Under the pieces are notes generated by a model. That model was not told the DNA's origin and ran no database searches. It saw only the letters and a program-made list of their open reading frames with translations. The position numbers were made by a program, and so were the translations under genes. Positions 1-64,000 of a stretch of 64,000 bases of DNA are shown here, one piece after another. Position 1 is the stretch's first letter, and each line of letters starts with the position of its first letter. Source of the DNA: Caldimonas mangrovi. GTDB lineage: Bacteria; Pseudomonadota; Gammaproteobacteria; Burkholderiales; Burkholderiaceae_C. The stretch covers positions 124,001-188,000 of the forward strand of contig NZ_JAMKFE010000005.1 in assembly GCF_023721835.1 (NCBI RefSeq), in the 5' to 3' direction.

Positions 1-1
1 G

Positions 2-265
2 GATTCGGTCGCGATGTTCGAAGCCACGCACGGCACGGCGCCGAAGTACGCCGGCAAGGACTACGTGAATCCGGGCTCCGAGATTCTGTCCGCCGAGATG
101 ATGCTGCGCCACATGGGCTGGACCGAAGCCGCCGACCTGGTCATCAGTTCGATGGAAAAGGCCATTCTGAGCAAGAAGGTCACCTACGATTTCGCCCGTC
201 TGCTGGACGGTGCCACCCAGGTCAGCTGCTCCGGCTTTGGCCAGGTGATGATCGATCACATGTGA
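2..265 (+). CDS. icd: Isocitrate dehydrogenase [NADP], C-terminal part
   Basis: Only the last 87 codons are inside the window; the reading frame is open from base 2. The peptide contains [14 protein letters not shown] and [20 protein letters not shown], the conserved C-terminal region of monomer-fold NADP-dependent isocitrate dehydrogenases of the E. coli Icd type, where the ATHGT stretch helps bind the nucleotide. The enzyme oxidises isocitrate to 2-oxoglutarate in the TCA cycle in the cytoplasm. The stop is followed 20 bases later by a strong hairpin terminator. Identity is clear from the motifs; the start and upstream region cannot be seen. Confidence 0.93.
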
Positions 266-284
266 GCTTTTGCTGGCTCAGAAC

Positions 285-311
285 AAAAAGCCCGCATGAG
301 CGGGCTTTTTT
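285..311 (+). terminator. Rho-independent terminator after icd (works both ways)
   Basis: An 11-bp perfect stem (AAAAAGCCCGC / GCGGGCTTTTT) with an ATGA loop is followed by T residues on the plus strand and preceded by A residues. It therefore also gives a T tract on the minus strand. It lies between the convergent icd and cold-shock genes and can serve both. Confidence 0.9.
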
Positions 312-356
312 CATGGCTGCGATCTTGAAGATCGCAGCACACTGCACATATTGATT

Positions 357-644
357 TCAGTCGGCGTAGAGCGCGGTGCCGGCTTCCGGTGTGGCGGGTG
401 GGCGCGGAGCCCGTTCGCCGCGGGGTGCTCGTGGTTCGAGCAGCTGGATGTTTTGTGCCAATTTGCCCTTCGGGCCCTGGACCAGATCGAACGTGACTTT
501 TGAACCTTGCTTCAGTGTCCTGAAACCATCCATAAGGATGGCCGAGAAATGAGCGAAGACGTCTTCACCGCCTTCTTCGGGTTCAATGAAGCCGAAACCT
601 TTTGCGTCATTGAACCATTTCACAATTCCTGCGTGAGTACCCAT
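357..644 (-). CDS. Cold-shock domain protein (CspA family) with basic C-terminal tail
   Basis: A 95-residue protein. Residues 1–70 form a cold-shock OB fold with the RNP1-like KGFGFI and RNP2-like DVFAHFSAI nucleic-acid-binding strands. The family binds single-stranded RNA or DNA and acts as an RNA chaperone in the cytoplasm. Ordinary CspA proteins are about 67–70 residues; here a Pro/Arg/Ala-rich tail of about 25 residues is added, probably disordered. The gene converges on icd and shares its terminator. The 196-base gap to clpS must hold both promoters. Family assignment is firm; which paralogue it is, and whether cold induces it, cannot be told. Confidence 0.93.
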
Positions 645-840
645 TGCTTCCTCCCCGGGTAAGTGCTCCTATTCCGCGAAAAATTCTCGGCGGCAGGGTT
701 GGTAGTGTCAAGGACGGAAACAAGCGCGCTGGTGAGAGATCGTGTCCGTCCCTGTTCATATTCGCAGCTTGACCTTTATGACCGGACAACCAATCAAACG
801 GTCACCGAACCCGGCGGGTTCAACTCGATAGAATCGTTTC

Positions 841-1197
841 ATGCCCAGCGAGACCCCGAAGTTGCCGCCACCGCCCGCCCAGCCGACGCTGCCGGACGGC
901 GGGGAGGGAACTGTCATCGCCGAAAGGCAGTCATCGAAGGTGGAGCCGCCCCGGCTGTACCAGGTGGTGATGCTGAACGACGACTTCACGCCGATGGAGT
1001 TCGTGGTGATGGTGCTGCAGCAGTTCTTCCATCGTGATCTGGAGACTGCGACCCACATCATGTTGAAGATCCACCACGAGGGCCGAGGCGTCTGTGGCGT
1101 CTACACCAAGGACGTAGCCGCCACAAAAGTGGAAATGGTGCTTGCCGCCGCGCGCCGCGCGGGGCATCCTTTGCAGTGCATTATGGAGGCCGCATGA
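841..1197 (+). CDS. clpS: ATP-dependent Clp protease adaptor ClpS
   Basis: A 118-residue protein with a disordered Pro-rich N terminus (residues 1–38) and a ClpS core containing [15 protein letters not shown] and the helix ending in [16 protein letters not shown]. ClpS binds N-degron substrates in a pocket formed by the NDD region and delivers them to ClpA. Its last codons overlap the clpA start, so the two are probably translated together. A TAGAAT sequence ending seven bases before the ATG looks like a −10 element, which would make the transcript nearly leaderless, though no good −35 is seen. The pairing with clpA is the usual arrangement. Confidence 0.96.
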
Positions 1198-3499
1198 TTG
1201 CCCAGGAACTTGAAGTCAGCCTGCACATGGCGTTCGTCGAGGCGCGCCAGCAGCGCCACGAGTTCATTACCGTGGAGCACCTGCTGCTGGCCCTGCTCGA
1301 CAACCCGTCGGCGGCCGAGGTACTGCGGGCCTGCTCGGCCAACATCGATGACCTGCGCAAGAGCCTGACGCACTTCATCAAGGAAAACACGCCGACGGTC
1401 GGGGGCACGGACGAGGTCGACACCCAGCCGACGCTCGGCTTCCAGCGGGTGATCCAGCGCGCGATCATGCACGTGCAGTCCACCGGCAGCGGCAAGAAGG
1501 AAGTGACCGGTGCCAACGTGCTGGTCGCCATCTTCGGCGAGAAGGATTCCCACGCGGTCTACTACCTGCACCAGCAGGGGGTGACGCGGCTGGACGTGGT
1601 CAACTACATCGCTCACGGCATCAAAAAATCCGACCCGCCGGAGCCGGCCAAGCCCAGCGAGGGCGGCGGCGCCGAGGCCGAGAAGGAAGAGGGTGAAGGC
1701 AAGGGCTCGCCGCTGGAGCAGTTCACCCAGAACCTGAACCAGTCGGCGCGCGAAGGCCGGATCGACCCGCTGATCGGCCGCGAGCTGGAAGTCGAGCGCG
1801 TGATCCAGGTGCTGTGCCGCCGGCGCAAGAACAACCCGCTGCTGGTCGGCGAGGCGGGTGTCGGCAAGACGGCGATTGCCGAAGGCCTGGCGTGGCGCAT
1901 CACGGAGGGCGACGTGCCCGAGGTGCTGGCCGACTCGACCGTCTATGCGCTCGACATGGGCGCGCTGCTGGCGGGCACCAAGTACCGCGGCGACTTCGAA
2001 CAGCGCCTGAAGGGTGTGCTGAAGGCGTTGAAGGACCAGCCGAACGCCGTGCTGTTCATCGACGAGATCCACACGCTGATCGGGGCCGGTGCGGCGTCGG
2101 GCGGTACGCTGGACGCCAGCAACCTGCTGAAGCCGGCGCTCAGTTCGGGCACGCTGAAGTGCATCGGCGCGACCACCTTCACCGAGTACCGCGGCATCTT
2201 CGAGAAGGACGCGGCGCTGTCGCGGCGCTTCCAGAAGATCGATGTGGTCGAGCCGTCCGTCGAGCAGACGATCGAGATCCTGAAGGGTCTGAAGTCTCGC
2301 TTCGAGGAGCACCACAGCGTCAAGTACGCCTTGAATGCCCTGCAGGCGGCGGCCGAACTGTCAGCCAAGTTCATCAACGACCGCCACCTGCCCGACAAGG
2401 CGATCGACGTGATCGACGAAGCGGGCGCGGCGCAGCGCATCCTGCCGAAGAGCAAGCAGAAAAAGACGATCACTCGTGCAGAAGTAGAAGAAATCGTGGC
2501 GAAGATCGCCAGGATTCCTCCGGCGAGTGTCAGTAATGACGACCGTTCGAAGCTGCGCAACCTCGACCGTGACCTGAAGAGTGTCGTGTTCGGTCAGGAC
2601 GCCGCGATCGAGGCGCTCGCCGCCGCGATCAAGATGGCCCGCTCGGGCCTCGGCAAGCCGGACAAGCCGATCGGCTCCTTCCTGTTCAGCGGGCCGACGG
2701 GAGTCGGCAAGACCGAGGTCGCCAAGCAGCTCGCCTACATCCTCGGCATCGAGCTGATCCGTTTCGACATGTCGGAATACATGGAACGCCATGCGGTGAG
2801 CCGGCTGATCGGCGCACCGCCAGGCTACGTGGGCTTCGACCAGGGCGGGTTGCTGACCGAAGCGGTGACCAAGAAGCCGCACGCGGTGCTGCTGCTCGAC
2901 GAGATCGAGAAGGCCCATCCGGACGTCTTCAACGTGCTGCTGCAGGTGATGGACCACGGCACATTGACCGACAACAACGGGCGCAAGGCCGACTTCCGCA
3001 ACGTCATCATCATCATGACGACGAACGCGGGCGCCGAGACGATGCAGAAGGCGGTGATCGGTTTCACCAGCCACCGCGAGCAGGGCGACGAGATGGCCGA
3101 CATCAAGCGGCTGTTCACTCCCGAGTTCCGTAACCGTCTCGACGCGATGGTGAGCTTCAAGTCGCTGGACGAGGAGATCATCCTGCGGGTGGTCGACAAG
3201 TTCCTGCTGCAGCTCGAAAGCCAGCTGGCCGAGAAGAAGGTCGAGGTGACCTTCGCCGACGTGCTGCGCAAGCACCTGGCGAAGAAGGGCTTCGACCCGC
3301 TGATGGGCGCGCGCCCGATGCAGCGGCTGATCCAGGACACCATTCGTCGTGCGTTGGCCGCGACGAACTGCTGTTCGGTCAGCTGGTCGACGGCGGCCGC
3401 TTGACGGTCGACCTCGACGAGAAGGACGAGGTGGTGCTCGACATCCAGCCGAGCCGCCGCAGCGACAAGCCGAAGGCCGAGCCGGCGACGGCCGAGTGA
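1194..3499 (+). CDS. clpA: ATP-dependent Clp protease ATPase subunit ClpA, frameshifted near the C terminus
   Basis: ClpA unfolds substrates and feeds them to ClpP. From [14 protein letters not shown] the protein shows the N-terminal ClpS-binding repeat domain, AAA-1 with Walker [10 protein letters not shown], and AAA-2 with Walker [10 protein letters not shown] and Walker [11 protein letters not shown]. The ClpP-contacting loop lies in AAA-2. The ATG at 1194 overlaps clpS. After codon 722 (about 3357) the frame breaks: the expected RALADELLFG reads as RALAATNCC and stops at 3404. Shifting frame across an apparent extra GC near 3359–3363 restores [16 protein letters not shown] and ends naturally at 3499. 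About 45 residues of AAA-2 are affected. A sequence error and a real mutation are both possible; see findings. Confidence 0.9.
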
Positions 3500-3520
3500 C
3501 CGGCTTCGCGTTGCTCGAGC

Positions 3521-3543
3521 AAGGGCCCTTCGGGGCCCTTTTT
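3521..3543 (+). terminator. Rho-independent terminator after clpA
   Basis: An 8-bp stem AAGGGCCC/GGGCCCTT is closed by a TTCG tetraloop and followed by T residues. It starts 22 bases after the restored clpA stop, which supports 3499 rather than 3404 as the original gene end. The mtfA stop codon on the other strand touches its right edge. Confidence 0.9.
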
Positions 3544-4337
3544 CATGCTTGTTTCACGACAAAGGCGGCCGGGTCCTGGCGAAAGTAGCCGCAGAACAAG
3601 GCGTGCAGCCGCGGATGCTCACGTTTGAAATCTTGGGGCGCGACGAAAAACGCTTCGGCGGACACCGCGAAGAACTCGTCGACGGCTTGCGCGCCGTATG
3701 GGTCCAGAAAGGTGTCGACGCCGGCGTCGACGGCGCTGCAGAAGCGCTCGTACTCGGCGTCGAGAGTGGTGATCCATGCCTCGCGGCGCGCCCGGTCGGG
3801 CAACGGCGGTATGCCGTCGGGTTCGCCGTCGAGCATGTCGAGCTTGTGGACGAATTCGTGGATCACGACGTTGTAGCCGAGTTCGGCCGACTCGCCGGCG
3901 TGCTGCACGTCGTGCCAGGACAAGGTGACGGGGCCGCCCTCCATCGCTTCGCCGGCCAGCACCTCGTCGTAGCGGTGCACGACGCCGGCCTCGTCCATCA
4001 CTTCGCGCCGGGCCACGACCTGGTCGCCGTGCAGCACGATGCCGACGAAGCCGTCGTAGAGCGCCAGGCCGAGTTGGAGCACCGGCAGGCAGGCCTGGGC
4101 GGCGACCGCGACCGCGACCTCGTCGGTGATCGCGAAACCACCGGCACCGGTGAACTCCTTGCGGCGCAGGAACAATGTCGCCATGCGGCGCAATTCGGCC
4201 TGGTCGGCGGTGCTGCGATAGGCGAGGAAGGGGTAGCTGGCCATCACCAGCGCCCAGAGGTCTCCCGGGATTTCGTGCTTGCGCAGCAGCTGCGCCTCAC
4301 GGGCGCTGCGCCAGCGCGACAGCCACTGCGACCACAT
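3543..4337 (-). CDS. mtfA: MtfA-type zinc-dependent peptidase (DgsA anti-repressor family)
   Basis: From the internal start MWSQWLSRW the protein has 264 residues. It carries the zinc-metallopeptidase motif HEFVHKLDMLDG, with a downstream EAFF acidic site, as in M90-family MtfA. E. coli MtfA is a cytoplasmic peptidase that also binds the glucose repressor Mlc/DgsA; whether that second role holds here is unknown, since no Mlc is seen. An in-frame start at 4391 would overlap lpxH by about 40 bases, so the start at 4337, 11 bases past the lpxH stop, is preferred. It is the last gene of the minus-strand ppiA–ppiB–lpxH group. Confidence 0.88.
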   Translation of the reverse strand: MWSQWLSRWRSAREAQLLRKHEIPGDLWALVMASYPFLAYRSTADQAELRRMATLFLRRKEFTGAGGFAITDEVAVAVAAQACLPVLQLGLALYDGFVGIVLHGDQVVARREVMDEAGVVHRYDEVLAGEAMEGGPVTLSWHDVQHAGESAELGYNVVIHEFVHKLDMLDGEPDGIPPLPDRARREAWITTLDAEYERFCSAVDAGVDTFLDPYGAQAVDEFFAVSAEAFFVAPQDFKREHPRLHALFCGYFRQDPAAFVVKQA

Positions 4338-4347
4338 GGCCGAAGCG

Positions 4348-5157
4348 TCAGGGCAGGGGGCCGGCGGGCGGCACGCGCTGCACGCCCGCAAGCGTGATGC
4401 GCAACACCTCGGCGCGATGCGGGTGTGCCGGGTCGTTGGCGTCGAGATCCCAGTCGCTTGTCACGTGCCGCACGACGCCGGGCGCCATGGCATGGTCGGC
4501 CGGCTTGTGCGTATGCCCGTGAATGAAGACATCGGCATGCGCATGTCGCAGCCACGCGAGCGCAGTCGGCGGGTCGATGTCGCCGTACGACTCCGTGCCC
4601 TGCGTGCGCTTGCGCTCCTCGCTGGCCTGGCGCAACTGGGCGGCGACGTGGCGGCGCGCGGCCAGCGGCTGCGCGAGAAACTGCTCGGCCCAGGCCGGCT
4701 GGCGTACCTGCGCGCGAAAGCGCTGGTAGTCGACATCGTCGAGGCACAGCGCGTCGCCGTGTGCCAGCAGGTAGCGGTGCGGCCCGAACGACAGCACGGT
4801 CGGGTCGGGCAGGGCATGCAGGCCGCAGCTTTCCAGAAAGCGGGGCCCGACCAGAAAGTCGCGATTGCCCGCCATGAAGCCGACCCAGCGGCGGCGCGCG
4901 GCCTCTCGCAGGGCTTCGGCACACGCGTGTTCGAAGCCGTCGGCAGCGGCGTCGTCGCCCACCCAGACCTCGAACAGGTCGCCGAGGATCAGCACGGCAT
5001 CGGCCGGCGTGTGCAGCAGGTGGGTACGGAACGCTTCGAAGGTGCGCGGCAGCTCTGCCTGCAGGTGCAGGTCGGAGAGGATGTCGACGCAGCGCCAGCT
5101 CGCCGGGGCGGGCAGTTCGTGCGGCGTCGGCAACGAAGGCTCGGCGCGTACGCTCAC
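4348..5157 (-). CDS. lpxH: UDP-2,3-diacylglucosamine diphosphatase LpxH
   Basis: A 269-residue calcineurin-like metallophosphoesterase. The two-metal site motifs appear in order: LSDLHL, GDLFEVWVGDD, GNRDFLVG, LAHGD and the C-terminal HGHTHKP. LpxH removes UMP from UDP-2,3-diacylglucosamine to give lipid X, step four of lipid A synthesis, at the inner face of the inner membrane. The FEVWVGDD and GNRDFL signatures separate LpxH from general phosphoesterases. The gene follows ppiB by 20 bases, in the common betaproteobacterial order. Slightly longer than E. coli LpxH (240) because of N- and C-terminal extensions. Confidence 0.95.
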   Translation of the reverse strand: MSVRAEPSLPTPHELPAPASWRCVDILSDLHLQAELPRTFEAFRTHLLHTPADAVLILGDLFEVWVGDDAAADGFEHACAEALREAARRRWVGFMAGNRDFLVGPRFLESCGLHALPDPTVLSFGPHRYLLAHGDALCLDDVDYQRFRAQVRQPAWAEQFLAQPLAARRHVAAQLRQASEERKRTQGTESYGDIDPPTALAWLRHAHADVFIHGHTHKPADHAMAPGVVRHVTSDWDLDANDPAHPHRAEVLRITLAGVQRVPPAGPLP

Positions 5158-5177
5158 GGCATGCCCCGCGGCGGCAC

Positions 5178-5678
5178 TCAGACTTCGACGGCCTTGTTGA
5201 TGACGACGTCCTCGAGGGGCACGTCGTCGTGGAAGCCCTTGCGGCCGGTCTTGACGCCCTTGATCTTGTCGACCACCTCGGTGCCTTCGACCACCTTGCC
5301 GAACACGGCGTAGCCCCAGCCTTGCAGGCTCTCGGACTTGAAGTTCAGGAAGTCGTTGTCGGCCACATTGATGAAGAACTGGGCGGTGGCCGAGTGCGGC
5401 GCCTGCGTGCGTGCCATCGCCAGCGTGTAGCGGGCGTTCTTCAGTCCGTTGTTGGCCTCGTTCTCGATCGGCTCGCCGGTGGGCTTCTGGTTCATGCCGG
5501 GCTCGAAGCCGCCGCCCTGGATCATGAAGCCGTCGATCACGCGGTGGAAGACGGTGTTGTCGTAGTGGCCCTGGCGCACGTAGGACAGAAAGTTCTCGAC
5601 CGACTTCGGTGCCTTGTCGGCATCGAGTTCGATCTTGATGACGCCATGATTGGTGTGCAGTTCAACGGCCATGTTCAT
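5178..5678 (-). CDS. ppiB: Peptidyl-prolyl cis-trans isomerase B (cytoplasmic cyclophilin)
   Basis: A 166-residue cyclophilin without a signal peptide. Active-site stretches are visible: [13 protein letters not shown] (catalytic Arg), [18 protein letters not shown] and the [10 protein letters not shown] loop. It speeds proline isomerisation during folding in the cytosol. The ATG at 5678 overlaps the ppiA TGA (ATGA) and a GGAG ribosome site lies in the last ppiA codons, so translation is coupled. A second ATG at 5672 is an alternative. It is close in sequence to ppiA next door; the two look like a tandem duplication in which only ppiA has an export signal. Confidence 0.95.
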
Positions 5679-6241
5679 TTCTCCACGGTGACTTTTTTGA
5701 TGAGAACCGGCTCGGCCGGGACGTTCTGGTGCATGCCCTTGCTGGTGGTGGGCACGCTCTTGATCTTGTCGACGACGCCCATGCCGGCGACGACCTTGCC
5801 GAACACGGCATAGCCATTGCCGTCGCGAGAGTTGGCCGCGTCGAGGAAGGCATTGTCCTTGAGGTTGATGAAGAACTGCGCGGTGGCGGAGTTCGGATCC
5901 ATCGTGCGGGCCATCGCGACGGTGCCGCGCAGATTGGACAGGCCGTTGCGACTCTCCAGCGGGATCGGCGCGCGCGTGGGCTTCTGGTTCATGTCCGGCG
6001 TGAAGCCGCCGCCCTGAATCATGAAGCCGTCGATGACGCGGTGGAAGACCGTGCCGTCGTAGTGGCCCTCCTTCACATACTGAAGAAAGTTCTCGACGCT
6101 TTTCGGCGCTTTAGCCGCATCGAGTTGCAGCACGATGTCACCCATCGACGTGGTCATCTTGACCGTCTGCGCCTGGGCGGTCGTGCCGAGGCCGGCTGCG
6201 AGCGCAAGCGCCGCGAGAGCGGTCCGCATCTTCATCGTCAT
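5675..6241 (-). CDS. ppiA: Peptidyl-prolyl cis-trans isomerase A (periplasmic cyclophilin)
   Basis: From [17 protein letters not shown] the product is 188 residues, with a Sec signal peptide ending at AQAQ. The mature part is a cyclophilin with [33 protein letters not shown] and the [10 protein letters not shown] loop. It assists folding of exported proteins in the periplasm. An AAGGAG ribosome site seven bases before the ATG at 6241 decides the start; a possible start at 6271 lacks one, and ATGs at 6235 and 6229 are weaker options. The gene overlaps ppiB by four bases. Confidence 0.94.
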
Positions 6242-6428
6242 CCAATCGCTCCTTCGTAGAAGATCTGCCATTGTCCACCTTCCGGGGCCCGCGCCGGGTG
6301 CCTGGCCGTATGGACGGGTTTCACGTTGCTAACGCGTTCGATGGCAGCGTCATGCGTCGCCCGTCGGCATCGACGCCAGGGACGAAACGGTGTTGCAGGC
6401 GGGGCGGTTGCCGCGGCGAGCGCTGCTT

Positions 6429-6956
6429 TCAGCGAACCGGCGGTGTGGCGAACAGCTCGCGGATCAGTGCGAGCTTCGGGGGCACCGCCCGGTTGTCGGC
6501 GTCGATCTGCAGCGCGCGGGCGTAGGCCTCGCTCGCGAGCTTGGCGTACACGTCGCCGAGGTTCTCGTGGGCCGCCGCGTAGTTCGGCTGCGCACGAACC
6601 GCCATCTCGAGGGCGACGCGCGCCTTGTCGTACTGGCCCAGCTCGGAGTACAGCACCGCGAGATTGTTGTAGGGCTCCGGCAGTGAAGGGTGGTCCTGGA
6701 TCAGTCGGGTGAACTGGGCGATCGCTTCGGAGGTCTTCTTCTGCTCGGCGAGCACCACCCCTTTCAGGAAACGCAGTTGCAGGTCGGCAGGTTGGCGCGC
6801 CAGTGCCTGTTCGACCTTCAGCATCGCGTCGGCCGTCTTGCCGGCGCGCAACAGCTCCTTCGCGTGGCCGGCGTCGTCGGCTGACGCAGGGCCGGCCAAG
6901 GCTGCGAGGGCCAGCAGCAGGCAGGGCAGCGGGCGGCGGTGGAATCCAAGGCGCAT
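6429..6956 (-). CDS. Exported TPR-repeat protein
   Basis: About 175 residues with a Sec signal peptide (positively charged start, LLLALAALAG, cleavage near ASADD). The rest is made of tetratricopeptide repeats: units around AGKTADAMLKVEQALARQP, KKTSEAIAQFTRLIQDHP, PYNNLAVLYSELGQYDKA and AHENLGDVYAKLASEAYA. TPR proteins mediate protein contacts; a specific partner cannot be named. A similar small TPR gene often sits beside ppiA/cysS in Burkholderiales. The ATG at 6956 has AGAG at good spacing; the ATG at 6962 is too close to it. The 187 bases between this gene and ppiA hold no further gene. Confidence 0.82.
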   Translation of the reverse strand: MRLGFHRRPLPCLLLALAALAGPASADDAGHAKELLRAGKTADAMLKVEQALARQPADLQLRFLKGVVLAEQKKTSEAIAQFTRLIQDHPSLPEPYNNLAVLYSELGQYDKARVALEMAVRAQPNYAAAHENLGDVYAKLASEAYARALQIDADNRAVPPKLALIRELFATPPVR

Positions 6957-7173
6957 GAACATTCTCTTGCAACGCTGCGGCTATACTCGGCCGATTCTAC
7001 TGTGCCCCCTGCGGCCATCTCTGCAAACCTGCATCCTTCTTCAAGGTTCGGCGCCGTGTTGAAATTCCCGCGACCCATCACGCGTCGCCGCGCCGGCCTC
7101 GGCCCCGGTGCCCGGCTTCCGGCTTGCTGACCCCTCACCCCGAAGTCCGGCGATTCGATTCGCAGACCCGCCC

Positions 7174-8553
7174 ATGACGCTGTCCATCTACAACTCCCTG
7201 ACCCGACGCCAGGAGCCGTTCGCGCCGATCGAGCCGAATCATGTGCGCATGTATGTGTGCGGCATGACGATCTACGACTACTGCCACGTGGGGCATGCGC
7301 GGATGATGATGGCCTTCGACGTGGTGCAGCGCTGGCTCAGGGTGCTGGGCTATCGCGTCACCTACGTGCGCAACATCACCGACATCGACGACAAGATCAT
7401 CCGCCGCGCACTGGAGCGCGGCATCACGATCCGTCAGCTGACCGAGGAGATGGCGCAGGCGATGCACGAAGACATCGGCGCGCTCGGCATCGAGCCGCCG
7501 ACGCAGGAGCCGAGGGCGACCGAGTACGTGCCGCAGATGGTGAGCCTGATCCACGCGCTGGAAGACAAGGGGCTGGCCTATCGCACCGCCGGCGGCGACG
7601 TCAACTATGCGGTGCGACGCTTCCCGGCCTACGGCAAGCTGTCCGGCAAGTCGCTCGACCAGTTGCGCGCCGGCGAACGCGTTGCCGTCTCTGAGGGCAA
7701 GGAAGATCCGCTCGACTTCGTGCTGTGGAAGGCCGCGAAAGAGAGCGAGCCCGACGACGCGAAATGGGATGCGCCTTTCGGCAAGGGCCGGCCTGGTTGG
7801 CATATCGAATGCTCGGCGATGAGCTGCGCCTTGCTCGGCGAGCATTTCGACATCCACGGCGGAGGCATGGACCTGCAATTTCCTCATCACGAGAACGAGA
7901 TCGCGCAAAGCGAAGGCGCGACCGGCAAGCCGTTCGTCAACGTCTGGATGCACAACGGCTTCGTGAACGTCGACAACGAAAAGATGTCGAAATCGCTCGG
8001 CAACTTCTTCACGATCCGCGACGTGCTGAAGAGCTACGACGGGCAGACGCTGCGCTTTTTCATGCTGCGCACGCACTATCGCAGCCAGTTCAACTACAGC
8101 GACGCACATCTCGAAGATGCGCGCCACTCGCTGCGCCGGCTGTACACAGCGCTCGACGCGGTAGCGCCGGCCGACGTGTCGATCGACTGGAGCGAGCCGG
8201 CTGCCGCGAAGTTCCGTGCGGCGATGAACGACGACTTCAACACCGCGGAAGCGGTGGCGGTGCTGTTCGAACTCGCTTCCGAGGTGAACCGCACGCGCTC
8301 GGCCGAGGTGGCCGGGCTGCTGAAGGCGCTGGGCGGCACGCTGGGCCTGTTGCAGGGGGCGCCGCGCGAATATCTGCAGGGCGGCCACAGCAGCGTGCTC
8401 GATGAAGCGGCCATCCAGGCGCAGATCGACGCGCGTGCCGCGGCCAAGAAGGCGAAGAACTATGCAGAGGCCGATCGCATCCGCGAGGCGCTGGCCGAAC
8501 AAGGCATCGTGCTGCAGGACACCCCGCAGGGCACGACCTGGGTCAGGGCCTGA
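7174..8553 (+). CDS. cysS: Cysteinyl-tRNA synthetase
   Basis: A 459-residue class I aminoacyl-tRNA synthetase that charges tRNA-Cys. The HIGH-like motif is CHVGHAR and the KMSKS motif is present ([11 protein letters not shown]). The catalytic zinc ligands are visible: the Cys in YVCGMT, the Cys in WHIECSAMS, and the FPHHENE histidine and glutamate. The start [16 protein letters not shown] matches the family N terminus; in-frame upstream codons are not family-like. It is divergent from the TPR/ppiA group and begins a plus-strand run with alkA, accA and tilS. Confidence 0.97.
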
Positions 8554-8567
8554 AGGCGGCGCGAGCG

Positions 8568-9209
8568 ATGCCGAAGTCCGTCACCCCTGACTACTGGGAC
8601 GATGCCTGCAAGCATCTGTCCAAGCGCGACCGCGTGTTGCGCAAGCTGATCCCCCAGTTCGGCGAAGCGCGGCTGCAAAGCCGCGGCGATGCGTTCACGA
8701 CGCTGGCGCGTTCCATCGTCGGGCAGCAGATCTCGGTGAAGGCGGCACAAGCCGTGTGGGATCGCTTCGCCGAGATGGTGAGCGGACCGTCGACGCGCAT
8801 TCCGCCGGCCGAGGTGCTGGAATTGCCCGCAGACGGGTTGCGCGCCGTCGGCTTGTCGGCGCGCAAGGTCGAGTACCTGCGCGACCTGGCCGCCCACTTC
8901 CATGGCGGCGCGGTGCACGTGCGTCAGTGGGCGTTGATGGACGACGAGGCCATCATCGAAGAGCTGATCGCCATCCGCGGCATCGGCCGCTGGACCGCCG
9001 AGATGTTCCTGATCTTCCACCTGATGCGCCCCAACGTGCTGCCGCTGGACGACCTCGGACTGCTGAAGGGCATCAGCGTGAACTACTTCAGCGGGGAGCC
9101 CGTTTCAAGGGCGGAAGCCCGCGAAGTCAGCGAGGCCTGGGCGCCGTTTCGCTCTGTTGCCACGTGGTACATTTGGCGCAGCCTCGACCCCCTTCCGGTG
9201 GAATATTGA
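8568..9209 (+). CDS. alkA: DNA-3-methyladenine glycosylase II-type (HhH-GPD) enzyme
   Basis: A 213-residue base-excision repair glycosylase of the HhH-GPD superfamily. The helix-hairpin-helix lies at ELIAIRGIGRWTAEMFLIF, followed by the catalytic aspartate in LPLDDLGL. SIVGQQISVKAA is the typical AlkA-like helix. It excises alkylated bases such as 3-methyladenine. It lacks the N-terminal TATA-like domain of E. coli AlkA (282 residues), so it belongs to the shorter MAG/AlkA2 group. It lies 14 bases after cysS and just before accA. Confidence 0.88.
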   Translation: MPKSVTPDYWDDACKHLSKRDRVLRKLIPQFGEARLQSRGDAFTTLARSIVGQQISVKAAQAVWDRFAEMVSGPSTRIPPAEVLELPADGLRAVGLSARKVEYLRDLAAHFHGGAVHVRQWALMDDEAIIEELIAIRGIGRWTAEMFLIFHLMRPNVLPLDDLGLLKGISVNYFSGEPVSRAEAREVSEAWAPFRSVATWYIWRSLDPLPVEY

Positions 9210-9257
9210 CAACAATTCTCCGAGGCGCGTGACTCAACTTGACGGATGTGACTTGGG

Positions 9258-10232
9258 ATGAGCAAACGACACTTTCTCGAGTTCGAGCAGCCTATTGCCG
9301 AGCTTGAAACCAAGATCGACGAGCTGCGTTACGTACAGACCGAATCTGCGGTCGACATCTCCGAAGAGATCGACCGGCTCGGCAAGAAGAGCCTGCAGCT
9401 CACGAAGGACATCTACTCCAGCCTGACGCCCTGGCAGGTCACGCAGATCGCGCGCCACCCGCAGCGTCCCTACACGCTGGACTACATCAACGAGATCTTC
9501 ACCGAGTTCCAGGAACTGCACGGCGACCGCCATTTCTCCGACGACCAGTCCATCGTCGGTGGCCTGGCGCGCTTCAACGGGCAGGCCTGCATGGTGCTCG
9601 GCCACCAGAAGGGCCGCGACACGAAGGAGCGAGCCGCGCGCAATTTCGGCATGTCGCGCCCGGAAGGCTATCGCAAGGCCCTGCGGCTGATGAAGCTGGC
9701 CGAGAAGTTCGGCCTGCCGGTGTTCACCTTCGTCGATACCCCGGGGGCCTATCCGGGCATCGGTGCCGAAGAGCGCGGCCAGTCCGAGGCCATCGGTCGC
9801 AACATCTTCGAGATGGCCCAGCTCGAAGTGCCGATCGTCACGACGATCATCGGTGAAGGCGGCTCCGGCGGCGCACTGGCGATCAGCGTGGCCGACCAGG
9901 TGCTGATGCTGCAGTACTCGGTCTATTCGGTCATCTCGCCCGAAGGCTGCGCGTCCATCCTCTGGAAGACAGCCGACCGTGCCTCCGAGGCCGCCGAGGC
10001 GCTCGGCATCACCGCCCATCGCCTGAAGGCGCTGAGCCTGGTCGACAAGATCGTCAACGAGCCGGTCGGCGGGGCGCATCGCGACCACAAGCAGATGGCC
10101 GCCTACCTCAAGCGTGCGCTGAACGACGCATTGCGCCAGGTGTCCGATCTGCGGCCGAAGGAGTTGCTGCAGCGTCGCTACGAGCGGCTGCAGAGCTACG
10201 GCCGCTACACCGACACCAAAGAGCGCGGATGA
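9258..10232 (+). CDS. accA: Acetyl-CoA carboxylase carboxyltransferase subunit alpha
   Basis: A 324-residue protein, the usual AccA length. It has the N-terminal helical region ([17 protein letters not shown]) and a crotonase-like core with [36 protein letters not shown] and [11 protein letters not shown], the oxyanion and biotin-binding loops. With AccD it moves the carboxyl group from biotin to acetyl-CoA, giving malonyl-CoA for fatty acid synthesis. Its stop overlaps the tilS start (ATGA), as in many Burkholderiales. Confidence 0.98.
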
Positions 10233-11551
10233 GCCCTGCGCTGGTGGCTGCTCGCCCGGTCGTGGCGGTGGCCTACAGCGGCGGGCGCGACTCCACCGCG
10301 CTGCTCCATGCCACCGCGAAGGCCGCGCACGATGAAGGCGTGCGCGTGCTGGCGCTGCATGTTCACCACGGGCTGCAAGCCAAGGCAGACGACTGGCTGG
10401 CACATTGCGAGCGGCAGTGCGCGGCGTGGCAGCGCAAGGGTTGGCCGGTCGAGCTGGCCCATACCCGCCTGGCGCTGGGGCCGAAGAAGGGCGAGAGCGT
10501 CGAGGCCGTGGCCCGCAAGGCCCGATATCGCGCCTTGCACGACCTGGCCGCCGCGCATGGCGCAGACGTCGTGCTGCTGGCCCACCACCGGCGCGACCAA
10601 GCCGAAACCTTTCTGCTGCAGGCGCTGCGGGGGGCCGGCGTCGCAGGGCTGGCCGGCATGCCGGCGGCGGTCGTGCGCGATGGCATCACCTGGATGCGCC
10701 CCTGGTTGCACCACCCGCGTGAAGCCGTCGAGGCGTACGTGCGCCGCCATCGCCTGCGCTACATCGACGACGACAGCAACGACGATGCACGGTTCGCCCG
10801 CAACCGGCTGCGCCTGGCCGTCTGGCCTGCGCTGGCGCAGGCGTTCCCTCACGCCGAGGCGGCATTGGCGGATGCCGGTACGTGGGCTCGTGATGCGAGC
10901 GCATGCCTGGCTGAGCTGGCCGTTCTGGACCTTGCCGCGGTCGCGACGCCGGCCGGGCTGAAGCTCGAGCCGTGGCTGGCGCTGGGAGCGCCCCGGGCCC
11001 GCAATGCGTTGCGCGCCTGGTACCGGGACGCAGCCGGTGAGCCACTGCCGGCGAGTTGGGTGGAGCGGCTGTGGAGCGAGCTGCCCCAGCGGCGTTCGGC
11101 GCAGTGGCAGATGCCGTCCGGCACACTGCGCAGCTATCGCGGCGTGCTGAGTCACGCGACGGCGCCGGTGTCGACCGCCGCCCCGAACGCGCAGCCCGGG
11201 ACAGAGCTGAAGATCGTGCGTGCCGGGCGTTACCGGCCGCCCGGATGGGACGGCGTCCTTCACGTAGAGCGCTGCGCGAATGGTGGCGCGCCGGCCGCAC
11301 TGCTGAAGAGCCTGCGCGCCGTGCCTCGCGCGGGCGGTGAGCAGTTTCAGAGGGGGCCGGGACGGCCGCCGCGCAGCCTGAAGAAGCAGTTCCAGGATGC
11401 CGCCTTGCCGGCCTGGGCACGCAGCGGCCCGCTGCTCTATGCCGGTGAACGCCTGGTCTTCGTGCCCGGGCTCGGCATCGATGCGCGCGTGGTCGCGGCA
11501 CCCGGCGAACCGCAGTGGTGCCTGCGCTGGGAACCGGACGTTCCCCGCTGA
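10229..11551 (+). CDS. tilS: tRNA(Ile)-lysidine synthase TilS
   Basis: A 440-residue N-type ATP pyrophosphatase. The PP-loop [11 protein letters not shown] is at residues 15–25, and [17 protein letters not shown] and [15 protein letters not shown] follow in the synthase core. TilS attaches lysine to C34 of tRNA-Ile(CAU), changing it to read AUA. The C-terminal part (from about residue 340) is the tRNA-recognition domain, with [14 protein letters not shown] and [12 protein letters not shown]. The ATG overlaps the accA stop by four bases. Motifs and position after accA make the call secure. Confidence 0.95.
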
Positions 11552-11662
11552 GCCCTGCCGGGCGCCGGATGCTGCGCTGCAGCGAGATACAATCGCCGGT
11601 TCGCGACCGCGGCGCGACTTCCTGATTCGTCACCGCGCACCCAACTCCAGTACCGAACTCCG

Positions 11663-12931
11663 ATGGCACTGATCGTTCACAAATACGGCGGCACCTCGAT
11701 GGGCTCCACCGAGCGTATCCGCAACGTCGCCAAACGCGTCGCCAAATGGGCGCGGGCCGGCCACCAGATGGTGGTGGTGCCCTCGGCCATGAGCGGCGAG
11801 ACCAACCGCCTGCTCGGCCTTGCGAAAGAGCTGGCGCCTGCAAGCCACACCGACGAGTACGCGCGCGAACTCGACATGATCGCCTCGACCGGCGAACAGG
11901 TGTCGGTGGGCCTGCTGTCGATCGCGCTGCAGGCCGAGGGCATGCAGGCCGTCAGCTATGCCGGCTGGCAGGTGCCGGTCAAGACCGATTCGGCCTACAC
12001 GAAGGCCCGCATCGAAAGCATCGACGACGTCAAGGTGCGTGCCGACCTGGCGGCCGGCAAGGTGGTGATCATCACCGGCTTCCAGGGCATCGACGGGGCA
12101 GGCAACATCACGACGCTGGGGCGTGGCGGTTCGGACACCTCGGCCGTCGCGGTCGCCGCCGCGATGAAAGCCGACGAATGCCTGATCTACACCGACGTCG
12201 ACGGCGTCTACACGACCGACCCGCGCATCGTGCCCGAAGCGCGCCGCCTGCACACCATCAGCTTCGAAGAGATGCTCGAGATGGCGAGCCTGGGCTCCAA
12301 GGTGCTGCAGATCCGCTCGGTGGAATTCGCCGGCAAGTACCGCGTGCCGCTGCGTGTGCTGTCCAGCTTCACGCCCTGGGACATCCCGATCGACGAGGAA
12401 GCCAAGTCGGGAACGCTGATCACCTTTGAGGAAGACGAGAAAATGGAACAAGCCGTTGTCTCTGGCATCGCCTTCAACCGCGACGAAGCCAAGATCACCG
12501 TGATGGGCGTCCCCGACAAGCCCGGCATCGCCTACCAGATCCTCGGCGCCGTGGCGGACGCGAACATCGATGTCGACGTGATCCTGCAGAACGTGTCGCA
12601 TGACGGCAGGACCGACTTCTCGTTCACCGTGCACCGCAACGACTATGCGAAGACCGTCGATCTGCTCAACAGCAAGGTGATTCCAGCGCTGGGCGCCGAG
12701 AAGCTGGTCGGCGACACCAAGATCTGCAAGGTCTCGATCGTCGGCATCGGCATGCGCTCGCATGCTGGCGTGGCCGCGACGATGTTCCGCGCGCTGAGCG
12801 AAGAGGGCATCAACATCCAGATGATCACGACCAGCGAGATCAAGACCAGCGTTGTGATCGACGAGAAGTACATGGAGCTCGCGGTGCGCGCGCTGCACAA
12901 GTCTTTCGATCTGGACCAGGAAGCGGGCTGA
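11663..12931 (+). CDS. lysC: Aspartate kinase (lysine-sensitive type, two ACT domains)
   Basis: A 422-residue monofunctional aspartokinase, the first enzyme of the lysine, methionine and threonine pathway. The kinase domain starts IVHKYGGTSMG and includes TLGRGGSDTSAVAVAAA and YTDVDGVYTTDPR. Two ACT domains follow (about 265–340 and 345–422), including GVPDKPGIAYQILGAVAD, the usual site of feedback by lysine or threonine. A TACAAT about 80 bases upstream could be a −10 box. Within the coding region an internal start at the ACT domains (as in the alpha/beta subunit pairs of some bacteria) cannot be excluded. tRNA-Ser follows 59 bases later. Confidence 0.97.
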   Translation: MALIVHKYGGTSMGSTERIRNVAKRVAKWARAGHQMVVVPSAMSGETNRLLGLAKELAPASHTDEYARELDMIASTGEQVSVGLLSIALQAEGMQAVSYAGWQVPVKTDSAYTKARIESIDDVKVRADLAAGKVVIITGFQGIDGAGNITTLGRGGSDTSAVAVAAAMKADECLIYTDVDGVYTTDPRIVPEARRLHTISFEEMLEMASLGSKVLQIRSVEFAGKYRVPLRVLSSFTPWDIPIDEEAKSGTLITFEEDEKMEQAVVSGIAFNRDEAKITVMGVPDKPGIAYQILGAVADANIDVDVILQNVSHDGRTDFSFTVHRNDYAKTVDLLNSKVIPALGAEKLVGDTKICKVSIVGIGMRSHAGVAATMFRALSEEGINIQMITTSEIKTSVVIDEKYMELAVRALHKSFDLDQEAG

Positions 12932-12990
12932 GCATTCATCGGAAGCGGACATTTCCGGTTTAGAATGCCGCTTCCGCCGATTTCACGGAT

Positions 12991-13083
12991 GGAGACGTGA
13001 CCGAGAGGCCGAAGGTGCTCCCCTGCTAAGGGAGTATGCGGTGATGAGCTGCATCAAGGGTTCGAATCCCTTCGTCTCCGCCA
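12991..13083 (+). tRNA. tRNA-Ser (anticodon GCU)
   Basis: A 93-base class II tRNA with the 3' CCA encoded. The acceptor stem GGAGACG pairs with CGTCTCC, followed by discriminator G and CCA. The anticodon stem CTCCC/GGGAG encloses CTGCTAA, giving anticodon GCT at 13025–13027, which reads AGC and AGU serine codons. A long variable arm and a TTCGAAT T-loop are present. A TAGAAT at 12961–12966 is a plausible −10 element, with no good −35. A terminator follows directly. Confidence 0.97.
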
Positions 13084-13095
13084 ACAGCGCAAAGA

Positions 13096-13125
13096 ACACG
13101 GGCCCCGGTGGCCCGTGTTTCTTTT
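13096..13125 (+). terminator. Rho-independent terminator after tRNA-Ser
   Basis: The stem ACACGGGCC/GGCCCGTGT (9 bp) with a CCGGT loop is followed by TTCTTTT. It begins 12 bases after the tRNA CCA end. Confidence 0.92.
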
Positions 13126-13261
13126 GTGCATCACCGAAAGCTGTGAAGCCCGAGGCGTGCCGCGACTCCGAGCCATGGCCAAGGGCAAGGTACGCTCGCT
13201 TTGCCGGGCAGGCGGGCTCGTGTAATCTGCAGCAACCGCATCAGCGCAGGACACGGCTGGC

Positions 13262-16200
13262 TTGACCGACAGACCTCCTCTTCGACGGGATCGGCACGCC
13301 CCGACTCACGCCAGTCGCACGTCGGCGCTCGTCGGCTCGGCCGCCGGGCTGAAGAGCGCAATCCTCGCCGCCAACGTCGTCATGGCGCTGGTGCTCGCCA
13401 CCGTCGTCGGGCTACAGGCAGCCTCCGACCGTCGCGCGACCGTCGAATCGGCCTACCTGCATGTCGAGAACCTCACCGAAGTGCTCGCCGAGCACACGAG
13501 GCAGACGCTGCAGGGCCTGGACCTCGGCCTACGCACGGTGGTGGAAGCGGCGCGGCTCAGCGACCCGTCCAGCACGCACGACCAGACGCTGCTGCACGAA
13601 GTGCTGGCCAACCGTCAACGTGGCTCCACGGCAACCTTCGCTTTTTTCGTGCTCGACGCTCATGGCCGGCTGCTGGCGACTTCGCGCGTGCCGTCACCGC
13701 AGCGGGTCGATCTTTCGGACTATCCCGAGTTCACGGTGCATCGCGATGGCCAGCCGGGTGTCGAGCTGTTCCTCGGCTTTCCGCGCAAGGGCCGGGTCGG
13801 TTACGCCGAAGACAAGTGGATCGTCAATCTGACCCGGCGCATCGACCGTGGGGACGGCAGCTTCGGCGGCGTCGTGGCGGCCTCGCTGTCGTTGGACTAC
13901 CTGCTCGACTTCTATCGCGCGCTGTCGATCGGCGAGGAGGGGGCGCTCGGGCTGATGAGCCGTGACGGCGTGCTGATCGTGCGCGCGCCGTTCGACGCGG
14001 CCTTCGTCGGCCGCGACATGTCGGGCACCGACTGGTTCGAGCGGCAGATCCGGCGCACCGAGAAAGGTCGCTTCGCGGGCAGCTACGCCACCGACGGCAT
14101 TCAGCGCCTGTCGGCACACGAGTGGGTGGCGCAGCGGCAGGCGGTGGTCTACGTCGGGCTGGGCGCCGACGAGATGCTGGCGCCGTGGCGCAAGCGCTTG
14201 CTGTTCCAGTCGGCGATCGGCCTGCTGGCGATGGCACTGCTCGCCGTGGCTTCGTGGATCGTCTGGCGCCACTTTCTCCAGACGCGACAGTGGGAGGAAC
14301 AGCGCTCGCAGCGCCTGCGCGCGGGAGCGCGCGCGTCAGCGGAACTGGTCTCGTCTCCCGATGTCGAAGGGGCGCTGCAGCGTGCGGCCGAGCTTGCGCG
14401 CGAGCTGCTCGGGGTCGACGGTGCCGTCGCTCGGCTGCACCGGACCGGCGGGGCGGGCGGCGAGCTGCACGCGCTCAGCTTCTCGCAGGGATGCCTCCCG
14501 ATGCACGGGTCGCAGCCGCCGGGCGACCGGCGATGGCTGCTGACGCAGGCGCAGATCGAGCAGGATGCCGCATGGCAGTGGTTGCAGGAACGCGACGGAC
14601 CGCAAGGCGACGCCCGCCAGTGGCTCGCGGTGCCGATGCGCAGCCAGGACGGCCACGCGCTGGGCTCGCTGAGGCTGTGCGGCAAGCAGTCCGGACAGTT
14701 CACGGAGGACGATCTCAGCGAGGCGACCCAGTTGGCCAGCGTGGCTGCAGCGGTGCTGGAAAACCTGGTCTCGTTGCGCGAGCGCGAGGCGGCACTGGCC
14801 GAGGCGAACCGGGCGAAGGCAGAACTCGAAACAGTGTTCACATCGATCTCGGATGCGGTCTATGCGCTGGACAGCGACTGGCGCTTCGTCTACCTGAACG
14901 ACCAAGCGCAGCGACTGCTCGGGCGAAAGAAGGCCGAGCTGCTCGGCAAGAACGTCTGGGACGAGTTTCCCGGGGCGAAGGACACTGCGCTCTATCCGAA
15001 CTACCGACGTGCCCGCGACGAACTGGTGCCGGTGAGCTTCGAGTTCTTCTTCCCGCCGCTCGCGTCCTGGTTTTCGGTGCGCGCCTTTCCTCAGGAACAG
15101 GGCGGGCTCACGGTCTACTTTCACGACATCACCACCCGCGTCGAGACCGAGGAGCGGTTGCGGCAGTCGCAGAAGATGGACGCGATCGGGCAGCTGACAG
15201 GCGGCGTGGCGCATGACTTCAACAACCTGCTGACGGTTATCCTCGGCGCGGCCGACGAGATCGTCGAACACGCGGGCGCGCAGGACGGCGCGGTCGGCGC
15301 ACACGCCGAGATCATCCGCAAGGCCGGCGAGCGGGCCGCAGCGCTGACGCACCGATTGCTCGCGTTCGCCCGCAAGCAGCCGCTCGAGCCGCGGTTGACC
15401 AACGTCAACGAGTTGCTGGCCGACTTCGAGGACCTGCTGCGCCGCACGCTGGGCGAACAGGTCGAGGTCGAACTGGTGCGCGGGGCCGGGTTGTGGAAGG
15501 CCCTGATCGACCCGCATGAACTGCAGAACGCGATCCTGAATCTGGCGATCAACGCGCGCGACGCGATGCCGAACGGCGGGCACCTGACGATCGAGACGGC
15601 CAACGTGTCGGTGGATCATGCCTACGGATTGGCGCACCAGATGGCGCCGGGGCAGTACGTCCTGGTGGCCGTCTCGGACACCGGGGAAGGCATGTCCGGC
15701 GAGACGCTGGCGAAGGCCTTCGACCCATTCTTCACGACCAAGCCGCTCGGCAAGGGGTCCGGGCTGGGATTGTCGATGGTCTACGGCTTCGTGCGGCAAT
15801 CGGGCGGGCACGCCAAGATCTACAGCGAGCCGCAGCATGGCACCACGGTGAAGCTGTACCTGCCTCGGGAGCATCAGGAAGCCGACGAGGCCGAGTACCG
15901 CAGGCCCGAGCCGGGTGCCGTCGTCGGCGGCAGCGAACGCGTGCTGGTGGTCGAGGATGACGAGTTCGTCCGCATGCTGGCCGTCGCCAGCCTGGAGCGG
16001 CTGGGCTATGCCGCCACGGCACGCGACAGCGGCCGTGCCGCGCTCGAGCTGCTGGACAATGGGGCGCAGTTCGACCTGTTGCTGACCGACATGGTGCTGA
16101 CGGGTGGCATGTCGGGCAAGCAGGTTGCGGGTGAAGCGCGGCAGCGCTCGCCGGGTCTCAAGGTGCTCTATATGTCGGGCTACACCGAAAACGCCATCGT

Positions 16201-16300
16201 CCATCATGGCCGCCTGGACCGAGGTGTGCATCTGCTGGGCAAGCCGTTCCGGTTGGCCGATTTGGCGCGCAAGGTGCGCGAGGTGCTCGACCAGGGTTGA
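13262..16300 (+). CDS. Hybrid sensor histidine kinase (Cache–GAF–PAS–HisKA–HATPase–receiver)
   Basis: A 1012-residue inner-membrane sensor. Domains in order: TM1 (about 30–52); a periplasmic double-Cache domain (about 60–315); TM2 (about 320–342); GAF (about 355–505); PAS (about 518–625); HisKA with phospho-His651 in GGVAHDFNNLL; HATPase with NLAINARDAMPNGG and GEGMSGETLAKAFDPFFTTK; and a C-terminal receiver with the DD pair in VVEDDEF, phospho-Asp943 and Lys in LGKPFR. HDFNN-type kinases with a fused receiver are common in this group. The start is TTG at 13262 with a weak AGGA upstream; the next ATG (13382) would cut into TM1. No partner regulator lies beside it, so the ligand and output are unknown. 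Confidence 0.88.
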   Translation: MTDRPPLRRDRHAPTHASRTSALVGSAAGLKSAILAANVVMALVLATVVGLQAASDRRATVESAYLHVENLTEVLAEHTRQTLQGLDLGLRTVVEAARLSDPSSTHDQTLLHEVLANRQRGSTATFAFFVLDAHGRLLATSRVPSPQRVDLSDYPEFTVHRDGQPGVELFLGFPRKGRVGYAEDKWIVNLTRRIDRGDGSFGGVVAASLSLDYLLDFYRALSIGEEGALGLMSRDGVLIVRAPFDAAFVGRDMSGTDWFERQIRRTEKGRFAGSYATDGIQRLSAHEWVAQRQAVVYVGLGADEMLAPWRKRLLFQSAIGLLAMALLAVASWIVWRHFLQTRQWEEQRSQRLRAGARASAELVSSPDVEGALQRAAELARELLGVDGAVARLHRTGGAGGELHALSFSQGCLPMHGSQPPGDRRWLLTQAQIEQDAAWQWLQERDGPQGDARQWLAVPMRSQDGHALGSLRLCGKQSGQFTEDDLSEATQLASVAAAVLENLVSLREREAALAEANRAKAELETVFTSISDAVYALDSDWRFVYLNDQAQRLLGRKKAELLGKNVWDEFPGAKDTALYPNYRRARDELVPVSFEFFFPPLASWFSVRAFPQEQGGLTVYFHDITTRVETEERLRQSQKMDAIGQLTGGVAHDFNNLLTVILGAADEIVEHAGAQDGAVGAHAEIIRKAGERAAALTHRLLAFARKQPLEPRLTNVNELLADFEDLLRRTLGEQVEVELVRGAGLWKALIDPHELQNAILNLAINARDAMPNGGHLTIETANVSVDHAYGLAHQMAPGQYVLVAVSDTGEGMSGETLAKAFDPFFTTKPLGKGSGLGLSMVYGFVRQSGGHAKIYSEPQHGTTVKLYLPREHQEADEAEYRRPEPGAVVGGSERVLVVEDDEFVRMLAVASLERLGYAATARDSGRAALELLDNGAQFDLLLTDMVLTGGMSGKQVAGEARQRSPGLKVLYMSGYTENAIVHHGRLDRGVHLLGKPFRLADLARKVREVLDQG

Positions 16301-16339
16301 GAACGTGCGCGCTGAGCAAGCGCAGGAAGGCAGCGGCGG

Positions 16340-17302
16340 ATGCCCCGGTATTTCGATGTCTGCAACGGCGACGCCGATGGCCTGTGCGCGGTGGTGCAGT
16401 GGCGTCTTGCACATCCGGAACCGGCAACCCTCGTCACCGGTTTGAAGCGCGAGATCGATCTGCTGGGACGGCTGCAGGCCGATGCGGGCGACGAGGTGCT
16501 GGTATGCGACGTCTCGATGCAGCGCAACCTGCCGGCGTTGCAACGCCTGCTGGCCTGCGGCGTGCGCGTGCGCTACTTCGACCACCACGCGACCGGCGAG
16601 GTGCCACGGCACCCCGGGCTGCAGGTGCACATCGACCTTTCGCCTCGGGCCTGCACCAGTGTGCTGATGGACCGGCACCTGCACGGCCGCTTTCGTGCCT
16701 GGGCCGTGGTAGGCGCCTTCGGCGACAACCTCGCGCAGCCGGCCGACGAACTGGCCGATGCGTTGGGCCTGTCGCTGCCGCAACGGCACCGCTTGCGCGC
16801 GCTCGGCGAATCGATCAACTACAACGCCTACGGGGACGACGAGCGCGACGTGCATGTCCCTCCTGCGCAGCTGTACCGGACGCTGGCGGCCTATGCGGAC
16901 CCCTTCGAGCTGCTGGCGCACGAAAAGGTCTGCCGCGAACTGCACGAGCGTCGCGAGGCCGACCTGCAGCAGGCACGTGCGCTGGCGGCTTGGCGGGTCG
17001 ACGCCTCCGGCCGCATTTTCTTGCTGCCCGATGCACCGTGGGCTCGGCGCGTCAGCGGGTGCCTGGCCAATGAACTCGCCCGGGGGCATCCGGGACTGGC
17101 CCATGCCGTCGTCGTGCCGACGCCGCGCGGCGACTTGCGCGTGAGCGTACGAGCACCGCTGACGGCGCGTGGAGGCGCGGCCGAGCTGTGTGCCCGTTTT
17201 GGCGGCTCCGGCCGGGCCGGGGCCGGCGGCATCGACGCGCTGCCGCGGCAGGCACTCGATCGCTTCGCCGCTGCCTTCGCGTCCGCGCCATGGACCCCAT
17301 GA
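16340..17302 (+). CDS. DHH-family phosphoesterase
   Basis: A 320-residue protein with the metal-binding motifs of the DHH superfamily: NGDADGLCA near the N terminus, CDVS around residue 56, and the signature DHHATG around residue 82. The C-terminal GGSGRAGAGGI fits a DHHA1 substrate-binding domain. Relatives cleave phosphodiester or phosphoanhydride bonds in short RNAs, cyclic dinucleotides or polyphosphate; sequence alone does not say which. It lies 39 bases after the hybrid kinase and may be co-transcribed. No RecJ-like DNA-binding additions are seen, so RecJ is unlikely. Confidence 0.8.
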   Translation: MPRYFDVCNGDADGLCAVVQWRLAHPEPATLVTGLKREIDLLGRLQADAGDEVLVCDVSMQRNLPALQRLLACGVRVRYFDHHATGEVPRHPGLQVHIDLSPRACTSVLMDRHLHGRFRAWAVVGAFGDNLAQPADELADALGLSLPQRHRLRALGESINYNAYGDDERDVHVPPAQLYRTLAAYADPFELLAHEKVCRELHERREADLQQARALAAWRVDASGRIFLLPDAPWARRVSGCLANELARGHPGLAHAVVVPTPRGDLRVSVRAPLTARGGAAELCARFGGSGRAGAGGIDALPRQALDRFAAAFASAPWTP

Positions 17303-18007
17303 CCGCGGTCGCCGGCTGCCGTTGCGGACGGCCGTCGTGCGTGGCCCGGCCGGGTTCGCGGCGAACTGCGCCGGCGCACCAAAGCCGTACAGGCCGAGGA
17401 CCGGCCCGTCGCCGCTGAGTTCGCAGGATCATGGCGCGCACCGGGATTCCTCGGAGGGCCGCGCTCAAGCGGAGGCCGGCCGGCGGAGTCGTCGTTGCGC
17501 ACTCGCGAACGCAAGACCGTTGCGGTTGTTCATCGAGCCAGATCGCTTTGCCTCGACGACCGGGCTCGGCGACTGAATGGCGTAAAGCAGCCTTTGCACT
17601 TCAGCGGCAGACAAGTGCGCCCGAAACTTGCAAGGGAAAATCACCCTTCTTCCGGAGGGCGCTGAACCGGCCGATGCGCGTACGTTTGGCGGTTCAAGAG
17701 GGGCTGTTGTTACAAACCTCGACGACATCTGCAGTCGAGGTTGTGACCAATTGAAAGCGAGCTTGCCCAGTTTCGCTACGACCTGCGTCGCACTTGTATC
17801 CGAATGAAATGCGTCGCCGACTGGCGACGTCCTGCAACGGCTTCCGCAACGACAGCAGGACGCGCTCCCTCGAACGGCCTTTTCCCTATACGGCCCACGG
17901 GTTTTCGCTGAGCACGGCGCTGCATGCGGCTCGAAACGTTCTGGCACCGGCCGCGCGGTGGCATGGGCCTTGCCATCTAGCCCGTCCATGATTACCGGGA
18001 CACGGGC
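17303..18007. other. About 700 bases with no convincing gene; inverted repeats
   Basis: No frame here has family motifs, codon use or a start site like the neighbours. The middle (about 17,500–17,850) looks less GC-rich than the flanks. Two hairpins are visible: AACCTCGAC/GTCGAGGTT (near 17,717–17,744) and CGTCGCC/GGCGACG at 17812–17829. A GCCCG/CGGGC pair frames the bases just before apbE. The apbE-operon promoter should lie in the right part, but no clear −35/−10 pair is seen. Confidence 0.6.
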
Positions 18008-19003
18008 ATGTCGATCGGCCTGACCAAGCTAGCCTTACCCCGCGCCGGCCTCCGCCACGAGGCTCGGCGCGCACCGCTTTCCAGCGGCTGGCACGCGCGG
18101 CAGGAACCCATCATGGGCACGCCAGTGCGCGTCGAACTCTGGAGCGCCGACCGTGCGGCCGCCGAAGAAGCGATGGCGGAAGTGATGGCGGAGATGCACC
18201 GCATCGACCGGACCATGAGCCCCTACAAGGAAAGCTCGGAGCTCTCGCGCATCAACCGTGAAGCGGCCGCGCGGCCCGTGCCCGTGAGCGAAGAGATGTT
18301 CCGGCTGCTCGAGCGGGCGCAGGCCTGCTCGGAGCTCTCGGACGGGGCATTCGACATCACCTACGCGAGCGTCGGCCACCTGTATGACTACCGGCTCGGC
18401 ACCGGCCCTGACGAGGAGGCGCTGGCGCGCGGACGCGCCGCAGTCGGCTACCGCCACCTGGTGCTCGACAGCCTGCACCGCACGGTGCGTTTCGCACGCG
18501 AGGGCGTGCGCATCGACCTGGGCGGCTTCGCGAAGGGCCATGCCGTCGACAACTGCATCGCCTTGCTCAAACGCCGCGGCTTTGCCCACGCGATGGTCTG
18601 CGCGGGTGGCGACAGCCACGTGATGGGCGACCGGCGCGGCCGGCCCTGGACGATCGCGATCCGCCATCCACGCCGGGCCGGCGAGGTGGTGGCCGTGCTG
18701 CCGCTGGAAGACGTGTCGATCTCGACGTCGGGCGACTACGAGCGGTATTTCGAGCGCGACGGCGTGCGTTTCCATCACCTGATCGACCCGCGCAGCGGTC
18801 GCTCACCCAGCGAGGTGCGCAGCGTGACGATCCTCGCGCCCGACGGGCTGACCAGCGAAGGCTGGTCGAAGACGGTGTTCGTGCTCGGGGTCGAGCGGGG
18901 GCTGAGGCTGATCGAGTCGCAGCCAGGTGTCGATGCGGTGGTGGTCGACGCACAGGGAGTTATGCACTGCACGTCCGGCCTGCTGTCGCAAGAGGCGGCC
19001 TAG
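18008..19003 (+). CDS. apbE: FAD:protein FMN transferase (ApbE family)
   Basis: A 331-residue ApbE-type flavin transferase. It attaches FMN to a Ser/Thr of a target protein, using FAD and Mg2+. Family stretches: GTPVRVELW, MSPYKESSELSRINRE, DGAFDITYASVG, IDLGGFAKGHAVD, VCAGGDSHVMG and HHLIDPRSGR (metal site). The N terminus shows neither a lipobox nor a Sec signal, although many ApbE proteins act outside the cytoplasm; an in-frame stop just upstream rules out a longer start. It is first in the envelope cluster, 48 bases before a haem lipoprotein gene. No classical target (NqrB/C, RnfG, FMN_bind) is encoded nearby; the DUF4266 protein is a possible one (see findings). Confidence 0.93.
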   Translation: MSIGLTKLALPRAGLRHEARRAPLSSGWHARQEPIMGTPVRVELWSADRAAAEEAMAEVMAEMHRIDRTMSPYKESSELSRINREAAARPVPVSEEMFRLLERAQACSELSDGAFDITYASVGHLYDYRLGTGPDEEALARGRAAVGYRHLVLDSLHRTVRFAREGVRIDLGGFAKGHAVDNCIALLKRRGFAHAMVCAGGDSHVMGDRRGRPWTIAIRHPRRAGEVVAVLPLEDVSISTSGDYERYFERDGVRFHHLIDPRSGRSPSEVRSVTILAPDGLTSEGWSKTVFVLGVERGLRLIESQPGVDAVVVDAQGVMHCTSGLLSQEAA

Positions 19004-19051
19004 TACCGGTGAGTTGAGCGGGGCCCGCAGCAGGGCCACCCACAGGAGGGG

Positions 19052-22027
19052 ATGATGACAAGACGAACGAGAAACATCGGGCTCGCCGCCATGAGTGCGG
19101 CGTTGGTCGTGGGCCTGGTCGCCTGCGGCAGCGGCAGCGAAAGCGGCTCAGACACGGTCACCGTCGAAGGCGACGTGGCGATCGCCTACGTGATGCGCCC
19201 CAGTTCGGTGAACATGAATCCCACCAACGGCGCCCCCAGCGCCGCCGGTGGCGACCTGTTCGTCCGCGAGCGTTCGTCGGCGAGTGCCAGGGAACACAAC
19301 CTCACGGCGCGCTTCACGCAAGGCGAGGGCGATGCATCGGACCCCGAGGTCTCGTATGACGGCAAGAAGATCGTCTTCGCGATGCGCTGCCCGACGACCA
19401 ACACCGCGACGGTCGACGGCCAGCCGGCCTGCACCGGCCGCTGGAACATCTGGGAATACGACATGACCGCAGGCGGCCTCACGGGGGGCAGCTTCCGGCG
19501 GTTGACGCAGTCCACGCAGGACGACGACGTCGACCCGGCCTATCTGCCCGCCGGCCGCGGCTTCGTGTTTTCGTCGAACCGGCAGACCAAGTCGCGCATC
19601 AACCAGGCGTTGGGCCGCACCTACTACGCGCTTGACGAATACGAGCGCGAACGGGTGTTCAACCTGCACACGATGAAGGCCGACGGGACCGACATCCAGC
19701 AGATCACGTTCAACCAGAGCCACGACCGCAACCCGGTGGTGCGGCAGAACGGCGACATCCTGTTCTCGCGCTGGGAGCACCTGGGCGACCGCAACCGCTT
19801 CGCGATCTTCCGCACCAAGCCCGACGGCACCGACATGTTCGTGTTCTACGGTGCGCACAGCCCAGGCAACAGCTTCCTGCACCCGCGCGACATGGACCCG
19901 AACGGGCGGTATGCGGGCTACCTGGCGTCGTCGCTGATGCCGTTGTCGGGCACCGACGAGGGCGGGGCACTGATGTTCATCGACGCGGCCAACTACTCGG
20001 AACAGAACACCCCGGCCAACCGCACGGTGCCGGCGCAAGGCGGCCAGCGGCAGGTGACTGCCGATGAGCTGAGCCTCGATCGCGATCTGTCTTTGCATGG
20101 TCGCGTGACCACCCCGTACCCGCTGTGGGACGGCACCAACCGCGTTTTGGTGGCCTACCGGCCCTGCGAGGTGACGCGCGACGGCGACGTGGTGCCGTGT
20201 GCGACGCTGACCCCCGCCGAGATCGAGCGCCTGAGCGACCGCGAGCGATCGATGGAGGATGTGGCAGCCGACTCGGTGCAGGACAACGTGCCGCCGAACT
20301 ACGCGATCTACATGTTCAACCCGCAGAACCAGACCTGGCGCAACGTCGCGACACCTCCGCGCGGCTTCATGTATACCGACCCGATCCCGCTGCAGGCCCG
20401 CGCCCAGCCGCATGCGGCCGAACCGACCAACGTCGACCCGACGCTGGCAGCGCAAGGCCTGGCGCTGATCGAGGTGCGCAGCGTTTACGACACCGACGGC
20501 CTGGGCCGCATGGGCGAGATGATGATGACCGCCGCTGACCGCGTCGACGGCTGCAACCCGGTCATCGCGATGACAACGCCGACCGAGGCCAGCGACACCC
20601 GCACCCAGGTGCCGGACCTGCGGCGCATCAAGGATCCGGCCGACCCCGCCTACCACTGTGCGCCGGCGCGCTTCGTGCGGGCCACGCGGGCGATCCCGCC
20701 GCCGTCGAGCACGATGGGGCTGCGCTCGGCGATCGGCGAAACCGAGTTCGAGCAGCAGCAGATCCTGGGCTATGCGCCGATCGAACCGGACGGCTCTTTC
20801 AAGCTGCAGGTGCCGGCCGACATCCCGCTGGCGCTGGCCATCGTCGACAACCAGGGCCGAGCCTTCCAGACCCACGCGAACTGGATCCAGGTGCGCCCCG
20901 GCGAACGCCGCACCTGTGACGGCTGCCACAGCCCCCGCCGTGGTGGTGCGTTGAACTCCGGCGCCATCGTCGACACCATGCCGGCCGCGCTGCGCCCCGC
21001 CATGTCGAGCGCGCATCTGTCGGGCGAGACCATGGCTTCGACCCGCACGCGGCTCGACCCCACCGTGCTGAGGCTGCTGGCCGACATGTCGTACAGCGAC
21101 GTGTGGGCCGACACCTCGCGCACCGGCATCACGGCGCGGCCGTCGATCACGGTGCGCTACACCGGCAACGCCAACCCCGCCGACGACCTGGCGACCACGG
21201 TGCCGGTCAATGGAGTGATCAACTACCCCGAGCATGTCCAGCCGCTGTGGACACGCGACCGCGGTGCCAACACCTGCGTGAACTGCCACACCGACACCGC
21301 GCGCCTGGACCTGCGCGCCACCATCGGCGGCACCGGGCGGCTGACGTCGTACGAAGAGCTGATGATCGGTGATCCGCTGCTCGACGCGAACGGCGCACCG
21401 GTCACCCGCATCCGCGAAGGCGTGCCGATGCTCGAACGCAATGCACCGCTGGTCAACGCGAGTTCGAGCTCGACCAACACGGCGGGTATTGCTCGCAAGA
21501 GCCGGCTCGCGGAAATCCTGTGGGGCGAGACGCTGCTCGCCGGCACGGCGGCGACGCAGGCCCACCCGAACCCACCGGCGGGCGCGCCGGACCACTCGAC
21601 GCTGCTCAACGCGGCCGAGAAGCGCCTGCTCGCCGAGTGGATGGACCTGGGCGGCCAGTACTACAACGACCCGTTCAACGCTTCGAGCGGTGTGCGCACG
21701 ATCACCACGCTCAGCCTGGCGGCCTTCGAGGCGAACGTGTACCCGACGCTGCTCAACAACTGCGCCGGCTGCCACCAGGCGGGGCAGACCACAGGGACCA
21801 ACTTCCGCGGCAACCGCTACGTGCTGACGGGCGATGCCGAAGGCGACTTCAACGTCACGCTGACGATGATCAACGACACGTGCAACCCTGCCGCCAACCC
21901 GCTGCTGGCACGCCCGTCGACGGCGCCGCACCCGAGTGCAGGCACCGGCGCGGTGCTGCAGGCGGGCAGTGCCGGCTACAACGCGATCGCGGCCTGGATC
22001 GCCTCCGGAGGCTGCGGCAACCCATGA
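19052..22027 (+). CDS. Tri-haem c-type cytochrome lipoprotein, HzsA-like with TolB-type propeller
   Basis: A 991-residue exported protein. The signal peptide ends in lipobox LVAC (Cys25). Residues about 85–330 have propeller-like repeats (DPEVSYDGKKIVF, DVDPAYLPAGRGFVFSS, IFRTKPDGTDMFVFYG). A middle region (about 340–600) resembles the hydrazine synthase alpha-subunit family. Three haem c sites follow: CDGCH (622), CVNCH (742) and CAGCH (904). An AGGAGG lies two bases before the ATG at 19052 and five before the one at 19055, so the latter may be the true start. Genuine hydrazine synthesis is not implied, since this family occurs in many non-anammox bacteria. The product is probably an electron-transfer lipoprotein. 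It overlaps the next gene by four bases. Confidence 0.83.
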   Translation: MMTRRTRNIGLAAMSAALVVGLVACGSGSESGSDTVTVEGDVAIAYVMRPSSVNMNPTNGAPSAAGGDLFVRERSSASAREHNLTARFTQGEGDASDPEVSYDGKKIVFAMRCPTTNTATVDGQPACTGRWNIWEYDMTAGGLTGGSFRRLTQSTQDDDVDPAYLPAGRGFVFSSNRQTKSRINQALGRTYYALDEYERERVFNLHTMKADGTDIQQITFNQSHDRNPVVRQNGDILFSRWEHLGDRNRFAIFRTKPDGTDMFVFYGAHSPGNSFLHPRDMDPNGRYAGYLASSLMPLSGTDEGGALMFIDAANYSEQNTPANRTVPAQGGQRQVTADELSLDRDLSLHGRVTTPYPLWDGTNRVLVAYRPCEVTRDGDVVPCATLTPAEIERLSDRERSMEDVAADSVQDNVPPNYAIYMFNPQNQTWRNVATPPRGFMYTDPIPLQARAQPHAAEPTNVDPTLAAQGLALIEVRSVYDTDGLGRMGEMMMTAADRVDGCNPVIAMTTPTEASDTRTQVPDLRRIKDPADPAYHCAPARFVRATRAIPPPSSTMGLRSAIGETEFEQQQILGYAPIEPDGSFKLQVPADIPLALAIVDNQGRAFQTHANWIQVRPGERRTCDGCHSPRRGGALNSGAIVDTMPAALRPAMSSAHLSGETMASTRTRLDPTVLRLLADMSYSDVWADTSRTGITARPSITVRYTGNANPADDLATTVPVNGVINYPEHVQPLWTRDRGANTCVNCHTDTARLDLRATIGGTGRLTSYEELMIGDPLLDANGAPVTRIREGVPMLERNAPLVNASSSSTNTAGIARKSRLAEILWGETLLAGTAATQAHPNPPAGAPDHSTLLNAAEKRLLAEWMDLGGQYYNDPFNASSGVRTITTLSLAAFEANVYPTLLNNCAGCHQAGQTTGTNFRGNRYVLTGDAEGDFNVTLTMINDTCNPAANPLLARPSTAPHPSAGTGAVLQAGSAGYNAIAAWIASGGCGNP

Positions 22028-22656
22028 GCATCGTGTCCAAGCGGCGCCGCGTGTTTGCGGTCCTCGGCGCCGCCTCCTGCACCGCCTTGCTGGCACTCCC
22101 GGGCTGCGGGGGCGGGGGCTCCAACCCGCTCGACAACCCGCCGCCGGTCGGCAACCCGGGCGGCGGCACCGGCGGGAAGCTGTCGTACGTCTACTTCCAG
22201 AAGTGCATCAACCCGATCTTCCTGGCCGAGTTGCCGATCAACCAGAACGGTGAGGTGTCCATCAACACCTGCGCCGGGTCGGGTTGCCACGACAACACCA
22301 GCGGCACCGGCGGTGCGTTCCGCGTCGAGCCCGATGCGCAGGAGGTCGACCTGAGCGACCCGGCCAACACGCCCGACGTGGTGCGCCAGAGCGACATGTA
22401 CAAGAACTTCTATTCGGCACAGGGCGAGGTGCTGCCGGGCGCGCCGTTCCAGAGCCGGCTGCTCACCAAGCCGATGGTGCTCAACGTGCTGCACGGCGGC
22501 GGTCTGATCTTCGAGGACGCCGAGGACGAGCACGTCAAGCTGATCGAGTACTGGATCAACCGCCCGATGCCGGCCGATCAGGACGAATTCAGTGCGGCCG
22601 CCAACAGCATGTTCACGCCCGCCGACCCGGCGACCGGCACCTGCAATACCGAATGA
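22024..22656 (+). CDS. Small lipoprotein with atypical CX4CH haem-type motif
   Basis: A 210-residue protein with a lipoprotein signal (LALPGC, Cys28) followed by a Gly/Pro-rich linker. Around residue 83 it has CAGSGCH: Cys83 and Cys88 separated by four residues, with His89, in place of the usual CXXCH. CX4CH sites can carry haem c in some multihaem cytochromes; whether this one does is an inference. The tail mentions no further cysteine pair except near the end. The start ATG overlaps the upstream TGA (ATGA) and the stop overlaps the next gene in the same way, so the three are translationally coupled. No named family is recognised. Confidence 0.72.
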   Translation: MSIVSKRRRVFAVLGAASCTALLALPGCGGGGSNPLDNPPPVGNPGGGTGGKLSYVYFQKCINPIFLAELPINQNGEVSINTCAGSGCHDNTSGTGGAFRVEPDAQEVDLSDPANTPDVVRQSDMYKNFYSAQGEVLPGAPFQSRLLTKPMVLNVLHGGGLIFEDAEDEHVKLIEYWINRPMPADQDEFSAAANSMFTPADPATGTCNTE

Positions 22657-23441
22657 GTCGTCCGATGCCCCTTGCAGTATCCCGGCGCGGACGTTGCGCG
22701 CTTGCCCTGGCCCAGGCCGCCTTGCTGGCGGGACTGGTGGCCCTGAACCCCGCCCATGCCGACGACGAGCCGCTCGAGCGGGTGCAGGTCGCGGATCCCT
22801 ACCTCGAGATGCACACCGGTGCCGGCCGCGGCTACCCGGTGTTCCACGTCGCCGAGCGCCACGAATGGGTCGAGATCCTGCTGCGCCACACCGACTGGTT
22901 CAAGGTGCGCACGGCCGGCGGCAAGGTCGGCTGGGTGCACCGAAGCCAGCTCGAGACCACGCTGACCGCGGCCGGCGGCAACAAGACCTTCCGCGACGTG
23001 CTGCTCGACGACTACCTGCAGCGCCGCGTGCAGATGGGTGGAGCCTGGGGACGTTTCGACGGCGAGCCGATGCTCAAGCTGTGGGGCGGCTACCGCTTTT
23101 CGCCGGTGCTGGGTGTCGAGGCCACCATCGGCCAGGTGCAGGGCGTGTTCTCGGGCACCGACTTCTGGCACGTGAACATCGTCTCCGAGCCGTGGTCCGA
23201 CCGGCGGCTGTCGCCGACCTTCGGTGTCGGTGTCGGCCGCTTCAAGAATGTGCCGAACGCCAGCCTCGTCAGTGCGCGCCGCACCAACGCCAACCTGGCG
23301 AATGCCAGCCTGGGCGTGCGCTACTACCTCAGCGACCGCTTCATGCTGACGGCCGACTACTCGATCTACACCGCGTTCGTCTCCGACACCCGCTCGACCG
23401 AATACCGCGCCGTCACCGCCGGCATCTCCTTCTTCTTCTGA
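22653..23441 (+). CDS. SH3-domain / outer-membrane beta-barrel protein
   Basis: About 262 residues: signal peptide (to AHADD), a bacterial SH3 domain (about 38–95, with DPYLEMHTGAGRGYPVFHV and WFKVRTAGGKVGWVHRSQL), then an 8-strand-type barrel region with alternating residues ending in the aromatic GISFFF typical of outer-membrane insertion. The SH3 part may bind peptidoglycan or a partner in the periplasm while the barrel sits in the outer membrane. The start overlaps the previous stop; an ATG at 22665 is an alternative. This SH3 plus barrel pairing recurs in such clusters, but the function is unknown. Confidence 0.75.
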   Translation: MSRPMPLAVSRRGRCALALAQAALLAGLVALNPAHADDEPLERVQVADPYLEMHTGAGRGYPVFHVAERHEWVEILLRHTDWFKVRTAGGKVGWVHRSQLETTLTAAGGNKTFRDVLLDDYLQRRVQMGGAWGRFDGEPMLKLWGGYRFSPVLGVEATIGQVQGVFSGTDFWHVNIVSEPWSDRRLSPTFGVGVGRFKNVPNASLVSARRTNANLANASLGVRYYLSDRFMLTADYSIYTAFVSDTRSTEYRAVTAGISFFF

Positions 23442-23454
23442 CGACGTCCACCCC

Positions 23455-24102
23455 ATGCGCCTCAAGTCCTACGTCCTTTCCCTGCTGACCGCCGCCGGCG
23501 TGGCAGCCCCGCTGGCCGCCGTCGCGCAGCAGGTGCCCAAACCCGCCAACGAGCAGGTCGTCGTGCCGGAGATCGATCGCCGCGACGTCAAGCTGCCACG
23601 CATCCCGTCGAACGATTTCGTGGTGGGACTGTTCACCGGCGTCTACGCGACCGAGAGTTTCGGCTCCAGCATCGTCGGCGGCTTGCGCGTCGGCTATCAC
23701 ATCACCGAAGACTTTTTCGTCGAGGCGGCCTATGCGCGCACCAAAGTCAGCGACGAGTCGTTCCGGCAGATCCTGCCCGGTGGCGTGTTCACCAGCGAGG
23801 AAGAGACGCTGACCTACTACAACGTCTCGGTGGGCTACAACATCCTGCCCGGCGAGGTCTTCCTCGGCGCCAACCGGGCCAAGGCCTCGGCGCTGTACCT
23901 GATCGCCGGCATCGGCAGCACCAAGCTCGCCGACCAGAGCAACCAGACCATCAACTTCGGGCTCGGCACCCGTGTGTTCCTGGCCGACTGGGCGTCGGTG
24001 CAGGTGGACATGCGCGACCACATGTTCTCGTACGACCTGCTCGGCAAGCGCAAGAGCACGCACAACCTCGAGCTGACGATGGGCCTGAGCTTCTTCTTCT
24101 GA
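23455..24102 (+). CDS. Outer-membrane beta-barrel domain protein
   Basis: A 215-residue exported protein: signal peptide with cleavage near AVAQQ, a short Pro-rich linker, then a small barrel with strand pairs (FVVGLFTGVYATE, GGLRVGYHITEDFFVEAAY, YYNVSVGYNILP) and a C-terminal ELTMGLSFFF. The pattern matches the OmpA-like barrel family described mainly in myxobacteria and relatives. It ends in phenylalanine like its left neighbour, and the two barrels are probably distant paralogues. It lies 13 bases after the SH3/barrel gene. Confidence 0.75.
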   Translation: MRLKSYVLSLLTAAGVAAPLAAVAQQVPKPANEQVVVPEIDRRDVKLPRIPSNDFVVGLFTGVYATESFGSSIVGGLRVGYHITEDFFVEAAYARTKVSDESFRQILPGGVFTSEEETLTYYNVSVGYNILPGEVFLGANRAKASALYLIAGIGSTKLADQSNQTINFGLGTRVFLADWASVQVDMRDHMFSYDLLGKRKSTHNLELTMGLSFFF

Positions 24103-24121
24103 CCTCATGCAGGAGTACCGC

Positions 24122-24625
24122 ATGAAGATCCTGAAAGCGTTCTGTGTGGCGGCGGCCCTGGCGGCTGCGTTGTTCTCGTCGTTTCGCAGCGAAGCGTTGA
24201 CGCCGGCGTCGTCTGCGCCCGACTTCACGCTGCGCACGATGCAAGGCGCCAACCTGCGCCTGAAAGAGCAGCGCGGCCAGGTCGTGATGGTCAATTTCTG
24301 GGCCACCTGGTGTGGGCCGTGCCGCGAAGAGATGCCGCACCTGAACCGCCTGTACGACAAGTACCGCTCGTCGGGCTTCGTCGTGCTGGCCGTCAACATC
24401 GATGACGACGCGCGCAACGCGATGACGATGGCCTCCAAGCTCGGGCTCCGGTTCCCGGTGCTGTTCGACGCTGAAAAATCCGTCAGCAAGCTGTACGACC
24501 TGAAGGCCATGCCTTCGACCCTGCTGATCGACCGCGATGGCCGCGTGCGGTTCATGCACCGCGGGTATCTGAGCGGCTACGAAACCACCTATGACCAGCA
24601 GATCCGCGAGCTGCTGAAGGAATGA
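24122..24625 (+). CDS. Exported TlpA/ResA-type thiol-disulfide oxidoreductase
   Basis: From MKILKAFCVAAALAAAL the product is 167 residues, with an N-terminal signal or anchor helix. The thioredoxin fold has the active site WATWCGPCREEMPHL and the cis-Pro loop AMPSTLLIDRDG. Such proteins reduce periplasmic disulfides, often keeping haem-binding cysteines open for ligation. Here the neighbours carry CXXCH and CXC sites, which are reasonable clients. A possible start at 24107 is less likely, since the MQEYR prefix spoils the signal peptide. It overlaps the DUF4266 gene by four bases. Confidence 0.88.
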   Translation: MKILKAFCVAAALAAALFSSFRSEALTPASSAPDFTLRTMQGANLRLKEQRGQVVMVNFWATWCGPCREEMPHLNRLYDKYRSSGFVVLAVNIDDDARNAMTMASKLGLRFPVLFDAEKSVSKLYDLKAMPSTLLIDRDGRVRFMHRGYLSGYETTYDQQIRELLKE

Positions 24626-24864
24626 GAACGATGCCGCGTGCTGTATCCCGAAGCCTGCTGCCGGCGCTCGCCGGTGCGGCGCTGCTGTCCGGCTGCGCGA
24701 TCGAGCCGTGGGTCAAGCCCTACGAGCGCGAACGGCTGGCCGACCCGATCATGAGCATCAACCGCGATGCGCTCGCGGCCAAGCACTTCGAACACATCCA
24801 TGACGTGCGCGAAGGCGCTCGCGGAGCCACCGGCGTGCAGGGGGGCGGCTGTGGCTGCAATTGA
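24622..24864 (+). CDS. DUF4266 lipoprotein with C-terminal GGGCGCN
   Basis: An 80-residue lipoprotein: lipobox LLSGC (Cys25), the conserved block WVKPYERERLADPIM (30–44), a short linker and the ending GGGCGCN (74–80) with Cys77 and Cys79. The family is of unknown function and is regularly found beside DUF3570 and a TlpA-like protein, as here. A GAT triplet at residues 68–70 resembles the core of ApbE flavinylation sites but lacks the preceding Ser/Thr. The CXC tail could hold a metal or be modified; this is inference. Start and stop both overlap neighbouring genes. Confidence 0.88.
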   Translation: MRTMPRAVSRSLLPALAGAALLSGCAIEPWVKPYERERLADPIMSINRDALAAKHFEHIHDVREGARGATGVQGGGCGCN

Positions 24865-26041
24865 TCGCTGCGACACGCCTCGCGCGGGGTGGGCATTGCG
24901 CTGGCGGCGTGTGCTGCGCACCTTGCGCCACGCCGGTGCGTGGGTGCCGGCGCGGCCGCTGCGCTCGCACGCGGCCTGCATGGCGGGGGTGGTCGGCGGC
25001 ATGCTGGCCGGCGGCGCTCATGCCGTCAGCCTGCCCGAAGACAAGGCCGAGGCGCTGTACCACGTGTACGACGGCGGCGGCATCAAGGCGACCGGCCCGG
25101 CCCTGCTGGTGCGCAAGAGCATGGCCGATCGCGTTTCGCTGTCGGCCTCTTACTACGTCGATGCGGTCAGCAATGCGTCCATCGACGTCGTCACCACGGC
25201 CAGCCCGTTCGACGAGCGCCGCAACGAATACGGCTTCGGTGCCGACTACGTCTATCGCGACACCTTGATGTCGGTCTCGGTGTCCAACAGCCGCGAACCC
25301 GACTACGTCGCCAAGGCCTTCAGCGTCGACGTCTCGCAGGACGTGTTCGGCGGCATGACCACGGTCAATCTCGGTTTCACGCGCGGCTCCGACGAAGTGG
25401 GCCGTTCCGACACCGGCTTTTTCGACAACGCCAAGCACTGGCGCTACCGGCTCGGCGCGACACAGATCCTGACGCCGGCCTGGCTGGCGAGCGCCAACGT
25501 CGAGGTGGTCTCCGACAGCGGCTATCTCGGCAACCCGTACCGGGTGGCACGGGTGTTCGGCGCCGCGGTGCCCGAACGCAACCCGCGCACCCGTTCCAGC
25601 CGCGCGCTGAAGTTCCGTGTCGTCGGCGCCCCGTGGGCCGGCAGCTCGGTGCACGCCGAGTATCGCTATTTCTGGGACAACTGGGACATCAAGGCGCATA
25701 CGGTGCAGTTCGGCTACAGCCGCTACTTCGGCGAGAAGTGGCTGGCCGACTGGTATCTGCGCTACCACAAGCAGTCGAAGGCGCTGTTCTACAGCGACAA
25801 CGCGACCGAAGAGTCCACCTACGTCTCGCGCAACCGGCAGCTCAGCACCTTCAACACGCTGGGCCTGGGGGCGAAGGTCTCGTACCGCTTCGCACACCAG
25901 CCGGGCAAGTACGACGTCAAGGCGCACGCCGCCTACGAACTGAAGCGGTTCAGCTTCAGCGACTTCACCGACATCCGCACCGGGAAGAAGTATTCGCACA
26001 ACGCGAACATCTTCCAGATCTACGTGTCGGCCAACTATTGA
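24851..26041 (+). CDS. DUF3570 outer-membrane protein
   Basis: About 396 residues, predicted beta-barrel. The family core is seen from EDKAEALYHVYDGGG, with SASYYVDAVSNASIDVVT and long runs of alternating residues such as VHAEYRYFWDNWDIKAHTV and FQIYVSANY at the end. The GTG at 24851 follows a G-rich stretch and overlaps the DUF4266 gene by 14 bases. It gives an N-terminal arg-rich stretch before the signal helix (MAGVVGGMLAGGAHA). The ATG at 24980 is a possible shorter start that puts the signal peptide first. DUF3570 is linked with DUF4266, but no activity is known. Confidence 0.85.
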   Translation: MAAIDRCDTPRAGWALRWRRVLRTLRHAGAWVPARPLRSHAACMAGVVGGMLAGGAHAVSLPEDKAEALYHVYDGGGIKATGPALLVRKSMADRVSLSASYYVDAVSNASIDVVTTASPFDERRNEYGFGADYVYRDTLMSVSVSNSREPDYVAKAFSVDVSQDVFGGMTTVNLGFTRGSDEVGRSDTGFFDNAKHWRYRLGATQILTPAWLASANVEVVSDSGYLGNPYRVARVFGAAVPERNPRTRSSRALKFRVVGAPWAGSSVHAEYRYFWDNWDIKAHTVQFGYSRYFGEKWLADWYLRYHKQSKALFYSDNATEESTYVSRNRQLSTFNTLGLGAKVSYRFAHQPGKYDVKAHAAYELKRFSFSDFTDIRTGKKYSHNANIFQIYVSANY

Positions 26042-26053
26042 GGAAGCATCTAC

Positions 26054-26659
26054 ATGTACACACGATGCTGCCGGGCGCTTGCCCTTGCCATGCTGCTCTT
26101 CAACGTCGCGGTGCCCGCTGCTCAAGCGGCCGGCGAGCCAGCCGCGCCGGCGACCGCCGTGGCGGCCATCCCCGCTGAGCCGGCTCCTGCCGCGGCACCG
26201 GCGGCGCCCGAGCAGGGCGGCCTGGACGACCGCATCCAGGCCCTGAAGAACGACGTCATCCAGCTCAACCGCGACCTGCTGGTGCTGGAAGAAGAGCTGC
26301 TGTTTCCCGCCAGCACGCAGGTGGCGGTGTTCCTGTCGATGGACGTCGGCAAGATGTTCGCGCTCGACTCGGTGCAGGTGAAGCTCGACGACAAGGTGGT
26401 GACCAACTACCTCTACACGCCGACCGAGGTGGCGGCGCTGCATCGCGGCGGCGTGCAGCGCGTCTACCTCGGCAACCTGAAGGCGGGCGAGCACGAGATC
26501 GTGGCCTTCTTCACCGGCATCGGCCCGCATGAACGCGACTATCGGCGCGGCACGACGATCCGGTTCGAGAAGGGCAACGAGCCGAAGTACATCGAGCTGC
26601 GCATCAAGGACTCGACCGGCAAGTTGCAGCCCGAGTTCGACGTGAAGATCTGGCAGTAG
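26054..26659 (+). CDS. Periplasmic coiled-coil protein of unknown function
   Basis: A 201-residue exported protein: signal peptide (cleavage near AAQAAG), an Ala/Pro-rich linker to about residue 55, a short coiled coil (DDRIQALKNDVIQLNRDLLVLEE, 57–80) and a beta-rich domain with FLSMDVGKMFALDSVQV, GGVQRVYLGNLKAGEHE and DYRRGTTIRFEKG. I do not recognise a named family with certainty; similar proteins appear in ExbB/TPR envelope clusters of other proteobacteria. It is 12 bases after the DUF3570 gene and 13 before the first TPR gene, clearly part of the operon. Confidence 0.78.
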   Translation: MYTRCCRALALAMLLFNVAVPAAQAAGEPAAPATAVAAIPAEPAPAAAPAAPEQGGLDDRIQALKNDVIQLNRDLLVLEEELLFPASTQVAVFLSMDVGKMFALDSVQVKLDDKVVTNYLYTPTEVAALHRGGVQRVYLGNLKAGEHEIVAFFTGIGPHERDYRRGTTIRFEKGNEPKYIELRIKDSTGKLQPEFDVKIWQ

Positions 26660-26672
26660 CCGCGGACGGGAC

Positions 26673-28574
26673 ATGCACCGGAGGACTCCACTGCTACGTC
26701 TCGCGGCCACCCGGCTGGCCGTGGGAACGCTCGCGGCCCTGCTCGGCACGGCGGCGTGCGCGAAGGACCAACCGCCGCCCAAGGTGGTTCAGGCGCCTCA
26801 CTACGGTGACGGCGTGTTCTACTTTTTCCAGGACCGCTACTTCACCTCGCTGACGACGCTGATGGTGTCGCAGCACTTCGAACGCGTCACGCACCACGAA
26901 GACGAGGCGGAGATCCTGCGCGGCGGCATGCTGCTGTCGTATGGCCTGCACCGCGAGGCCGGCCGCATCTTCGAGCAACTGATCGAGCGCGGCGCCCAGC
27001 CGGCGGTGCGCGACCGCGCCTGGTACTACCTGGCGAAGATCCGCTACCAGCGCGGCTTTATCGATGACGCACAACAGGCGCTCGACCGCGTCGAGAAACA
27101 CCTGCCGCCGGAGCTGGAGGAAGACCGCGTGCTGCTCGGTGCCTACCTGAAGATGGCGCGCGCTGACCATGCCGGAGCCGCCGAGATGCTGCGCGGCGCG
27201 AGCCAGCGGCGCGAAGGCAGCGAGTACGCGCGCTACAACCTCGGCGTGGCGCTGATCAAGGGCGGCGACGCCGCCGCCGGCAGCGCCTGGCTCGATGCGC
27301 TGGGCAAGGCGCCTGCGCGCGACGAGGAAATGCGCAGCCTGCGCGACCGGGCGAACGTGGCGCTGGGTTTCGCCGCCTTGCAGGACAACCGGCCGCAGCA
27401 GGCCCGGACCTACCTGGAGCGTGTGCGCCTGAACAGCGTCCAGGCCAACAAGGCGCTGCTGGGTTTCGGCTGGGCTGCGGCAGCGATGGACGAGCCCAAG
27501 CTCGCGCTGGTGCCGTGGACGGAACTGGCGGGGCGCGATGGCAGTGACGCCGCGGTGCTGGAAGCCAGGATCGCGGTACCGTATGCCTACGCCGAGCTCG
27601 GCGCTTACGGCCAGGCGCTGCAGCGCTACCACGAGGCGATCGCGGCCTACGAGCACGAGTCGGCTGCGCTGGACGAATCGATCGCCGCGATCCGGTCGGG
27701 CAAGCTGGTCGACGGCTTGATGGAACACAATCCCGGCGAAGAGATGGGCTGGTTCTGGAGCCTGCGCGAACTGCCCGAAATGCCGCACGCCGGCCATCTG
27801 GCCCAGGTGCTCGCGCAGCACGACTTCCAGGAAGCCTTCAAGAACTACCGCGACCTGCAGTTCCTGGCCAACAACCTGCAGTCCTGGCAGGACAACCTCG
27901 GCGTGTTCCACGACATGCTCGAGCACCGCAGTCGTGCCTATGCCGAGCGGCTGCCGCAGATCCTCGCGCGTGCCCAGCAGACTGGCAACGGGCTGCAGGC
28001 GCTGCAGCAACGGCATGACGAGCTGGCGGCGGCGCTGCAGCAGGCGGAAACCACTGCCGACGGCAGGGCGCTGGCCGATGCCCGGCAGCGGGAGCTGCTG
28101 GCGCGACTGCAGCGCGTGCGGGCAACCCTTGATCGTCTCGCAACAGAGCCCGAAGCGCAGCCCGCGCGCGAGCGCTATCGCCTGGCTGCCGGGGTGCTCG
28201 ATTGGGAACTGGCCCAGGAGTTCACGCCGCGCTTGTGGGCGGCGAGGAAGGCCTTCCGCGAGATCGCTGCGCAGGTCGAACAGGCACGCGAGCGCGAGGC
28301 CGCACTGGCGCAGGCGCAGCGCGACGAGCCGCAGCGCTTCGCCGAATTTGCGGCGCGCATCCCGACGCTCGATGCGCGCATACGCGCCCTGGCGCCGCGC
28401 GTGCTGGCGCTGACCCAGGAGCAGCAACAGGTCGTCGAGGGTCTGGCCGTGGCCGAGCTGGCGCGCCAGAAGGACAGGCTCGCGGCCTACGCGACACAGG
28501 CGCGCTTCGCGGTGGCGCAGCTCTACGACCACGCCAAGCTCAAGCAGGAGGGCGATCATGCGGCCGGGAAGTAG
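26673..28574 (+). CDS. Exported TPR protein, 633 residues
   Basis: The N-terminal signal ends near GTAACAKD; the cysteine may or may not be lipidated because the lipobox is weak. Residues about 75–330 contain TPR-like helices (EILRGGMLLSYGLHREAGRIF, RAWYYLAKIRYQRGFIDDA, ARYNLGVALIKGGDAAAG, PYAYAELGAYGQALQRYHEA). The second half (about 390–620) is mostly long charged helices, probably coiled coil (LQQRHDELAAALQQAET, AAQVEQAREREAALAQAQR). It is likely a periplasmic scaffold. It overlaps the next TPR lipoprotein gene by 17 bases. Gene order and type resemble the TPR components of Agl–Glt machineries in Myxococcus; homology was not tested. Confidence 0.8.
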   Translation: MHRRTPLLRLAATRLAVGTLAALLGTAACAKDQPPPKVVQAPHYGDGVFYFFQDRYFTSLTTLMVSQHFERVTHHEDEAEILRGGMLLSYGLHREAGRIFEQLIERGAQPAVRDRAWYYLAKIRYQRGFIDDAQQALDRVEKHLPPELEEDRVLLGAYLKMARADHAGAAEMLRGASQRREGSEYARYNLGVALIKGGDAAAGSAWLDALGKAPARDEEMRSLRDRANVALGFAALQDNRPQQARTYLERVRLNSVQANKALLGFGWAAAAMDEPKLALVPWTELAGRDGSDAAVLEARIAVPYAYAELGAYGQALQRYHEAIAAYEHESAALDESIAAIRSGKLVDGLMEHNPGEEMGWFWSLRELPEMPHAGHLAQVLAQHDFQEAFKNYRDLQFLANNLQSWQDNLGVFHDMLEHRSRAYAERLPQILARAQQTGNGLQALQQRHDELAAALQQAETTADGRALADARQRELLARLQRVRATLDRLATEPEAQPARERYRLAAGVLDWELAQEFTPRLWAARKAFREIAAQVEQAREREAALAQAQRDEPQRFAEFAARIPTLDARIRALAPRVLALTQEQQQVVEGLAVAELARQKDRLAAYATQARFAVAQLYDHAKLKQEGDHAAGK

Positions 28575-31386
28575 CCTGCTGCTGGTCGCGGCGCTGACGC
28601 TCGGCGCCTGCTCGTTCGGCGGCCGCCAGAAGGGCACGCCCGACAACGCGCCGACGCTCAAGAGCCTGGCCGAGCGCCAGGTCGAGATCGGCGCCGACCC
28701 GGGCATAGAGGCGAACGAAGAGCAGACCATCGCCGCGTATCGCAAGTTCCTGGAAGTGGCACCGAATGCGCCCCAGCGCTCCGAGGCCATGCGGCGACTC
28801 GGTGACCTGGAGATGGACCTCGCCGACAGCCGGTCGGCCTCCGGCGAGGCGGCCACGCCGACAGGCGCACCCGACTATCGGGCCGCCGTTGCGCGCTACC
28901 AGGACTACCTCAAGGCCCACCCGAAGGACCCCGGCAACGACCGCGTGCTGTATCAACTGGCCCGCGCCCACGAGCAGAGCGGCGAGCTGGAGACCGCGCT
29001 GGCGGTACTGGACCGGCTGGTGGCCGACTACCCCGACACGGCCTACCGCGACGAGGCCCACTTCCGCCGCGGCGAGCTGCTGTTCACCGCGCGTGCCTAT
29101 CCGAAGGCGGAGACTGCTTATCAGGCGGTGCTGGCCGGCGACGAGCACGGGCCGTATCGTGAACGTGCGCTCTACATGCATGGCTGGTCGCTGTTCAAGC
29201 AGGGCCAGCTCGAGGAGTCGCTGCGGTCGTTCTTCGGTGTGCTCGACCTGAAGATCGCCGGGCGCGAAGGCGAGGTCGAACTGGAAAGCGTCGAAGGCCT
29301 GAGCCGCGCCGACCGCGAACTGGTCGAAGACACCTTCCGCGTGGCGAGCCTGTCGCTGCAGAACCTGCAGGGGGCCGAATCGATCCCTGTCTACATGGAC
29401 ACCGACGCGCGGCGCTCGTACGAGTTCCGCGTCTACCAGCAGCTCGGCGAGCTCTACATTCGGCAGGAGCGCATCAAGGACGCTGCCGATACGCTGGGCG
29501 CGTTCACCCGGCGGCACCCGTTGCATGCGCAGGCGCCGGTGCTGCAGGCGCGCGTGATCGACATCTACGAGCAGACCGGCTTCGCGACCCTGGCGCTCGA
29601 AGCGAAGAAGGACTACGTCGGCCACTACGGCGTCGACAGCGAGTTCCGCCGTGCCAACCCGGCCGGTTGGGAGAAGGCGCAGCCGCTGGTGAAGACGCAT
29701 CTCTCCGAGCTGGCTCGCCACTACCACGCGAGTGCCCAGAAGAGCAAGAACAGCGCCGACTACCAGGAGGCGATCCGGTGGTATCGCGTCTACCTGACGT
29801 CGTTCCCGACCGATCCCGATGCGCCGCAGAACAATTTCCTGCTGGCCGAACTGCTGTACGAAGATGCGCGCTACGACGAGGCGGCGGTCGAGTACGAAAA
29901 GGTCGCCTACGACTATCCGTCCCACGCACGCAGCGCCGATGCCGGCTACGCGGCCTTGCTCAGCTATGCCGCGCAGCAGAAGAAGCTCGGCGCAGCGGCA
30001 GGCCAGCCGCTGCAGCGCACGGCCGTCGACAGCGCGCTGCGTTTCGCCCAGGCTTTTCCGGCCGATACGCGGACCGGCGTCGTGCTGACCGATGCTTCCG
30101 AGAAGCTCTATGCACTGAACGACGGCGAGCGCGCCGCCGAAGTTGCGCAACAGGTGCTGGCACTCGACCCGCCGGCGGCCGACGCGCAGCGCCGCGTCGC
30201 CTGGACGGTGGTGGCGCACACCGCGTTCGAGCGCTCGCGCTTCGGCGTGGCCGAACAGGCGTATGCGCAGGTGCTGGCCTTGACGCCCGCCAAGGAGCCC
30301 GGACGCAAGGACCTGGTCGAACGCCAGGCCGCGGCGATCTACAAGCAGGGCGAGCAGGCCCGCGAAGCCGGCCAGGCGCGCGAGGCCGTGGCGCACTTCG
30401 AGCGCATCGCCGCGGTGGCGCCCGAATCGGCGGTGCGGGCCACGGCGCAGTACGACGCGGCTGCGTCGCTGATCGCGCTGAAGGACTGGGGCGGCGCTGC
30501 ACGTTCGCTGGAGGACTTCCGCCGGCGCTACCCCGATCACCCGCTGCAGGCGGACGTGCCGGGCAAGCTGGCGGCGGTCTATCTGGAGCAGCAGCAGTGG
30601 GCACCCGCGGCCGGCGAATTCGAGCGCATCGCCGCGAGCCACAAGGACGCGACGCTTGCGCGCGAAGCGCAATGGCAGGCGGCCGGCCTGCACGAGAAGG
30701 CGGCCGAGCAGTCCGGCTCGCGTGCCGGGGCCGTCAAAGCCTACGAGCGCTACCTGAAGCAGCATCCTCAGCCGCTGGAGCCGGCCGTCGAGGCACGCTG
30801 GCGCCTGGCGCGACTGGCCAAGGCCGACGGGCAGGGCGCGCGCGAGCTGTCGTGGATGAAAGAGGTGTTGCAGGCCGACCAGAACGGCGGGGCGGCCCGT
30901 ACGCCGCGCACGCGAGCCCTCGGTGCGATGGCGGCGCTCGCGTTGGCGCAACCGGCCTTCGACGACTACCGCAAGGTGGCGCTGGTCGAGCCGCTGGCCA
31001 AGCAGCTCAAGCTGAAGAAGGCCAGGATGGAGACGGCACTGAAGGCCTATGCGGCGGCGGCCGACTACGGCGTGGCGGAGGTGACCACCGCCGCGACCTT
31101 CCACATCGCATCGATCTACCAGGACTTCGGCCAGGCCATGCTGAAGTCGCAGCGGCCCAGGCGCTTGTCCAAGCTCGAACTGGAGCAATACAACGTGATG
31201 CTCGAGGAACAGGCCTATCCGTTCGAGGAAAAGGCGATGGAGCTGCACGAGGTCAATGCCCGCCGCGCTGCGGCCGGCATCTACGACGAATGGGTGCAGC
31301 GCAGCTTCACGGCCCTGGCGCAACTGCAACCGGTGCGCTACGGCAAGGCCGAACGCGCGGAAGGGGTGATCGATGCGATCCGCTGA
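28558..31386 (+). CDS. Large TPR lipoprotein, 942 residues
   Basis: A lipoprotein signal with lipobox LGAC (Cys19). The rest is a long solenoid of TPR-type helix pairs, for example QTIAAYRKFLEVAPNAPQRSE, AVARYQDYLKAHPKDPGNDR, EAIRWYRVYLTSFPTDPDAP and AVKAYERYLKQHPQPLEPAVE. No catalytic domain is seen. It would be lipid-anchored to the inner leaflet of the outer membrane, forming a periplasmic scaffold that could link the barrels to the ExbBD/TonB-like motor. It overlaps both neighbours (17 and 14 bases). Its length and repeat content are unusual for a TPR lipoprotein in Burkholderiales. Confidence 0.82.
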   Translation: MRPGSSLLLVAALTLGACSFGGRQKGTPDNAPTLKSLAERQVEIGADPGIEANEEQTIAAYRKFLEVAPNAPQRSEAMRRLGDLEMDLADSRSASGEAATPTGAPDYRAAVARYQDYLKAHPKDPGNDRVLYQLARAHEQSGELETALAVLDRLVADYPDTAYRDEAHFRRGELLFTARAYPKAETAYQAVLAGDEHGPYRERALYMHGWSLFKQGQLEESLRSFFGVLDLKIAGREGEVELESVEGLSRADRELVEDTFRVASLSLQNLQGAESIPVYMDTDARRSYEFRVYQQLGELYIRQERIKDAADTLGAFTRRHPLHAQAPVLQARVIDIYEQTGFATLALEAKKDYVGHYGVDSEFRRANPAGWEKAQPLVKTHLSELARHYHASAQKSKNSADYQEAIRWYRVYLTSFPTDPDAPQNNFLLAELLYEDARYDEAAVEYEKVAYDYPSHARSADAGYAALLSYAAQQKKLGAAAGQPLQRTAVDSALRFAQAFPADTRTGVVLTDASEKLYALNDGERAAEVAQQVLALDPPAADAQRRVAWTVVAHTAFERSRFGVAEQAYAQVLALTPAKEPGRKDLVERQAAAIYKQGEQAREAGQAREAVAHFERIAAVAPESAVRATAQYDAAASLIALKDWGGAARSLEDFRRRYPDHPLQADVPGKLAAVYLEQQQWAPAAGEFERIAASHKDATLAREAQWQAAGLHEKAAEQSGSRAGAVKAYERYLKQHPQPLEPAVEARWRLARLAKADGQGARELSWMKEVLQADQNGGAARTPRTRALGAMAALALAQPAFDDYRKVALVEPLAKQLKLKKARMETALKAYAAAADYGVAEVTTAATFHIASIYQDFGQAMLKSQRPRRLSKLELEQYNVMLEEQAYPFEEKAMELHEVNARRAAAGIYDEWVQRSFTALAQLQPVRYGKAERAEGVIDAIR

Positions 31387-32065
31387 TGGCGTCGGACACC
31401 GTCGACTCGTCGGCTTGCTGCTTGCGGGGGCGGCTGCCGTGTCGGGTTGCGCCTCGATGTGGACACCCGGGGTGCAGCCGGCGGCGGCGCCCGCTGCACC
31501 CGCGGCATCTTCGCCGGCTCCCGGGGCGGCCCCGTCGACCGTGCAGGCTCAGCCCGCCGCGGCAGACCCTGCGGCACAGCGCCTGTTCGACGAAGCACGC
31601 CGTGCCCTGGCCGCCGGCCGCACCGAGCAGGCCGAGCAGGGCTTCCGGGCGCTGACCCGTTCGCATCCCGACCTGGGGGGCCCGCATGCGAATCTCGGCC
31701 TGATCTACCGCCGTGCCGGCAAGCTCGACCAGGCGGTGGCCGAACTCGAAACCGCCGTGCGCCTGAGCCCGCAGCAGCCGGTGTACTTCAACCAGCTCGG
31801 CATCGCCTACCGGCACAAGGGCGCGTTCGCCAAGGCACGCGAAGCCTACGAACGGGCCATCGGGCTGAACGCCGGCTATGCCGACCCGCACCTCAACCTC
31901 GGCATCCTGCACGACCTGTACCTCGGCGAGGGCCCCCGGGCGCTGGAGCTGTACGACCGCTACCTGGCGCTGTCGGGCGGCGACGCCACCGTCGCGAAGT
32001 GGGTGGTCGAACTGAAGAACCGCAAGCCGGCGCCGGTCACCGTGAGCCGCAAGGAGAAGGAATGA
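31373..32065 (+). CDS. TPR lipoprotein, 230 residues
   Basis: The lipobox VSGC lies near residue 26, followed by an Ala/Pro linker (about 27–60) and three to four TPR units: AAGRTEQAEQGFRALTRSHP, PHANLGLIYRRAGKLDQAVAE, VYFNQLGIAYRHKGAFAKA and ADPHLNLGILHDLYLGEGPRA. Probably an outer-membrane-anchored adaptor. Third TPR gene in a row; the ATG lies inside the upstream gene and its own stop overlaps the next start (ATGA). Confidence 0.83.
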   Translation: MRSADGVGHRRLVGLLLAGAAAVSGCASMWTPGVQPAAAPAAPAASSPAPGAAPSTVQAQPAAADPAAQRLFDEARRALAAGRTEQAEQGFRALTRSHPDLGGPHANLGLIYRRAGKLDQAVAELETAVRLSPQQPVYFNQLGIAYRHKGAFAKAREAYERAIGLNAGYADPHLNLGILHDLYLGEGPRALELYDRYLALSGGDATVAKWVVELKNRKPAPVTVSRKEKE

Positions 32066-32352
32066 GACCCGCTGCCGTGCTGATGCTGCTGCCGCTGCTG
32101 GCGGCGCCCGTGTCCGCGCAGGACCGCGCCGACATCGACCGCACCCAGATCATCGGCAACCGCGAGCTGCCCAAGGTGCTCTACATCGTGCCCTGGAAAA
32201 AGCCGCTGCCCGGCGAGTTGTCCGGGCGCCCGGTCGAAAGCGTGCTCGACGAGGCGCTGGCGCCGGTCGACCGCGACGTGTTCCGCCGCAACGTGCACTA
32301 CGACGCCCAGATCCGGGCCCGCAGTGCAGCCCCGTCCCCGTCCATCAAGTAA
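32062..32352 (+). CDS. Small exported protein of unknown function, 96 residues
   Basis: A signal peptide (MRPAAVLMLLPLLAAPVSAQ) precedes a 76-residue mature part with the block RTQIIGNRELPKVLYIVPWK and PVESVLDEALAPVDRDVFRR. No known domain is recognised. The strong ribosome site AAGGAGAAGGA lies in the end of the previous gene and the ATG overlaps its stop, so it is certainly translated with the cluster. The last residues are Pro/Ser-rich. Its place between the TPR lipoproteins and the ExbB-like gene suggests a link between scaffold and motor. Confidence 0.72.
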   Translation: MRPAAVLMLLPLLAAPVSAQDRADIDRTQIIGNRELPKVLYIVPWKKPLPGELSGRPVESVLDEALAPVDRDVFRRNVHYDAQIRARSAAPSPSIK

Positions 32353-32385
32353 ACACAACACCATCGTCGTTTAGGAGAGTAGCCG

Positions 32386-33039
32386 ATGAATGTCTTCGAG
32401 TTCGCCGTCAAGTTCGTCCAGGACAGCGGCATGTTCATCTACATCAGTATCCTCATCATGGCGGTGGGCCTGGCCATCGCGATCGAGCGCTACGTGTTCC
32501 TGCAGCGTGCGCGCAGCCAGAACCGCAAACTGTGGACACAGGTGCTGCCGATGCTGCAGAACGGCAAGTTCAAGGACGTCTACAGTCTGACGTCCGACTC
32601 GGATGCGGCGATCGGCAAGATCGTCAGCAACGGGTTGTCGCGCATGCAGAGCCCCTCGCGCCGTGAGGACATCGATGCGGCCATGGAGGAGGGCATGATG
32701 GAGATCGTGCCGCGGCTGGAGAAGCGCACGCACTACATCGCCACCTTCGCCAACGTCATCACGCTGGTCGGCCTGCTGGGCACCATCGTCGGCCTGATCA
32801 AGGGCTTCACCGCGGTGGCGCAGGTCAACCCGGCCGAGAAGGCCGAGATGCTGTCGGCGTCGATCTCGATCGCGATGAACAACACCGCCTTCGCGCTGAT
32901 GGTGGCGATTCCGTTCCTGCTGATCCATGCCTTCCTGCAGGCGCGCACCAGCGAGATCGTCGACGGGCTCGAAGCGGCCAAGATCAGCTTCCTGAACGTC
33001 GTGCAGCGCATCAAGGCCGAGACCGCGCCGGCGAAGTGA
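32386..33039 (+). CDS. MotA/TolQ/ExbB proton-channel protein
   Basis: A 217-residue inner-membrane protein with three membrane helices: about 15–36 (FIYISILIMAVGLAIAIERY), about 122–145 (FANVITLVGLLGTIVGLIKG) and about 160–185 (SISIAMNNTAFALMVAIPFL). The large cytoplasmic loop between helices one and two is typical. Pentamers of this family with ExbD/TolR dimers turn proton flow into movement passed to a periplasmic partner. An AGGAGAG site precedes the ATG. It is followed by two ExbD-type genes and a TonB-like gene. Confidence 0.92.
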   Translation: MNVFEFAVKFVQDSGMFIYISILIMAVGLAIAIERYVFLQRARSQNRKLWTQVLPMLQNGKFKDVYSLTSDSDAAIGKIVSNGLSRMQSPSRREDIDAAMEEGMMEIVPRLEKRTHYIATFANVITLVGLLGTIVGLIKGFTAVAQVNPAEKAEMLSASISIAMNNTAFALMVAIPFLLIHAFLQARTSEIVDGLEAAKISFLNVVQRIKAETAPAK

Positions 33040-33044
33040 CTGCC

Positions 33045-33536
33045 ATGGCCGTTCGCCGCCTCCGCAAACACCCGGCCGCGCTGGAAGTCACCGCGTTCAT
33101 CAACCTGATCGTGGTGCTGGTGCCGTTCCTGCTGTCGACGGCCGTCTTCACACGGCTGTCGGTGCTCGAGCTCACGTTGCCCGCGCAGTCTTCGGGCGTC
33201 GAGCAGCTGAAGGTCAACGACCTGAAGCTCGAGATCGTGATCCGCCCCGACGCGCTCGAGGTGGGGGACCGCATCGGCGGGTTGATCCAGCGCATTCCCA
33301 ATGTCGAGACCGGCTACGACGTGCAAGCCTTGTCCAGCCTGATGGTGCAGATCAAGCAGCGTTTTCCCGACGCGAAGGCGGCCACCGTGCTGGCCGGCCC
33401 CGACACGCCCTATGACGCGCTGGTGCAGGTGATGGACGCAGCGCGCGCGGCCTACACGGCGCAGGGCAAGGAGCTGATCTCCACGGAGCTGTTCCCCGAC
33501 ATCTCGATCGGCGACGCACCGGTTTCGAGGAAATAG
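33045..33536 (+). CDS. ExbD/TolR-family protein (first copy)
   Basis: A 163-residue inner-membrane protein with one membrane helix (about 15–37, FINLIVVLVPFLLSTAVFT) and a periplasmic TolR-like domain. In ExbD/TolR the critical Asp lies at the start of the helix; here the matching place reads AFINLIVVLVP without an acidic residue, so this copy may not carry protons itself. The ATG at 33045 is chosen; a GTG at 33036 overlapping the previous stop is possible. Paired with a second ExbD that does carry the Asp. Confidence 0.85.
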   Translation: MAVRRLRKHPAALEVTAFINLIVVLVPFLLSTAVFTRLSVLELTLPAQSSGVEQLKVNDLKLEIVIRPDALEVGDRIGGLIQRIPNVETGYDVQALSSLMVQIKQRFPDAKAATVLAGPDTPYDALVQVMDAARAAYTAQGKELISTELFPDISIGDAPVSRK

Positions 33537-33544
33537 GTGCCGCG

Positions 33545-34045
33545 ATGAAACTGACACCGCTGCAAAAGCGCGCCGAACGGCGCGATCGCAACCAGTCGCA
33601 CGTCGACATGAACCTGGTCGCGCTGATCGACATCTTCACGATCCTGATCTTCTTCCTGCTGTCCAGCGCCACCGGCGTCGAGATCCTGGCGAGCCCGAAG
33701 GCGGTGAAACTGCCGCAGTCGACCGCCGAGACGGCGCCGCGCGAGACCATCGTCGTCGTGGTCAGTGCCGACGAGATCCTGGTCGACGGCCGGCGCGTCG
33801 CGGGCGTGTCCGAGGTCATGGGCACCGAAGGCGACCTGATCGCGCCGCTGAAGGCCGAGCTGGACGTGCTGCGCAGCAGCCGCAAGGTGATCCGCGAGGA
33901 GAACGAGGCGTTGAGCAAGGCCGTCACGATCATGGGCGACAAGCAGATTCCCTACCGCCTGCTGCGCAAGGTGATGTACACGGCCGCACGCGCCGACTTC
34001 ACCGACGTGTCGTTCGCGGTGATCAAGAAGTACGAGGCATCATGA
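33545..34045 (+). CDS. ExbD/TolR-family protein (second copy)
   Basis: A 166-residue protein with one membrane helix (about 24–44). The sequence VDMNLVALIDIFTILIFFLL carries the conserved aspartates of the family (Asp22 before the helix, Asp30 in it), which take part in proton passage. The periplasmic part (about 45–166) contains REENEALSKAVTIMGDKQIP and the usual YRLLRKVMYTAARADFTDVS. This copy is therefore the likely working proton-carrying subunit. It overlaps the TonB-like gene by four bases. Confidence 0.9.
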   Translation: MKLTPLQKRAERRDRNQSHVDMNLVALIDIFTILIFFLLSSATGVEILASPKAVKLPQSTAETAPRETIVVVVSADEILVDGRRVAGVSEVMGTEGDLIAPLKAELDVLRSSRKVIREENEALSKAVTIMGDKQIPYRLLRKVMYTAARADFTDVSFAVIKKYEAS

Positions 34046-35139
34046 GCGCCGCCACCAGCGTGTCCTTCCGCGTCTCGGTGCTGCCTTGGGCCATCTCGCC
34101 CGAGGACCAGGCGCGCTTTCGCCGCATCCTGCAAAGCGTGCTCGGCATCAGTGCCATCCTGTGCCTGCTGTTCCTGTTGTGGCCGCGGCCGGTGGAAGAC
34201 CGCACGCAGCCGCAGGACCTGCCGCCGCGCATCGCGAAGATGGTGCTCGAGCGCGAGCTGGCTCCCCCGCCGCCTCCGCCGCCGCTCGCCAAGCGCGACG
34301 CGGCACCCGAGGTGGCCGCGCCGACCACCGCGCCGCGTGACCGCAAGCCCGAGCCGAACAAGCCCGCCACCGTGAAGAACCCGGTGGTCGAGGCCCGCAA
34401 CCCGCAGGCCGGCAAGCCGCCGGGTGAGGTCGGCGAGGCGCGTCGTCGCGCGGCCGGGGTCGGCCTGCTGGCGATGAAGAACGATCTGGCTGAACTGCGC
34501 GGTGCACCGGTGGCGGTGCAGCTGAAGCAGGACATCACGCCGGGCAAGGGCGTGGGGACAGGCGTCGGAGTCGGAGTCGGTGCCGGCACCGACCCGGGCG
34601 TTCCGACGCGCGCGCTGATCACTTCCAACGCGGCCGGCGGCAGTGGCGGCATCAACACTGCGGCCTACAGCCGCAACACCGGCGGCGGCGGCCTCGCGGG
34701 CCGCGCGACGACCCTGGTGGAAGGCGTGGCAGGTGGCGGCGGCGGCGGTGGTCCGGGCGTCGGCGGCGTTCGAGGCGACGGCACCGGTACGGGCACGGGC
34801 ACAGGCCGTGGCGCCGGAGGCTCCGTCCAGCGCAGCGGCAGCGGCAAGGCCTCGCGCTCGATCGAGGAGATCAAGCTGGTCTTCGAGCGCCACAAGGGCG
34901 CCATCTACGCGATCTACAACCGCGCGCTGCGCGAAGACCCAAGCCTGCAGGGCAAGGTGGTGCTGCAGCTGACGATCTCGCCGGCCGGCGAGGTGGTGAA
35001 CTGTCGCGTCGTCTCGAGCGAACTGAACGCCGCCGAACTCGAAAGCAAGCTGCTCGCACGCGTGCGGCAGTTCGACTTCGGCGCGAAGGACGTCGAGCAG
35101 ATGGTGGTCACCTGGCCGGTTGATTTCCTGCCGTCGTGA
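34042..35139 (+). CDS. TonB-like energy transducer with AgmX/PglI-type C-terminal domain
   Basis: A 365-residue protein: a short cytoplasmic start, one membrane helix (about 31–50, LGISAILCLLFLLWP), a Pro-rich segment (PPPPPPPLAKR), long Gly-rich low-complexity linkers (about 170–265) and a C-terminal domain from SRSIEEIKLVFERHKGAIYAIYNRAL to VTWPVDFLPS. That domain matches AgmX/PglI C-terminal regions, TonB-type contact domains. It should receive energy from the ExbBD motor and reach across the periplasm. Its stop overlaps the ccmA start by one base (TGATG). Confidence 0.85.
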   Translation: MSAATSVSFRVSVLPWAISPEDQARFRRILQSVLGISAILCLLFLLWPRPVEDRTQPQDLPPRIAKMVLERELAPPPPPPPLAKRDAAPEVAAPTTAPRDRKPEPNKPATVKNPVVEARNPQAGKPPGEVGEARRRAAGVGLLAMKNDLAELRGAPVAVQLKQDITPGKGVGTGVGVGVGAGTDPGVPTRALITSNAAGGSGGINTAAYSRNTGGGGLAGRATTLVEGVAGGGGGGGPGVGGVRGDGTGTGTGTGRGAGGSVQRSGSGKASRSIEEIKLVFERHKGAIYAIYNRALREDPSLQGKVVLQLTISPAGEVVNCRVVSSELNAAELESKLLARVRQFDFGAKDVEQMVVTWPVDFLPS

Positions 35140-35780
35140 TGTCCGGTCTGCCGCCGCCGAACGCGCCCGAGCTGCACCTGAGCGCGCGAGCGCTGGCATG
35201 CCGGCGCGGGCAGCGGCTGCTGTTCGGCGCGCTCGACTTCGAGCTGCGCGCCGGCGAACTGATCTGGGTGCGTGGGCGCAACGGCAGCGGCAAGACCAGC
35301 CTGCTGCGGCTGGCAGCGGGCCTGGCCACGCCCGAGTCGGGCGAACTGCGGCGTCATGCCGGCCGGCTGGTGTTCGTCGGCCATGCCAACGCACTGAAGG
35401 ACGAGCTCACGGTGGCGCAGGCGCTGGCCTTTCTGCTGCAACTACGCGGCCTTGCGGCCGACAGCGGCGCCGTGCAGGCGGCGCTCGACCGCCTCGGCAT
35501 GGCAGCCCGGCGCGACGCGCCGGTGCGCAGCTTGTCGCAAGGGCAGCGCCGACGTGTCGCGCTGGCGCGGCTCGCCGCTGAACGGGAACCGGCTCCCTGG
35601 CTGCTCGACGAGCCGTTCGACGCACTGGATGTCGAGGGCGCCGAGCGGCTGAATGGCCTGCTCCTGCAGCATCGCGCACGCGGCGGCAGCGTCCTGCTGA
35701 CCGGCCACCAGGGCCTGGACACCCAGCGCCTGCAGCCGCGCGAACTCGATCTAGGGCCCGTTAACACGACGGAGGGCTGA
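35139..35780 (+). CDS. ccmA: Haem exporter ATP-binding protein CcmA
   Basis: A 213-residue ABC ATPase. Walker A GRNGSGKTS, signature LSQGQRRRVALARL and Walker B PWLLDEPFDALD are all present. CcmA drives release of holo-CcmE from the CcmABCD complex during cytochrome c maturation. The ATG overlaps the stop of the TonB-like gene. The last codons (LGPVNTTEG) are encoded by the left arm and loop of a palindrome whose loop holds the TGA, so the protein end may have been altered by its insertion. Confidence 0.95.
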   Translation: MSGLPPPNAPELHLSARALACRRGQRLLFGALDFELRAGELIWVRGRNGSGKTSLLRLAAGLATPESGELRRHAGRLVFVGHANALKDELTVAQALAFLLQLRGLAADSGAVQAALDRLGMAARRDAPVRSLSQGQRRRVALARLAAEREPAPWLLDEPFDALDVEGAERLNGLLLQHRARGGSVLLTGHQGLDTQRLQPRELDLGPVNTTEG

Positions 35781-35802
35781 TGCGTAGTGTTAACAGGCCC
35801 TA
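35752..35802. repeat. REP-like palindrome at the ccmA/ccmB junction
   Basis: Two 16-base arms, TAGGGCCCGTTAACAC and GTGTTAACAGGCCCTA, pair at 15 of 16 positions around a 19-base loop that contains the ccmA stop. No T run follows, so it is not a normal terminator. It resembles repeated extragenic palindromes; no second copy was found in this window. Confidence 0.75.
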
Positions 35803-35820
35803 CCGGTTGCACTGAACCCG

Positions 35821-36489
35821 ATGCGAGCGCTGTTCCTCGCCCTGTACCTGCGTGACCTGCGCCTTGCCTTGCGCCGGCGCGCGGACCTGGGGCTGCCGCT
35901 GGTGTTCCTGGTGGCTGCGGCCAGCCTGTTCCCGCTCGCCGTCGGCCCCGAACCGGAACTGCTGCGGCGCACGGCTCCCGGGGTCGTATGGGCCTGCGCG
36001 CTGCTGGCCTCCATGCTGTCGGTGACGCAACTGCACGCCGGCGACCATGCCGACGGCTCGCTCGAGCAGATGCTGCTGGCCGGCCAGGGCGCGGCCGTGA
36101 TCGCCGCTGCAAAGGCGGCCGCGCACTGGAGCGTCGCCGGCCTGCCGCTGGTGCTGCTGGCGCCGCTGGTGGGGGGGCTGCTCGGCATGCCGGCCGAACT
36201 GCTGCCGGTGCTGGCGCTGTCGCTGCTGCTCGGCACCCCGGTGCTGAGTCTGCTGGGGTCGCTTGCCGCCGCGCTGACGCTGGGCCTGCGCGGTGCGGCG
36301 TTGCTGGTGGTGCTGCTGGTGCTGCCGCTGTCGGTGCCGGCGCTGGTGTTCGGCACGGGCGCCGTCGCTGCCGCCGACGGCGGGCAGTCGCCCGGCGCGC
36401 ACTTCTCGCTGATGGGCGCGCTGCTGATCGCCGCTGTGCTGACGACGGTGCCTGCCACCGCTGCAGCGTTGCGGCTGTCGATGGAGTAA
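35821..36489 (+). CDS. ccmB: Haem exporter permease CcmB
   Basis: A 222-residue inner-membrane protein with six predicted helices, e.g. LGLPLVFLVAAASLFPLAVG and GAALLVVLLVLPLSVPALVF. The family stretches FLALYLRDLRLALRRRADLG and HAGDHADGSLEQMLLAG are clear. It forms the membrane part of the CcmAB transporter that acts on holo-CcmE. It is separated from ccmA by the palindrome (40 bases), while all later ccm genes overlap or nearly touch. Confidence 0.95.
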   Translation: MRALFLALYLRDLRLALRRRADLGLPLVFLVAAASLFPLAVGPEPELLRRTAPGVVWACALLASMLSVTQLHAGDHADGSLEQMLLAGQGAAVIAAAKAAAHWSVAGLPLVLLAPLVGGLLGMPAELLPVLALSLLLGTPVLSLLGSLAAALTLGLRGAALLVVLLVLPLSVPALVFGTGAVAAADGGQSPGAHFSLMGALLIAAVLTTVPATAAALRLSME

Positions 36490-36495
36490 CCGCGC

Positions 36496-37236
36496 ATGCG
36501 CTGGTCCACCTTTGCCGCACCGCCGCGCTTCTACGCGCTCGCCGGCGCACTGCTGCCCTGGCTGTGCGCCGCCGCCGCCGTGCTCGGCGCCGTGGGACTG
36601 TACATCGGCTTTTTCGTCGCGCCGACCGACGCTCAGCAGGGCGAGGTCTACCGCATCATCTTCATCCACGTGCCGGCGGCCTGGATGTCGATGCTGATCT
36701 ATGTCGTGATGGCGGGGTGGGCCGCGGTGGGCTGGATGCTGAATGCCCGCATGGCCGACATGCTGGCGCGCGCGTTGGCGCCCACCGGTGCGATGTTCAC
36801 CGCGCTGGCGCTCGCGACCGGTGCGTTCTGGGGCCAGCCGACCTGGGGCACCTGGTGGGTCTGGGACGCGCGGCTCACGTCCGAGCTGATCCTGTTGCTG
36901 CTCTACCTCGGCTATATCGCGCTCACCGAAGCACACGATGACCCGCGTCGCGGTGACCGTGCGGGTGCCATCCTGGCGATCGTCGGCGTCGTCAACGTGC
37001 CCATCGTCTACTTTTCGGTGCGGTGGTGGAACACGCTGCACCAGGGCGCGACCATCAGCTTCGACGCGGCGCCGAAGATGGCGGCCACGATGCTGGCCGC
37101 GATGCTGCTGATGACGGCGGCCTTCTGGGCCTACGCGATCGCGGTGGCCCTGGCGCGTGCACGCGCCATCGTGCTGGAACGCGAGGCGCGCGCCGGGTGG
37201 GTGCGCGACGCGTTGTCGAAGGAGGGACGGGCATGA
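36496..37236 (+). CDS. ccmC: Haem lyase subunit CcmC
   Basis: A 246-residue membrane protein with six helices and the tryptophan-rich haem-handling motif [14 protein letters not shown] between helices three and four. Histidines at FIHVPAAW and in NTLHQG fit the two axial haem ligands. CcmC loads haem onto CcmE. Six bases after ccmB; its stop overlaps ccmD. Confidence 0.97.
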
Positions 37237-37409
37237 CCTGGGGCAGCGCAGCGGCGTTCTTCGACATGGACGGCCATGGGCTCTACGTCTGGGGGGCCTA
37301 CGGCGTGGCCGTGGTGCTGATGGCGGTCGAGCCCTGGCTGGCGGTGCGTCGCCGCCGCCGGGCGGCGCGGCGGGCGACCGAGGCGCAGGACGAGGAAAGG
37401 CTGCGATGA
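37233..37409 (+). CDS. ccmD: Haem exporter protein CcmD
   Basis: A 58-residue protein with one membrane helix (about 20–38, [18 protein letters not shown]) and a basic cytoplasmic tail ([14 protein letters not shown]). The form [10 protein letters not shown] is typical of CcmD, which joins CcmABC and helps release holo-CcmE. It is small and overlaps ccmC (ATGA) and ccmE. Confidence 0.92.
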
Positions 37410-37834
37410 CGCCCCGGCAGCGTCGCGTGGCGATCGTGCTCGGCATCGTGGCGGCGCTGGCCGCGGCGACCGCCTTGGTGATCGATGCCTTGCGCAGCAA
37501 CATGGTCTTCTACTATTCGCCGTCGCAGGTGGCCGCGCAGCAGGCGCCCGGCGGCCGGGCGTTCCGTGTCGGCGGGCTGGTGGCGCCGGGCAGCGTGCGG
37601 CGCGACGGCCTGCAGGTGCGCTTCGTGGTCACCGACACGGTGCAGATGCTGCCGGTGCGCTACGAAGGCCTGCTGCCCGATCTGTTCCGCGAAGGCAAGG
37701 GTGTGGTCGCACAGGGCCGCCTGGCAGCCGACGGCGTTTTCGTGGCGCAGGAAGTGCTGGCGAAGCACGACGAGAACTACATGCCGCCTGAAGCGGCCGA
37801 CGCGCTGCAGCGTGCGGGGAAGGAGCAACCATGA
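37406..37834 (+). CDS. ccmE: Cytochrome c-type biogenesis haem chaperone CcmE
   Basis: A 142-residue membrane-anchored OB-fold protein. TM helix about 9–29; periplasmic barrel with FYYSPSQVA and RFVVTDT; the covalent haem-binding His121 in [13 protein letters not shown]. It carries haem from CcmC to the CcmF/H lyase. It overlaps both neighbours by four bases. Confidence 0.97.
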
Positions 37835-39783
37835 TCCCCGAGCTCGGCCAGGTGGCGCTGCTGCTCGCGCTCGCCGTGGCGCTGGTGCAGGGCAGCCTGC
37901 CGCTCGCTGGTGCATGGCGCGGCCGGCGCGACTGGATGTCGCTGGCGCGCCCGGCGGCCGACGTGCAGTGCGCGATGGTCACCGTTGCGTTCGGCTGCCT
38001 GGTCGCTTCCTTCGTGCGCAACGATTTCTCGGTGGCCTATGTCGCGGACCACTCCAACAGCGCCTTGCCGGTGGCCTATCGGGTGGCAGGCGCCTGGGGC
38101 GGCCACGAAGGCTCGCTGCTGTTGTGGGTACTGATGCTGGCGCTGTGGACCTTCGCGGTGGCGCGCTTCAGCCGCCACCTGCCGCCCTTGCTGGTCGCGC
38201 GCCTGCTCGCGGTGATGGCGTGGATCAGTACGGGTTTCCTGCTGTTCATGCTGCTGACCTCCAACCCGTTCGAGCGCTTGTCGCCGGTGCCCGCCGACGG
38301 GCAGGACCTGAACCCGCTGCTGCAGGACCCCGGCATGGTGGTCCATCCGCCGCTGCTGTACATGGGCTACGTCGGCTACTCGGTGGCGTTCGCGTTTGCG
38401 GTCGCGGCGCTGCTCGGCGGGCAGCTCGACGCGGCCTGGGCCCGCTGGGCGCGGCCGTGGACGACGGCGGCCTGGTGTTTCCTGACGCTGGGCATCATGG
38501 CCGGCAGCATGTGGGCCTACTACGTGCTCGGCTGGGGCGGCTGGTGGTTCTGGGACCCGGTCGAGAACGCGTCTTTCATGCCGTGGCTGGCCGGCACGGC
38601 ATTGATCCACTCGCTGGCCGTCACAGAAAAGCGCGGTGCGTTCAAGGCGTGGACGGTGCTGCTCGCGATCCTCGTGTTTTCGCTGTCCTTGCTCGGCACC
38701 TTCCTGGTCCGCTCCGGTGTGCTGTCTTCGGTGCATGCCTTCGCGACCGACCCCGAGCGGGGGCTGTTCATCCTGGGCTTCCTGGTGCTGGTGGTCGGCG
38801 GTTCTCTGGCCCTGTATGCGTGGCGCGCACCGAGGGTCGGGCTCGGGGCGCGCTTCGGCATCGTCTCGCGCGAATCGATGCTGCTGGCCAACAACGTGCT
38901 GTTCGTCGTCGCGACGCTGACGGTGCTGCTCGGCACGCTGTACCCGCTGTTGCTCGACGCCCTGGGCCTGGGCAGGATCTCGGTCGGGCCGCCGTACTTC
39001 GAGGCGGTATTCGTGCCGCTGATGGTGCCGGTCGTGCTGCTGCTGGGCCTGGGGCCGCTGGCCCGCTGGAAACAATCGAGCCTGCCGCAGCTGCTGCAGC
39101 GCCTGCGCTGGGCCGCGGCGCTGAGCGTCGGCGCGGCCCTGGCGGCGGGCTGGCTCGCGGGGCTCGTCACGCTCGGCGCAACGCTGGGCTTCACGATGAG
39201 CTTCTGGATCGTCGCGTCGATCTCGACCGACCTGTGGGAACGGCTGGGCGGCTCGCCGGGCGCGTGGCGGCAGCTGCCGCGCGCAACGGTCGGCATGCTG
39301 CTCGCGCACCTTGGCGTTGCGGTGTTCGCCTTCGGTGTGTCTGCGGTCTCGACCTACCAGCTGGAGCGTGACGTCAGGCTCGGCATGGACGACAGCGCCG
39401 ATCTCGCGGGCCACGTGTTCACCTTCCGCGGCGTGCGCGAAGTGCACGGGCCGAACTACCGCGCCGTGCAGGCACTGATCGACGTCACGCGCCGCGGCCG
39501 GCTCGAAGCGCAGCTGACCCCCGAAAAACGCGTCTATCGCGTGCAGCGCAGTCCGATGACCGAAGCGGCGATCGACCGCGGCGTCACGCGCGACCTTTAC
39601 GTCTCGCTCGGCGAGCCGGTCGACGGTGGCGCCGCGTGGATCGTGCGCATCTACATCAAGCCGTTCGTCAACTGGATCTGGGCCGGCTGCGTGCTGATGG
39701 CGCTGGGGGGGGCCGTGGCGGCGAGCGACCGGCGCTACCGGCGCCGCAAGGACCTCGCGGCGACGCAAGGGGCGGGCGCATGA
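37831..39783 (+). CDS. ccmF: Cytochrome c haem lyase subunit CcmF
   Basis: A 650-residue inner-membrane protein with about 15 helices. The WWD domain [19 protein letters not shown] and the histidine-bearing regions [12 protein letters not shown] and [16 protein letters not shown] are present. It transfers haem from CcmE to CXXCH apocytochromes together with CcmH/I. The length is normal. The start overlaps ccmE and the stop overlaps ccmG. Confidence 0.98.
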
Positions 39784-40310
39784 AGCGGCTGCGCTTCGTG
39801 CTGCCGCTGGTGCTGTTCGCGCTGCTGGCCGTGTTCTTGTGGCGCGGCCTGGCACTCGACCCACGTGCCGTGGCGTCGCCGCTGATCGGCCGGCCGGCCC
39901 CGGCGTTCACGTTGCCGCGGCTCGACGATGCGTCGCAGACGCTGCGGCGCGACGACCTGCACGGGCGCGTGTGGGTGCTCAACGTGTGGGCCTCGTGGTG
40001 CGTGGAGTGCCTGCGCGAGCACGCCTTGCTGGTCGAGTTCTCGCGCATGAACGGCGCGCCGCTGATCGGCCTGAACTACAAGGACCGGCGCAGCGAGGCG
40101 CTGGCGTGGCTGGGTCGGCACGGCAATCCGTACCAGGCCTCGCTGTTCGATGCCGACGGCCGCGTCGGCATCGATTTCGGCGTCTACGGCGTGCCCGAAA
40201 CCTTCGTGATCGACCGCGAAGGGCGGGTCCGCTTCAAGCATGTCGGCCCGTTGACGGCCGAGTTGCTGCGCACGCGCATCGTGCCGCTGCTGAAAGAGCT
40301 CGATGTTTGA
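39780..40310 (+). CDS. ccmG: Thiol-disulfide oxidoreductase CcmG/DsbE
   Basis: A 176-residue membrane-anchored thioredoxin-fold protein. An N-terminal helix (about 4–24) precedes the active site WASWCVECLREHALL, and the cis-Pro loop is YGVPETFVIDREG. It keeps apocytochrome cysteines reduced before haem ligation. The CVEC variant (versus CPTC in E. coli) is common in betaproteobacterial CcmG. It overlaps ccmF and ccmH. Confidence 0.95.
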   Translation: MKRLRFVLPLVLFALLAVFLWRGLALDPRAVASPLIGRPAPAFTLPRLDDASQTLRRDDLHGRVWVLNVWASWCVECLREHALLVEFSRMNGAPLIGLNYKDRRSEALAWLGRHGNPYQASLFDADGRVGIDFGVYGVPETFVIDREGRVRFKHVGPLTAELLRTRIVPLLKELDV

Positions 40311-40758
40311 ACGGTGGCCGGGCGTCGCGCTGCTCGTTGCGGCTTGCCTGGCGGGGCCGGCGCGCGCTGTCGACGCCGCATCGGTGGCCGGCGACGTTGC
40401 GGTGGAGGTGCGCGTGAAGCAGATCGCCTCGCAACTGCGCTGCCTGGTCTGCCAGAACGAGTCGATCGCCGAGTCGAGTGCCGATCTTGCGCAGGATCTG
40501 CGCGCCCAGGTGCGGCGCATGCTGGCCGAAGGCCGCAGCGAAGAGGACATCGTGCAGTACATGACCGAGCGCTATGGCGATTTCGTGCTCTATCGTCCGC
40601 CGTTGAAGGCGAGCACGCTGGTGCTGTGGTGCGGCCCCTTCGTGTTGCTGTTCGGCGGCGGGTGGTGCCTGTACGCGATGCTGAAGCGGCGCGCAGGCCT
40701 GGGCGACGAGCACTTCGAGCCGGATCCGGCCGACGACGATCGGGGGGCAGCGCCATGA
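40303..40758 (+). CDS. ccmH: Cytochrome c biogenesis protein CcmH (CcmL type)
   Basis: A 151-residue protein: signal peptide (to ARAVD), the redox motif LRCLVCQNESIAESSA, and a C-terminal membrane helix (about 108–128, LVLWCGPFVLLFGGGWCLYA). It works with CcmF and CcmI, reducing or holding apocytochrome thiols. It corresponds to the N-terminal half of E. coli CcmH; ccmI supplies the rest as a separate gene. Confidence 0.95.
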   Translation: MFERWPGVALLVAACLAGPARAVDAASVAGDVAVEVRVKQIASQLRCLVCQNESIAESSADLAQDLRAQVRRMLAEGRSEEDIVQYMTERYGDFVLYRPPLKASTLVLWCGPFVLLFGGGWCLYAMLKRRAGLGDEHFEPDPADDDRGAAP

Positions 40759-41783
40759 CGGGTTTTATCGTCGCAGCGGTGGCGCTCGGCCTGCTGACCC
40801 TCGGCGGGCTCGCGCGGCCGCGCTGGTCGGCGGTGCCGGCCGAGCGGCCCTCGGCCTTGCTGCTCTGCGGCCTGGGGGCGGCGGTGACCGCTCTCGCGGT
40901 CGGCGGCTATCTCGCCATCGGCTCGCCCGCGCAGCTGGTGGCCACCGCGCCTGCACCGGCGGCGGCGCAGGCGCGCCCGGTCGGCGAGCAGCTGGAAGCG
41001 ACGGCCCAGGACCTGCAACGCCAGCTGGCGCAGCGCCCGGACGACGCCGGCACCTGGGCGCTGCTGGCGCGCGCGCAGGCAGCGCTCGGCCGCGGAGGAC
41101 CGGCAGCCGAGGCGCTGGAGCGCGCGGCCGCGCTGCGCCCGCAGGACGCCGGCCTGTTGGCCGATCACGCGGACTTCATCGCGCGCCTGCAGGGGCCGAG
41201 CCTGGCCGGCGAGCCGACCCGGCTGCTCGAGCGCGCGCTGGCGATCGACCCGGATCACCCCAAGGCGCTGGCACTGGCCGGGGCGGCGGCTTTCGACCGG
41301 GGTGCGTTCGAGCTCGCCGCCCGGCACTGGGAGCGCCTGGCCGACGTGCAGCAGCACGACACGGTGCTCGCGCAGCAGGTGCGTGCGCGCGTCGAGCAGG
41401 CGAAGCAGCGGGCCGCAGGCGGGGGCGCGACCGGCGCGCACGTGAGCGGAGTCGTGACACTGGCGCCCGGGCTGCGCGCTCGGGTCGCTCCCGACGACAC
41501 GCTGTTCGTCCATGCGCGCGCGGTCGACGGACCGCCGGGCGCACCGGTGGCCGTCCTGCGCAAGCAGGTCCGGGACCTGCCATTGCAGTTCACGCTCGAC
41601 GACCGGCATGCGATGTCGCCCGAGGTCCGTCTGTCGAACGTGGCGCGCGTGGTGATCGGCGCTCGCATCTCGCGCAGCGGCGACGCCATGCCGCGCGCGG
41701 GCGACCTGCAAGGCAAAGCGCCCACCGTGGCGGTGGGCGCGAGCGGGGTGCAGGTGGAGATCGGCGAGGTCGTCGGTCAGTGA
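40755..41783 (+). CDS. ccmI: Cytochrome c biogenesis protein CcmI (TPR domain)
   Basis: A 342-residue protein: two N-terminal membrane helices (about 3–20 and 35–53), a TPR domain (about 78–210: QRPDDAGTWALLARAQAALGR, ALAIDPDHPKALALAGAAAF) and a C-terminal periplasmic domain from SGVVTLAPGLRARVAP. CcmI binds apocytochrome c tails and delivers them to the haem lyase. It is the last gene of the plus-strand run and converges on dctP 19 bases away, with no visible terminator. Confidence 0.92.
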   Translation: MTGFIVAAVALGLLTLGGLARPRWSAVPAERPSALLLCGLGAAVTALAVGGYLAIGSPAQLVATAPAPAAAQARPVGEQLEATAQDLQRQLAQRPDDAGTWALLARAQAALGRGGPAAEALERAAALRPQDAGLLADHADFIARLQGPSLAGEPTRLLERALAIDPDHPKALALAGAAAFDRGAFELAARHWERLADVQQHDTVLAQQVRARVEQAKQRAAGGGATGAHVSGVVTLAPGLRARVAPDDTLFVHARAVDGPPGAPVAVLRKQVRDLPLQFTLDDRHAMSPEVRLSNVARVVIGARISRSGDAMPRAGDLQGKAPTVAVGASGVQVEIGEVVGQ

Positions 41784-41802
41784 CGACCTGCACCGGCCCG
41801 CA

Positions 41803-42885
41803 TCACAGGCGGGCTGCCTGCATGTAGCGGTCGAACTGGGCTTCGGTGAAGCGGAACCAGAGGTTCTGGTCGCGGCGGAAGGCCGCGTAGTCGCTGTAGA
41901 TCTTCTTCCACGACGGGTTCTTCGCGGACAGCTCCGAGTACAGCGCCATCGACTCCTTGAAGGCCGCATCCATCGCATCCTTCGGGAAGGCCGTGAGCTT
42001 GACCTTCTGCGCCACCAGCTGCTTCAGCGCCTGCGGATTGCGGCCGTCGTACTTGGCCTGCATGTCGAGGTGGGCATGAGAGGACGCAGCTTCGATGATG
42101 GCCTTGTACTCGGCAGACAGGCCGGCGTGGGCCTTGGTGTTGACGTAGAACGCGAGCTCCAGGCCGCCTTCCCACCAGCCCGGGTAGTAGTAGTAGGGCG
42201 CAACCTTGAAGAAGCCGAGCTTGAGGTCGTCGTACGGGCCGATCCACTCGGCCGCGTCGATGGTGCCCTTTTCCAGCGCCTGGTAGATCTCGCCGCCGGG
42301 AATGTTCTGCGGCACGCCACCCAGGCGCTCGATCACCTTGCCGGCGAAGCCGCCGACGCGGAACTTCAGGCCCTTCATGTCGGCCAGCGTCTTGATCTCC
42401 TTGCGGAACCAGCCGCCCATCTGCGCACCGGTGTTGCCGCCGGAGAAGTTGATGATGTTGTACTGCGCGTAGAACTCGCGCATCAGCTTCATGCCGTTGC
42501 CTTCGTGCATCCAGGCCGTCATCTGGCGCGAATTCATGCCGAAGGGGATGGCGCCGCCGATCGCGAAGGTGTCGTCCTTGCCGAAGAAGTAGTAGGGCGC
42601 CGTGTGGGCGATCTCGACGGTGCCGTTCTGCACGCCGTCGACGACGCCGAACGGGGGCATCAGCTCACCGGCGGCATGCACCGTGATCTGGAACTTGCCC
42701 CCGCTCATCTCGTTGACCTTCTGCGCGAACACCTCGGCGCCGCCGTAGATGGTGTCGAGCGTCTTCGGGAAGCTGGAGGCGATGCGCCAGCGCAGGCTGG
42801 CCTGCGCATGCACCACCGCGGGCGCGACGCCAGCGGCGAGCACGCCGGCCAGGCCGGTACTGCGAATGAAGGAGCGACGTTCCAT
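41803..42885 (-). CDS. dctP: TRAP transporter solute-binding protein, DctP family (2-oxoacid type)
   Basis: From MERRSFIRSTGLAGVLAAG the protein is 360 residues, with a twin-arginine signal (RRSFIR) ending at VHAQ. The DctP core shows FFGKDDTFAIGGAIPFGMNS, LKFRVGGFAGKVIERLGG, the ligand arginine of the RVGG stretch, and YYYYPGWWEGG, which matches binding proteins for 2-oxoacids such as TakP. It would bind substrate in the periplasm and feed a DctQM permease, but no permease genes are near. A GAGGAA ribosome site precedes the ATG at 42885; 16 extra in-frame codons upstream are not signal-like. Confidence 0.9.
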   Translation of the reverse strand: MERRSFIRSTGLAGVLAAGVAPAVVHAQASLRWRIASSFPKTLDTIYGGAEVFAQKVNEMSGGKFQITVHAAGELMPPFGVVDGVQNGTVEIAHTAPYYFFGKDDTFAIGGAIPFGMNSRQMTAWMHEGNGMKLMREFYAQYNIINFSGGNTGAQMGGWFRKEIKTLADMKGLKFRVGGFAGKVIERLGGVPQNIPGGEIYQALEKGTIDAAEWIGPYDDLKLGFFKVAPYYYYPGWWEGGLELAFYVNTKAHAGLSAEYKAIIEAASSHAHLDMQAKYDGRNPQALKQLVAQKVKLTAFPKDAMDAAFKESMALYSELSAKNPSWKKIYSDYAAFRRDQNLWFRFTEAQFDRYMQAARL

Positions 42886-43203
42886 GGGTACTGTGTTCCT
42901 CTGTGGTTGGTGTGGTCGATGCGAGCGAAGCATCGCGGGCGCTGCGCCGCAGCGCCTGGAAAAATTCTAGGCAGGCGTGCCGCTGCGCCCCAGAGGAATA
43001 GTCCTGCTCGCGGAACTACGTAGGAGGGTCGAATTTTTAGGTGCCGTTCAGGCGGGTTGTGCTTGGAACCAGGCGCTGCGCGCGGGCCGCGGACGGCGTT
43101 TGCAACACCTGCTTCGAGCTTCTTTACGTTGCGGCCGCGTCGGTTTGCAGACCGCTGCCGAGAATCGCTGCACGCCGGTCGATAGAACGGCGAAGGAGCC
43201 ACG
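42886..43203. other. 318-base gap between dctP and the esterase gene
   Basis: This holds the divergent promoters of dctP and the hydrolase gene. I see no gene, clear −35/−10 pair, hairpin terminator or long repeat. Confidence 0.6.
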
Positions 43204-44121
43204 ATGAATTCCCGGACACTCAGAGCCTGCGCCGTCGTGCTGCTGGCGATCACCACCAGCCTGCCGGCTGCGGCCGGGCCGCTGCGCGAGCGCCTGGCGC
43301 AACGGCGCGAGGCCGCCCGCCATGCGGACGCCGAGGGCATCGCCTTGCCGACCGGCGTGACGCTGCACCGCGACCTGTCTTACGGCCCGGACAAGGCGCA
43401 GCGCATCGACGCCTATGTGCCCGCAGGCGTGCAGGGGGCGCCGGTGCTGTTTCTCGTGCATGGGGGCGGCTGGCGGCATGGCGACAAGGCGCACGCCGCG
43501 GTGGTGCAGCACAAGGTGGAACATTGGACAGCCCGCGGCCACGTGGTCGTCTCGACCAACTACCGCATGCTGCCCGAAGCCGACCCGCTGCAGCAGGCGC
43601 GCGACGTGGCGCGAGCGCTGGCGTTCGCCCAGCGGCAAGCTGCCTCATGGGGTGGCGACGCCGGCCGCTTCGTGGTGATGGGGCATTCGGCGGGCGCCCA
43701 TCTGGTGGCGCTGCTCGCGTCCGACCCGGCGCTGCCGCGCGGCGAAGGTGCGCAGGAGTGGCTCGGCACCGTCTCGCTCGACAGTGCGGCGCTCGATGTG
43801 GTGGCAACGATGGAAGGGCGGCACCCGAAGCTGTACGACGAGGCCTTCGGCACCGACCGCGACTTCTGGATCGCGACATCGCCGGCGCATCGTCTGCCGG
43901 CGTCGAAGGCCACGCCGCGGCCGATGCTGCTGGTGTGCTCGTCGCGCCGCGAGCAAGTGTGTCCGCAGGCGCGCGACCATGCCGGCAAGCTGCGCGCACA
44001 GGGCGGCGTAGCGGTGGTCTTGGAGCAGCCTTTGACGCACCGCGAGATCAACCAGCAGCTCGGCCTGCCCGGGCGCTACACCGAGCAGGTCGACCGCTTC
44101 ATCGACGGCTTGCTGCGCTGA
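43204..44121 (+). CDS. Exported alpha/beta hydrolase (esterase/lipase-like)
   Basis: A 305-residue protein with a signal peptide (cleavage near AAAGP). The hydrolase core has the oxyanion motif VHGGGW, nucleophile elbow GHSAGAHL, and a likely catalytic His in QPLTHREINQQLG. These fit the hormone-sensitive-lipase or BD-FAE-like group acting on small esters. The substrate is unknown. It converges on the copper chaperone gene, only four bases apart. No operon partner. Confidence 0.88.
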   Translation: MNSRTLRACAVVLLAITTSLPAAAGPLRERLAQRREAARHADAEGIALPTGVTLHRDLSYGPDKAQRIDAYVPAGVQGAPVLFLVHGGGWRHGDKAHAAVVQHKVEHWTARGHVVVSTNYRMLPEADPLQQARDVARALAFAQRQAASWGGDAGRFVVMGHSAGAHLVALLASDPALPRGEGAQEWLGTVSLDSAALDVVATMEGRHPKLYDEAFGTDRDFWIATSPAHRLPASKATPRPMLLVCSSRREQVCPQARDHAGKLRAQGGVAVVLEQPLTHREINQQLGLPGRYTEQVDRFIDGLLR

Positions 44122-44125
44122 GGGC

Positions 44126-44617
44126 TCAGTGGTGCTCGTGGCCGGCGGGGGTGGGTGCCGGCGTGGCGGCCGGTGCGGCCGGGGTTTCGACCTTCACCTC
44201 GACGGTCACCTCGCCGGCGCGTTCGAACTTCAGGATCAGCGGCACACGGTCGCCGGTCTTCAGCGGCGCCTTCAGGCCGGTGAACATGATGTGCAGGCCG
44301 CCCGGTTTCAGCTCGACCGTCTGGCCGGCCGGCAGCGGCAGCTCGTCCATCTCGCGCATGCGCATCACATGGCCGTCCATCGTCATGCTGTGCAGTTCGG
44401 TGGACGCGGCCACGTCCGAGCGTGCCGACAGCAGCTTGTCGGCAGCCCGGCCGCGGTTCTCGATCTTCAGGAAGGCACCGCCGGCAGTCTGCCCGGCGAC
44501 GGTCGGGCGCGCCCATGGATGGCCGATGTGCAGGTCGCCGACCTTGTAGCTGTGCGCGGCGACGGGCAGGACGACGGCCGCAAGCGAGGTGGCGAGCAGG
44601 GCAGAGAAGCGGGACAT
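44126..44617 (-). CDS. Periplasmic copper chaperone PCu(A)C
   Basis: About 163 residues from MSRFSALLATSLAAV: signal peptide, then the PCuAC fold with the Cu(I) site pattern H-x-M-x-M (ELHSMTMDGHVMRMREM) and the later His/Met pair in GGLHIMFTGL. The tail is His-rich (GHEHH). It delivers copper to the CuA site of cytochrome oxidase or to SCO. It is the second gene after the DUF2946 protein, a usual pair. An in-frame start at 44725 lacks a signal peptide at its beginning and was rejected. Confidence 0.93.
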   Translation of the reverse strand: MSRFSALLATSLAAVVLPVAAHSYKVGDLHIGHPWARPTVAGQTAGGAFLKIENRGRAADKLLSARSDVAASTELHSMTMDGHVMRMREMDELPLPAGQTVELKPGGLHIMFTGLKAPLKTGDRVPLILKFERAGEVTVEVKVETPAAPAATPAPTPAGHEHH

Positions 44618-44807
44618 GGGGAAATCCTTTCGAAATGAGCGGGGTCGCATCGGGCAGCCGGGCGCGCGGCTGTCGGGTGCGGCGATGAATTCGGTATGAG
44701 CGGCGTGCGCGAAGGCACGCGACAAGGGTGTTCAGGGGAGGCCAGGCGCAAGACGCAGGCAGTCTCGGCACACGCGGGGCAGAACGCGCGCGGCTACGTG
44801 GCGCCGT

Positions 44808-45221
44808 TCACGCGCGCGCTGGCGGGCCGTGTTTGAGCCGCATCACCCATCGAAGATTCTTGTCGAGCGTGGCCAGCGGGGGCCCGAGCACCGGCAGCCG
44901 TGGCCGCGAGGCCGCCGCTGGCGCATCGAGTGCCGCCTCTGCTGATGTTGCGCCTGCCAGCGCGAGCAGGCCGGTCAGGACGCAGTGGCTGTCTCCGTGC
45001 AGCGTGCGGGTGTCATGGCCCTGGCCGTCGTCGGCATCGAGCGCGGCGGCCTCTTCCCCCTGCACGACCGTCCTGACGCCGTAGACGGTACAGATCTCGA
45101 CCAGCGTGCGCCCCTGGACCTGCGCCGCTGCAGCCGCCAGCAGCGGCACCGCTGCCTTCAGCAGCAACGATGCGGCGACAGCCCAGAAGGCGCAGCGGGT
45201 GGACCAGGAACGCAAGGACAT
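44808..45221 (-). CDS. DUF2946-type exported protein
   Basis: A 137-residue protein with an N-terminal signal or anchor (AFWAVAASLLLKAAVPLLAAA). The segment VEICTVYGVRTVV followed by a loop and HGDSHCVLTGL fits the DUF2946 pattern, a family often next to PCuAC and copper-receptor genes in Burkholderiales. The usual HCPFC tail is reduced to HCVLT, so metal binding may be lost. It lies 190 bases upstream of the PCuAC gene on the same strand. Confidence 0.75.
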   Translation of the reverse strand: MSLRSWSTRCAFWAVAASLLLKAAVPLLAAAAAQVQGRTLVEICTVYGVRTVVQGEEAAALDADDGQGHDTRTLHGDSHCVLTGLLALAGATSAEAALDAPAAASRPRLPVLGPPLATLDKNLRWVMRLKHGPPARA

Positions 45222-45438
45222 ATGGGGGGCGATTGTGCCTCAGCCGACGCGCCATCATGCAGGGCCGGCGCGGCGGCGCGGCGGCGGTTATTTGCAGCAA
45301 CGCCACTCCGCTTATTCACACATTTCCTTGCGAAAGCGGCGTGGATTCTCCGTTATTCGCACCGGTGCACGGGTATCGGTCGGCGTTGCGCGGTGTGGCG
45401 GCAAGGGGGTACCCGGTGCGATCGGTTCGCAGAAATGC

Positions 45439-45463
45439 AAATGCCCGCACAGGGCGGGCATTT
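45439..45463 (-). terminator. Hairpin terminator after the H-NS-like gene
   Basis: A 10-bp stem AAATGCCCGC/GCGGGCATTT with a 5-base loop lies 30 bases past the H-NS-like stop. The minus-strand T tract is short and interrupted, so strength is moderate. Confidence 0.7.
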
Positions 45464-45492
45464 AACCACCGCTGCGGCTGCAGCAGATGGGC

Positions 45493-45804
45493 TCAGATCG
45501 CCAGTTGGTCGAGGCTTTTGCCGGAGGCCAAGGCCTGCTCCACCCATTTCGGTTGACGGCCGCGGCCGGTCCAGGTTTCACCGGTGGCCTGATTGCGGTA
45601 TTTCGGCGCGACCTTGCTGCCCTTGGTGGCGCTGGCTTTGCCGCCGCTGCCTGCCTTGCCGGCAATGTCCGCGACGCTGAGGCCATATTGCGACATCAGC
45701 GAACGGATCTGAGCGATCGCGTCGGAAAGCTCCTGTTTACGCGCGTTCTCGATTTGCTTTTCGAGGTCGGCTTTCTGTGCAAGAAGTTCCTGGTAGGTGG
45801 CCAT
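45493..45804 (-). CDS. H-NS/MvaT-type nucleoid protein (H-NS histone family)
   Basis: A 103-residue protein: an N-terminal coiled-coil oligomerisation domain (MATYQELLAQKADLEKQIEN), a linker rich in Gly/Lys/Ser, and a C-terminal DNA-binding domain with TWTGRGRQPKWVEQAL (AT-hook-like core GRGRQP). It binds AT-rich DNA and silences foreign genes. Betaproteobacteria often carry several such genes. It has its own promoter and terminator. Assignment by the TGRGRQPKW motif is firm. Confidence 0.94.
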   Translation of the reverse strand: MATYQELLAQKADLEKQIENARKQELSDAIAQIRSLMSQYGLSVADIAGKAGSGGKASATKGSKVAPKYRNQATGETWTGRGRQPKWVEQALASGKSLDQLAI

Positions 45805-45852
45805 GCGAATATGCTCGAAAAATGGTTGGGGAGGGGAAATTCGTACGACGGG

Positions 45853-45881
45853 ATAATAGCCGCGGCTTTATGACGCTGCAA
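45853..45881 (-). promoter_or_regulatory. Promoter for the H-NS-like gene
   Basis: On the minus strand TTGCAG (−35) and TATTAT (−10) are separated by exactly 17 bases. They lie about 50 bases upstream of the ATG. This is the best sigma-70-like promoter seen in the window. Confidence 0.65.
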
Positions 45882-46010
45882 GTCGCAACGAAGAAAATTG
45901 CAGCCCGCGGCGGGGCGCCGGGTTCGATGAAATTCGGTTTCTCGTGTAACCGTGTCGCCGGCCGAAATTGACGTCTCCGAAGCGATTCCGGCCCGGCACG
46001 GGCGTGGGTT

Positions 46011-46365
46011 TCAGTTTCCCAGGTGCTCGCGTATGCCGGCCAGAAACGCCGGCAGGGATATCGGTTGGGTCCAGTGGCCGCCGAAACCCGAGCGCAACGC
46101 CTGCTCGTGATCTTCGGGCAGGGCCGCGGCCGTGACGGCGATGCCGCTGTCGACCACTTCGTACTGGGGCGCACCGCGTGCGGCGGTGGCCGGGCTGCGG
46201 GTCGACAGCCTGTCTCCAGAGCTCGCGCGGCGAAGGGCGCCCTGCCGAAGCGTGGCCCAGCAGCCGGTACATGCCGTCGTTCGACTCGGCATGTCTGGTT
46301 CGCAGATCGTATTTCCAGAGGCCCACGCGGGTGACGGCGGCGGCCAGCGCCAGCCGCTCCAGCGC
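46011..46365 (-). pseudogene. Remnant of a PAS-containing hybrid sensor kinase
   Basis: One minus-strand frame (46362–46203) encodes a PAS segment: ERLALAAAVTRVGLWKYDLR and SNDGMYRLLGHASAGRPSP. A different frame (about 46160–46014) encodes the end of a receiver domain: GIAVTAAALPEDHEQALRSG, then WTQPISLPAFLAGIREHLGN and a stop. The kinase core and most of the receiver between them are missing and the frame changes, so an internal deletion left both ends. The start is not defined. It lies between the H-NS-like promoter and the fbpA terminator. Confidence 0.8.
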
Positions 46366-46465
46366 GCTGCGAGCGAAGACGCGCTTTCCTGCAAGGGATC
46401 TGGGGGACGCCGTACTGGTGTGCTGTCTCGCCAACCCTTGGAAGCAGTTCAGGCGAACTCGACGC

Positions 46466-46506
46466 AAAAAAAAGAAAAACGCCCGCGCGGCGAACCGGGC
46501 GGGCGT
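46466..46506 (-). terminator. Rho-independent terminator after fbpA
   Basis: On the minus strand ACGCCCGC/GCGGGCGT (8 bp) is followed by TTTTT, C, and a further T run. It begins 24 bases after the fbpA stop. Confidence 0.88.
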
Positions 46507-46530
46507 CTTTCGACGGACGTGAAAGGCCGC

Positions 46531-47571
46531 TTACTTGTAGCCGACGCGATCGAGCATCTGCTGCACCTTGCCCTGGTTGGCGCCGACCACAGAGATCGGG
46601 ATCAGCTCGGTCTTGAACTCGCCCAGTGCGTCGAGGGCCGGGTTGGGCACCTTGACGGAGCGCACGGCCGGGTACTCGTTGTTGCCGTTGGCGAAGTAGG
46701 TCTGCGCCTCGGGGCTGGACAGGTACTCGAGGAACTTGACCGCCGCTTCGCGGTTCTTTGCGTAGCGAGCCACCGCACCGCCGGCGATGTTGACGTGCGT
46801 GCCCCAGCTCTGCTGGTTCGGGAACACCACGCCGACCTTTTCCATCACCGCGCGGTCTTCCGGCTTGGTCGAGCGCATCAGGCGGGCGACGTAGTAGCTG
46901 TTGGACACCGCAATGCCGCATTCGCCGCTGGCGACCGCCTTGATCTGGTCGGTGTCGCCGCCCTTCGGGTCGCGCGCCATGTTCGCCACGACACCCTTGG
47001 CCCAGGCTTCGGCCTTCTCGGCACCGAGATGCTCCATCAGCGCACCGAACAGCGACAGGTTGTACGGGTGCGAGCCGGAACGGGTGCAGACCTTGCCCTT
47101 GTTCTTCGGGTCGGCCAGTTCCTCGTAGGTGTCGGCGTCGTCACGCTTGACGGTGGCCTTGTTGTAGACGATCACGCGGGCGCGGGTCGAGAAGCCGTAC
47201 CACTGCGAGCCTTGGCCCTTGTCTTCGCTGCGCAGTGTTTGCGGGATGCGCTCGTCGAGCACGCGCGAGCGCACCGGTTGGAACAGGCCGTCCTGTTCGG
47301 CACGCCACAGGCGGGCGGCGTCGACCAGCAGGATCACGTCGGCAGGGCTGGCCTCTCCTTCGCTCTTCAGACGGGCGAGGATGCCGGCATCGTCCGCATC
47401 GACGCGGTTGATCTTGATACCGGTCGCCTTCGTGAAGTTCTCGTAGAGCGCTTCGTCGGTCTGGTAGTGGCGGGCCGAGTAGAGGTTCAGTTCCTGCGCC
47501 TGAGCGGCAGGGGCCTGCAATGATGCGGCGAGCGCGAACAGCGTCAACGGGGCGGCGAAGCGGCGGACCAT
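46531..47571 (-). CDS. fbpA: Ferric iron ABC transporter substrate-binding protein
   Basis: From MVRRFAAPLTLFALAAS the protein is 346 residues, with a signal peptide ending AQAQE. It starts LNLYSARHYQTDEALY, the FbpA/FutA opening, with the iron-coordinating tyrosine pair in SNSYYVARL. It captures Fe(III) in the periplasm for FbpBC, but no permease or ATPase is beside it. A GGAGA ribosome site precedes the ATG at 47571. A Fur box lies about 40 bases upstream, so iron limitation should induce it. Confidence 0.93.
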   Translation of the reverse strand: MVRRFAAPLTLFALAASLQAPAAQAQELNLYSARHYQTDEALYENFTKATGIKINRVDADDAGILARLKSEGEASPADVILLVDAARLWRAEQDGLFQPVRSRVLDERIPQTLRSEDKGQGSQWYGFSTRARVIVYNKATVKRDDADTYEELADPKNKGKVCTRSGSHPYNLSLFGALMEHLGAEKAEAWAKGVVANMARDPKGGDTDQIKAVASGECGIAVSNSYYVARLMRSTKPEDRAVMEKVGVVFPNQQSWGTHVNIAGGAVARYAKNREAAVKFLEYLSSPEAQTYFANGNNEYPAVRSVKVPNPALDALGEFKTELIPISVVGANQGKVQQMLDRVGYK

Positions 47572-47612
47572 GGGATCTCCTTTTCCTGGACAGCGCGCAT
47601 TGTAAGCACGAA

Positions 47613-47627
47613 CAAGAATGATTCTCA
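47613..47627 (-). promoter_or_regulatory. Fur box upstream of fbpA
   Basis: The minus strand reads TGAGAATCATTCTTG, matching 11 of 15 bases of the Fur 7-1-7 core TGATAATCATTATCA. It sits 42 bases before the fbpA start, where it could block the promoter when iron is plentiful. Confidence 0.8.
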
Positions 47628-47711
47628 CGATCAAATCAAGGAAAAGGAATTTCACCCCAGGGCGCTTTGTGTGACTTTTGCCGCTTGCAGTGCCGAACCG
47701 GCGTCTCGAAG

Positions 47712-48221
47712 ATGCGCGTCGTGAGCAGCCGTCCCACCCCCCGACCCGCTGGCGGCAAGCCGCATGTGCGCCGCCATGCCAAGAGCAGTCTGCTGCCGGC
47801 GCTCGAGTGGCAGCCGCGCGCCTTGCTGGTAGGTTGCGAGACGCACGAGCGGCTCTACCTGCGCACCCGCCTCAGTCTGCACCGCGTCGCTGTGCGCGAG
47901 GTGTGGACGGTCGAGCAGGCGATCGACCACTGTACCGAGCACGAGGTGCACCTGGTGTTCGTCGACGCCGACGTGCTGGGGGGACAGGTGCCGGGGCTGT
48001 GCCGGCAGCTGCGCCGGCCGCACCCTTGCTGGGCGCCTCCCCAGGTACTGCTGCTCGGTACCCCGGGCCAGGGCATGAAATGGCGCCTGCGTGGCGCCTT
48101 GACCGGCTCGCGCTGGCTGGCCAAGCCTTTGCATCCGCGCGAACTCGAGCAGCGCCTGCTGCGGCCGCTGCGGTTGGAGCAGCTGCCGGCCGCGCTGCGT
48201 CCGGCGTCGCTGTTCAACTGA
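47712..48221 (+). CDS. Degenerate response-regulator receiver protein
   Basis: About 169 residues. Residues about 35–155 have a CheY-like layout: a first strand RALLVGCETH, an Asp in HLVFVDADVLGG at the phospho-site position, and KPLHPRELEQRL at the Lys position. The acidic pair after the first strand is missing (GCE), so phosphorylation is uncertain. There is no output domain. The start at 47712 is preferred; a TTG at 47667 is possible. It is divergent from fbpA and convergent with yggX. Function is unknown. Confidence 0.65.
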   Translation: MRVVSSRPTPRPAGGKPHVRRHAKSSLLPALEWQPRALLVGCETHERLYLRTRLSLHRVAVREVWTVEQAIDHCTEHEVHLVFVDADVLGGQVPGLCRQLRRPHPCWAPPQVLLLGTPGQGMKWRLRGALTGSRWLAKPLHPRELEQRLLRPLRLEQLPAALRPASLFN

Positions 48222-48231
48222 GAGCGTGTGC

Positions 48232-48504
48232 TCAGTTGCTCGGCGGGACGTAGCCCGCCGGCTGTTCGGCACCTTCGCCGAAGAAATAGCGCTCCATCTG
48301 ACGTGCAAGGTACTGGCGGGCGCGCTGGTCGGCGAGATTCAGCCGGTTCTCGTTCACCAGCATCGTCTGGTGCTTGAGCCAGCCGGCCCAGGCTTCCTTG
48401 CTGACGTTGTCGTAGATGCGCTTGCCGAGCTCACCCGGGTAGGGTGCGAAGTCGAGGCCTTCGGCTTCCTTCTTCAAGTGAACGCATTGCACCATGCGGG
48501 CCAT
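48232..48504 (-). CDS. yggX: Fe(2+)-trafficking protein YggX
   Basis: A 90-residue protein starting [20 protein letters not shown], with [19 protein letters not shown], as in YggX. Cys7 is the conserved residue that protects Fe–S enzymes from oxidation. The length is the usual one. It follows argA by 55 bases on the same strand and probably shares its transcript. Confidence 0.97.
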
Positions 48505-48559
48505 GGGGAACTCCTTGTATCTCGTGGGTTAGTAAGGGGGTGAGAGGCCTCGCGGCCCG

Positions 48560-49900
48560 TCACACAAGCTTCTTGACCAGCACCTGCGAACGCCGGTCCC
48601 AGTTGTACTTGCGCTTGCGTGCTTCGGGCAGCCAGTCGGGGTCGACCTGCTGGAAACCGCGCTTGATGAACCAGTGCATCGTGCGCGTCGTCAGCACGAA
48701 GATGCTTTGCAGCCCCATGGCCCTGGCACGCTGCTCGATGCGCTTGAGGATGCGTTCGCCGTCGCCCTGGCTCTGCACCTGGGGCGAGATGGTCAGCGCG
48801 GCCATTTCGCCGGTGCGGGCCTCGGGGTAGGGGTAGAGCGCGGCACAGCCGAAGATGACGCCGTCGTGCTCGATCACGGTGTAGCAGGACACGTCGCGCT
48901 CGATCTCGGTGCGCGAGCGCTTGACCAGCGTGCCGTCGCGCTCGAAGGGTTCGATCAGCTGCAGGATGCCGCCGACGTCGTCCGCCGTCGCCTCGCGCAG
49001 GCTTTCGAGTTTCTCGTCGACCACCATGGTGCCGATGCCGTCGTGCGTGTAGACCTCCATCAGCACGGCGCCGTCCACCGCGAACGGCAGGATGTGCGTG
49101 CGCTCGACACCGGCGCGACACGCCTTCACGCAGTGCTGCAGATAGAACGCGGTGTCGGTCGGCTGCGTCGGGGAGGGCAGCGACGCGAGCAGGCGCTCGG
49201 CCTCGGGCAGCGCGATCTCGGTGTCGATCGGGCTCTCCGGGTCGGCCTGGTTCTCGTGGATGCCGTCGATCTCGGTGAGGAACAGCAGCTTGTCGGCCTG
49301 TAGCGCGATCGCGGTGCTGGTGGCGACGTCTTCCATCGTCAGGTTGAACGCTTCGCCGGTCGGCGAGAAGCCGAACGGCGACAGCAACACGACTGCGCCG
49401 GTGTCGATGGCCCGTCGGATCGCCATGCCGTCGACCTTGCGCACGACACCGCTGTGCTGGAAGTCGACGCCGTCGACCACGCCGACCGGGCGGGCGGTCA
49501 GGAAGTTGCCAGACACCACGCGCACGGTGGCATTGGCCATCGGCGTGTTCGGCAGGCCTTGCGAGAACGCCGCCTCGATCTCGAAGCGCAACTGGCCGGC
49601 GGCCTCCTGGGCGCAGTCGAGCGCGACCGCGTCGGTGATGCGGATGCCGTGCGAGTAGCGTGCCGGGTGGCCTTTCGCCGCGAGCTGTTCGTTGACCTGG
49701 GGGCGGAAGCCGTGCACCAGCACCAGCTTGATGCCCATCGCATGCAGGATGGCCAGGTCCTGCACGAAGGCGTTGAGCTTGCCGGCGGCGATGCCTTCTC
49801 CCGCCATCGCGACCACGAAGGTTTCGCCCTTGTAGGCGTGGATGTAGGGTGCCACCGAGCGGAACCAGGGCACGAAGGTGTGGGGGAAGACGAGGCTCAT
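48560..49900 (-). CDS. argA: N-acetylglutamate synthase
   Basis: A 446-residue two-domain enzyme: an N-terminal amino acid kinase-like domain (about 1–285: MSLVFPHTFVPWFRSVAPYI, VLVHGFRPQVNEQLAAKG) that binds arginine, and a C-terminal GNAT acetyltransferase domain (about 300–446: REATADDVGGILQLIEPFE, LTTRTMHWFIKRGF). It makes N-acetylglutamate from acetyl-CoA and glutamate, the first step of arginine synthesis. The ATG at 49900 begins the family sequence, although the frame stays open far upstream across hrpA. It is divergent from hrpA. Confidence 0.95.
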   Translation of the reverse strand: MSLVFPHTFVPWFRSVAPYIHAYKGETFVVAMAGEGIAAGKLNAFVQDLAILHAMGIKLVLVHGFRPQVNEQLAAKGHPARYSHGIRITDAVALDCAQEAAGQLRFEIEAAFSQGLPNTPMANATVRVVSGNFLTARPVGVVDGVDFQHSGVVRKVDGMAIRRAIDTGAVVLLSPFGFSPTGEAFNLTMEDVATSTAIALQADKLLFLTEIDGIHENQADPESPIDTEIALPEAERLLASLPSPTQPTDTAFYLQHCVKACRAGVERTHILPFAVDGAVLMEVYTHDGIGTMVVDEKLESLREATADDVGGILQLIEPFERDGTLVKRSRTEIERDVSCYTVIEHDGVIFGCAALYPYPEARTGEMAALTISPQVQSQGDGERILKRIEQRARAMGLQSIFVLTTRTMHWFIKRGFQQVDPDWLPEARKRKYNWDRRSQVLVKKLV

Positions 49901-49969
49901 GGAAAACTCTGAAGCGTGGGGGGCGGCCAAGCTTTTGAAATAATCATCGATTTTGCACGAACCCCCTCG

Positions 49970-52900
49970 ATGACCGAGTCTCGGCAGCCGTTGCCAGCAC
50001 AGCCGGTGCGGGCGAAAGGCGCCTCTGCACCGCGCCCGGCACGCCCACCCAACCCGATCCCCCCGATTTCGTTTCCCGAGTCGCTGCCCGTCAGCGCACG
50101 GCGCGACGAGATCGCACGCGCGCTGGCACAGCACCAGGTGGTGATCGTCAGCGGCGAGACGGGCTCGGGCAAGACCACCCAGCTGCCGAAGATCGCGCTG
50201 GCGCTCGGTCGTGGCCTGGGCGCGGGCGGCAAGGGCCTGGTCGGCCACACGCAGCCGCGGCGCATCGCCGCCTCGAGTGTCGCCAAGCGCATTGCGCAGG
50301 AACTGAACACGCCGCTCGGCGACGTGGTGGGCTACAAGGTGCGCTTCCAGGACCGGTTGTCGCCGGGCGCCAGCGTCAAGCTGATGACCGACGGCATCCT
50401 GCTGGCCGAGACGCAGACCGACCCGCTGCTGAAGGCCTACGACACGCTGATCATCGACGAGGCGCACGAGCGCAGTCTCAACATCGACTTCCTGCTGGGC
50501 TATCTGCGCCAGATCCTGCCGCGCCGCCCGGACCTGAAGATCGTCGTGACCTCGGCCACCATCGATGCCGAGCGCTTTTCCCAGCATTTCGCGTCGGCCC
50601 GGGGCCCGGCGCCGGTGATCCACGTTTCCGGCCGCTTGTACCCGGTCGAGCAGCGCTGGCGCCCCTATGAAGAGAGCCGAGACTACGACCTGAACAACGC
50701 CATCGCCGACGCGGTCGACGAACTCTGGCGCGAAGGGCCGGGCGACGTGCTGGTGTTCCTGCCCGGCGAGCGCGAGATCCGCGAGGCGACCGAGCACCTG
50801 CGCCGTCACCACCCGCCGGGGGTCGAGATCCTGCCGCTGTTCGCGCGGCTGTCGCAGCAGGAACAGGACCGGGTGTTCGAGTCCGGCGCCGCGCCGCGCA
50901 TCGTGCTGGCGACCAACGTGGCCGAGACCTCGCTGACGGTGCCCGGCATCCGCTATGTCGTCGACTCCGGCCAGGCACGCGTCAAGCGCTACAGCTACCG
51001 CAACAAGGTCGAGCAGCTGCAGGTCGAGCCGGTCAGCCAGGCGGCGGCCAACCAGCGCGCCGGCCGCTGCGGCCGGGTCGCCAACGGCATCTGCATCCGG
51101 CTCTATGAAGAGCAGGACTACACCGGGCGGCCGCGCTTCACCGACCCGGAAATCCTGCGCTCGTCGCTGGCCGGCGTGATCCTGCGCATGAAGTCGCTGG
51201 GGCTCGGCAACGTCGAGGACTTCCCTTTCCTCGAGCCGCCGCCGCGCCGCGCGGTCGCCGACGGTTATCAGCTGCTGGCCGAGCTGAACGCGGTAGACGA
51301 CGCCAACGAGCTGACCGAGATCGGCCGCGAACTGGCGAAGCTGCCGCTCGACCCGCGCGTGGGCCGCATGATCCTCGAGGCGCGCGAGCGCCAGTCGTTG
51401 ACGGAAGTGCTCGTCATCGCCAGCGCCCTGAGCGTCCAGGACGTGCGCGACCGCCCGCTCGAGCAGCAGCAGGCCGCCGACGAGAAGCACCGGAAGTTCG
51501 ACGACGAGAAGTCGGAGTTCATGGGCTACCTGAAGCTGTGGAAGTGGCTGGACGCGTCCAAGGGCGGCCACGACGGCGAGCACAAGCTGTCGAACCGACG
51601 GCACGAACAGCTGCTGCGCGACAACTTCGTCTCGCCGCGTCGCGTGCGCGAGTGGCGCGACATCCACAGCCAGCTGCACACGGTGGTGGCCGAGCATGGC
51701 TGGCGGCTCAACACCCAGCCGGCCACTTATGACCAGGTGCACCTGGCGATGCTGTCCGGCCTGCTCGGCAACGTCGGCGTCAAGAGCGACGAGGACGAGT
51801 GGTATCTGGGCGCGCGCGGCATCAAGTTCTGGCGCCATCCGGGGGCACACTTGTCGAAGAAGCCGGGGCGCTGGATCGTCGCCGCGGAGCTGGTCGAGAC
51901 GACGCGGCTGTTCGGCCGCGGCATCGCCGCCATCCAGCCCGAGTGGATTCCCTGGATCGCCGGCCACCTGTTGAAGAAGCAGTTGCTGGAACCGCACTGG
52001 GAGAAGAAGCCCGCCGAGGTGGTGGCGCTGGAGCGCGCGACGCTGTATGGCCTGGTGATCTACAACAACCGCCGGGTCAACTACGGCCAGGTCGATGCCG
52101 TCGGCGCGCGCGAGATCTTCATCCGCGAGGCGCTGGTCAACGGAGACTGGGACACCAGGCTGCCGTTCCTGGCGCACAACCAGAAGATGGTGCGCCAGGT
52201 CGAGGAGCTGGAACACAAGTCGCGCCGCCAGGACGTGCTGGTCGACGACGAGCTGATCTACGCCTTCTACGACCAGCAGCTGCCGGCCGATGTGAGCAGC
52301 GGCCATGGCTTCGAGCGCTGGTATCGCGAGGAAAGCAAACGCAGCCCCAAGCTGCTGATGCTGACACGCGACGAGCTGATGCGACACGAGGCGGCCGGCA
52401 TCACCACCTCGGCCTTCCCGAAGACCCTGCGGCTCGGCGGCGTGGATTGCAGCGCGACCTATCTGCACGACCCCGGCGATGCCAAGGACGGCGTCACCGT
52501 GACGGTGCCGATCTATGCGCTGAACCAGGTGAGTGACGAGCGCTGCGAGTGGCTGGTGCCCGGCATGCTGAAGGACAAGGTGCTGGCGCTCGTGAAGAGC
52601 CTGCACCAGAAGCCGCGCGCACGGCTGGTGCCGCTGCCCGACTATGTCGAGCAGTTCGTCGCTTCTGCCGAGTTCGCCCAGGGCAGCCTGATCGAGGTGC
52701 TGCTGAAGGCCGTGCGCGAGAAGACGCAACTCGACGTGAAGCGCAACGACTTCAAGCTCGAGACGCTGCAGCCGCACCTGTTCATGAATTTCCGCGTTGT
52801 CGACGAGCATGGGCGGCAACTCGGCATGGGCCGCAACCTGGCCGCGCTGAAGTCCGAGCTGGGTTCGCAGGCGCGCAGTGCCTTCCAGGCGCTGGCCGCG

Positions 52901-53860
52901 CTGAAGCTGAAGACGCCCGAGCCGGCGCCGGCCGCACTGCCGGCGGGCGGCGGCGTCAAGGCGGACGTGCAGCCGGTGCCGCGCGGGGGCAAGCCGCCGC
53001 CCGCAGACGGCAGCGCCAGGTACATCGCGTGGACGTTCGGCGAGCTGCCCGAACTGATGGAGGTGAAACGCGGCAGCCAGTCGCTGATCGGCTTTCCGGC
53101 GCTGATCGACAAGGGCACCCATGTCGAGATCGAGGTGTTCGACGAGCCCGAGGTGGCCGCGTCGAAGCACCGTGCGGGGCTGCGGCGGCTGGTGGCGCTG
53201 CAGCTGAAGGAGCCGTTGAAGTACCTCGAGAAGAACATCCCCGACCTGCAGAAGATGGCCGTGAGCTACATGAGCCTGGGCACCGGCGACGAGCTGCGCG
53301 ACCAGATCATCGAAGTCGCGCTGGAGCGGGCCTTCCTGCAGGAGCCCCTGCCTGCGGACGAGTTCGCCTTCAAGGCGCGCCTCGAGGAAGGGCGCGCGCG
53401 GCTGAATCTGATTGCCCAGGACATCGCCCGGCTCGCCGCTTCGGTGCTGGCCGAGTACCAGGCCGCGACCCGCAAGCTGAAGGACGCCCGCGCACCGAAG
53501 GACGTGGCCGACGACCTTCAGGCGCAACTGCAGCGGCTGGTGCCCAAGCGCTTTCTGGCTGTCACGCCCTACGTGCAGTTGCAGCACTTCGTGCGCTACC
53601 TGAAAGGCGTGCAGATGCGCCTGGACAAGTGGCGTATCGACCCCGCGCGCGACGCACAGCGCCTGACCGAGCTGCGGCCGCTGGAGCAGCGCTACCTGCG
53701 CGCGCTGGCCGAACGCAAGGGCGCGGCCGATGCGCGGCTGGACGAGTTCCGCTGGCTGCTCGAGGAACTGCGCATCAGCCTCTTCGCGCAGGAGTTGCGC
53801 ACGCCGCAGCCCGTGTCGGTCAAGCGCCTCGAAAAGGCCTGGACGCAAATGGCGGGCTGA
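49970..53860 (+). CDS. hrpA: ATP-dependent RNA helicase HrpA (DEAH box)
   Basis: About 1296 residues. Helicase motifs in order: Walker A GETGSGKTTQ, Ia HTQPRRIAASSVA, II DEAHERSLN, III TSATIDA, V LATNVAETSLTVPG and VI QRAGRCGR. Helicase-associated and OB domains follow, and the C-terminal DUF3418 region ends in LRTPQPVSVKRLEKAW. HrpA helps process mRNA and rescue stalled ribosomes. MTESRQ at 49970 is chosen; a GTG at 49916 would add 18 non-conserved residues. The Pro-rich start (residues 1–30) is not family-like. A hairpin at 53863–53890 without T run follows. Confidence 0.94.
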   Translation: MTESRQPLPAQPVRAKGASAPRPARPPNPIPPISFPESLPVSARRDEIARALAQHQVVIVSGETGSGKTTQLPKIALALGRGLGAGGKGLVGHTQPRRIAASSVAKRIAQELNTPLGDVVGYKVRFQDRLSPGASVKLMTDGILLAETQTDPLLKAYDTLIIDEAHERSLNIDFLLGYLRQILPRRPDLKIVVTSATIDAERFSQHFASARGPAPVIHVSGRLYPVEQRWRPYEESRDYDLNNAIADAVDELWREGPGDVLVFLPGEREIREATEHLRRHHPPGVEILPLFARLSQQEQDRVFESGAAPRIVLATNVAETSLTVPGIRYVVDSGQARVKRYSYRNKVEQLQVEPVSQAAANQRAGRCGRVANGICIRLYEEQDYTGRPRFTDPEILRSSLAGVILRMKSLGLGNVEDFPFLEPPPRRAVADGYQLLAELNAVDDANELTEIGRELAKLPLDPRVGRMILEARERQSLTEVLVIASALSVQDVRDRPLEQQQAADEKHRKFDDEKSEFMGYLKLWKWLDASKGGHDGEHKLSNRRHEQLLRDNFVSPRRVREWRDIHSQLHTVVAEHGWRLNTQPATYDQVHLAMLSGLLGNVGVKSDEDEWYLGARGIKFWRHPGAHLSKKPGRWIVAAELVETTRLFGRGIAAIQPEWIPWIAGHLLKKQLLEPHWEKKPAEVVALERATLYGLVIYNNRRVNYGQVDAVGAREIFIREALVNGDWDTRLPFLAHNQKMVRQVEELEHKSRRQDVLVDDELIYAFYDQQLPADVSSGHGFERWYREESKRSPKLLMLTRDELMRHEAAGITTSAFPKTLRLGGVDCSATYLHDPGDAKDGVTVTVPIYALNQVSDERCEWLVPGMLKDKVLALVKSLHQKPRARLVPLPDYVEQFVASAEFAQGSLIEVLLKAVREKTQLDVKRNDFKLETLQPHLFMNFRVVDEHGRQLGMGRNLAALKSELGSQARSAFQALAALKLKTPEPAPAALPAGGGVKADVQPVPRGGKPPPADGSARYIAWTFGELPELMEVKRGSQSLIGFPALIDKGTHVEIEVFDEPEVAASKHRAGLRRLVALQLKEPLKYLEKNIPDLQKMAVSYMSLGTGDELRDQIIEVALERAFLQEPLPADEFAFKARLEEGRARLNLIAQDIARLAASVLAEYQAATRKLKDARAPKDVADDLQAQLQRLVPKRFLAVTPYVQLQHFVRYLKGVQMRLDKWRIDPARDAQRLTELRPLEQRYLRALAERKGAADARLDEFRWLLEELRISLFAQELRTPQPVSVKRLEKAWTQMAG

Positions 53861-54031
53861 AGCGCTCCCGGCGGCATCGCCGCGGGAGCGGCCACAACAC
53901 GGGGGGCGCGTATCGCACCTCAATCCTGAATTGCTGTGCGATAAGCGCACCCGGGCCGCTCAATAGTCCACAGGAAATCTCGAACCTGTCACTGCTGACA
54001 GTGCGGACGACCGTCGAGGTGGTCGATATCG

Positions 54032-54087
54032 CAGGCAACCCAAAGGCAAGACCGGAGGGCTTTGAAGTTTTCAAGGAACACTGCCTG
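54032..54087 (+). promoter_or_regulatory. Possible structured leader of the chemotaxis operon
   Basis: CAGGCA at 54032–54037 can pair with TGCCTG at 54082–54087, which includes the first base of the GTG start; the AAGGAA ribosome site lies in the loop. Inside, CAAAG can pair with CTTTG (54041–54064), competing with TTGAA/TTCAA (54062–54074). This could control translation of the first gene. It does not match a riboswitch I know. Confidence 0.35.
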
Positions 54088-55244
54088 TGACCGCCACGCC
54101 TCGCGTTCGACTGCATCGGTTTTCCCTCCCGCTACTCGGTGGCGCGGGGAGCATTGCGGTGCTGGCCGTCGGCGGCTGGGGCGCCATCCCCGTTGCCGTC
54201 GCCTTGATGCTGGTCGCGGCCGGCGCGGTGCTCGGCTGGCACGCCAGACGGCAGGAGCTGCGCCTCGGCGACGAGGCCCTGCGCCAGTACCTGACGCAGC
54301 AGCAGCACTTCGGCGAAGCGCTCGCTCCGGTCTGGAGCGGCCACCTGGAGGCCTCGCGCAGCCAGATCGAGAGCGCCGTCTCGGCACTGGCTCAACGCTT
54401 CTCCGGCATCGTCGACAAGCTCGACGAGGCGGTGGCAGCTTCCCATGCCGCCACCGAGTCGGTCGAGGACGGCAGCAGTGGCCTGGTAGGCGTGTTCGCG
54501 AAGGGCGAAGCCCGCCTCGCAGACGTGGTCTCGTCGCTGAAGGGCGCGATGCACAGCAAGGCCGCGATGCTCGACAAGGTGCACGGGCTGCACGGCTTCA
54601 TCGAAGAACTGCACGAGATGGCGGCCGACGTCGCCAGCATCGCGTCCACCACCAACCTGCTGGCCATCAACGCGGCCATCGAGGCCGCTCACGCCGGTGA
54701 AGAAGGCCGCGGCTTCGGTGTGCTGGCACAAGAGGTGCGCAAGCTCGCGGCACGCTCCGGTGAAACCGGGCGCCGGATGGCGGAGAAGGTCCGGCTGATC
54801 AGCGAAGCCATCGCTGCCGCGCGCCAGAGCGCGGCGGAAACCGGCGAGCAGGACAGCAGCTCGCTCGCCGTGTCGGAGCAGACCATCAATGCCGTGCTCG
54901 GCGACTTTCGCGGCGTGACCGATGCACTGGTCGGCGCGTCGGCGCGCATGCGGCACGAAAGCCTGGGCATCAAGGGCAAGATCGCCGAAGCGCTGGTGCA
55001 GCTGCAGTTCCAGGACCGGGTCAACCAGATCGTGACGCACGTGAAGCAGAACATCGAGCAACTGCCCGATTGCCTGGAGCGCAACCGTGTGCAGTACGAA
55101 CAGGCCGGGCAACTGCAGCCGCTGGACGCCAGGACGCTGCTGGCCCAACTGGAACGCACCTACGCGATGGCCGAGGAACGCGCCGTGCACGGCGGCGCGA
55201 AGGCCGCGGCGGCACCCAAAGACACCGAGATCACATTCTTCTGA
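54087..55244 (+). CDS. Methyl-accepting chemotaxis protein without periplasmic sensor
   Basis: A 385-residue protein starting at GTG (AAGGAA eight bases before). Two adjacent membrane helices (about 14–32 and 35–52) form a hairpin with almost no periplasmic loop, so sensing must be cytoplasmic or through the membrane. The signalling hairpin tip reads [21 protein letters not shown] then [17 protein letters not shown]. The tail ends TEITFF. A HAMP domain is not evident. It is the first gene of the che operon. Confidence 0.85.
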
Positions 55245-55253
55245 GGGCACACC

Positions 55254-55622
55254 ATGACAAAAACCATCATGATCGTCGACGACTCCAGCTCGCTGAGGCA
55301 GGTGGTCGGCATTGCACTGAAAAGCGCCGGCTACGAAGTGATCGAGGCAGCCGACGGCAAGGTGGCACTGACCAAGCTGGACGGCAAGAAGATCAATCTG
55401 ATCATCAGCGACGTCAACATGCCCAACATGGACGGCATCAGCCTGGTGCGCGCCGTCAAGCAGATGCCGGCGTACAAGTTCACGCCCATCGTGATGCTGA
55501 CGACCGAGAACCAGGACAGCAAGAAGCGCGAAGGCCAGGAGGCCGGCGCGAAGGCCTGGGTCGTCAAGCCGTTCAAGCCCGACCAGCTGGTCGCAGCGGT
55601 GCAGAAGCTGGTGCTGCCGTGA
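55254..55622 (+). CDS. cheY: Chemotaxis response regulator CheY-like
   Basis: A 122-residue single receiver domain: acidic pair Asp9–Asp10 in MIVDDSS, phospho-Asp53 in LIISDVNMPNMDG, Thr in MLTTEN and Lys in VVKPFKP. It is phosphorylated by CheA and could act on the flagellar switch or a pilus system; sequence does not show which. It ends one base into the STAS gene (TGATG). Confidence 0.93.
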   Translation: MTKTIMIVDDSSSLRQVVGIALKSAGYEVIEAADGKVALTKLDGKKINLIISDVNMPNMDGISLVRAVKQMPAYKFTPIVMLTTENQDSKKREGQEAGAKAWVVKPFKPDQLVAAVQKLVLP

Positions 55623-55927
55623 TGAGTACGGTCTCGCTGAGCATCGACGGCGAGATGACGGTCCAGCGCGCAGCCGAGCTGAAGCCGGTGTTGCTGGGCG
55701 CGTTGGCCGATTCCGCTGCCCGGATCGAGCTCGACCTGTCGGCCGTCACGGAACTCGACTCCGCCGGTGTGCAACTGCTGTTCATGCTGAAGAGCGCAGC
55801 CCTCGGGCAGCAGCGCAACCTGCGGGTTTGCCGGCCGAGTCCGGCGGTGGAGCAGGTGTTTGCGCTGCTCGGCCTCGAAGGCTGTTTCGACGGCGGCGAA
55901 GCTGAACCCGCCGAGGAGCCGCGATGA
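55622..55927 (+). CDS. STAS-domain protein
   Basis: A 101-residue STAS domain (anti-sigma-factor antagonist/SpoIIAA fold) with the conserved phosphorylatable Ser in AVTELDSAGVQLLF. STAS proteins in che operons are thought to modulate the kinase complex; the role here is unknown. It shares start and stop overlaps with cheY and cheA, so it is clearly part of the operon. The acidic tail (EAEPAEEPR) extends past the domain. Confidence 0.88.
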   Translation: MSTVSLSIDGEMTVQRAAELKPVLLGALADSAARIELDLSAVTELDSAGVQLLFMLKSAALGQQRNLRVCRPSPAVEQVFALLGLEGCFDGGEAEPAEEPR

Positions 55928-58089
55928 ATCTCGACCAGGCCTTGCAGACCTTCATCGTCGAAAGTCGCGAACTGCTGCAGGAGATGGAGCAGACGCTGCT
56001 CGACGTTCACCGGGCGGCCGATCGAGACGAGTGCGTCAACGCGATCTTCCGGGCCGCGCACACCATCAAGGGATCAGCCGGGCTGTTCGGTCTGGACCGC
56101 ATCGTGGAGTTCACGCATGTGGTGGAAAGCGTGCTCGACGACGTGCGGGCGGGCGGCATCGCGGTCGACGACGAACTCGTTGCGTTGCTGCTGGCCTGCA
56201 GCGACCATGTCGCTGTGCTGCTGACCTCCGTCGAACGCCGCCGGGCCGATGCGGACGAGAGCCACGCTGCCGCAGGCACGGCCCTCGTCGAGCGGCTCAG
56301 CCGTTATCTGAAGAAAGCCGCGAGCGACCCGTCGCCGCCGTGCGCGGAACGGGACGGCATCGGTGGCAACGCCGACAACTGGCACATCTCGCTGAGGTTC
56401 GGACGCGACGTGCTGCGCAACGGCATGGATCCGCTGTCTTTCATCGGCTACCTCGGCACCATCGGGCAGATCGTCGGCATCGTCACGCTGCACGATGCGC
56501 TGCCGCCGGCCGAGCAGATGGACGCGGAGTCGTGCTACCTGGGCTTCGAAATCGCCTTGCGCAGCGACGCCGACAAGGCGACGATCGAAAGCGTGTTCGA
56601 GTTCGTGCTCGACGACTGCCAGGTCCACATCCTGCCGCCGCGCAGCCGCACTTCCGAATACCTCGACCTGATCCGCAACCTGCCTGAGCAACCGCCGCGC
56701 CTGGGCGACATCCTGGTGCATTGCGGCACGCTGACGCAGCATGAACTCGACACCGCGCTGAAGGCGCAGCAGGCCGGGCCGGCTGCGCGCATCGGCGAAA
56801 TCCTGGTCGGGCAAGGCTCGGTGCCGCCCGCGGTGGTCGAAGCCGCGCTGGCTCGCCAACAGCAGACGATCGAGACGCGCGCACCGGAGACGCAGTCGGT
56901 ACGCGTCGATGCCGACAAGCTCGACCGCCTGATCAATCTCGTCGGCGAACTCATCATCGCGGCGGCCGGCGCGCAGCTCGTCGCCCGCACGGCGCGCATC
57001 CCACAGCTCGAAGAAGCGCACTCGTCGCTGTCGACGCTGGTGGAAGGGGTGCGCGACAGTGCGCTGCAGCTGCGCATGGTGAAGATCGGTGCGACTTTCG
57101 CGCGTTTCCAGCGCGTGGTGCACGACGTTTCGCGTGAACTGGGCAAGGACATCGGCCTGGTCGTCAGCGGCGAAGACACCGAACTCGACAAGACGCTGGT
57201 CGAACGCATTGCCGACCCGCTGACGCACCTGGTGCGCAACGCGATGGACCACGGCATCGAGCCGGCCGAGCTGCGCACGGCGCGCGGCAAGCCGGCCCGC
57301 GGCACGGTGCGCCTCAATGCCTTCCACGATTCGGGCAGCATCGTGATCGAGGTCAGCGACGACGGCGGTGGCCTGAACCGCGAGAAGATTCTTGCAAAAG
57401 CCGTCGAGCGCGGCCTGGTGGAGTCTGGCCGCCAACTCACCGAGAGCGAGACTTACGCGCTGGTGTTCGAGCCCGGGTTCTCCACCGCGGAGCAGATCAC
57501 CAATCTTTCGGGCCGCGGCGTCGGCATGGACGTCGTCAAGCGCAACATCACCGCGCTCCGGGGCAACGTCGACATCCGCAGCACCGAAGGCGTAGGCACA
57601 ACGGTGGAGGTGCGGCTGCCGCTGACGCTCGCGATCATCAACGGCTTCCAGGTCGGCGTCGGCAGGTCGGTATTCGTCGTGCCGCTGGAGATGGTGGAGG
57701 AGTGCGTGGCGTTCTCCGCCGATGCTGGACGCGACTACACCAACCTGCGCGGGCAGGTACTGCCTTTCATCCGGCTGCGTGACTACTTCGAGCTGCCGGG
57801 CGCCCCCGGCGCCCGGGAGAACATCGTCGTGGTCCGGTATGCCGGGCACACCGCGGGTTTGGTCGTCGACGCGCTGCTCGGCGAGTTTCAGACCGTCATC
57901 AAGCCGCTGTCCAAGATGTTCAGCCATGTGCAGGGTATCAGCGGATCGAGCATCCGCGGCAACGGCGACGTGGCGCTGATTCTCGACGTGCCTGCGCTGA
58001 TGCGCCGCGTCCACGCTTCCCACAACCCGGCCGACGCTCGGGACTCCCTCTCGGAGGGACGGGCGCGAAGCGCCCAGGGCGTGCAATAA
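55924..58089 (+). CDS. cheA: Chemotaxis histidine kinase CheA with MshEN-like repeats
   Basis: A 721-residue kinase. Hpt with phospho-His46 ([12 protein letters not shown]); a CheY-binding P2-like region (about 140–250); then two tandem repeats [20 protein letters not shown] (259–278) and [20 protein letters not shown] (289–308) in the linker; dimerisation (from [15 protein letters not shown]); ATPase ([26 protein letters not shown]); and a CheW-like domain at the end. The two repeats resemble MshEN half-motifs that bind c-di-GMP (see findings). It is the central kinase of the array. Confidence 0.95.
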
Positions 58090-58141
58090 GCCGCCTTCGA
58101 TTCAACACAACCTGTTTTTCTTCAACCGCGGGGGACCCACC

Positions 58142-59803
58142 ATGTTCAGCAACTTCAAGATCGGCGTGCGCCTGATCGTCGGCTTCATGCTTGTCGCCGC
58201 GATCAGCGCGGTCGTCGGCTTCATCGGCATTTCCAACACGAGCCAGATCAACACCATGGCCGACCGGCTCTACGAGCGCGAACTGCTCGGCCTGTCGTAC
58301 ATCAAGGAAGCGAACATCAACCTGGTCTACATCGGCCGGGCTCGCTCCAACTTTCTGCTGGCCACCACTCAGGGTGAACGCGAGAAGCACGCCGCGTCGA
58401 TGGCCACCGCGGGGGCTCGGGTGAAGGACTTTCTCGAGAAGTCCCGCCCGTTGTTCAGCAGCGAACGTGCGCAGCAACTTTTCGCCTCGATCAACAGCAC
58501 CTGGGACGAGTACCAGCGTGACACCCAGCGGGCCATGTCGATCGCGGCGACGAAGAAGCTTTACGAGCGTGACGAGGCGCTGACGCAGTCGCTTGATGCG
58601 GTGCGCCAGAAGGCCGACGCGCTCGACGGCATGCTGACCGAACTGACGCAGGTCAAGGAGGGCAACGCCAAGGAAGCGTCCGAGGCGAGCACCGCGCTGT
58701 ACCACGAGAGCCGCTCGATGATGATCGGGGCCATTGCCGGCGGCGTGCTGCTCGGCATCGCGCTGGGCTTTCTGATCAGCCGCAGCGTGACCAAGCCGCT
58801 CAACAAGGCGGTCGAGGTGGCGAACCGGCTGGCCGAAGGCGACCTGACGGTGCGCATCGAGGCCACCGGCAAGGACGAGACCGGTCAGCTGCTGCAATCG
58901 ATGCAGCACATGATCGACAAACTGTCGCAGGTGGTCACCGACGTGACCAGCGGCGCCGAAGCGCTGGCCGGCGCCTCCGAGGAGGTGAGCGCCACTGCCC
59001 AGTCGCTGTCGCAGGCGTCCAGCGAGCAGGCCGCGGGCGTCGAGGAAACCAGCGCCTCGCTGGAGCAGATGACCTCGTCGATCGCGCAGAACACCGAAAA
59101 CGCGAAGGTCACCGACGGCATGGCGACCAAGGCGGCTAGCGAAGCCACCGAAGGCGGCGAGGCGGTGAAGGCCACGGTTGCGGCGATGAAGCAGATCGCG
59201 CAGAAGATCGGCATCATCGACGACATCGCCTACCAGACCAATTTGCTGGCACTGAACGCCGCGATCGAGGCCGCGCGTGCCGGCGAGCACGGCAAGGGCT
59301 TCGCGGTGGTGGCCGCAGAAGTGCGCAAGCTGGCCGAACGCAGCCAGGTGGCAGCGCAGGAGATCGGCACTGTCGCGAGCGAGAGCGTCGACCTGGCCGA
59401 GAAGGCGGGCAAGCTGCTCGACGAAATGGTGCCCAACATCAAGAAGACCTCCGACCTGGTGCAGGAGATCACCGCAGCGTCGGAAGAGCAGTCGTCCGGC
59501 GTTGGCCAGATCAATGCGGCCGTGGCGCAACTGAGCCAGACCACGCAGCAGAACGCTTCCAGCTCCGAGGAGCTGGCGGCCACCGCCGAGGAAATGAGCA
59601 GCCAGGCCGAGCAACTGCAGCAGGCGATGGCTTTCTTCCGGCTCGACGGCCACCGCGCGACCACGAAGGCACCGGCGCCCGCACGCAAGGCGGGGGCTGC
59701 GCCGAAACCGGTGGTGCGCAGGCTGCCCGGCATGGCGCTGGCGGGGGGGATGGCGTTCGCGGCGGCCGACGCGGTCGACGAAACCCAGTTCGCGAAGTTC
59801 TGA
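58142..59803 (+). CDS. Methyl-accepting chemotaxis protein (4HB, HAMP, signalling)
   Basis: A 553-residue Tsr-class receptor. TM1 (about 11–30), a periplasmic four-helix bundle (about 31–185), TM2 (about 195–215), HAMP (about 216–270) and the cytoplasmic hairpin with the tip region [20 protein letters not shown]. The tail ([11 protein letters not shown]…) lacks an NWETF-type pentapeptide, so CheR/CheB do not use a tether here. Between cheA and cheW in the operon. Confidence 0.94.
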
Positions 59804-59820
59804 CAGAGGAGACGTCCACC

Positions 59821-60339
59821 ATGACGCAAGCTGCCGCCAAGCGCGAGGCCGCGAACGGGCCCACGCAATACCTGACCTTCATGCTCGCGGGCGAGACCTT
59901 CGCGATCGGCATCCTGGCGATCAAGGAGATCATCGAATACCACTCGCTGACGACCGTGCCGATGATGCCTGACTGCGTGCGCGGCGTGATCAACCTGCGC
60001 GGTGCCGTGGTGCCGGTGGTCGACCTGCTCGGCCGCTTCGGCCGCAAGCCGTCCGACGTCACCAAGCGCACCTGCGTCGTGATCGTCGAGGTGCGCCACG
60101 AAGACGAGTCGCAGGTGATCGGCGTGGTCGTCGATGCGGTCAACGAAGTGCTGGACATCGACGCGGCCGACATCGAGCCGGCACCGGCATTCGGTGCGCG
60201 CATGCGCAGCGACTTCATCCGCGGCATGGGCAAGGTGCGCGGCAAGTTCGTGATCCTGCTCGACGTCGACCAGGTGCTGTCGCCGACTGACATCGGCGTG
60301 CTGGTGCAGGCGCCCGCCGAAATGCTCGAGGCGGCCTGA
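59821..60339 (+). CDS. cheW: Chemotaxis coupling protein CheW
   Basis: A 172-residue SH3-like coupling protein. The core shows LTFMLAGETFAIGILAIKEI, CVRGVINLRGAVVPVVDL and RGMGKVRGKFVILLDVDQVL. It links receptors to CheA. A small additional N terminus of about 20 residues precedes the domain. Confidence 0.96.
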   Translation: MTQAAAKREAANGPTQYLTFMLAGETFAIGILAIKEIIEYHSLTTVPMMPDCVRGVINLRGAVVPVVDLLGRFGRKPSDVTKRTCVVIVEVRHEDESQVIGVVVDAVNEVLDIDAADIEPAPAFGARMRSDFIRGMGKVRGKFVILLDVDQVLSPTDIGVLVQAPAEMLEAA

Positions 60340-60355
60340 GCGGGGCGAGGGGCCG

Positions 60356-61156
60356 ATGAACTTCCAGATCAGCGACCAGGAGTTCGGCCGCTTCCAGCGC
60401 TTCATCTACGAGGCGGCGGGCATCAGCCTGTCGCCGGCGAAGAAGGCACTGGTGTGCGGTCGGTTGTCGAAGCGCTTGCAGGCCCGCCACGTGTCGAGCT
60501 TCGCCGACTACTTCGAGCTGCTCGGCAGCGAAGCCGACCGCGACGAAGTTCAGACCGCGATCGACCTGCTGACGACCAACGAGACCTACTTCTTCCGCGA
60601 GCCCCGGCACTTCGAGGTGCTACGCGAGGCGGCCGCCGCCGCGAGCCGCTCGCAGCCGTTTCGCGTCTGGAGTGCGGCCAGTTCGAGCGGCGAGGAGGCC
60701 TACAGCATGGCGATGGTGCTGGACGACACGCTGGGATGCGCCGGCTGGGAGGTGCTGGGCACCGACATCAGCACTCGCGTACTGCAGCGTGCGCGCACCG
60801 GGCACTACCTGATGGCGCGCGCCCGGCACATTCCGCCGGGCTACCTGAAGCGCTACTGCCTGAAGGGCCACGGCACCCAGGACGGCACGTTGCTGATCGA
60901 GCGCGGGCTGCGCAACCGCGTCAGCTTCGTGCAGGCCAACCTGAATGCCGCGTTGCCGCAACTGGGCAGCTTCGACGTGATCTTCCTGCGCAACGTGATG
61001 ATCTACTTCAATGCCAACACCAAACGGCAGGTGGTGGCGCGCGTGATTGCGCAGTTGAAGCCCGGAGGTTGCCTGTGCATCGGGCACTCCGAGAGCCTCA
61101 ACGACATCACCGATGCGGTGCGGCCCCTGGCGCCGTCGATCTACCGCAAGCCATGA
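60356..61156 (+). CDS. cheR: Chemotaxis protein methyltransferase CheR
   Basis: A 266-residue SAM-dependent methyltransferase. N-terminal CheR_N helices; then the TNETYFFRE active-site stretch, the SAM site VWSAASSSGEEAYSMAM, LGTDIS and the FLRNVMIYFN motif. It methylates glutamates on receptors. Its stop overlaps the cheD start. Confidence 0.96.
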   Translation: MNFQISDQEFGRFQRFIYEAAGISLSPAKKALVCGRLSKRLQARHVSSFADYFELLGSEADRDEVQTAIDLLTTNETYFFREPRHFEVLREAAAAASRSQPFRVWSAASSSGEEAYSMAMVLDDTLGCAGWEVLGTDISTRVLQRARTGHYLMARARHIPPGYLKRYCLKGHGTQDGTLLIERGLRNRVSFVQANLNAALPQLGSFDVIFLRNVMIYFNANTKRQVVARVIAQLKPGGCLCIGHSESLNDITDAVRPLAPSIYRKP

Positions 61157-61707
61157 AGCCGGAGCACGCGACCGCGAGCACTCCTTCATGGCGCGGGGGG
61201 ATGGGGGCGGTCGACTTGCAACCGGGGCAGTATTTCGTCGGCGATGCGCGCCAACGGGTCCGGACCATCCTCGGGTCCTGCGTGTCCATCACGCTGTGGC
61301 ATGCGAGGTATCGCGTCGGCGCGATGTCTCATTTCCTGCTGCCGCACCGGGCCGCCGTGCAGCAGGGCGGGCCTCTGGACGCCCGCTACGGTCAGGATGC
61401 GCTGCGCCTGATGCTGCAGCGTCTGCTCTCGGAGTACGGCGTGTCGCCCCGGGAATGCGAGGCCAAGGTGTTCGGCGGCGGTGACATGTTTCCGTTGCGC
61501 GAGCTGGACGGCGGCAACAGCGTCGGGCGGCGCAATGGCGAGGCGGCGCAACAGATGCTGCTTGCCCATGGCATCACCGTCCGCTCCGAGAGCCTGTTCG
61601 GCAAGGGATACCGGCAGATCTATTTCGACATCGGGAGCGGCGACGTGTGGGTGCGACTTGCGACGCCGCCCGGAGCGCGCGACACGCGGCCCGGGGGGAT
61701 GCCATGA
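61153..61707 (+). CDS. cheD: Chemoreceptor glutamine deamidase CheD
   Basis: A 184-residue protein with the catalytic Cys in [12 protein letters not shown] and His in AMSHFLLP, plus the KVFGGGDMF stretch. It deamidates glutamines of receptors, making sites for CheR. It overlaps cheR and cheB by four bases each. Confidence 0.95.
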
Positions 61708-62768
61708 AGGCAATACAGGTGATGGTCGTCGACGACTCTGCCGTGGTGCGTCAGGTGCTTGCCGGCCTGCTCGGCGCAGCGCCCGGCATCGAAGTCACCC
61801 ATGCGGTGGCAGACCCGGTGCTCGCGATCGAGCGGCTCAAGACCCAGTGGCCCGATGTGATCGTGCTCGACGTCGAGATGCCGCGCATGGACGGCATCAC
61901 CTTCCTGAAGATGATCATGCGACAGCGCCCGACACCGGTCGTGATCTGCTCGACGCTGACCGAGAAGGGCGCGCAGACGACGATGGAAGCACTGGCCGCC
62001 GGGGCGGTGGCGGTGGTCACGAAGCCGCGGCTCGGGCTGAAGCAGTTCCTGCACGACAGCGGAAACGACCTCGTCGCTACGGTGCGCGCCGCTGCCCGCG
62101 CCAAGCTGCGCAGCGCGACCGAGCGCGAGCCGGCACCGACCGTCAAGCTCACGGCAGATGCCGTGCTGCCTGCCGGCAGCGCCCCCGCGATGACACGGAC
62201 CACCGACCGGGTGGTGGCGATCGGCACCTCGACCGGCGGCACGCAGGCGCTGGAGGAAGTGCTGACGGCGCTGCCCCGCGTGTCGCCCGGGCTGGTAATC
62301 GTGCAGCACATGCCGGAGAAATTCACCGCGGCCTTTGCCGCGCGACTCGACTCGCTATGCGAGATCGAGGTGAAGGAAGCCCAGAACCTCGACCGCGTGA
62401 TCCCGGGACGCGCGCTCATCGCGCCGGGCGGCAGGCACCTGCTGCTGCGGCGCAACGGGGCCCAGTACGTGGTCGAGGTGCGCGACGGCCCCGCGGTCAA
62501 CCGCCACCGGCCCTCGGTGGACGTGCTGTACCGCTCGGTGGCACGCAGTGCCGGCCCCAATGCGCTGGGCATCATCATGACCGGCATGGGCGACGACGGC
62601 GCGGCAGGGCTGCTGGAACTGCGCAACGCCGGCGGCAGCACGCTGGCCCAGGACGAAGCCAGCTGCGTGGTCTACGGCATGCCGAAGGAGGCCGTGCGGC
62701 GTGGTGCGGTGCAACGCAGCGTGCCGCTCGGTGCGATGGCGCGCGAGATCCTGCAGCACGCAAGCTGA
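61704..62768 (+). CDS. cheB: Chemotaxis methylesterase/response regulator CheB
   Basis: A 354-residue protein: receiver domain (acidic Asp10–Asp11, phospho-Asp56 in [11 protein letters not shown]) joined to a methylesterase domain with catalytic Ser in [10 protein letters not shown], His in VQHMPEKFT and Asp in MGDDGAAG. It removes methyl groups from receptors when phosphorylated by CheA. It ends the operon and converges on modA ten bases away. Confidence 0.97.
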
Positions 62769-62778
62769 CGGGCTGCCG

Positions 62779-63570
62779 TTATCGTGCCGGCCGCAGCGAG
62801 AAGCCGTAACGCTTGAAGATGCCGCCGGCCTGGTCGCCGCGCAGGAAGGCGTGCAAGGACTTCGCCGCCTCGTCGGCTTGCCCGCTGACCAGCGCCATCG
62901 GGTAGACGATGGGCGGGTGCGAGGTGGCCGGGAAGATGCCGGCGACCCGCACCCTCGGCGCAACCGCGGCGTCGGTCGCGTACACGATGCCCGCCGGCAC
63001 CTCGCCCCGCTCGACATACGCCAGCGCCGCGCGCACCGAATCGGCCCGCACCAGGCGCTTTTCGGCCAGTGCCCAGACCCCCAGGTGCGTCAGCGCCGCC
63101 CGCGCGTACTGGCCGACCGGCACGTGGGCCGGGTCGCCGGTCGCGAGGCGGCCGGTGCCGAGCAAGCGTGCCAGATCGAAGCCGGGCTCGAGTTCCACCA
63201 CTGCCTGGCTGTCGAGCGGCGTGATCAACACCAGTCGGTTGCCGAGCAGGTCGGTGCGCGAGCCGGGATCGATCAGCCGGCGTCGCTCGAGGTAGTCCAT
63301 CCACTGTTCGTCGGCAGACAGGAACACACTGGCCGGGGCGCCGTTCTCGATCTGGCGAGCCAGTGCCGAGGAGGCCGCGAACGACGTGCGGGCGCGGTGG
63401 CCGGTCTGCGTCTGCCAGGCTTTGACGACGTCCTGCACCGCATTTGTCAGGCTGGCGGCGGCATAGACGGTCGCTTCGCCAGCGAGTGCGCGCTGCGATC
63501 CCAGCAACAGCGCGATCGGCACGGCCCACGGCAAAGCGAGGGTGGTCAGCCAGCGCAATGGACGGTTCAT
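62779..63570 (-). CDS. modA: Molybdate ABC transporter substrate-binding protein ModA
   Basis: From MNRPLRWLTTLALPWAVP the protein is 263 residues, with a signal peptide ending ALAGE. The ModA core shows VYAAASLTNAVQDVV, FAASSALARQIENGAPASVF and the C-terminal YPMALVSGQADEAAK. It binds molybdate or tungstate. No modBC genes are next to it, and the start at 63636 is rejected because GGGAGA precedes 63570. The ROK gene is divergent from it. Confidence 0.93.
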   Translation of the reverse strand: MNRPLRWLTTLALPWAVPIALLLGSQRALAGEATVYAAASLTNAVQDVVKAWQTQTGHRARTSFAASSALARQIENGAPASVFLSADEQWMDYLERRRLIDPGSRTDLLGNRLVLITPLDSQAVVELEPGFDLARLLGTGRLATGDPAHVPVGQYARAALTHLGVWALAEKRLVRADSVRAALAYVERGEVPAGIVYATDAAVAPRVRVAGIFPATSHPPIVYPMALVSGQADEAAKSLHAFLRGDQAGGIFKRYGFSLRPAR

Positions 63571-63704
63571 TGTTTCTCCCAGGGTGACGGCCGGTGTTGT
63601 ACCCGTTCGTGCTGCCCGCTGCCGGCGGGTTTCCACAAACCGTTACCGTGCGGGTGGCCCGACCTCGGGTTATCCCTCAAAGACAGCACCGTACCGCTTC
63701 CTAA

Positions 63705-63727
63705 AATTAATTCAACTTGAATTAATT
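63705..63727. promoter_or_regulatory. Palindromic operator, probably for the ROK repressor
   Basis: AATTAATTCAA-C-TTGAATTAATT is a perfect palindrome (11-base arms around a single C). It lies seven bases before the ROK gene start and 135 before modA, in AT-rich sequence unlike its surroundings. Confidence 0.8.
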
Positions 63728-63734
63728 AATACGG

Positions 63735-64000
63735 ATGCCCGTGACCACCACCCGCCTCGGCCGAGGCACCAACTCCGTCAACTTGCGCCAGTACAACGAG
63801 CGCACGCTGTTGCAGCGGCTGCGGCGCGAAGGCGAGGGCTCCAAGGCCGACCTGGCGCGCTGGGCGCAGCTGACGAACACGGCGGTCGGCAGCATCGTGC
63901 AGACGCTGGAAGAGGCGGGGCTGATCGAGAGCTTCGGCCGCCGGCAGGACGGTGGCCGCGGCCAGCCGGCCAGCCTGTACCGGCTCAATCCCAAGGGCGC
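63735..64000 (+). CDS. ROK-family transcriptional regulator, N-terminal part
   Basis: The window ends inside the gene; 88 codons are seen. The N-terminal winged helix-turn-helix reads SVNLRQYNERTLLQRLRREG, then ADLARWAQLTNTAVGSIVQT, as in NagC/Mlc/XylR repressors. The sugar-kinase-like domain would follow outside the window. The ATG at 63735 follows the palindromic operator; a GTG at 63741 is also possible. The ligand, probably a sugar, is unknown. Confidence 0.85.
   Translation, partial: MPVTTTRLGRGTNSVNLRQYNERTLLQRLRREGEGSKADLARWAQLTNTAVGSIVQTLEEAGLIESFGRRQDGGRGQPASLYRLNPKG

Follow-up and report, generated by a model that had tools for sequence, protein, structure and literature searches.

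Why should a proton-driven motor be encoded in one run of genes with haem-motif lipoproteins, outer-membrane barrels and thiol-disulfide proteins, and what might such a motor act upon? The locus that raises this question lies in a 64,000-nucleotide stretch of a Caldimonas mangrovi contig (hereafter the window), where 17 tightly packed genes, all on the plus strand and all with intact open reading frames, occupy positions 18008-35139 with a GC3 of 0.80-0.94 (Table 1). The initial annotation had spoken of 16 genes, but its own list counts to 17; the families that it named are borne out by Pfam and NCBIfam matches (ApbE 1e-81, HZS_alpha 1e-19, DUF4266 8e-22, DUF3570 4e-37, MotA_ExbB 1e-25, ExbD 4e-13 and 3e-15, TIGR04565 barrel 1e-47 and AgmX/PglI C-terminal domain 1e-18). 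Adjacent genes overlap by 4-17 bases or are separated by 4-48, and the ceiling of 48 bases that had been set on the gaps holds at every junction except that from DUF4266 to DUF3570. At that junction the distance depends on the DUF3570 start codon, which is uncertain (24896-24980): it comes to 115 bases if the ATG at 24980 is used, and to 31-115 over the plausible upstream starts.

Table 1. Genes of the cluster, with the matches and features on which each assignment is based.
Feature	Position	Strand	Basis
ApbE-like protein, signal peptide not evident	18008..19003	+	PF02424 1.1e-81; N-terminal hydropathy; PDB homologues
HzsA-like lipoprotein	19052..22027	+	PF18582 9.6e-20; PDB 5c2v_A 8.8e-12; lipobox
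Lipoprotein with CX4CH haem-type motif (CAGSGCH)	22024..22656	+	no Pfam family
SH3 domain and outer-membrane beta-barrel	22653..23441	+	PF08239, PF13505
Outer-membrane beta-barrel (OMP_myx_plus)	23455..24102	+	TIGR04565 1.1e-47
TlpA/ResA-like thiol-disulfide protein (WCGPC)	24107..24625	+	PF08534, PF00578; NF002854 below cut-off
DUF4266 small lipoprotein ending CGCN	24622..24864	+	PF14086 7.9e-22
DUF3570 protein, predicted 16-strand outer-membrane barrel	24980..26041	+	PF12094 3.8e-37; model and fold search
CC protein: exported helix and Ig/transthyretin-like beta-sandwich	26054..26659	+	no Pfam family; trees
TPR1, exported TPR/coiled-coil, GltC-sized	26673..28574	+	PF14559; place in conserved core
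TPR2, large TPR lipoprotein, GltD-sized	28558..31386	+	PF13174, PF13432; lipobox
TPR3, TPR lipoprotein, GltE-like	31373..32065	+	NCBIfam best match GltE 1.7e-14
Small exported protein, IxGNxELPKVLYIVPWK motif, GltF-sized	32062..32352	+	no family; recurs in core loci
ExbB/AglR-like motor subunit	32386..33039	+	PF01618 1.1e-25
ExbD1, Asn23 (33102-33104) replacing membrane aspartate	33036..33536	+	PF02472
ExbD2, membrane Asp29 kept (33629-33631)	33545..34045	+	PF02472
AgmX/GltG-like energy transducer, TonB-type C-terminal domain	34042..35139	+	NF033768 1.1e-18

The gene order, by which the annotation had proposed to judge the cluster, recurs in other genomes. Apart from the C. mangrovi genome itself, 59 relatives were sampled, and 5 of them keep it for all 17 genes; with TPR3 left out, the remaining 16 show the same order and strand at 46 of the 47 named Burkholderiales loci flanked by 10 kb or more on either side. 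Because of the kinship among the genomes in these comparisons, p-values overstate independence. The motor, the AgmX/GltG-like transducer, the exported TPR and CC proteins, the predicted DUF3570 barrel, the paralogous barrels and the haem-motif lipoproteins are inherited as a unit, and the view of the locus as one conserved trans-envelope unit containing a proton-motor module is supported.

At its downstream end, the AgmX gene shares its last bases with the first ones of a ccm operon (CcmA at 35136). A functional link to this operon was considered and rejected: it is a local neighbour only, present at 4 of 52 Burkholderiales loci.

The nine genes from CC to AgmX form a core that was complete at 15 of the 20 loci of the class that were first fetched, with or without redox genes. 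Its two ExbD proteins are unlike: ExbD1 carries Asn in place of the proton-carrying Asp in 119 of 120 sequences, while ExbD2 has the Asp in all 119. The transducer passes the AgmX/PglI tail model NF033768 (67.2 bits, cut-off 40) and the broad TonB C-terminal model TIGR01352 (32.3 against 27.1), falls short of PF03544 (22.3 against 24.6), and scores 37.6 bits (9.6e-10) with the GltG equivalog NF033760, whose cut-off is 650. It had been labelled 'TonB/AgmX-like'; since it carries the myxo_SS_tail domain, AgmX/GltG-like is the better fit. It is the sole match in the C. mangrovi genome, and a PDB search with the protein gave none. For TPR3, GltE is the best NCBIfam match, yet it lies below its cut-off and is TPR-generic. 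A fold search with the CC protein returned common Ig/transthyretin-like matches only, none of them specific; this protein may correspond to the extra gene left unnamed in the published core complex discussed below, and is a candidate cargo adaptor.

The other eight genes (ApbE, HzsA-like, CX4CH lipoprotein, two barrels, TlpA, DUF4266 and DUF3570) are an extended flavinylation module with haem-motif lipoproteins. The haem component proposed by the annotation stands at the level of sequence motifs. CXXCH motifs lie at residues 622, 742 and 904 of the HzsA-like lipoprotein, their number in such proteins varying from 1 to 3 (93 long rows), and the CX4CH of the second lipoprotein is kept in all 74 homologues, as is the C-terminal CXC of DUF4266 in its own (74/74). 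The HzsA-like protein also has a weak PD40-like stretch (PD40 itself below cut-off), and the SH3-barrel gene is a paralogue of the barrel gene that follows it.

The flavin half of the same proposal fell for the window's lineage, where electron transfer through covalent FMN was rejected on three counts: the DUF3570 motif, the ApbE site and the signal peptide. The [S/T]GA[S/T] acceptor motif is absent from the window DUF3570, its glycine lost, and the former flavinylation heptads (25160-25204) now read DAVSNAS and DVVTTAS. Tetrads of the [S/T]GA[S/T] type occur in 12 of 110 cluster-type DUF3570 proteins but in all 16 unlinked ones. The window ApbE has Glu284 (18857-18859) and Lys288 (18869-18871) where its gammaproteobacterial counterparts have Asp and Thr. 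Both metal-site replacements are found in 59/59 Burkholderiales sequences, Thr is kept in 23 of 24 gammaproteobacterial cluster ApbEs, and the Asp column holds Gly in 14 unlinked ApbEs. By a crude hydropathy test for the signal peptide, none of 55 measurable Burkholderiales ApbE N-termini reaches 1.8 (six reach 1.5), versus 22 of 23 gammaproteobacterial ones. This rejection is limited to the Burkholderiales lineage and does not cover the gammaproteobacterial versions. Flavinylation of a changed motif may yet occur, since the variant heptad, Dxx[ST]xA[ST], is itself conserved: 103 of 110 proteins keep the first heptad and the Asp of the second. In another protein, a glycine-to-alanine change is described, in the part of the source available, as leaving about half of the flavinylation (PMC12052999). 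Strand parity in the DUF3570 model may indicate the membrane side of the heptad loop, which is itself of low confidence; the fold-search matches of DUF3570 are general porin-like barrels. Metal handling, the annotation's other suggestion, may apply but draws no support from these sequences.

The link between core and redox genes was then followed through the CC protein, which was surveyed in 369 genomes of the class; 104 CC loci were obtained, 80 of which were fetched as stretches. Two CC types were separated at 165 bits, a border drawn by eye and post hoc at a score gap from 169 to 153. Of 53 loci of the close type (at least 165 bits), 40 have DUF4266 no more than 40 kb away, against 1 of 51 other CC loci, and at least two redox families stand beside the CC gene at 41 of 50 close-type loci versus 2 of 30 others (the 80 fetched of 104). 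Two low-scoring loci that have redox genes (L220 and L222) fall among the close type in an 89-row CC tree. On the 62 rows shared by CC and ExbB trees (L071 and L072 having been dropped beforehand for their long CC branches), the redox label requires 3 changes on the CC tree (2-3 over bootstraps); for the ExbB tree the figure is 6 (4-7), and shuffled labels require about 20. In these later trees, nine close-type loci had been relabelled as redox on account of redox genes or DUF4266 elsewhere, the module type being seen for four of them; a first ExbB tree, of 68 rows and labelled from the local stretch only, gave 9 changes. The redox group is not one clean clade, since L064 and L230 fall inside it. 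The nine are the close-type loci (9/50) whose fetched stretch lacks any redox family: in four the module is on another contig, and for the other five only a DUF4266 match elsewhere in the genome is known.

The motor, too, can lie apart. Of the 45 close-type loci whose flanks extend to 8 kb or more, 17 have no local motor, and every one of these 17 genomes has an AgmX above cut-off elsewhere, versus 2-4 of the 28 with a local motor. It is as if motor and cargo were separable, by analogy with AglRQS and its Glt and Nfs partners. In a single-contig Burkholderiales MAG (G025), the redox genes are accompanied by CC and a portion of TPR1 with no motor at the locus, and a search of its genome for AgmX gave no match; the motor may therefore be dispensable.

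At a probability of roughly 0.55, we favour a trans-envelope machine that belongs to the Agl-Glt/Nfs class, is powered by protons and has as its cargo a redox (haem/barrel) complex in the outer membrane. The motor, ExbB with an ExbD pair of which one member has and the other lacks the proton-carrying Asp, would pull or turn AgmX; with the TPR proteins and the CC adaptor as intermediaries, AgmX would in turn move or gate the complex of barrels and haem lipoproteins, whose thiols TlpA and DUF4266 would maintain in their proper state. In this Burkholderiales lineage, the flavin step of a DUF3570/ApbE ancestor has probably disappeared or changed, which would leave haem as the conserved cofactor. 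By analogy with AglRQS serving both Glt and Nfs, the motor could be exchanged between the redox cargo and a core complex that stands alone.

Three other explanations were weighed. An energised uptake or export gate of TonB/Tol type seems unlikely to us; here the motor would open DUF3570 and the barrel pair for a metal, haem or organic substrate that the haem lipoproteins reduce or oxidise at the surface. The ExbB/ExbD/TonB_C composition and the AgmX C-terminus would suit TonB-type energising, as would the 16-strand barrel predicted for DUF3570, and other flavinylation clusters, some with DUF3570, have iron links according to the accessible part of PMC8238504. Yet the DUF3570 protein has no match to TonB-dependent receptor or plug families in Pfam, where its 17-gene cluster likewise shows no metal, siderophore or haem transport family. 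Three TPR proteins and a CC protein, moreover, exceed what a TonB system needs. We give still less credence to surface polymer processing, with an extracellular polysaccharide moved as in Agl-Glt (slime) or Agl-Nfs (spore coat) and oxidised by the redox proteins. These known relatives do move polymers, and several gammaproteobacterial versions add a LamG (concanavalin-like) CXXCH lipoprotein, a DUF1585-like CXXCH protein and a Tat-type exported protein (no Pfam family; no NCBIfam match over cut-off) beside the redox genes; but all three are absent from the window cluster, the Tat-type protein had no match in one search of the window genome run without a positive control, and glycan synthesis families are unmatched among the 17 genes. 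That an envelope-stability motor and a redox module are two physically uncoupled operons, adjacent by drift or shared regulation, is improbable: the modules do lie on different contigs in some genomes and about 12 kb apart in opposite directions in others, and G025 retains the redox genes while lacking a motor, but the CC type predicts the redox module across many families and the order is fixed at nearly all named loci.

The finding of a Glt-type motor type that travels with one defined outer-membrane redox set makes the open question of this motor's role testable in non-pathogenic Burkholderiales; the conserved block offers a testable guess at the job of an orphan motor outside gliding bacteria and hints at the way in which a single motor acquires more than one cargo. 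The unequal ExbD pair, present throughout the compared loci, bears on the stated uncertainty over the AglQ/AglS heterodimer. More speculatively, and with considerable doubt, the cluster might represent a third class of Agl-type cargo after gliding (Glt) and the spore coat (Nfs), in which the proton motive force would drive or reposition outer-membrane haem complexes, with CC as adaptor, a motor interchangeable with its stand-alone paralogue, and an ExbD heterodimer that is obligate and has just one proton-carrying Asp.

How does the cluster compare with known systems? The middle domain of the HzsA-like protein resembles that of the hydrazine synthase alpha subunit (HzsA), CXXCH included, with about 73 residues that align well; the score, 65.9 bits, is far under the equivalog cut-off of 800. 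With TonB-ExbB-ExbD and Tol-Pal the cluster has in common the ExbB/ExbD motor, a TonB-type C-terminal domain and, in TPR2, YbgF/BamD-like TPR repeats. It differs from them by two unlike ExbD proteins, the AgmX-type tail, the CC protein and the redox cargo, and its ExbB and ExbDs do not reach the equivalog cut-offs for TolQ, ExbB, TolR and ExbD.

A flavinylation set of ApbE, DUF3570, a thioredoxin-like protein and DUF4266 has been published, with 316 clusters lacking DsbD (Meheust 2021, PMC8238504, as far as its accessible text goes). The window cluster shares these four protein kinds with that DsbD-type module, differs in its DUF3570 without [S/T]GA[S/T] and in the altered Burkholderiales ApbE with no evident signal peptide, and adds the haem-motif lipoproteins, the paralogous barrels and the motor. 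In the open-licence PMC literature, DUF3570 and DUF4266 are named together only in that paper, and we found there neither a report tying a Glt-type core to DUF3570, DUF4266 or HzsA-like proteins nor a published experiment on any of these gene clusters. Within that literature, the annotation's statement that no named system has this set is right for the whole, but not for the halves, which appear in the available parts of PMC8238504 and PMC3169522.

The latter (Luciano 2011) described in 2011 a Glt/Agl 'core complex' of unknown function, in which, in the text available, ExbB, two ExbDs, a TonB/AgmX-type transducer and three TPR proteins are clustered together with one further gene that is absent from Myxococcales. 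Compared with Agl-Glt/Nfs, the motor is here tied to haem-motif lipoproteins, TlpA, DUF4266 and DUF3570, none of which is mentioned for those systems in the accessible portions of the sources, and one ExbD lacks the membrane Asp, which the part of PMC9389320 available ascribes to AglQ as well as AglS. That description concerns the Myxococcus proteins and does not define the gammaproteobacterial core. TPR1 and TPR2 are of the size of GltC and GltD, and TPR3 has its TPR-generic best match in GltE; the three may be orthologues of these proteins. In Myxococcus, the AglRQS motor serves both Glt and Nfs (Wartel 2013, PMC3858216, available text). The likeness to Agl-Glt that the annotation had pointed out is upheld: the nine motor genes match the composition given for the core complex in the accessible text of PMC3169522, extra gene included, and the window transducer shares its AgmX/PglI-type C-terminal domain.

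The cluster comprises 17 open genes, all on the plus strand and separated by overlaps of 4-17 bases or gaps of 4-48 bases (a single gap excepted), in a source genome of 5.5 Mb on 53 contigs. The initial annotation had described 16 tightly packed genes; the packing holds, and its own gene list in fact sums to 17. Pfam and NCBIfam searches confirmed the gene families. Relatives were sought with the exported protein CC, which belongs to no Pfam family, as bait. CC matched in eight of 60 related genomes: its own, six strongly and one weakly (G024), and no cluster genes were found in the G024 stretch. All 17 genes occur in identical order in five of the six strong relatives, while in the sixth, G025, the cluster runs from ApbE no further than part of TPR1. 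Among named genomes, a scan that retained the best 80 of 370 relatives, and hence covers close ones, provided 47 loci flanked by 10 kb or more on both sides. The eight redox genes (ApbE, HzsA-like and CX4CH lipoproteins, two barrels, TlpA, DUF4266 and DUF3570), CC and TPR1 are present at all 47; TPR2, the small exported protein, ExbB, both ExbDs and AgmX at 46. TPR3 was detected at 33, possibly too few because one best-scoring family was assigned per reading frame; at L149, a TPR3-type match lies upstream instead. With genes ordered by stop codon and TPR3 set aside, the remaining 16 keep the arrangement and strand of the window at 46/47 loci, upholding the initial view of the genes as one unit. 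The sole exception, L133, appears to be the G025 locus. In a phylum sample of 299 genomes, ten CC matches (own genome included) all fell within the same class. Altogether, the 17-gene cluster is a real, widely conserved unit.

Positions in the window of the cluster, selected members and neighbouring genes
Feature	Position	Strand	Remark
Hybrid histidine kinase	13262-16300	plus	dCache/GAF/PAS, receiver domain; upstream of cluster
Cluster	18008-35139	plus	17 genes
DUF4266 lipoprotein	24622-24864	plus	GGGCGCN end near-invariant among homologues, RGATG often directly before
CC	26054-26659	plus	bait
Small exported protein	32062-32352	plus	IxGNxELPKVLYIVPWK stretch strongly conserved in core loci examined
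ccm operon	35136-41783		CcmA, CcmB, CcmC, CcmF, CcmH/CycH families; starts inside AgmX end

The histidine kinase may be a regulator. Adjacency of AgmX and ccm is seen at only 4/52 Burkholderiales loci.

We then considered how tightly CC is coupled to the redox module. Among 369 genomes of the class, 82 have CC and 90 have DUF4266, each count including the own genome; with that genome left out, both occur in 63 (Fisher p 2e-33, odds ratio 35, figures that serve as a guide only since the genomes are related). CC loci were split at 165 bits, those from this score upwards being called close-type; the border lies in a score gap picked after the scores had been seen. At close-type loci, DUF4266 shares the contig with CC, no more than 40 kb away, in 40 of 53 cases (within 5 kb in 27), against 1/51 for the remaining loci; the other 13 close-type loci belong to genomes with DUF4266 elsewhere (11) or without it (2). 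Only 41 of 122 DUF4266 loci have a CC gene within 40 kb, so the DUF4266 module also exists without CC. In a locus survey, for which 80 of 104 loci outside the own genome were fetched, at least two redox families stand beside 41/50 close-type loci vs 2/30 others (L220 and L222). The motor is present at 27 of these 30, and at eight of the non-close loci (L065-L072), read by eye from sequence, the CC side holds mainly housekeeping genes and no recurring cargo gene. At L064 (genome G344), CC stands beside ApbE with a TPR3-like gene only, the retrieved DNA containing no motor; this locus seems to be a remnant or a further variant.

CC, a candidate cargo adaptor, and the motor do not follow the same pattern. 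On trees of the same 62 rows (37 redox-linked, 25 alone), the redox label changes three times for CC and six times for ExbB (~20 with shuffled labels); the ExbB bootstrap is unsettled and well-supported branches force one change only in either tree, so that the better fit of the CC tree is a lean rather than proof. More telling are the loci that lack a motor: ExbB, ExbD and AgmX are all missing from the motor side at 17 of the 45 close-type loci whose flank there spans 8 kb or more (five with less were left out). A second CC copy occurs in 12 of these 17 genomes vs 3 of the 28 in which the motor is local (p 6e-5). AgmX exceeds the family cut-off elsewhere in 17/17 of the former, as compared with two clear cases (G196, G226) and at most four of 28 (counting fragments in G107 and G152) among the latter (Fisher p 5e-9, computed with the larger number); the 17 genomes represent seven families, and hence fewer independent events. 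An ExbD gene adjoins 14/14 of the over-cut-off AgmX places elsewhere. G025 is a counterexample, its locus lacking the motor and its genome any AgmX match.

On the redox side, the cluster goes beyond the ApbE/DUF3570/thioredoxin-like/DUF4266 set of PMC8238504 by an HzsA-like lipoprotein, a CX4CH lipoprotein and a barrel pair. Of 93 long rows of the HzsA-like lipoprotein, 2 carry one CXXCH motif, 59 carry two and 32 carry three; the CX4CH motif is present in 74/74 rows of its lipoprotein. The paired barrels are paralogous (hhalign 97.7%), with a BLASTP score of only 22.7 bits between the two in the window. In several gammaproteobacterial versions, three further genes accompany the redox set; one encodes a DUF1585-like CXXCH protein, another a LamG lipoprotein that also has CXXCH motifs, and the third a Tat-type exported protein. 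This third protein (~530 residues, between redox operon and motor at L053, L054, L058, L061 and L063) shows strong conservation of a GGYDYHTG stretch, after which a GRCIGACLEYA-like one is conserved as well, and has no Pfam family and no NCBIfam match over cut-off; a search for it in the window genome, run without a positive control, was empty.

The flavin electron transfer considered in the initial annotation finds no support in this lineage, where the DUF3570 motif, the ApbE site and the ApbE N-terminus are all altered. Of 20 DUF4266 loci unlinked to CC, four turned out to be the cluster-type module placed on a separate contig. The remaining 16 are plain operons, and their DUF3570 has [S/T]GA[S/T] in 16/16, with the upstream Asp in 15. 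Among 110 cluster-type DUF3570 proteins, 7 have the full motif and 12 have any such tetrad, the glycine position being mostly Asn (69) or Ser (23); 103 retain the rest of the first heptad together with the second heptad's Asp. By a crude hydropathy threshold of our own, no Burkholderiales ApbE N-terminus reaches 1.8 (0/55 measurable rows; six reach 1.5) vs 22/23 gammaproteobacterial cluster-type ones, and the former have no evident signal peptide. In Burkholderiales ApbE, Lys replaces the conserved Thr and Glu the Asp, each in 59/59; unlinked ApbEs carry Gly in the Asp column, so this second change alone is not diagnostic. The conserved Ser and His, as named in PMC12052999, are retained. Judging from sequence, we conclude that flavinylation has probably been lost or changed in this Burkholderiales lineage; gammaproteobacterial versions may still have it.

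The predicted CC structure is a long helix with a beta-sandwich (mean pLDDT 83), for which a fold search returned generic matches only. DUF3570 is modelled with 16 long strands (mean pLDDT 76), a prediction resembling porin-like barrels; its heptads fall in the loop linking strands 3 and 4, a part modelled with low confidence. Provided that both termini are periplasmic, strand parity would place this loop on the outer side.

The nine genes from CC to AgmX, complete at 15 of the first 20 loci retrieved from the wider class whether or not redox genes are present, match in composition the Agl-Glt "core complex" of clustered gltC, D, E, G and aglR, Q, S, as described in PMC3169522. That paper reports this complex, given there as of unknown function, from Gammaproteobacteria, one betaproteobacterium, Geobacter and Fibrobacter, and notes a single extra gene that Myxococcales and Bdellovibrionales do not have. 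The window's AgmX passes the AgmX/PglI tail model, and the small exported protein is comparable to GltF in size. The barrel pair is reminiscent of GltA/GltB in PMC4488436, and a motor encoded elsewhere recalls AglRQS serving both Glt and Nfs, according to PMC3858216. The ExbDs differ: among rows above 60 bits, the proton-carrying membrane position is Asp in 119/119 ExbD2 and Asn in 119/120 ExbD1, alike in redox-linked and stand-alone loci, whereas AglQ and AglS both carry the aspartate, according to PMC9389320, which gives their heterodimer formation as not known. The unequal pair suggests an obligate heterodimer. What the machine would do to its cargo is an inference; the cluster is a unit of the Agl-Glt/Nfs kind, new in being joined to an outer-membrane haem-motif/barrel module, and this coupling is well supported by comparative evidence.
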